Assembly (NCBI RefSeq): GCF_000003605.2
Contig: NW_003147955.1
Location: 1-23,712, forward strand
DNA length: 23,712 nucleotides
Origin: Saccoglossus kowalevskii
Lineage: Eukaryota; Hemichordata; Enteropneusta; Harrimaniidae
Direction of reading: 5' to 3'
In this document: positions 1 through 23,712 of the stretch, piece by piece
Layout: every line of letters starts with the position of its first letter
Numbering within the stretch: position 1 is the first letter of the stretch
Translations under genes and position numbers: made by a program
The notes under the pieces: generated by a model
The model's database searches: none
Seen by the model: the letters and a program-made list of their open reading frames with translations, nothing else
Told to the model about the DNA's origin: nothing

Positions 1-1337
1 ATAGTGTAATATGTTAACCTTATTTGTGACAATGATGCCTCGCGCGAGCTATGAAATCGTATAATTATTATTTCTTGTGAATCGTACAAGCTCACCTCTG
101 TTTGTTGGTTTCCTTTGATTAACAAATACTGACTGTGGAGAGTTCAGACTGAAAACGCAAGGCTCAAGAAACCAAAAAACAAAACCAAAATGACCCTCAA
201 TCTATGAAACACTCCAATTATTATCTTAAAACTATATTCCTATATTTCAAAGAGATGCACCCCAATCTACCCTATCTGCCCAGATTTGGCTCAACCACAT
301 GACGTAGTTTGAGGATTGCAAACGCGAAAGGGGGTTCTTGTAATTGTATTTTTTATTTTTTGAGAATCGTGTAAATATATTAACGGTATTTGTGACAATG
401 ATGCCTCGCGCGAGCTATGAAATCGTATAATTATTATTTCTTGTGAATCGTACAAGCTCACCTCTCTTTTCCGCGAATATTGAAATTAAACAAAGATCCA
501 CGAGGCAAGTTTAGTTGTACCGATCAAACGGTGTGCATTCCGCAGTTACTTGCAATGAATATTTGTTGAATTTAACGTACGAATGAGACATTTTCATATC
601 AGTAAACAACGGAACAGAGTTATGCTCAGATAAATGCAAATTTCGTAAAATTATCGTCAATCTGGCAGTTATTCGTGCAAGTTCACCTCTCTTTTCCGCG
701 AATATTGAAATTAAACAAAGATCCACGAGGCACGTTTAGTTGTACCGATCAGACGGTGTGCATTCCGCAGTTACTTGCAATGAATATTTGTTGAATTTAA
801 CGTACGAATGAGACATGTGCATATCAGTAAACAACGGAACAGAGTTATGCTCAGATAAATGCAAATTTCGTAAAATTATCGTCAATCTGGCAGTGATTCG
901 TGCAAGTTCACCTCTCTTTTCCGCGAATATTGAAATTAAACAAAGATCCACGAGGCACGTTTAGTTGTACCAATCAGACGGTGTGGATTCCGCAGTTACT
1001 TGCAATGAATATTTGTTGTATTCAACGTACGAATGAGACATGTGAATATCAGTAATCAACGAAGCAGAGTTATGCTCTGATAAATGCAAATTTTGTAAAA
1101 TTATCGTCAATCTGGCAGTGATTCGTGCAAGTTCACCTCTCTTTTCCGCGAATATTGAAATTAAACAAAGATTCACGAGGCAAGTTTAGTTGTACCGATC
1201 AGACGGTGTGCATTCCGCAGTTACTTGCAATGAATATTTGTTGAATTCAACGTACGAATGAGACATGTGCATATCAGTAAATAACGGAACAGAGTTATGC
1301 TCAGATAAATGCAAATTTCGTAAAATTATCGTCTATC
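1..1337. repeat. Spacer left of tRNA copy 1: tRNA-less unit plus 225-bp subarray
   Basis: The window opens inside a unit. Near position 100 the sequence CACCTCT jumps directly to GTTTGTTGGTTTCC, which normally lies about 573 bp further along, so one tRNA has been deleted here. A normal spacer half follows to about 440, then three copies of a 225-bp subrepeat and the start of a fourth that runs into tRNA copy 1. No gene is seen in this stretch. The same arrangement recurs at 12925-14260. Confidence 0.9.
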
Positions 1338-1343
1338 TGGCAG
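444..1343. repeat. 225-bp tandem subrepeat, four copies, three ending in tRNA stubs
   Basis: The 225-bp stretch that normally precedes a tRNA 3' end is repeated four times. The first three copies end with TGGCAG at 663-668, 888-893 and 1113-1118. These six bases are the complement of the last six of the tRNA (CTGCCA). The rest of the tRNA and the spacer are missing, and the sequence continues as T(G/T)ATTCGTGCAAG into the next copy. The fourth copy runs into the full tRNA at 1338, keeping exact 225-bp phase. The stubs lack both A and B boxes and cannot be genes. Confidence 0.92.
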
Positions 1344-1420
1344 CGGTGGGATTGGAACCCACGCCAGTCGAAATGACTGGTGCCTAAAACCAGCGCCTTA
1401 GACGACTCGACCACGCTACC
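1338..1420 (-). tRNA. tRNA-Leu-TAG: tRNA-Leu(UAG) copy 1, degenerate, possible pseudogene
   Basis: This is an 83-nt class II leucine tRNA with the UAG anticodon intact. It differs from the array consensus by C11 to T, C17 to T and G18 to C in the D arm, G57 to C in the T loop, and one extra base in the variable arm. G18 and the G57 site take part in the D-loop/T-loop elbow, and both polymerase III boxes are altered (TGGTCGAGTCG; GGTTCCAATCC). The longer variable arm can pair with the 3' strand of the anticodon stem. The TTTT stop is at 1322-1325. Copy 14 (14261-14343) is identical. Folding into a working leucine tRNA is doubtful. Confidence 0.85.
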
Positions 1421-2016
1421 CGACATTTTGGTAGCAGACATTGCCCAGGAACAAATCCAATTATTTTTGAATTAATTTCTAGATTTATTATTCGTGGTAT
1501 TTAAACCCAAATTCTGTACTAATGTACACATTTCATAGATCACAAACTAACAGTAACTTCAGAATTCTATCCCTTTCAGTTTCCCAACCCTTTTCCAAAA
1601 AAACCAAATAAGAAAATATACATCCCTTTCACACAATTTTGTAAAAAATGTATACCTATTTACAAACTAAATTTGTCATATATTGGTATAATGTGTTATG
1701 TCACATCAAACTGTTTTGTTGGTTTCCTTTGATTAACAAATACTGACTGTAGAGAGTTCAGACTGAAAACGCAAGGCTCAAGAAACAAAAAAACAAAACC
1801 AAAATGACCCTCAATCTATGAAACACTTTATTTTAACGTTATTTGTGACAATGATGCCTCGCGCGAGCTATGAAATCGTATAATTATTATTCTTTGTAAT
1901 TCATGCAAGTTCACATCTCTTTTCGCGAATATTGAAATTAAACAAAGATCCATGAGGCACGTTTAGTTGTACCGATCAGACGGTGTGCATTCCGCAGTTA
2001 CTTACAATGAATATTT

Positions 2017-2028
2017 GTTGAATTCAAC
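2017..2028. repeat. 12-bp palindrome GTTGAATTCAAC, once in most units
   Basis: This is a perfect 12-bp palindrome centred on an EcoRI site, about 90 bp beyond the tRNA 3' end. It recurs in most units; in several, such as around 1015, 566 and 6560, it is broken to GTTGAATTTAAC or GTTGTATTCAAC. No function can be assigned. It may be a protein-binding site or chance within a conserved repeat. Confidence 0.6.
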
Positions 2029-2085
2029 GTACGAATGAGACATGTGCATATCAGTAAACAACGGAACAGAGTTATGCTCAGATAA

Positions 2086-2093
2086 ATGCAAAT
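2086..2093 (+). promoter_or_regulatory. Octamer ATGCAAAT next to the tRNA terminator, in most units
   Basis: ATGCAAAT is the binding octamer of POU-domain factors such as Oct-1, known from histone H2B and vertebrate snRNA/Sec-tRNA enhancers. It lies 22-29 bp beyond the tRNA 3' end (example for copy 2) and recurs at the same place in nearly every unit. It is changed to ATTCAAAT before copies 19, 21 and 22. A regulatory role is not shown; the position downstream of a class II polymerase III gene is atypical. Confidence 0.3.
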
Positions 2094-2098
2094 TTTGT

Positions 2099-2102
2099 AA
2101 AA
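2099..2102 (-). terminator. RNA polymerase III TTTT stop of tRNA copy 2 (same place in all copies)
   Basis: The minus strand has TTTT beginning 13 nt past the tRNA 3' end (AAAA on the plus strand). Four T residues are the minimal polymerase III stop in animals. The signal is kept at exactly the same offset in all 24 units, for example 3041-3044, 4926-4929, 12269-12272 and 23656-23659. This implies precursor tRNAs with 3' trailers of about 12-16 nt. Confidence 0.85.
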
Positions 2103-2114
2103 TTATCGTCAATC

Positions 2115-2196
2115 TGGCAGCGGTGGGATTCGAACCCACGCCATCGAAATGACTGGTGCCTAAAACCAGCGCCTTAGACCGCTCGGCCACGCTACC
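2115..2196 (-). tRNA. tRNA-Leu-TAG: tRNA-Leu(UAG) copy 2, consensus sequence
   Basis: This gene makes the leucine tRNA that reads CUA codons (wobble may add CUG and others). The acceptor stem GGTAGCG pairs with CGCTGCC (one T-G wobble), and the discriminator base is A73, as required for leucine charging. The D arm carries G18G19. The anticodon stem CTGGT/ACCAG closes the loop TTTAGGC with anticodon TAG at 2160-2162. The long variable arm has a CAT/ATG stem and TTCG loop. The T arm is GTGGG-TTCGAAT-CCCAC. The A box is at 2179-2189 and the B box at 2126-2136, 43 bp apart in the gene. There is no intron and no encoded CCA. A TTTT stop lies at 2099-2102, 13 nt beyond the 3' end. Upstream sequence is AT-rich about 40 bp away without a clear TATA box. 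This exact sequence occurs nine times in the window. Confidence 0.97.
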
Positions 2197-2243
2197 TGAC
2201 ATTTTCGTAGCAGACATTGCCCAGGAACAAATCCAATTATTTT

Positions 2244-2255
2244 GAAATTAATTTC
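2244..2255. repeat. 12-bp palindrome GAAATTAATTTC, 48 bp upstream of the tRNA 5' end
   Basis: This perfect palindrome begins 48 bp upstream of the tRNA start and recurs in nearly all units. It is disturbed after copies 1 and 14 (TTGAATTAATTTC) and after copy 11 (AAATTAAATTC). It lies in the AT-rich region where TFIIIB contacts DNA upstream of tRNA genes or just beyond it, but no factor is recognised. Confidence 0.5.
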
Positions 2256-2290
2256 TAGATTTATTATTCGTGGTATTTAAACCCAAATTC

Positions 2291-2304
2291 TGTACTAACG
2301 TACA
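2291..2304. repeat. Inverted repeat TGTAC-N4-GTACA in each unit
   Basis: Five-base arms TGTAC and GTACA flank a four-base loop, TAAC or TAAT depending on the unit. The arms stay complementary in nearly all units while the loop varies (T to C), although S18 and S23 carry changes at its right edge. No function is assigned. Confidence 0.45.
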
Positions 2305-3056
2305 CATTTCATAGATCACAAACTAACAGTAACTTCAGAATTCTATCCCTTTCAGTTTCCCAACCCTTTTCCAAAAAGCTCAAATAAGAAAGTATACATC
2401 CCTTTCACAAAATTTTATAAAAAATGTATATTTATTTACAAACTAAATTTGTCATATATTGGTATAATGTGTTATGTCACATCAAACTGTTTTTTTTGTT
2501 TGGTTTCCTTTCATTAGCAAATACTGACTGTAGAGAGTTCAGACTGAAAACGCAAGGCTCAAGAAACCAAAAAACAAAACCAAAATGACCCTCAATCTAT
2601 GAAACACTCCAATTATTATCTTAACACTATTTTTCTATATTTCAAAGAGATGCACACCAATCTACCCTATCTGCCCAGATTTGGCTCAACCACATGACGT
2701 AGTTTGAGGATTGCAAACGAGAAAGGGGGTTCTTGTAATTGTATTTTTTATTTTTCAGTATCGTGCAAATATGTTAACGTTATTTGTGACAATGATGCCT
2801 CGCGCGAGCTATGAAATCGTATAATTATTATTTCTTGTGAATCGTACAAGCTCACCTCTCTTTACCGCGAATATTGAAATTAAACAAAGATCCACGAGGC
2901 AAGTTTAGTTGTACCGATCAGACGGTGTGCATTCCGCAGTTACTTGCAATGAATATTTGTTGAATTCAACGTACGAATGAGACATGTGCATATCAGTAAA
3001 CAACGGAACAGGTTTATGCTCAGATAAATGCAAATTTTGTAAAATTATCGTCAATC

Positions 3057-3138
3057 TGGCAGCGGTGGGATTCGAACCCACGCCATCGAAATGACTGGTG
3101 CCTAAAACCAGCGCCTTAGACCGCTCGGCCACGCTACC
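3057..3138 (-). tRNA. tRNA-Leu-TAG: tRNA-Leu(UAG) copy 3, consensus sequence
   Basis: This copy is identical to the consensus over all 82 nt, with intact A and B boxes and anticodon TAG. The TTTT stop is at 3041-3044. The 3' flank carries the variant CAGGTTTATGCTC (about 3008-3020), otherwise seen only beside copy 8. It is predicted to be functional. Confidence 0.97.
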
Positions 3139-4000
3139 TGACATTTTCGTAGCAGACATTGCCCAGGAACAAATCCAATTATTTTGAAATTAATTTCTAG
3201 ATTTAATATTCGTGGTATTTAAACCCAAATTCTGTACTAACGTACACATTTCATAGATCACAAACTAACAGTAACTTCAGAATTCTATCCCTTTCAGTTT
3301 CCCAACCCTTTTCCAAAAAGCTCAAATAAGAAAGTATACATCCCTTTCACAAAATTTTATAAAAAATGTATACTTATTTACAAACTAAATTTGTCATATA
3401 TTGGTATAATGTGTTATGTCACATCAAACTGTTTTTTTGTTTGGTTTCCTTTCATTAGCAAATACTGACTGTAGAGAGTTCAGACTGAAAACGCAAGGCT
3501 CAAGAAACCAAAAAACAAAACCAAAATGACCCTCAATCTATGAAACACTCCAATTATTATCTTAACACTATTTTTCTATATTTCAAAGAGATGCACACCA
3601 ATCTACCCTATCTGCCCAGATTTGGCTCAACCACATGACGTAGTTTGAGGATTGCAAACGAGAAAGGGGGTTCTTGTAATTGTATTTTTTATTTTTCAGT
3701 ATCGTGCAAATATGTTAACGTTATTTGTGACAATGATGCCTCGCGCGAGCTATGAAATCGTATTATTATTATTATTTCTTGTGAATCGTACAAGCTCACC
3801 TCTCTTTACCGCGAATATTGAAATTGAACGAAGATCCATGAGGCAAGTTTAGTTGTACCGATCAGACGGTGTGCATTCCGCAGTTACTTGCAATGAATAT
3901 TTGTTGAATTCAACGTACGAATGAGACATGTGCATATCAGTAAACAACGGAACAGAGTTATGCTCAGATAAATGCAAATTTTGTAAAATTATCGTCGTTC
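3139..4000. repeat. Spacer 3, full length
   Basis: No gene is seen. It is nearly the same as spacer 2, including TTTTTCAGTATCGTGC. It has an expanded TATTATTATTATT run near 3762 where other units have GTATAATTATT. That change removes a stop codon and opens a 66-codon hydrophobic reading frame from 3652, which is judged spurious. Confidence 0.9.
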
Positions 4001-4082
4001 TGGCAGCGGTGGGATTCGAACCCACGCCATCGAAATGACTGGTGCCTAAAACCAGCGCCTTAGACCGCTCGGCCACGCTACC
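4001..4082 (-). tRNA. tRNA-Leu-TAG: tRNA-Leu(UAG) copy 4, consensus sequence
   Basis: This copy is identical to the consensus over 82 nt, with both promoter boxes and all arms intact. The TTTT stop is at 3985-3988. The immediate 3' flank reads GTCGTTC rather than the common GTCAATC. It is predicted to be functional. Confidence 0.97.
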
Positions 4083-4941
4083 TGACATTTTCGTAGCAGA
4101 CATTGCCCAGGAACAAATCCAATTATTTTGAAATTAATTTCTAGATTTATTATTCGTGGTATTTAAACCCAAATTCTGTACTAACGTACACATTTCATAG
4201 ATCACAAACTAACAGTAACTTCAGAATTCTATCCCTTTCAGTTTCCCAACCCTTTTCCAAAAAGCTCAAATAAGAAAGTATACATCCCTTTCACAAAATT
4301 TTATAAAAAATGTATACCTATTTACAAACTAAATTTGTCATATATTGGTATAATGTGTTATGTCACATCAAACTGTTTTTTTTTTCGGTTTCCTTTCATT
4401 AGCAAATACTGACTGTAGAGAGTTCAGACTGAAAACGAACAGCTCAAGAAACCAAAAAACAAAACCAAAATGACCCCCAATCTATGAAACACTCCAATTA
4501 TTATCTTAAAACTATATTCTTATATTTCAAAGAGATGCACCCCAATCTACCCTATCTGCCCAGATTTGGCTCAAAGACATGACGTAGTTTGAGGCTTGCA
4601 AACGAGAGGGAGGGTTCTTGTAATTGTATTTTTTATTTTTTGAGAATCGTGTAAATATGTTAACGTTATTTGTGACAATGATGCCTCGCGCGAGCTATGA
4701 AATTGTATAATTATTATTCTTTGTAATTCGCGCAAGTTCACCTCTCTTTTCGCGAATATTGAAATTAAACAAAGATCCATGAGGCACGTTTAGTTGTACC
4801 GATCAGACGGTGTGCATTCCGCAGTTACTTACAATGAATATTTGTTGAATTCAACGTACGAATGAGACATGTGCATATCAGTAAACAACGGAACAGAGTT
4901 ATGCTCAGATAAATGCAAATTTTGTAAAATTATCGTCATTC
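4083..4941. repeat. Spacer 4, full length
   Basis: No gene is seen. It is the AAAATTTTATAAAAAATG type with a T-only tract and CGG at about 4375-4386. The variant GAAAACGAACAGCTC (near 4432) is otherwise found only in spacer 19, showing exchange between distant units. Its right end has the TTTGTAATTCGCGCAAG form. Confidence 0.9.
4278..4317. repeat. Inverted repeat GTATACAT / ATGTATAC around an AT-rich loop
   Basis: Perfect 8-base arms at 4278-4285 and 4310-4317 flank 24 bases containing AAAATTTTATAAAAA. This occurs in the spacers of the AAAGTATACAT type. In the other main type the left arm is ATATACAT and the right arm TTGTATAC, so the pairing is weaker. It could extrude as a hairpin or bind a dimeric protein; nothing else supports a role. 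Confidence 0.45.
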
Positions 4942-5023
4942 TGGCAGCGGTGGGATTCGAACCCACGCCATCGAAATGACTGGTGCCTAAAACCAGCGCC
5001 TTAGACCGCTCGGCCACGCTACC
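4942..5023 (-). tRNA. tRNA-Leu-TAG: tRNA-Leu(UAG) copy 5, consensus sequence
   Basis: This copy is identical to the consensus over 82 nt. Both promoter boxes are intact and the TTTT stop is at 4926-4929. It is predicted to be functional. Confidence 0.97.
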
Positions 5024-5717
5024 TGACATTTTCGTAGCAGACATTGCCCAGGAACAAATCCAATTTTTTTGAAATTAATTTCTAGATTTATTATTCGTGG
5101 TATTTAAACCCAAATTCTGTACTAACGTACACATTTCATAGATCACAAACTAACAGTAACTTCAGAATTCTATCCCTTTCAGTTTTCCCAACCCTTTTCC
5201 AAAAGCTCAATAAGAAGTATACATCCCTTTCACAAAATTTTATAAAAAATGTATACCTATTTACAAACTAAATTTGTCATATATTGGTATAATGTGTATG
5301 TCACATCAAACTGGTTTTTTTTTGGTTTCCTTTGATTAACAAATACTGACTGTAGAGAGTTCAGACTGAAAACGCAAGGCTCAAGAAACAAAAAAACAAA
5401 ACCAAAATGACCCTCAATCTATGAAACACTTTATTTTAACGTTATTTGTGACAATGATGCCTCGCGCGAGCTATGAAATCGTATAATTATTATTCTTTGT
5501 AATTCATGCAAGTTCACATCTCTTTTCGCGAATATTGAAATTAAACAAAGATCCATGAGGCACGTTTAGTTGTACCGATCAGACGGTGTGCATTCCGCAG
5601 TTACTTACAATGAATATTTGTTGAATTCAACGTACGAATGAGACATGTGCATATCAGTAAACAACGGAACAGAGTTATGCTCAGATAAATGCAAATTTTG
5701 TAAAATTATCGTCAATC
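5024..5717. repeat. Spacer 5, short form with ~164-bp deletion and clustered indels
   Basis: No gene is seen in these 694 bp. AAACACT at 5424 joins TTATTTTAACG, the same deletion junction as in spacer 1. The right part (from about 5327) matches 1730-2114 at an offset of 3603. The left part carries several one-base indels in homopolymers between about 5180 and 5300 (for example AAAAGCTCAATAAGAAGTATAC and GTGTATGTCAC). These look like sequence errors or recent decay. Confidence 0.9.
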
Positions 5718-5799
5718 TGGCAGCGGTGGGATTCGAACCCACGCCATCGAAATGACTGGTGCCTAAAACCAGCGCCTTAGACCGCTCGGCCACGCTACC
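5718..5799 (-). tRNA. tRNA-Leu-TAG: tRNA-Leu(UAG) copy 6, consensus sequence
   Basis: This copy is identical to the consensus over 82 nt, with the TTTT stop at 5702-5705. It lies in the same short-unit context as copy 2, from which (or to which) the block was copied. It is predicted to be functional. Confidence 0.97.
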
Positions 5800-6657
5800 T
5801 GACATTTTCGTAGGAGACATTGCCCAGGAACAAATCCAATTATTTTGAAATTAATTTCTAGATTTATTATTCGTGGTATTTAAACCCAAATTCTGTACTA
5901 ACGTACACATTTCATAGATCACAAACTAACAGTAATTTCAGAATTCTATCCCTTTCAGTTTCCCAACCCTATTCCAAAAAGCTCAAATAAGAAAGTATAC
6001 ATCCCTTTCACAAAATTTTATAAAAAATGTATAACTATTTACAAACTAAATTTGTCATATATTGGTATAATGTGTTATGTCACATCAAACTGTTTTTTGG
6101 GGGGTTTCCTTTCATTAGCAAATACTGACTGTAGACAGTTCAGACTGAAAACGCAAGGCTCAAGAAACCAAAAAACAAAACCAAAATGACCCTCAATCTA
6201 TGAAACACTCCAATTATTGTCTTAAAACTATATTCCTATATTTCAAAGAGATGCACACCAATCTACCCTATCTGCCCAGATTTGGCTCAACCACATGACG
6301 TAGTTTGAGGATTGCAAACGAGAAAGGAGTTTTTTGTAATTGTATTTTTTATTTTTGAGAATCGTGTAAATATGTTAACGTTATTTGTGACAATGATGCC
6401 TCGCGCGAGCTATGAAATCGTATTATTATTATTTCTTGTGAATCGTACAAGCTCACCTCTCTTTACCGCGAATATTGAAATTAAACAAAGATCCACGAGG
6501 CACGTTTAGTTGTACCGATCAGACGGTGTGCATTCCGCAGTTACTTGCAATGAATATTTGTTGAATTTAACGTACGAATGAGACATGTGCATATCAGTAA
6601 ACAACGGAACAGAGTTATGCTCAGATAAATGCAAATTTCGTAAAATTATCGTCTATC
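5800..6657. repeat. Spacer 6, full length, T6G6 tract
   Basis: No gene is seen. It carries T6 then G6 at 6093-6104, GTATAACTATTTAC near 6030 and TGTAGACAGTTC. All three are shared with spacer 12 at an offset of about 5627. A 65-codon hydrophobic frame from 6312 exists only because TATTATTATT replaces TATAATTATT; it is not considered a gene. Confidence 0.9.
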
Positions 6658-6739
6658 TGGCAGCGGTGGGATTCGAACCCACGCCATCGAAATGACTGGT
6701 GCCTAAAACCAGCGCCTTAGACCGCTCGGCCACGCTACC
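6658..6739 (-). tRNA. tRNA-Leu-TAG: tRNA-Leu(UAG) copy 7, consensus sequence
   Basis: This copy is identical to the consensus over 82 nt, with the TTTT stop at 6642-6645. It corresponds to copy 13 in the 5.63-kb duplication, but copy 13 has a B-box change that this copy lacks. It is predicted to be functional. Confidence 0.97.
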
Positions 6740-7594
6740 TGACATTTTGGTAGCAGACATTGCCCAGGAACAAATACAATTATTTTGAAATTAATTTCTA
6801 GATTCATTATTCGTGGTATTTAAACCCAAATTCTGTACTAATGTACACATTTCATAGATCACAAACTAACAGTAACTTCAGAATTCTATCCCTTTCAGTT
6901 TCCCAACCTTTTCCCAAAAAACCCATATAGGAAAATATACATCCCTTTCACAAAATTTTATAAAAAATGTATACCTATTTACAAACTAAATTTGTCATAT
7001 ATTGGTATAATGTGTTATGTCACATCAAACTGTTTTGTTGGTTTCCTTTGATTAACAAATACTGACTGTGGAGAGTTCAGACTGAAAACGCAAGGCTCAA
7101 GAAACCAAAAAACAAAACTAAAATGACCCTCAATCTATGAAACACTCCAATTTTTTTCTTAAAACTATATTCCTATATTTCAAAGAGATGCACCCCAAAC
7201 TACCCTATCTGCCCAGATTTGGCTCAACGACATGACGTAGTTTGAGGCTTGCAAACGAGAGGGAGGGTTCTTGTAATTGTATTTTTTATTTTTTGAGAAT
7301 CGTGTAAATATGTTAACGTTATTTGTGACAATGATGCCTCGCGCGAGCTATGAAATCGTATAATTATTATTTCTTGTGAATCGTACAAGCTCACCTCTCT
7401 TTACCGCGAATATTGAAATTAAACAAAGATCCACGAGGCAAGTTTAGTTGTAGCGACCAGACGGTGTGCATTCCGCAGTTACTTGCAATGAATATTTGTG
7501 AATTCAACGTACGAATGAGACATGTGCATATCAGTAAACAACGGAACAGGTTTATGCTCAGATAAATGCAAATTTTGTAAAATTATCGTCAATC
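6740..7594. repeat. Spacer 7, full length
   Basis: No gene is seen. It has the diagnostic ACCCATATAGGAAAATATAC (ACCCATATAAG in spacer 13) and AAAACTAAAATGACC, marking the duplication with 12367-12924. The tract is the short GTTTTGTTGGTTTCC form. The right end carries TAGCGACCAGACGG and CAGGTTTATGC variants. Confidence 0.9.
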
Positions 7595-7676
7595 TGGCAG
7601 CGGTGGGATTCGAACGCACGCCATCGAAATGACTGGTGCCTAAAACCAGCGCCTTAGACTGCTCGGCCACGCTACC
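7595..7676 (-). tRNA. tRNA-Leu-TAG: tRNA-Leu(UAG) copy 8, two changes at conserved positions
   Basis: The 82-nt copy has the anticodon intact. G52 to C in the T stem makes a C-C mismatch with C62 and alters the first base of the B box (GCGTTCG context). G18, normally invariant in the D loop, is A. Copy 9 shares both changes. The TTTT stop is at 7579-7582. Transcription and folding are probably reduced; it may be a pseudogene. Confidence 0.88.
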
Positions 7677-8531
7677 TGACATTTTCGTAGCAGACATTGC
7701 CCAGGAACAAATCCAATTATTTTGAAATTAATTTCTAGATTTATTATTCGTGGTATTTAAACCCAAATTCTGTACTAATGTACACATTTCATAGATCACA
7801 AACTAACAGTAACTTCAGAATTCTATCCCTTTCAGTTTCCCAACCCTTTTCCAAAAAACCCAAATAAGAAAGTATACATCCCTTTCACAACATTTTGTAA
7901 ACATTGTATACCTATTTACAAACTAAATTTGTCATATATTGGTATAATGTGTTATGTCACATCAAACTGTTTTGTTGGTTTCCTTTGATTAACAAATACT
8001 GACTGTGGAGAGTTCAGACTGAGAACGCAAGGCTCAAGAAACCAAAAAACAAAACCAATATGACCCTCAATCTATGAAACACTCCAATTATTATCTTAAA
8101 ACTATATTCCTATATTTCAAAGAGATGCACCCCAAACTACCCTATCTGCCCACATTTGGCTCAACGACATGACGTAGTTTGAAGCTTGCAAACGAGAGGG
8201 AGGGTTCTTATAATTGTATTTTTTATTTTTTGAGAATCGTGTAAATATGTTAACGTTATTTGTGACAATGATGCCTCGCGCGAGCTATGAAATCGTATAA
8301 TTATTATTTCTTGTGAATCGTGCAAGTTCACCTCTCTTTTCGCGAATATTGAAATTAAACAAAGATCCACGAGGCAAGTTTAGTTGTACCGATCAGACGG
8401 TGTGCATTCCGCAGTTACTTGCAATGAATATTTGTTGAATTCAACGTACTAATGAGCCATGTGCATATCAGTAAACAACGGAACAGAGTTATGCTCAGAT
8501 AAATGCAAATTTTGTAAAATTATCGTCAATC
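7677..8531. repeat. Spacer 8, full length
   Basis: No gene is seen. It is an intermediate type (AACCCAAATAAGAAAGTATAC followed by AACATTTTGTAAACATTG) with ACTGAGAACGC near 8018 and AACCAATATGACC near 8053. These markers recur in spacer 18 at an offset of 10436, showing a long-range copy. Confidence 0.9.
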
Positions 8532-8613
8532 TGGCAGCGGTGGGATTCGAACGCACGCCATCGAAATGGCTGGTGCCTAAAACCAGCGCCTTAGACTGCT
8601 CGGCCACGCTACC
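8532..8613 (-). tRNA. tRNA-Leu-TAG: tRNA-Leu(UAG) copy 9, three changes, possible pseudogene
   Basis: This copy shares G52 to C and G18 to A with copy 8 and adds T44 to C where the variable arm begins. The anticodon is intact. The TTTT stop is at 8516-8519. It is a tandem sister of copy 8, so the damaged form has itself been amplified. Confidence 0.87.
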
Positions 8614-9468
8614 TGACATTTTCGTAGCAGACATTGCCCAGGAACAAATCCAATTATTTTGAAATTAATTTCTAGATTTATTATTCGTGGTATTTAAACC
8701 CAAATTCTGTACTAACGTACACATTTCATAGATCACAAACTAACAGTAATTTCAGAATTCTATCCCTTTCAGTTTCCCAACCCTTTTCCAAAAAGCCCAA
8801 ATAAGAAAATATACATCCCTTTCACAACATTTTGTAAACATTGTATACCTATTTACAAACTAAATTTGCCATATATTGGTATAATGTGTTATGTCACATC
8901 AAACTGTTTTGTTGGTTTCCTGTGATTAACAAATACTGACTGTGGAGAGTTCAGACTGAAAACGCAAGGCTCAAGAAACCAAAAAACAAAACCAAAATGA
9001 CCCTCAATCTATGAAACACTCCAATTATTATCTTAAAACTATATTCTTATATTTCAAAGAGATGCATCCCAATCTACCCTATCTGCCCAGATTTGGCTCA
9101 AAGACATGACGTAGTTTGAGGCTTGCAAACGAGAGGGAGTGTTCTTGTAATTGTATTTTTTATTTTTTGAGAATCGTGTAAATATGTTAACGTTATTTGT
9201 GACAATGATGCCTCGCGCGAGCTATGAAATCGTATAATTATTATTCTTTGTAATTCGTGCAAGTTCACCTCTCTTTTCGCGAATATTGAAATTAAACAAA
9301 GATCCACGAGGCAAGTTTAGTTGTAGCGACCAGACGGTGTGCATTCCGCAGTTACTTGCAATGAATATTTGTTGAATTCAACGTACGAATGAGACATGTG
9401 CATATCAGTAAACAACGGAACAGAGTTATGCTCAGATAAATGCAAATTTTGTAAAATTATCGTCATTC
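8614..9468. repeat. Spacer 9, full length
   Basis: No gene is seen. It is the AGCCCAAATAAGAAAATATAC / AACATTTTGTAAACATTG type with the short T tract and the variant TTTCCTGTGATTAAC. This type is shared with spacers 10, 11, 15 and 16. Confidence 0.9.
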
Positions 9469-9550
9469 TGGCAGCGGTGGGATTCGAACCCACGCCATCG
9501 AAATGACTGGTGCCTAAAACCAGAGCCTAAGACCACTCGGCCACGCTACC
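9469..9550 (-). tRNA. tRNA-Leu-TAG: tRNA-Leu(UAG) copy 10, three changes in the 5' half
   Basis: The changes are C17 to T, A21 to T and G26 to T; the T arm and B box are consensus. The A box becomes TGGCCGAGTGG, which fits the standard consensus even better than the array version. A21 is normally conserved because it stacks in the tRNA core. The TTTT stop is at 9453-9456. It is probably transcribed, but stability is uncertain. Confidence 0.88.
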
Positions 9551-10406
9551 TGACATTTTCGTAGCAGACATTGCCCAGGAACAAATCCAATTATTTTGAA
9601 ATTAATTTCTAGATTTATTATTCGTGGTATTTAAACCCAAATTCTGTACTAACGTACACATTTCATAGATCACAAACTAACAGTAACTTCAGAATTCTAT
9701 CCCTTTCAGTTTCCCAACCCTTTTCCAAAAAGCCCAAATAAGAAAATATACATCCCTTTCACAACATTTTGTAAACATTGTATACCTATTTACAAACTAA
9801 ATTTGTCATATATTGGTATAATGTGTTATGTCACATCAAACTGTTTTGTTGGTTTCCTGTGATTAACAAATACTGACTGTGGAGAGTTCAGACTGAAAAC
9901 GCAAGGCTCAAGAAACCAAAAAACAAAACCAAAATGACCCTCAATCTATGAAACACTCCAATTATTATCTTAAAACTATATTCTTATATTTCAAAGAGAT
10001 GCACCCCAATCTACCCTATCTGCCCAGATTTGGCTCAAAGACATGACGTAGTTTGAGGCTTGCAAACGAGAGGGAGGGTTCTTGTAATTGTATTTTTTAT
10101 TTTTTGAGAATCGTGTAAATATGTTAACGTTATTTGTGACAATGATGCCTCGCGCGAGCTATGAAATCGTATAATTATTATTTCTTGTGAATCGTACAAG
10201 CTCACCTCTCTTTACCGCGAATATTGAAATTAAACAAAGATCCACGAGGCAAGTTTAGTTGTAGCGACCAGACGGTGTGCATTCCGCAGTTACTTGCAAT
10301 GAATATTTGTTGAATTCAACGTACGAATGAGACATGTGCATATCAGTAAACAACGGAACAGAGTTATGCTCAGATAAATGCAAATTTTGTAAAATTATCG
10401 TCATTC
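9551..10406. repeat. Spacer 10, full length
   Basis: No gene is seen. It is the same type as spacer 9 (TTTCCTGTGATTAAC, AACATTTTGTAAACATTG). The right end has the GTGAATCGTACAAGCTCACC form and TAGCGACCAGACGG. Confidence 0.9.
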
Positions 10407-10488
10407 TAGCAGCGGTGGGATTCGAACCCACGCCATCGAAATGACTGGTGCCTAAAACCAGCGCCTTAGACCGCTCGGCCACGCTACC
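10407..10488 (-). tRNA. tRNA-Leu-TAG: tRNA-Leu(UAG) copy 11, single acceptor-stem change
   Basis: The only change is C72 to T, turning the first acceptor pair into G1-T72 (G-U in RNA). Both promoter boxes are consensus, and the TTTT stop is at 10391-10394. The gene is probably transcribed; a G-U first pair could affect 5' processing or charging. Confidence 0.93.
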
Positions 10489-11343
10489 TGACATTTTCGT
10501 AGCAGACATTGCCCAGGAACAAATCCAATTATTTTGAAATTAAATTCTAGATTTATTATTCGTGGTATTTAAACCCAAATTCTGTACTAACGTACACATT
10601 TCATAGATCGCAAACTAACAGTAATTTCAGAATTCTATCCCTTTCAGTTTCCCAACCCTTTTCCAAAAAGCCCAAATAAGAAAATATACATCCCTTTCAC
10701 AACATTTTGTAAACATTGTATACCTATTTACAAACTAAATTTGTCATATATTGGTATAATGTGTTATGTCACATCAAACTGTTTTGTTGGTTTCCTGTGA
10801 TTAACAAATACTGACTGTGGACAGTTCAGACTGAAAACGCAAGGCTCAAGAAACCAAAAAATAAAACCAAAATGACCCTCAATCTATGAAACACTCCAAT
10901 TATTATCTTAAAACTATATTCTTATATTTCAAAGCGATGCATCCCAATCTACCCTATCTGCCCAGATTTGGCTCAAAGACATGACGTAGTTTGAGGCTTG
11001 CAAACGAGAGGGAGGGTTCTTGTAATTGTATTTTTTATTTTTTGAGAATCGTGTAAATATGTTAACGTTATTTGTGACAATGATGCCTCGCGCGAGCTAT
11101 GAAATCGTATAATTATTATTCTTTGTAATTCGTGCAAGTTCACCTCTCTTTTCGCGAATATTGAAATTAAACAAAGATCCATGAGGCACGTTTAGTTGTA
11201 CCGATCAGACGGTGTGCATTCCGCAGTTACTTACAATGAATATTTGTTGAATTCAACGTACGAATGAGACATGTGCATATCAGTAAACAACGGAACAGAG
11301 TTATGCTCAGATAAATGCAAATTTTGTAAAATTATCGCCATTC
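10489..11343. repeat. Spacer 11, full length
   Basis: No gene is seen. It is the spacer 9 type with TTTCCTGTGATTAAC, GTGGACAGTTC and AAAAAATAAAACC. The upstream palindrome is changed to GAAATTAAATTC at about 10536. Confidence 0.9.
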
Positions 11344-11425
11344 TGGCAGCGGTGGGATTAGAACCCATGCCATCGAAATGACTGGTGCCTAAAACCAGCG
11401 CCTTAGACCGCTCGGCCACGCTACC
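11344..11425 (-). tRNA. tRNA-Leu-TAG: tRNA-Leu(UAG) copy 12, T-arm changes
   Basis: G57 to T in the T loop changes the B box to GGTTCTAATCC, and G49 to A makes an A-C mismatch at the base of the T stem. The remainder is consensus. The TTTT stop is at 11328-11331. TFIIIC binding is probably weakened. Confidence 0.9.
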
Positions 11426-12284
11426 TGACATTTTCGTAGCAGACATTGCCCAGGAACAAATCCAATTATTTTGAAATTAATTTCTAGATTTATTATTCGT
11501 GGTATTTAAACCCAAATTCTGTACTAACGTACACATTTCATAGATCACAAACTAACAGTAATTTCAGAATTCTATCCCTTTCAGTTTCCCAACCCTTTTC
11601 CAAAAAGCTCAAATAAGAAAGTATACATCCCTTTCACAAAATTTTATAAAAAATGTATAACTATTTACAAACTAAATTTGTCATATATTGGTATAATGTG
11701 TTATGTCACATCAAACTGTTTTTTGGGGGGATTTCCTTTCATTAGCAAATACTGACTGTAGACAGTTCAGACTGAAAACGCAAGGCTCAAGAAACCAAAA
11801 AACAAAACCAAAATGACCCTCAATCTATGAAACACTCCAATTATTGTCTTAAAACTATATTCCTATATTTCAAAGAGATGCACACCAATCTACCCTATCT
11901 GCCCAGATTTGGCTCAACCACATGACGTAGTTTGAGGATTGCAAACGAGAAAGGAGTTTTTTGTAATTGTATTTTTTATTTTTGAGAATCGTGTAAATAT
12001 GTTAACGTTATTTGTGACAATGATGCCTCGCGCGAGCTATGAAATCGTATTATTATTATTTCTTGTGAATCGTACAAGCTCACCTCTCTTTACCGCGAAT
12101 ATTGAAATTAAACAAAGATCCACGAGGCACGTTTAGTTGTACCGATCAGACGGTGTGCATTCCGCAGTTACTTGCAATGAATATTTGTTGAATTCAACGT
12201 ACGAATGAGACATGTGCATATCAGTAAACAACGGAACAGAGTTATGCTCAGATAAATGCAAATTTCGTAAAATTATCGTCTATC
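11426..12284. repeat. Spacer 12, full length, T6G6 tract
   Basis: No gene is seen. T6 at 11719-11724 and G6 at 11725-11730, plus GTATAACTATTTAC and TGTAGACAGTTC, match spacer 6. The 65-codon hydrophobic frame at 11939 is a copy of that at 6312 and is judged spurious. Confidence 0.9.
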
Positions 12285-12924
12285 TGGCAGCGGTGGGATT
12301 CCAACCCACGCCATCGAAATGACTGGTGCCTAAAACCAGCGCCTTAGACCGCTCGGCCACGCTACCTGACATTTTGGTAGCAGACATTGCCCAGGAACAA
12401 ATACAATTATTTTGAAATTAATTTCTAGATTCATTATTCGTGGTATTTAAACCCAAATTCTGTACTAATGTACACATTTCATAGATCACAAACTAACAGT
12501 AACTTCAGAATTCTATCCCTTTCAGTTTCCCAACCTTTTTCCAAAAAACCCATATAAGAAAATATACATCCCTTTCACAAAATTTTATAAAAAATGTATA
12601 CCTATTTACAAACTAAATTTGTCATATATTGGTATAATGTGTTATGTCACATCAAACTGTTTTGTTGGTTTCCTTTGATTAACAAATACTGACTGTGGAG
12701 ATTTCAGAGTGAAAACGCAAGGCTCAAGAAACCAAAAAACAAAACTAAAATGACCCTCAATCTATGAAACACTCCAATTTTTATCTTAAAACTATATTCC
12801 TATATTTCAAAGAGATGCACCCCAAACTACCCTATCTGCCCAGATTTGGCTCAACGACATGACGTAGTTTGAGGCTTGCAAACGAGAGGGAGGGTTCTTG
12901 TAATTGTATTTTTTATTTTTGAGA
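11457..12924. repeat. Higher-order duplicate of about 5830-7297 (offset ~5627)
   Basis: Shared markers are GTATAACTATTTAC, the T6G6 tract, GGAGTTTTTTG, ATACAATTATTTTG after the tRNA, ACCCATATA(G/A)G and AAAACTAAAATG. Differences include the B-box change in copy 13 and the loss of identity after 12924. The spacing equals six repeat units. Confidence 0.85.
12285..12366 (-). tRNA. tRNA-Leu-TAG: tRNA-Leu(UAG) copy 13, B-box C56 to G change
   Basis: The single change makes the T loop TTGGAAT and the B box GGTTGGAATCC. C56 pairs with G19 in the tRNA elbow and is the most critical B-box base. The same C56-to-G change in yeast SUP4 is the classic mutation that blocks TFIIIC binding (established knowledge). 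This copy is probably silent despite 81 of 82 consensus bases. The TTTT stop is at 12269-12272. Confidence 0.9.
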
Positions 12925-14260
12925 ATAGTGTAAATATGTTAACCTTATTTGTGACAATGATGCCTCGCGCGAGCTATGAAATCGTATAATTATTATTTCT
13001 TGTGAATTGTACAAGCTCACCTCTGTTTGTTGGTTTCCTTTGATTAACAAATACTGACTGTGGAGAGTTCAGACTGAAAACGCAAGGCTCAAGAAACCAA
13101 AAAACAAAACCAAAATGACCCTCAATCTATGAAACACTCCAATTATTATCTTAAAACTATATTCCTATATTTCAAAGAGATGCACCCCAATCTACCCTAT
13201 CTGCCCAGATTTGGCTCAACCACATGACGTAGTTTGAGGATTGCAAACGCGAAAGGGGGTTCTTGTAATTGTATTTTTTATTTTTTGAGAATCGTGTAAA
13301 TATATTAACGGTATTTGTGACAATGATGCCTCGCGCGAGCTATGAAATCGTATAATTATTATTTCTTGTGAATCGTACAAGCTCACCTCTCTTTTCCGCG
13401 AATATTGAAATTAAACAAAGATCCACGAGGCAAGTTTAGTTGTACCGATCAAACGGTGTGCATTCCGCAGTTACTTGCAATGAATATTTGTTGAATTTAA
13501 CGTACGAATGAGACATTTTCATATCAGTAAACAACGGAACAGAGTTATGCTCAGATAAATGCAAATTTCGTAAAATTATCGTCAATCTGGCAGTTATTCG
13601 TGCAAGTTCACCTCTCTTTTCCGCGAATATTGAAATTAAACAAAGATCCACGAGGCACGTTTAGTTGTACCGATCAGACGGTGTGCATTCCGCAGTTACT
13701 TGCAATGAATATTTGTTGAATTTAACGTACGAATGAGACATGTGCATATCAGTAAACAACGGAACAGAGTTATGCTCAGATAAATGCAAATTTCGTAAAA
13801 TTATCGTCAATCTGGCAGTGATTCGTGCAAGTTCACCTCTCTTTTCCGCGAATATTGAAATTAAACAAAGATCCACGAGGCACGTTTAGTTGTACCAATC
13901 AGACGGTGTGGATTCCGCAGTTACTTGCAATGAATATTTGTTGTATTCAACGTACGAATGAGACATGTGAATATCAGTAATCAACGGAGCAGAGTTATGC
14001 TCTGATAAATGCAAATTTTGTAAAATTATCGTCAATCTGGCAGTGATTCGTGCAAGTTCACCTCTTTTCCGCGAATATTGAAATTAAACAAAGATTCACG
14101 AGGCAAGTTTAGTTGTACCGATCAGACGGTGTGCATTCCGCAGTTACTTGCAATGAATATTTGTTGAATTCAACGTACGAATGAGACATGTGCATATCAG
14201 TAAATAACGGAACAGAGTTATGCTCAGATAAATGCAAATTTCGTAAAATTATCGTCTATC
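12367..14260. repeat. Spacer 13: tRNA-less unit plus second 225-bp subarray
   Basis: These 1894 bp contain no complete gene. Positions 12367-12924 match spacer 7. From 12925 the sequence matches the window start. A junction at about 13024 (CACCTCTG joined to TTTGTTGGTTTCC) marks the loss of about 573 bp, including a tRNA. The 225-bp subrepeats with stubs follow. Confidence 0.9.
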
Positions 14261-14266
14261 TGGCAG
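13369..14266. repeat. Second 225-bp subrepeat array with three tRNA stubs
   Basis: This is the counterpart of 444-1343 at an offset of 12925. The stubs TGGCAG lie at 13588-13593, 13813-13818 and 14038-14043, followed by the full tRNA at 14261. The last subrepeat is 223 bp because CACCTCTCTTTTCC has lost CT near 14062. Otherwise only isolated differences are visible (for example CAACGGAGC against CAACGAAGC), so the copying is recent. Confidence 0.92.
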
Positions 14267-14343
14267 CGGTGGGATTGGAACCCACGCCAGTCGAAATGAC
14301 TGGTGCCTAAAACCAGCGCCTTAGACGACTCGACCACGCTACC
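14261..14343 (-). tRNA. tRNA-Leu-TAG: tRNA-Leu(UAG) copy 14, degenerate, identical to copy 1
   Basis: This 83-nt copy has C11 to T, C17 to T, G18 to C, G57 to C and the extra variable-arm base, exactly as in copy 1. Anticodon TAG is intact. The TTTT stop is at 14245-14248. Its duplication with no further change shows a recent event rather than selection. It is probably a pseudogene. Confidence 0.85.
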
Positions 14344-15199
14344 CGACATTTTGGTAGCAGACATTGCCCAGGAACAAATCCAATTATTTTTGAATTAATT
14401 TCTAGATTTATTATTCGTGGTATTTAAACCCAAATTCTGTACTAATGTACACATTTCATAGATCACAAACTAACAGTAACTTCAGAATTCTATCCCTTTC
14501 AGTTTCCCAACCCTTTTCCAAAAAAACCAAATAAGAAAATATACATCCCTTTCACACAATTTTGTAAAAAATGTATACCTATTTACAAACTAAATTTGTC
14601 ATATATTGGTATAATGTGTTATGTCACATCAAACTGTTTTGTTGGTTTCCTTTGATTAACAAATACTGACTGTAGAGAGTTCAGACTGAAAACGCAAGGC
14701 TCAAGAAACAAAAAAACAAAACCAAAATGACCCTCAATCTATGAAACACTCCAATTATTATCTTAAAACTATATTCCTATATTTCAAAGAGATGCACCCC
14801 AATCTACCCTATCTGCCCAGATTTGGCTCAACGACATGACGTAGTTTGACGCTTGCAAACGAGAGGGGGGGTTCTTGTAATTGTATTTTTTATTTTTTGA
14901 GAATCGTGTAAATATGTTAGCGTTCTTTGTGACAATGATGCCTCGCGCGAGCTATGAAATCGTATAATTATTATTTCTTGTGAATCGTACAAGCTCACCA
15001 CTCTTTACCGCGAATATTGAAATTAAACAAAGATCCACGAGGCAAGTTTAGTTGTAGCGACCAGACGGTGTGCATTCCGCAGTTACTTGCAATGAATATT
15101 TGTTGAATTCAACGTACGAATGAGACATGTGCATATCAGTAAACAACGGAACAGAGTTATGCTCAGATAAATGCAAATTTTGTAAAATTATCGTCATTC
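14344..15199. repeat. Spacer 14, full length
   Basis: No gene is seen. It begins like spacer 1 (AACCAAATAAG, CACACAATTTTGTAAAAAATG, AAGAAACAAAAAAAC) but retains the region that spacer 1 lost. It has the private variant ATGTTAGCGTTCTTTGTG near 14914. Confidence 0.9.
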
Positions 15200-15281
15200 T
15201 GGCAGCGGTGGGATTCGAACCCACGCCATCGAAATGACTGGTGCCTAAAACCAGCGCCTTAGACCGCTCGGCCACGCTACC
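15200..15281 (-). tRNA. tRNA-Leu-TAG: tRNA-Leu(UAG) copy 15, consensus sequence
   Basis: This copy is identical to the consensus over 82 nt, with the TTTT stop at 15184-15187. Intact boxes suggest it is functional. Confidence 0.97.
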
Positions 15282-16136
15282 TGACATTTTCGTAGCAGAC
15301 ATTGCCCAGGAACAAATCCAATTATTTTGAAATTAATTTCTAGATTTATTATTCGTGGTATTTAAACCCAAATTCTGTACTAACGTACACATTTCATAGA
15401 TCACAAACTAACAGTAATTATAGAATTCTATCCCTTTCAGTTTCCCAACCCTTTTCCAAAAAGCCCAAATAAGAAAATATACATCCCTTTCACAACATTT
15501 TGTAAACATTGTATACCTATTTACAAACTAAATTTGTCATATATTGGTATAATGTGTTATGTCACATCAAACTGTTTTGTTGGTTTCCTGTGATTAACAA
15601 ATAGTGACTGTGGAGAGTTCAGACTGAAAACGCAAGGCTCAAGAAACCAAAAAATAAAACCAAAATGACCCTCAATCTATGAAACACTCCAATTATTATC
15701 TTAAAACTATATTCTTATATTTCAAAGAGATGCATCCCAATCTACCCTATCTGCCCAGATTTGGCTCAAAGACATGACGTAGTTTGAGGCTTGCAAACGA
15801 GAGGGAGGGTTCTTGTAATTGTATTTTTCATTTTTTGAGAATCGTGTAAAAATGTTAACGTTATTTGTGACAATGATGCCTCGCGCGAGCTATGAAATTG
15901 TATAATTATTATTCTTTGTAATTCGTGCAAGTTCACCTCTCTTTTCGCGAATATTGAAATTAAACAAAGATCCATGAGGCAAGTTTAGTTGTAGCGACCA
16001 GACGGTGTGCATTCCGCAGTTACTTGCAATGAATATTTGTTGAATTCAACGTACGAATGAGACATGTGCATATCAGTAAACAATGGAACAGAGTTATGCT
16101 CAGATAAATGCAAATTTTGTAAAATTATCGTCATTC
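15282..16136. repeat. Spacer 15, nearly identical to spacer 16
   Basis: No gene is seen. The private markers TAATTATAGAATTC, AAATAGTGACTG, TTTTTCATTTTTTGAG and GTGTAAAAATG are shared only with spacer 16, from 15282 to about 15890 at an offset of 937. This indicates a very recent one-unit duplication. The right end then differs (TTTGTAATTCGTGCAAG). Confidence 0.9.
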
Positions 16137-16218
16137 TGGCAGTGGTGGGATTCGAACCCACGCCATCGAAATGACTGGTGCCTAAAACCTGCGCCTTAGA
16201 CCGCTCGGCCACGCTACC
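16137..16218 (-). tRNA. tRNA-Leu-TAG: tRNA-Leu(UAG) copy 16, two stem mismatches
   Basis: G67 to A gives a C6-A67 mismatch in the acceptor stem, and T28 to A gives an A-A mismatch with A42 in the anticodon stem. The promoter boxes are consensus, and the TTTT stop is at 16121-16124. It is probably transcribed, but the product would be less stable. Confidence 0.9.
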
Positions 16219-17074
16219 TGACATTTTCGTAGCAGACATTGCCCAGGAACAAATCCAATTATTTTGAAATTAATTTCTAGATTTATTATTCGTGGTATTT
16301 AAACCCAAATTCTGTACTAACGTACACATTTCATAGATCACAAACTAACAGTAATTATAGAATTCTATCCCTTTCAGTTTCCCAACCCTTTTCCAAAAAG
16401 CCCAAATAAGAAAATATACATCCCTTTCACAACATTTTGTAAACATTGTATACCTATTTACAAACTAAATTTGTCATATATTGGTATAATGTGTTATGTC
16501 ACATCAAACTGTTTTGTTGGTTTCCTGTGATTAACAAATAGTGACTGTGGAGAGTTCAGACTGAAAACGCAAGGCTCAAGAAACCAAAAAATAAAACCAA
16601 AATGACCCTCAATCTATGAAACACTCCAATTATTATCTTAAAACTATATTCTTATATTTCAAAGAGATGCATCCCAATCTACCCTATCTGCCCAGATTTG
16701 GCTCAAAGACATGACGTAGTTTGAGGCTTGCAAACGAGAGGGAGGGTTCTTGTAATTGTATTTTTCATTTTTTGAGAATCGTGTAAAAATGTTAACGTTA
16801 TTTGTGACAATGATGCCTCGCGCGAGCTATGAAATCGTATAATTATTATTTCTTGTGAATCGTACAAGCTCACCTCTCTTTACCGCGAATATTGAAATTA
16901 AACAAAGATCCACGAGGCAAGTTTAGTTGTAGCGACCAGACGGTGTGCATTCCGCAGTTACTTGCAATGAATATTTGTTGAATTCAACGTACGAATGAGA
17001 CATGTGCATATCAGTAAACAACGGAACAGAGTTATGCTCAGATAAATGCAAATTTTGTAAAATTATCGTCATTC
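16219..17074. repeat. Spacer 16, copy of spacer 15
   Basis: No gene is seen. It is the same as spacer 15 up to about 16830, then switches to the GTGAATCGTACAAGCTCACC form. The switch point marks a recombination or conversion boundary near the CpG palindrome. Confidence 0.9.
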
Positions 17075-17156
17075 TGGCGGCGGTGTGATTCGAAGCCACG
17101 CCATCGAAATGACTGGTGCCTAAAACCAGCGCCTTAGACCGCTCGGCCACGCTACC
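17075..17156 (-). tRNA. tRNA-Leu-TAG: tRNA-Leu(UAG) copy 17, damaged T arm, probable pseudogene
   Basis: G53 to C and C62 to A destroy the two T-stem pairs that close the loop and change the B box to GCTTCGAATCA. T69 to C gives an A4-C69 mismatch in the acceptor stem. The D arm, anticodon arm and variable arm are consensus, and the TTTT stop is at 17059-17062. It is probably neither transcribed efficiently nor folded. Confidence 0.85.
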
Positions 17157-18030
17157 TGACATTTTCGTAGCAGACATTGCCCAGGAACAAATCCAATTAT
17201 TTTGAAATTAATTTCTAGATTTATTATTCGTGGTATTTAAACCCAAATTCTGTACTAACGTACACATTTCATAGATCACAAACTAACAGTAACTTCAGAA
17301 TTCTATCCCTTTTCAGTTTCCCAACCCTTTTCCAAAAAGCTCAAATAAGAAAGTATACATCCCTTTCACAAAATTTTATAAAAAATGTATACCTATTTAC
17401 AAACTAAATTTGTCATATATTGGTATAATGTGTTATGTCACATCAAACTGTTTTTTTTGGGGGGTGGGGGGTTTCCTTTCATTAGCAAATACTGACTGTA
17501 GAGAGTTCAGACTGAAAACGCAAGGCTCAAGAAACCAAAAAACAAAAAACAAAACCAAAATGACCCCCAATCTATGAAACACTCCAATTATTATCTTAAC
17601 ACTATTTTCCTATATTTCAAAGAGATGCACACCAATCTACCCTATCTGCCCAGATTTGGCTCAACAACATGACGTAGTTTGAGGCTTGCAAACGAGAGGG
17701 AGGGTTCTTGTAATTGTATTTTTTATTTTTGAGAATAGTGTAAATATGTTAACGTTATTTGTGACAATGATGCCTCGCGCGAGCTATGAAATCGTATTAT
17801 TATTATTTCTTGTGAATCGTGCAAGTTCACCTCTCTTTTCGCGAATATTGAAATTAAAGAAAGATCCATGAGGCAAGTTTAGTTGTACCGATCAGACGGT
17901 GTGCATTCCGCAGTTACTTGCAATGAATATTTGTTGAATTCAACGTACGAATGAGACATGTGCATATCAGTAAACAACGGAACAGAGTTATGCTCAGATA
18001 AATGCAAATTTCGTAAAATTATCATCTATC
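17157..18030. repeat. Spacer 17, longest T/G tract
   Basis: No gene is seen. The variable tract reads T8, G6, T, G6 at 17451-17471. An extra AAAAAAC repeat (AAAAAACAAAAAACAAAACC) lies near 17537. Together these lengthen the unit to 956 bp. A 61-codon hydrophobic frame at 17686 is the same spurious frame seen in spacers 3, 6 and 12. Confidence 0.9.
17451..17471 (+). repeat. Hypervariable T/G homopolymer tract
   Basis: The same spacer site is GTTTTGTTGG in about half the units, T7-T11 in others, T6G6 at 6093 and 11719, T8G6TG6 here and T8G10 at 20281-20298. Length variation of this kind is expected from polymerase slippage, and also from sequencing or assembly error in homopolymers. Confidence 0.8.
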
Positions 18031-18112
18031 TGGCAGCGGTGGGATTCGAACCCACGCCATCGAAATGACTGGTGCCTAAAACCAGCGCCTTAGACCGCTC
18101 GGCCACGCTACC
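18031..18112 (-). tRNA. tRNA-Leu-TAG: tRNA-Leu(UAG) copy 18, consensus sequence
   Basis: This copy is identical to the consensus over 82 nt, with the TTTT stop at 18015-18018. The 3' flank is ATCATCTATC, like that beside copies 1, 7, 13 and 14. It is predicted to be functional. Confidence 0.97.
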
Positions 18113-18968
18113 TGACATTTTCGTAGCAGACATTGCCCAGGAACAAATACAATTACTTTGAAATTAATTTCTAGATTCATTATTCGTGGTATTTAAACCC
18201 AAATTCTGTACTAATGTACGCATTTCATAGATCACAAACTAACAGTAACTTCAGAATTCTATCCCTTTCAGTTTCCCAACCCTTTTCCAAAAAACCCAAA
18301 TAAGAAAGTATACATCCCTTTCACAACATTTTGTAAACATTGTATACCTATTTACAAACTTAATTTGTCATATATTGGTATAATGTGTTATGTCACATCA
18401 AAATGTTTTGTTGGTTTCCTTTGATTAACAAATACTGACTGTGGAGAGTTCAGACTGAGAACGCAAGGCTCAAGAAACCAAAAAACAAAACCAATATGAC
18501 CCTCAATCTATGAAACACTCCAATTATTATCTTAAAACTATATTCCTATATTTCAAAGAGATGCACCCCAAACTACCCTATCTGCCCAGATTTGGCTCAA
18601 CGACATGACGTAGTTTGAGGCTTGCAAACGAGAGGGAGGGTTCTTGTAATTGTATTTTTTATTTGTTGAGAATCGTGTAAATATGTTAACGTTATTTGTG
18701 GCAATGATGCCTCGCGCGAGCTATGAAATCGTATAATTATTATTTCTTGTGAATCGTACAAGCTCACCTCTCTTTACCGCGAATATTGAAATTAAACAAA
18801 GATCCACGAGGCAAGTTTGGTTGTACCGATCAGACGGTGTGCATTCCGCAGTTACTTGCAATGAATATTTGTTGAATTCAACGTACTAATGAGCCATGTG
18901 CATATCAGTTAACAACGGAACAGAGTTATGCTCAGATAAATTCAAATTTCGTAAAATTATCGTCAGTC
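18113..18968. repeat. Spacer 18, full length
   Basis: No gene is seen. The left part matches spacer 8 (ACTGAGAACGC, ACCAATATGACC; offset 10436). From about 18620 it matches spacer 21 (TATTTGTTGAG, TTTGTGGCAATG; offset 2828), so it is a clear mosaic. The octamer before copy 19 is changed to ATTCAAAT. Confidence 0.9.
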
Positions 18969-19050
18969 TGGCAGCGGTGGGATTCGAACCCACGCCATCG
19001 AAATGACAGGTGCCTAAAACCAGCGCCTTAGACCGCTCGGCCACGCTACC
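18969..19050 (-). tRNA. tRNA-Leu-TAG: tRNA-Leu(UAG) copy 19, anticodon-stem mismatch
   Basis: The single change is A42 to T, giving a T28-T42 mismatch in the anticodon stem. The promoter boxes are consensus, and the TTTT stop is at 18953-18956. The 5' flank CTGTCATTTTCATAGC is also variant. Copy 22 is identical, including the flank. Confidence 0.93.
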
Positions 19051-19905
19051 TGTCATTTTCATAGCAGACATTGCCCAGGAACAAATCCAATTATTTTGAA
19101 ATTAATTTCTAGATTTATTATTCGTGGTATTTAAACCCAAATTCTGTACTAACGTACACATTTCATAGATCACAAACTAACAGTAACTTCAGAATTCTAT
19201 CCCTTTCAGTTTCCCAACCCTTTTCCAAAAAGCTCAAATAAGAAAGTATACATCTCTTTCACAAAATTTTATAAAAAATGTATACCTATTTACAAACTAA
19301 ATTTGTCATATATTGGTATAATGTGTTATGTCACATCAAACTGTTTTGTTGGTTTCCTTTGATTAACAAATACTGACTGTAGAGAGTTCAGACTGAAAAC
19401 GAACAGCTCAAGAAACCAAAAAACAAAACCAAAATGACCCTCAATCTATGAAACACTCCAATTATTATCTTAACACTATATTCCTATATTTCAAAGAGAT
19501 GCACCCCAATCTACCCTATCTGCCCAGATTTGGCTCAACCACATGACGTAGTTTGAGGATTGCAAACGAGAGGGAGGGTTCTTGTAATTGTATATTTTAT
19601 TTTTGAGAATAGTGTAAATATGTTAACGTTATTTGTAACAATGAAGCCCCGCACGAGCTATGAAATCGTATAATTATTATTTCTTGTGAATCGTACAAGC
19701 TCACCTCTCTTTACCGTGAATATTGAAATTAAACAAAGATCCACGAGGCAAGTTTAGTTGTACCGATCAGACGGTGTGCATTCCGCAGTTACTTGCAATG
19801 AATATTTGTTGAATTCAACGTACGAATGAGACATGTGCATATCAGTAAGCAACGGAACAGAGTTATGCTCAGATAAATGCAAATTTTGTAAAATTATCGT
19901 CAATC
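19051..19905. repeat. Spacer 19, full length
   Basis: No gene is seen. It is the AAAATTTTATAAAAAATG type but with the short GTTTTGTTGG tract, and it shares GAAAACGAACAGC with spacer 4. The CpG palindrome is lost (GAAGCCCCGCACGAGC at about 19643), as in spacer 22. Confidence 0.9.
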
Positions 19906-19987
19906 TGGCAGCGGTGGGATTCGAACCCACGCCATCGAAATTACTGGTGCCTAAAACCAGCGCCTTAGACCGCTCGGCCACGCTACC
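19906..19987 (-). tRNA. tRNA-Leu-TAG: tRNA-Leu(UAG) copy 20, variable-arm change
   Basis: The single change is C to A at the base of the variable-arm stem (CAT/ATG becomes AAT/ATG), costing one pair. The promoter boxes are consensus, and the TTTT stop is at 19890-19893. It is probably functional, though the leucine variable arm matters for recognition in some organisms. Confidence 0.94.
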
Positions 19988-20430
19988 TGACATTTTCGTA
20001 GCAGACATTGCCCAGGAACAAATCCAATTATTTTGAAATTAATTTCTAGATTTATTATTCGTGGTATTTAAACCCAAATTCTGTACTAACGTACACATTT
20101 CATAGATCACAAACTAACAGTAACTTCAGAATTCTATCCCTTTCAGTTTCCCAACCCTTTTCCAAAAAGCTCAAATAAGAAAGTATACATCCCTTTCACA
20201 AAATTTTATAAAAAATGTATACCTATTTACAAACTAAATTTGTCATATATTGGTATAATGTGTTATGTCACATCAAACTGTTTTTTTTGGGGGGGGGGTT
20301 TCCTTTCATTAGCAAATACTGACTGTAGAGAGTTCAGACTGAAAACGCAAGGCTCAAGAAACCAAAAAACAAAACCAAAATGACCCTCAATCTATGAAAC
20401 ACTCCAATTATTATCTTAAAACTATATTCC

Positions 20431-20551
20431 TATATTTCAAAGAGATGCACCCCAATCTACCCTATCTGCCCAGATTTGGCTCAACGACATGACGTAGTTT
20501 GAGGCTTGCAAACGAGAGGGAGGGTTCTTGTAATTGTATTTTTTATTTTTT
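20431..20551 (+). other. Speculative polymerase-III-like signal set on the plus strand of the spacer
   Basis: On the strand opposite the tRNAs, TATATTT (20431-20437) lies 40 bp before an A-box-like TGGCTCAACGA (20477-20487). GGTTC, the first half of a B box (20523-20527), lies at about the A-to-B distance of a tRNA gene. Two T6 runs (20539-20544 and 20546-20551) follow. The set is kept in almost every full unit and absent from the short units. The B-box second half (GANTCC) is missing, and no tRNA fold is evident. It may be a decayed tRNA relic or coincidence. Confidence 0.15.
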
Positions 20552-20587
20552 GAGAATCGTGTAAATATGTTAACGTTATTTGTGGCA

Positions 20588-20601
20588 ATGATGCCTCGCG
20601 C
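20588..20601. repeat. CpG-rich palindrome CTCGCGCGAG, one per unit
   Basis: A perfect 10-bp palindrome with three CpG steps lies in otherwise AT-rich sequence about 250 bp from the next tRNA 3' end. It is present in nearly all units (first at 39-48) but changed to CCCGCACGAG in spacers 19, 22 and 23. It may bind a protein or be a methylation site; no function is recognised. Confidence 0.45.
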
Positions 20602-20852
20602 GAGCTATGAAATCGTATAATTATTATTTCTTGTGAATCGTACAAGCTCACCTCTCTTTACCGCGAATATTGAAATTAAACAAAGATCCACGAGGCAAGT
20701 TTGGTTGTACCGATCAGACGGTGTGCATTCCGCAGTTACTTGCAATGAATATTTGTTGAATTCAACGTACTAATGAGCCATGTGCATATCAGTTAACAAC
20801 GGAACAGAGTTATGCTCAGATAAATTCAAATTTCGTAAAATTATCGTCAGTC

Positions 20853-20934
20853 TGGCAGCGGTGGGATTCGAACCCACGCCATCGAAATGACTGGTGCCTA
20901 AAACCAGCGCCTTAGACCGCTCGGCCACGCTACC
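20853..20934 (-). tRNA. tRNA-Leu-TAG: tRNA-Leu(UAG) copy 21, consensus sequence
   Basis: This copy is identical to the consensus over 82 nt, with the TTTT stop at 20837-20840. Its flanks resemble copies 19 and 22 (CTGTCATTTTCG; octamer changed to ATTCAAAT), but the A42 change is absent. It is predicted to be functional. Confidence 0.97.
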
Positions 20935-21796
20935 TGTCATTTTCGTAGCAGACATTGCCCAGGAACAAATCCAATTATTTTGAAATTAATTTCTAGATTT
21001 ATTATTCGTGGTATTTAAACCCAAATTCTGTACTAACGTACACATTTCATAGATCACAAACTAACAGTAACTTCAGAGTTCTATTCCTTTTAGTTTCCCA
21101 ACCCTTTTCCTAAAAGCTCAAATAAGAAAGTATACATCCCTTTCACAAAATTTTATAAAAAATGTATACCTATTTACAAACTAAATTTGTCATATATTGG
21201 TATAATGTGTTATGTCACATCAAACTGGTTTTTTTTTGGTTTCCTTTCATTAGCAAATACTGACTGTAGAGAGTTCAGACTGAAAACGCAAGGCTCAAGA
21301 AACCAAAAAAAACAAACCAAAATGACCCTCAATCTATGAAAACACTCCAATTATTATCTTTAACACTATATTCTTATATTTCAAAGAGATGCACCCCAAT
21401 CTACCCTATCTGCCCAGATTTGGCTCAACGACATGACGTAGTTTGAGGCTTGCAAACGAGAGGGAGGGTTCTTGTAATTGTATTTTTTATTTGTTGAGAA
21501 TCGTGTAAATATGTTAACGTTATTTGTGGCAATGATGCCTCGCGCGAGCTATGAAATCGTATAATTATTATTTCTTGTGAATCGTACAAGCTCACCTCTC
21601 TTTACCGCGAATATTGAAATTAAACAAAGATCCACGAGGCAAGTTTGGTTGTACCGATCAGACGGTGTGCATTCCGCAGTTACTTGCAATGAATATTTGT
21701 TGAATTCAACGTACTAATGAGCCATGTGCATATCAGTTAACAACGGAACAGAGTTATGCTCAGATAAATTCAAATTTCGTAAAATTATCGTCAGTC
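20935..21796. repeat. Spacer 21, full length, with small indels
   Basis: No gene is seen. It has irregular homopolymer changes at 21077-21115 (AGAGTTCTATTCCTTTTAG) and 21302-21362 (AACCAAAAAAAACAAACC, GAAAACACTCC, TCTTTAACAC). From about 21450 it matches 18620 onward. Confidence 0.9.
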
Positions 21797-22250
21797 TGGC
21801 AGCGGTGGGATTCGAACCCACGCCATCGAAATGACAGGTGCCTAAAACCAGCGCCTTAGACCGCTCGGCCACGCTACCTGTCATTTTCATAGCAGACATT
21901 GCCCAGGAACAAATCCAATTATTTTGAAATTAATTTCTAGATTTATTATTCGTGGTATTTAAACCCAAATTCTGTACTAACGTACACATTTCATAGATCA
22001 CAAACTAACAGTAACTTCAGAATTCTATCCCTTTCAGTTTCCCAACCCTTTTCCAAAAAGCTCAAATAAGAAAGTATACATCCCTTTCACAAAATTTTAT
22101 AAAAAATGTATACCTATTTACAAACTAAATTTGTCATATATTGGTATAATGTGTTATGTCACATCAAACTGTTTTGTTGGTTTCCTTTGATTAACAAATA
22201 CTGACTGTAGAGAGTTCAGACTGAAAACGCAAGGCTCAAGAAACCAAAAA
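21450..22250. repeat. Duplicate of about 18620-19420 (offset 2828)
   Basis: Both segments share TATTTGTTGAG, GTGGCAATG, GTTTGGTTGTACC, ACTAATGAGCC, CAGTTAACAAC, AAATTCAAAT, the A42-to-T tRNA and its 5' flank. Similarity continues less perfectly to GAAGCCCCGCACGAGC at 19643 and 22471. The boundaries are approximate. Confidence 0.8.
21797..21878 (-). tRNA. tRNA-Leu-TAG: tRNA-Leu(UAG) copy 22, anticodon-stem mismatch
   Basis: A42 to T gives a T28-T42 mismatch; the sequence is identical to copy 19, including the variant 5' flank CTGTCATTTTCATAGC. The TTTT stop is at 21781-21784. It is part of a duplication at an offset of 2828 (three units). Confidence 0.93.
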
Positions 22251-22734
22251 ACAAAACCAAAATGACCCTCAATCTATGAAACACTCCAATTATTATCTTA
22301 ACACTATATTCCTATATTTCAAAGAGATGCACCCCAATCTACCCTATCTGCCCAGATTTGGCTCAACGACATGACGTAGTTTGAGGCTTGCAAACGAGAG
22401 GGAGGGTTCTTGTATTTGTATTTTTTATTTTTTGAGAATCGTGTAAATATGTTAACGTTATTTGTAACAATGAAGCCCCGCACGAGCTATGAAATCGTAT
22501 AATTATTATTTCTTGTGAATCGTACAAGCTCACCTCTCTTTACCGTGAATATTGAAATTAAACAAAGATCCACGAGGCAAGTTTAGTTGTACCGATCAGA
22601 CGGTGTGCATTCCGCAGTTACTTACAATGAATATTTGTTGAATTCAACGTACGAATGAGACATGTGCATATCAGTAAACAACGGAACAGTGTTATGCTCA
22701 CATAAATGCAAATTTTGTAAAATTATCGTCAATC
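21879..22734. repeat. Spacer 22, full length
   Basis: No gene is seen. It has the left half of spacer 19 type, the short GTTTTGTTGG tract and the lost CpG palindrome (GAAGCCCCGCACGAGC). The right end has CAGTGTTATGCTCACATAAATG, shared only with the end of spacer 23. Confidence 0.9.
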
Positions 22735-22816
22735 TGGCAGCGGTGGGATTCTAACCCACGCCATCGAAATGACTGGTGCCTAAAACCAGCGCCTTAGACC
22801 GCTCGGCCACGCTACC
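22735..22816 (-). tRNA. tRNA-Leu-TAG: tRNA-Leu(UAG) copy 23, B-box C56 to A change
   Basis: The T loop is TTAGAAT and the B box GGTTAGAATCC; everything else is consensus. C56 is invariant in tRNAs (pairs with G19) and central to TFIIIC binding, so this copy is probably silent. The TTTT stop is at 22719-22722. Copy 24 shares the change. Confidence 0.9.
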
Positions 22817-23671
22817 TGACATTTTCGTAGCAGACATTGCCCATGAACAAATCCAATTATTTTGAAATTAATTTCTAGATTTATTATTCGTGGTATTTAA
22901 ACCCAAATTCTGTACTAACGTTACACATTTCATAGTCACAAACTAACAGTAATTTCAGAATTCTATTCCTTTCAGTTCCCAACCCTTTTCAAAAAGCTCA
23001 AATAAGGGAAATATACATCCCTTTCACAACATTTGTAAACATTGTATACCTATTTATAAACTAAATTTGTCATATATTGGTATAATGTGTTATGTCACAT
23101 CAAACTGTTTTGTTGGTTTCCTTTGATTAACAAATACTGACTGTGGAGAGTTCAGACTGAAAACGCAAGGCTCAAGAAACCAAAAAAACAAACCCAAAAT
23201 GACCCTCAATCTATGAAACACTCCAATTATTATCTTAAAACTATATTCCTATATTTCAAAGAGATGCACCCCAATCTACCCTATCTGCCCAGATTTGGCT
23301 CAACGACATGACGTAGTTTGAGGCTTGCAAACGAGAGGGAGGGTTCTTGTAATTGTATTTTTTATTTTTTGAGAATCGTGTAAATATGTTAACGTTATTT
23401 GTAACAATGATGCCCCGCACGAGCTATGAAATCGTATAATTATTATTTCTTGTGAATCGTACAAGCTCACCTCTCTTTACCGTGAATATTGAAATTAAAC
23501 AAAGATCCACGAGGCAAGTTTAGTTGTACCGATCAGACGGTGTGCATTCCGCAGTTACTTACAATGAATATTTGTTGAATTCAACGTACGAATGAGACAT
23601 GTGCATATCAGTAAACAACGGAACAGTGTTATGCTCACATAAATGCAAATTTTGTAAAATTATCGTCAATC
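22817..23671. repeat. Spacer 23, full length, clustered indels
   Basis: No gene is seen. One-base gains and losses cluster between about 22919 and 23040 (ACGTTACACATTTC, CATAGTCACAAAC, TCAGTTCCCAACC, TTTTCAAAAAGC, AATAAGGGAAATATAC, AACATTTGTAAAC). The right half matches spacer 22 with ATGATGCCCCGCACGAGC. Confidence 0.9.
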
Positions 23672-23712
23672 TGGCAGCGGTGGGATTCTAACCCACGCCA
23701 TCGAAATGACTG
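23672..23712 (-). tRNA. tRNA-Leu-TAG: tRNA-Leu(UAG) copy 24, 3' part only, cut by window edge
   Basis: Only the last 41 nt (variable arm, T arm, 3' acceptor strand) lie in the window. The T loop has C56 to A as in copy 23. The TTTT stop is at 23656-23659. The 5' half, including the anticodon, lies beyond the right edge. Confidence 0.9.

Follow-up and report, generated by a model that had tools for sequence, protein, structure and literature searches.

The window analysed here, the entire 23,712-bp contig C3828 of the 572-Mb Saccoglossus kowalevskii genome, is occupied by a tandem repeat carrying a tRNA-Leu(UAG) gene in each unit, which raises the question of whether these genes constitute a working tRNA supply or are passengers of a repeat. 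ARAGORN identified 23 complete genes with anticodon TAG, exclusively on the minus strand, between positions 1338 and 22816, and the Rfam model RF00005 recovered the identical 23 genes with 38.7-59.1 bits compared to a gathering score of 29. Start-to-start distances were 937-956 bp in 19 of 22 cases, 776 and 777 bp in two and 1,976 bp in one. A preceding sequence-only reading had described one gene per ~937-bp unit in a single orientation, which these data affirm; its count of at least 24 genes is true when the fragment cut by the contig end is included. That reading's extension of the array past both edges holds in the sense that the contig starts and stops inside the repeat.

1..23712, minus strand: contig C3828, ~937-bp units repeated head to tail, each with one tRNA-Leu(UAG)
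1..1827, minus strand: block sharing 99.7% identity with 12925-14750 and with part of contig C4366
443..1343, minus strand: four 225-bp sub-repeats in tandem, from the 3'-flank segment of the unit
12925..14750, minus strand: second copy of the 1..1827 block
13368..14266, minus strand: second set of four 225-bp sub-repeats in tandem

Architecture of the array and its gene copies

Head-to-tail orientation, even spacing and homogeneous spacers place C3828 with arrays of the Hydractinia and Entamoeba kind, and the likeness to the Entamoeba tRNA arrays proposed beforehand holds. The 1,976-bp unit contains the 225-bp sub-repeat four times, and the two large blocks are, judging by their identity, a recent higher-order duplication. 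A and B boxes lie within the tRNA in each ~937-bp unit, and a T4 run begins 13 nt downstream of every tRNA (23/23).

The array had been called pure. This applies to gene identity, which is tRNA-Leu(UAG) throughout, but not to gene integrity: 9/23 copies are identical to the consensus, while at least one stem pair or invariant base is broken in 9/23, an inserted base is present in 2/23, and the remaining 3/23 are variants without a broken stem pair or invariant base among those checked. Defects were scored on the stem pairs outside the variable arm and on the generally accepted invariant bases. The tRNA-Leu(UAG) copies are:

1338..1420, minus strand: copy 1, 83 nt, insertion and several substitutions
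2115..2196, minus strand: copy 2, identical to consensus
3057..3138, minus strand: copy 3, identical to consensus
4001..4082, minus strand: copy 4, identical to consensus
4942..5023, minus strand: copy 5, identical to consensus
5718..5799, minus strand: copy 6, identical to consensus
6658..6739, minus strand: copy 7, identical to consensus
7595..7676, minus strand: copy 8, predicted defective (D-loop invariant base and T-stem pair)
8532..8613, minus strand: copy 9, predicted defective (D-loop invariant base and T-stem pair)
9469..9550, minus strand: copy 10, 3 substitutions, none in checked stems or invariant bases
10407..10488, minus strand: copy 11, 1 substitution, pairing kept
11344..11425, minus strand: copy 12, predicted defective (T stem, B box)
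12285..12366, minus strand: copy 13, B-box invariant C altered
14261..14343, minus strand: copy 14, 83 nt, sequence identical to copy 1
15200..15281, minus strand: copy 15, identical to consensus
16137..16218, minus strand: copy 16, 2 stem pairs broken
17075..17156, minus strand: copy 17, 3 stem pairs broken
18031..18112, minus strand: copy 18, identical to consensus
18969..19050, minus strand: copy 19, mismatch in anticodon stem
19906..19987, minus strand: copy 20, 1 substitution in variable arm
20853..20934, minus strand: copy 21, identical to consensus
21797..21878, minus strand: copy 22, mismatch in anticodon stem
22735..22816, minus strand: copy 23, B-box invariant C altered
23672..23712, minus strand: copy 24, 3' half only, truncated by contig end

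Extent of the array and related arrays in the genome

Twenty-one further tRNA-Leu(UAG) genes are located on a second contig, giving 44 complete copies over two contigs, 23 of which look defective by sequence. For this assembly, this rules out that only a handful of copies exists, an outcome named beforehand as a refutation. What look like edges of a Leu(UAG) array sit on an 889-kb scaffold, separated by a run of N, and we infer that they belong to this same array. Both scaffold-edge tRNAs are defective and the edge pieces are 93.0-95.7% identical to the consensus, while the 19 full-length C3828 units share 94.1-99.5% pairwise identity; internal units alike and edges more decayed is the pattern of rDNA-like concerted evolution. 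With up to 3 mismatches allowed, a spacer 30-mer matched only the two array contigs and C257:616-621 kb, and a tRNA-derived dispersed repeat (SINE) was rejected on account of this confinement. A search with a 943-bp query added a relic at C257:886.9 kb, the remainder being tRNA-only matches (27 of 37 candidates scored).

Tandem rows of Leu(CAG), Leu(AAG), Leu(CAA)+Met(CAU), Pro(AGG)+Pro(UGG) and Gly(GCC) genes, as well as of 5S rRNA genes, are present on other contigs, which amounts to at least seven arrayed anticodons besides UAG (CAG, AAG, CAA, CAU, AGG, UGG, GCC). The survey for further tRNA types covered two B-box patterns with 592 and 95 matches, 100 of the 592 being listed. Several tRNA types thus have a separate array each, with Pro and Gly known from 1.1-2.5 kb pieces only. 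Units measure ~0.3-1.0 kb and contain one or two genes, and the spacer has 34-37% GC in four arrays. The longest row among those examined is Leu(CAA)+Met(CAU) with ~603-bp units on a 61,167-bp contig, 20 kb of which was read. The genome thus has several tandem arrays of tRNA genes, the Leu(UAG) array among them, and the earlier impression that a single leucine isoacceptor had been singled out does not stand.

Conservation and variant frequencies of the arrayed genes

The Leu(UAG) array consensus is identical at 82/82 positions to a solitary gene on C3161 whose flanks do not match the array. Three solitary UAG genes showed no, one and three differences to this consensus, and the one solitary CAG gene examined differed from the CAG array consensus by one substitution and one shifted base. 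The UAG and AAG consensus tRNAs differ at 1/82 positions, the first anticodon base, while 95/128 positions (74%) are identical in the 3' flanks of the two arrays (score 109 compared to at most 46 in 300 shuffles). Between the array and a flank-bearing relic, 10/82 tRNA and 31/139 flank sites differ; assuming that half of the relic's flank change occurred on the array side, zero tRNA change has P ~6e-5. In the array, the tRNA does not drift like the remainder of the unit. Selection on the array would account for this, but gene conversion from other loci could preserve the tRNA sequence instead.

Within the 19 window units alone, a first test found the tRNA not less variable than the spacer (17/82 compared to 136/856 sites) and shared variants in the tRNA not significantly fewer (p=0.17). 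Four arrays were then pooled by Mantel-Haenszel comparison of gene and spacer sites, with p-values that are nominal because copies within arrays are related. Variants present in at least 5 copies occurred at 0/82 gene compared to 54/859 spacer sites in the UAG array, 1/86 compared to 40/929 in CAG, 0/201 compared to 4/402 in CAA+Met and 0/82 compared to 22/336 in AAG (pooled odds ratio 0.064, p=2.4e-4; at least 3 copies, 0.42, p=0.0017). Adding GC and CpG strata gave odds ratios of 0.057 (p=3e-5) and 0.36 (p=1e-4), respectively. Per-site depletion in single arrays was significant at 5 copies for UAG and AAG only (p=0.011 each) and at 3 copies for CAA+Met only (p=0.044). Taken by itself, the CAG array reached significance neither in the frequency test (p=0.08-0.62 when at least 3 to 10 copies were required, 0.39 when 2 were) nor in the singleton test (p=0.13).

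Rare variants, present in fewer than 3 copies, were enriched in the genes (pooled odds ratio 1.98, p=2.3e-7; stratified by GC and CpG 1.75, p=4.5e-5), with 21/82 gene compared to 98/859 spacer sites in UAG, 21/86 compared to 146/929 in CAG, 44/201 compared to 52/402 in CAA+Met and 19/82 compared to 47/336 in AAG. The upstream 20 bp likewise carried more rare variants than far spacer (26/100 compared to 207/1533, p=0.0016), as the only one of six flank bins that differed and with far spacer drawn almost wholly from three arrays; common variants were not depleted there (14/100 compared to 137/1533). Assembly errors may account for some rare variants. On C4366, several one-base tRNA indels resemble such errors. 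Altogether, the variant pattern fits transcription-linked mutation and purifying selection, with purging of the individual copy weak since 23/44 copies look defective.

These data bear on the suggestion that the array is a passive satellite, in which a roleless, incidental tRNA gene was amplified by recombination only. The defective copies, the decayed scaffold-edge tRNAs and the satellite-like sub-repeats and higher-order blocks would agree with it. It is nevertheless unlikely, as the consensus tRNA is unchanged while the homologous flank diverged by 22-26%, tRNA variants stay uncommon across the pooled arrays, and the layout is common to several other tRNAs and 5S. Conservation and variant frequencies together thus disfavour the captured-tRNA satellite considered in the sequence-only reading, and fit working genes in redundant, homogenised arrays.

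Proposed function and known systems

Each ~937-bp unit is predicted to form a polymerase III gene complete in itself. The identity of the units, together with their sub-repeats and the higher-order blocks, suggests that unequal exchange or gene conversion duplicates, deletes and homogenises copies as in rDNA. A single copy would be dispensable and therefore gather mutations, faster within the tRNA and the upstream 20 bp, probably because of heavy transcription. Selection would act on the amount of good tRNA that all copies together produce, and the variant frequencies suggest that for this reason defective versions fail to spread and stay rare. On this reading, the array quite probably supplies working tRNA-Leu(UAG) redundantly, with selection maintaining the consensus although many copies are broken at any given time.

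The array might instead act mainly as a chromatin boundary, a fragile site or a nuclear organiser and supply tRNA only in second place. Barrier roles proposed for tRNA repeats such as that at human 1q23.3 are a precedent (PMC4041453), but we consider this a doubtful primary explanation. Amplification for a special CUA (or CUG) decoding demand is very unlikely: 44 complete copies would suit it, but the earlier proposal is unsupported because rows also exist for Leu(CAG), Leu(AAG), Leu(CAA), Met, Pro and Gly tRNAs, the row of Leu(CAA)+Met being longer than the Leu(UAG) array; CUA accounts for 1/10 Leu codons in two actin exons, a sample too small to decide. That the assembler multiplied one or few genes, the other refutation named beforehand, is very improbable, and we regard the array as real. 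In favour of an artefact, C3828, C4366, C873 and C3573 all start and stop within repeat and the scaffold edges are separated by a run of N; against it, full-length units diverge by 0.5-6% with indels, the array is present on two contigs and two scaffold edges, and separate arrays of other tRNAs show the same behaviour.

Beyond a redundant supply at this locus, we tentatively propose, at somewhat less than even chance, that the animal keeps many tRNA and 5S rRNA genes in long isoacceptor-specific arrays that record transcription-linked hypermutation and purging. If so, such arrays would be mutation-buffering devices, could stand in for population samples in measuring tRNA mutation and selection, and in the case of Leu(UAG) and Leu(AAG) would document how one array arose from the other via a single anticodon change. 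The many copies per array offer a within-genome view of tRNA gene mutation, decay and functional upkeep, otherwise addressed by population samples. They also call for caution, as small pure-repeat contigs can harbour many of an animal's tRNA genes.

A few other organisms are known to have the tandem layout, and two papers call tandem tRNA arrays uncommon outside Entamoeba (PMC4041453, PMC11067881). It resembles that described for Hydractinia (PMC11067881), where tens to hundreds of near-identical copies recur at even spacing and both rRNAs and tRNAs are arrayed; that cnidarian, however, has arrays for all 20 amino acids, where our survey covered part of the nuclear tRNA set, and two mitochondrial tRNAs, whereas the mitochondrial contig here has about nine in 4.3 kb. 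Entamoeba shares homogenised units of one to few tRNA genes, for which the authors presume concerted evolution, but in this protist nearly all tRNA genes are arrayed, making up >10% of the genome, and E. histolytica and E. dispar have short tandem repeats between genes, where only 225-bp sub-repeats were noted here (PMC2652664). The human 1q23.3 variable-number tandem repeat is likewise a many-unit animal tRNA repeat, but with 7.3-kb, GC-rich, CTCF-bound multi-tRNA units (PMC4041453), in contrast to the short, low-GC units with one or two genes described above. tRNA clusters are reported to have arisen many times in eukaryotes (PMC2888827), and those of zebrafish, Drosophila and plants share many tRNA-Leu and other copies in tandem clusters or arrays; zebrafish neighbours are mostly heterogeneous, cluster scoring in plants used a 1-kb range and, in part, identity, and the cluster descriptions considered from these sources contain no within-array variant test (PMC3706591, PMC2888827, PMC7919458, PMC12652284). 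A further genome with several isoacceptor-specific arrays indicates that the layout recurs.

The tRNA-Leu(UAG) array on contig C3828 and beyond

Contig C3828, with 23,712 bp one of the 4,830 contigs of a genome of 572,110,611 bases, is covered from end to end by the window and carries the following features.

Features of contig C3828
Minus strand, throughout: 23 tRNA-Leu genes with anticodon TAG, detected by ARAGORN and by Rfam each
Right edge: a 24th tRNA-Leu gene, truncated by the contig end
443-1343: four tandem 225-bp sub-repeats, terminating within the last tRNA bases
13368-14266: four tandem 225-bp sub-repeats, terminating in the same manner

The 23 complete genes and the cut 24th bear out the tandem tRNA-Leu(UAG) array proposed in the sequence-only reading. 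Start spacings of the tRNAs were 937-956 bp in 19 of 22 cases and 776, 777 and 1,976 bp in the rest, and pairwise identity among the 19 full-length units ranged from 94.1 to 99.5%. The 1,976-bp unit holds four of the 225-bp sub-repeats; the block around it also occurs at the left end of C3828, with 99.7% identity, and a third time on contig C4366. The sub-repeats look as if they were unit remnants, the remainder having been deleted between short matching sequences. A viral origin found no support, as an exact 50-mer of the sub-repeat was without match in viral contigs and a 2.95-kb stretch without match in phages. Of 17 ORFs of 71-84 aa in the window, 12 start with ATG and traverse the tRNA while the other 5 sit in the 225-bp sub-repeats, and all were rejected as genes. 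Neither coding genes nor RNA families besides the tRNA were evident in the window: Rfam cut-offs within the unit were reached by the tRNA alone, and sub-threshold matches to mascRNA, which overlap the tRNA, were discounted.

A spacer 30-mer, allowing up to 3 mismatches, matched 56 times genome-wide and only on C3828, C4366 and scaffold C257; the reversed control had 0 matches in the genome. Contig C4366 (21,665 bp) likewise consists of the array and carries 21 tRNA copies. On C257 (889 kb), a 2,831-base run of N is flanked on either side by one unit, and both units pass outward into DNA lacking the unit. Most simply, these two units mark the array edges, and both pure-array contigs would fit in the interval; whether gap or not, the nature of the N run makes this placement an inference. 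The tRNA is damaged at either edge, and at one of them the anticodon is changed as well, as expected where homogenisation is weakest. The left-edge copy (piece L030 of C257, 6055-6136), a leucine tRNA in its body but with anticodon TCG (Arg), has probably decayed.

Among the 44 complete copies on C3828 and C4366, 14 are identical to the consensus, 7 are changed without breaking a checked pair or invariant base, 17 have at least one of these broken (one with a compensating insertion and deletion), and 6 are changed in length; the invariant bases and box positions used for this scoring are those we take as standard. A T4 run begins 13 nt downstream in 23 of 23 window copies. One copy on C4366 (reverse-complement position 12893) bears anticodon TAT (Ile) on a leucine body. 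The anticodon arm of the window tRNAs contains TTTT, a possible weak Pol III stop, which is present in a solitary gene too.

Further arrays and probable long-term constraint on the tRNA

Leu(UAG) had been singled out as an unusual one-isoacceptor array, which did not hold, as other tRNAs and 5S rRNA also lie in rows in this genome.

Other tandem arrays in the genome
C873 and C3573: Leu(CAG), ~1,015-bp unit, 18 and 12 copies (ARAGORN)
C336: Leu(AAG), ~418-bp unit
C341 (61,167 bp): intron-bearing Leu(CAA) plus Met(CAU), ~603-bp unit, two 10-kb pieces
C117: alternating Pro(AGG)/Pro(UGG), 2.5-kb piece
C925, C2828, C2549, C3871: Gly(GCC), pieces of 1.1-1.6 kb, 13 tRNAs together
C3485, C2212, C3801: 5S rRNA rows, 47 scored matches

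Leu(CAA) and Met(CAU) alternate along both pieces of C341 (L044, L045), and the 5S rRNA rows have two main unit lengths of about 1,138 and 1,579 bp. The Leu(CAG) unit consensus (C3573, C873; pieces L032-L035) includes a second, decayed leucine tRNA with related flank, as if it had arisen long ago as a dimer. Two exact B-box patterns had 592 and 95 matches, and their reversed controls 1 and 0; the places listed for the first pattern are the first 100 of 592. The codon-use sample, 10 codons, was too small to decide on codon demand.

In its mitochondrial mode ARAGORN called 10 tRNAs, one weakly, within 4.3 kb of the mitochondrial contig C4830, on which COX1 has 7 in-frame TGA. Its gene order near COX1 is unusual (L052): trnL, K, V, ND1, trnI, COX1 on the opposite strand, C, Q, A, N, Y, COX2. 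The names ND1 and COX2 are presumptive and rest on motifs; judged by eye from these two genes, ATA would code for Ile, AAA for Lys and one AGA for Ser. The genome is probably that of a bilaterian, no more than probably since sponges too possess mitochondrial tRNAs, and a hemichordate origin would be a guess.

Outside the arrays, a solitary UAG gene on C3161 equals the array consensus over 82 bases with unlike flanks, and two further solitary UAG genes differ from it by 1 and 3 bases. The good copy in the Leu(CAG) unit differs from the sole solitary CAG gene found by one substitution and one shifted base. The tRNA consensus sequences of the Leu(AAG) and Leu(UAG) arrays differ solely in the first anticodon base, and 95 of 128 aligned bases of their 3' flanks are identical (score 109; best of 300 shuffles, 46); kinship of the 5' flanks of these two arrays was not detected (score 32; shuffled best 41). 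Judged by the homologous 3' flank and the one-base tRNA difference, it seems that an anticodon change separated one array from its parent array, or the two from an ancestral unit that they share, and that the tRNA was conserved as the flank diverged. Near the end of C257 lies a relic that departs from the array at 10/82 tRNA and 31/139 flank sites; the relic flank has 74% identity to each of the two arrays, the match to AAG being longer (157/212 versus 134/182 for UAG). If half of the relic-flank change fell on the array side, the probability of zero change in 82 tRNA bases is ~6e-5. Conversion from other loci could be an alternative source of this conservation.

Rare and common variants among copies

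Lower variability at tRNA sites than in the spacer was not found in 38 Leu(UAG) units (25/82 tRNA and 190/859 spacer sites variable); the two compartments differed in variant frequency. Singletons were more frequent in the tRNA than in the spacer in the UAG array (p=0.0014), and this excess was not significant in CAG (p=0.13), therefore tests were pooled over four arrays (UAG, CAG, CAA+Met, AAG). Units of deviating length were dropped before counting: 5/43 for UAG (outside 925-965 bp), 1/28 for CAG (outside 980-1050 bp), 2/31 for CAA+Met (outside 585-615 bp; units taken from 20 of the 61 kb of C341) and 0/23 for AAG. The 44-base intron was counted in the CAA gene columns. The frequency cut-off was not preset: 6 copies were used first, 2 to 10 were scanned next, and 3 and 5 were taken for pooling.

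Among variable sites of the UAG array, variants in at least 5 copies numbered 0 in the tRNA and 54 in the spacer (p=0.0009), and the direction was the same at 3 or more copies, significantly in some of the arrays, in CAG (p=0.09), CAA+Met (p=0.008) and AAG (p=0.024). Pooled per site, genes were poor in variants found in at least 5 copies (odds ratio 0.064, p=2.4e-4) and, to a lesser degree, in those found in at least 3 (odds ratio 0.42, p=0.0017), and rich in rare variants, present in fewer than 3 (odds ratio 1.98, p=2.3e-7). Both depletions and the excess persisted within array, GC and CpG strata. The 20 bp upstream showed a rare-variant excess (26/100 versus 207/1,533 far sites, p=0.0016) without common-variant depletion, and in the other five flank bins rare variants did not differ from far sites. 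All p-values are nominal since the copies are related and assembly errors are possible. According to Thornlow 2018, as relayed in PMC8113476, transcription raises mutation in tRNA flanks and selection on the gene is strong in other genomes. The variant pattern is the one to expect if the genes are transcribed and under selection and the array is redundant, and this within-genome signature suggests that the arrays are working genes.

Comparison with known tandem tRNA genes

Among the 12 listed of 15 papers matching hemichordate tandem tRNA genes, 9 titles concern mitochondrial genomes or tRNAs and 3 whole genomes, which hints weakly that the present case was previously unreported. Human has one tRNA repeat of 7.3 kb (PMC4041453), and tRNA clusters are described in zebrafish, Drosophila and plants (PMC3706591, PMC2888827, PMC7919458, PMC12652284). 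Given the clusters in Drosophila and zebrafish, tandem tRNA genes in bilaterians are therefore not new as such. Entamoeba has 25 unit kinds (PMC2652664), and the Hydractinia authors (PMC11067881) call tRNA arrays unusual outside Entamoeba and describe arrays of rRNAs, U3, four spliceosomal RNAs and tRNAs covering all 20 amino acids. The array layout is thus already known from other organisms, and the present genome is a further example.
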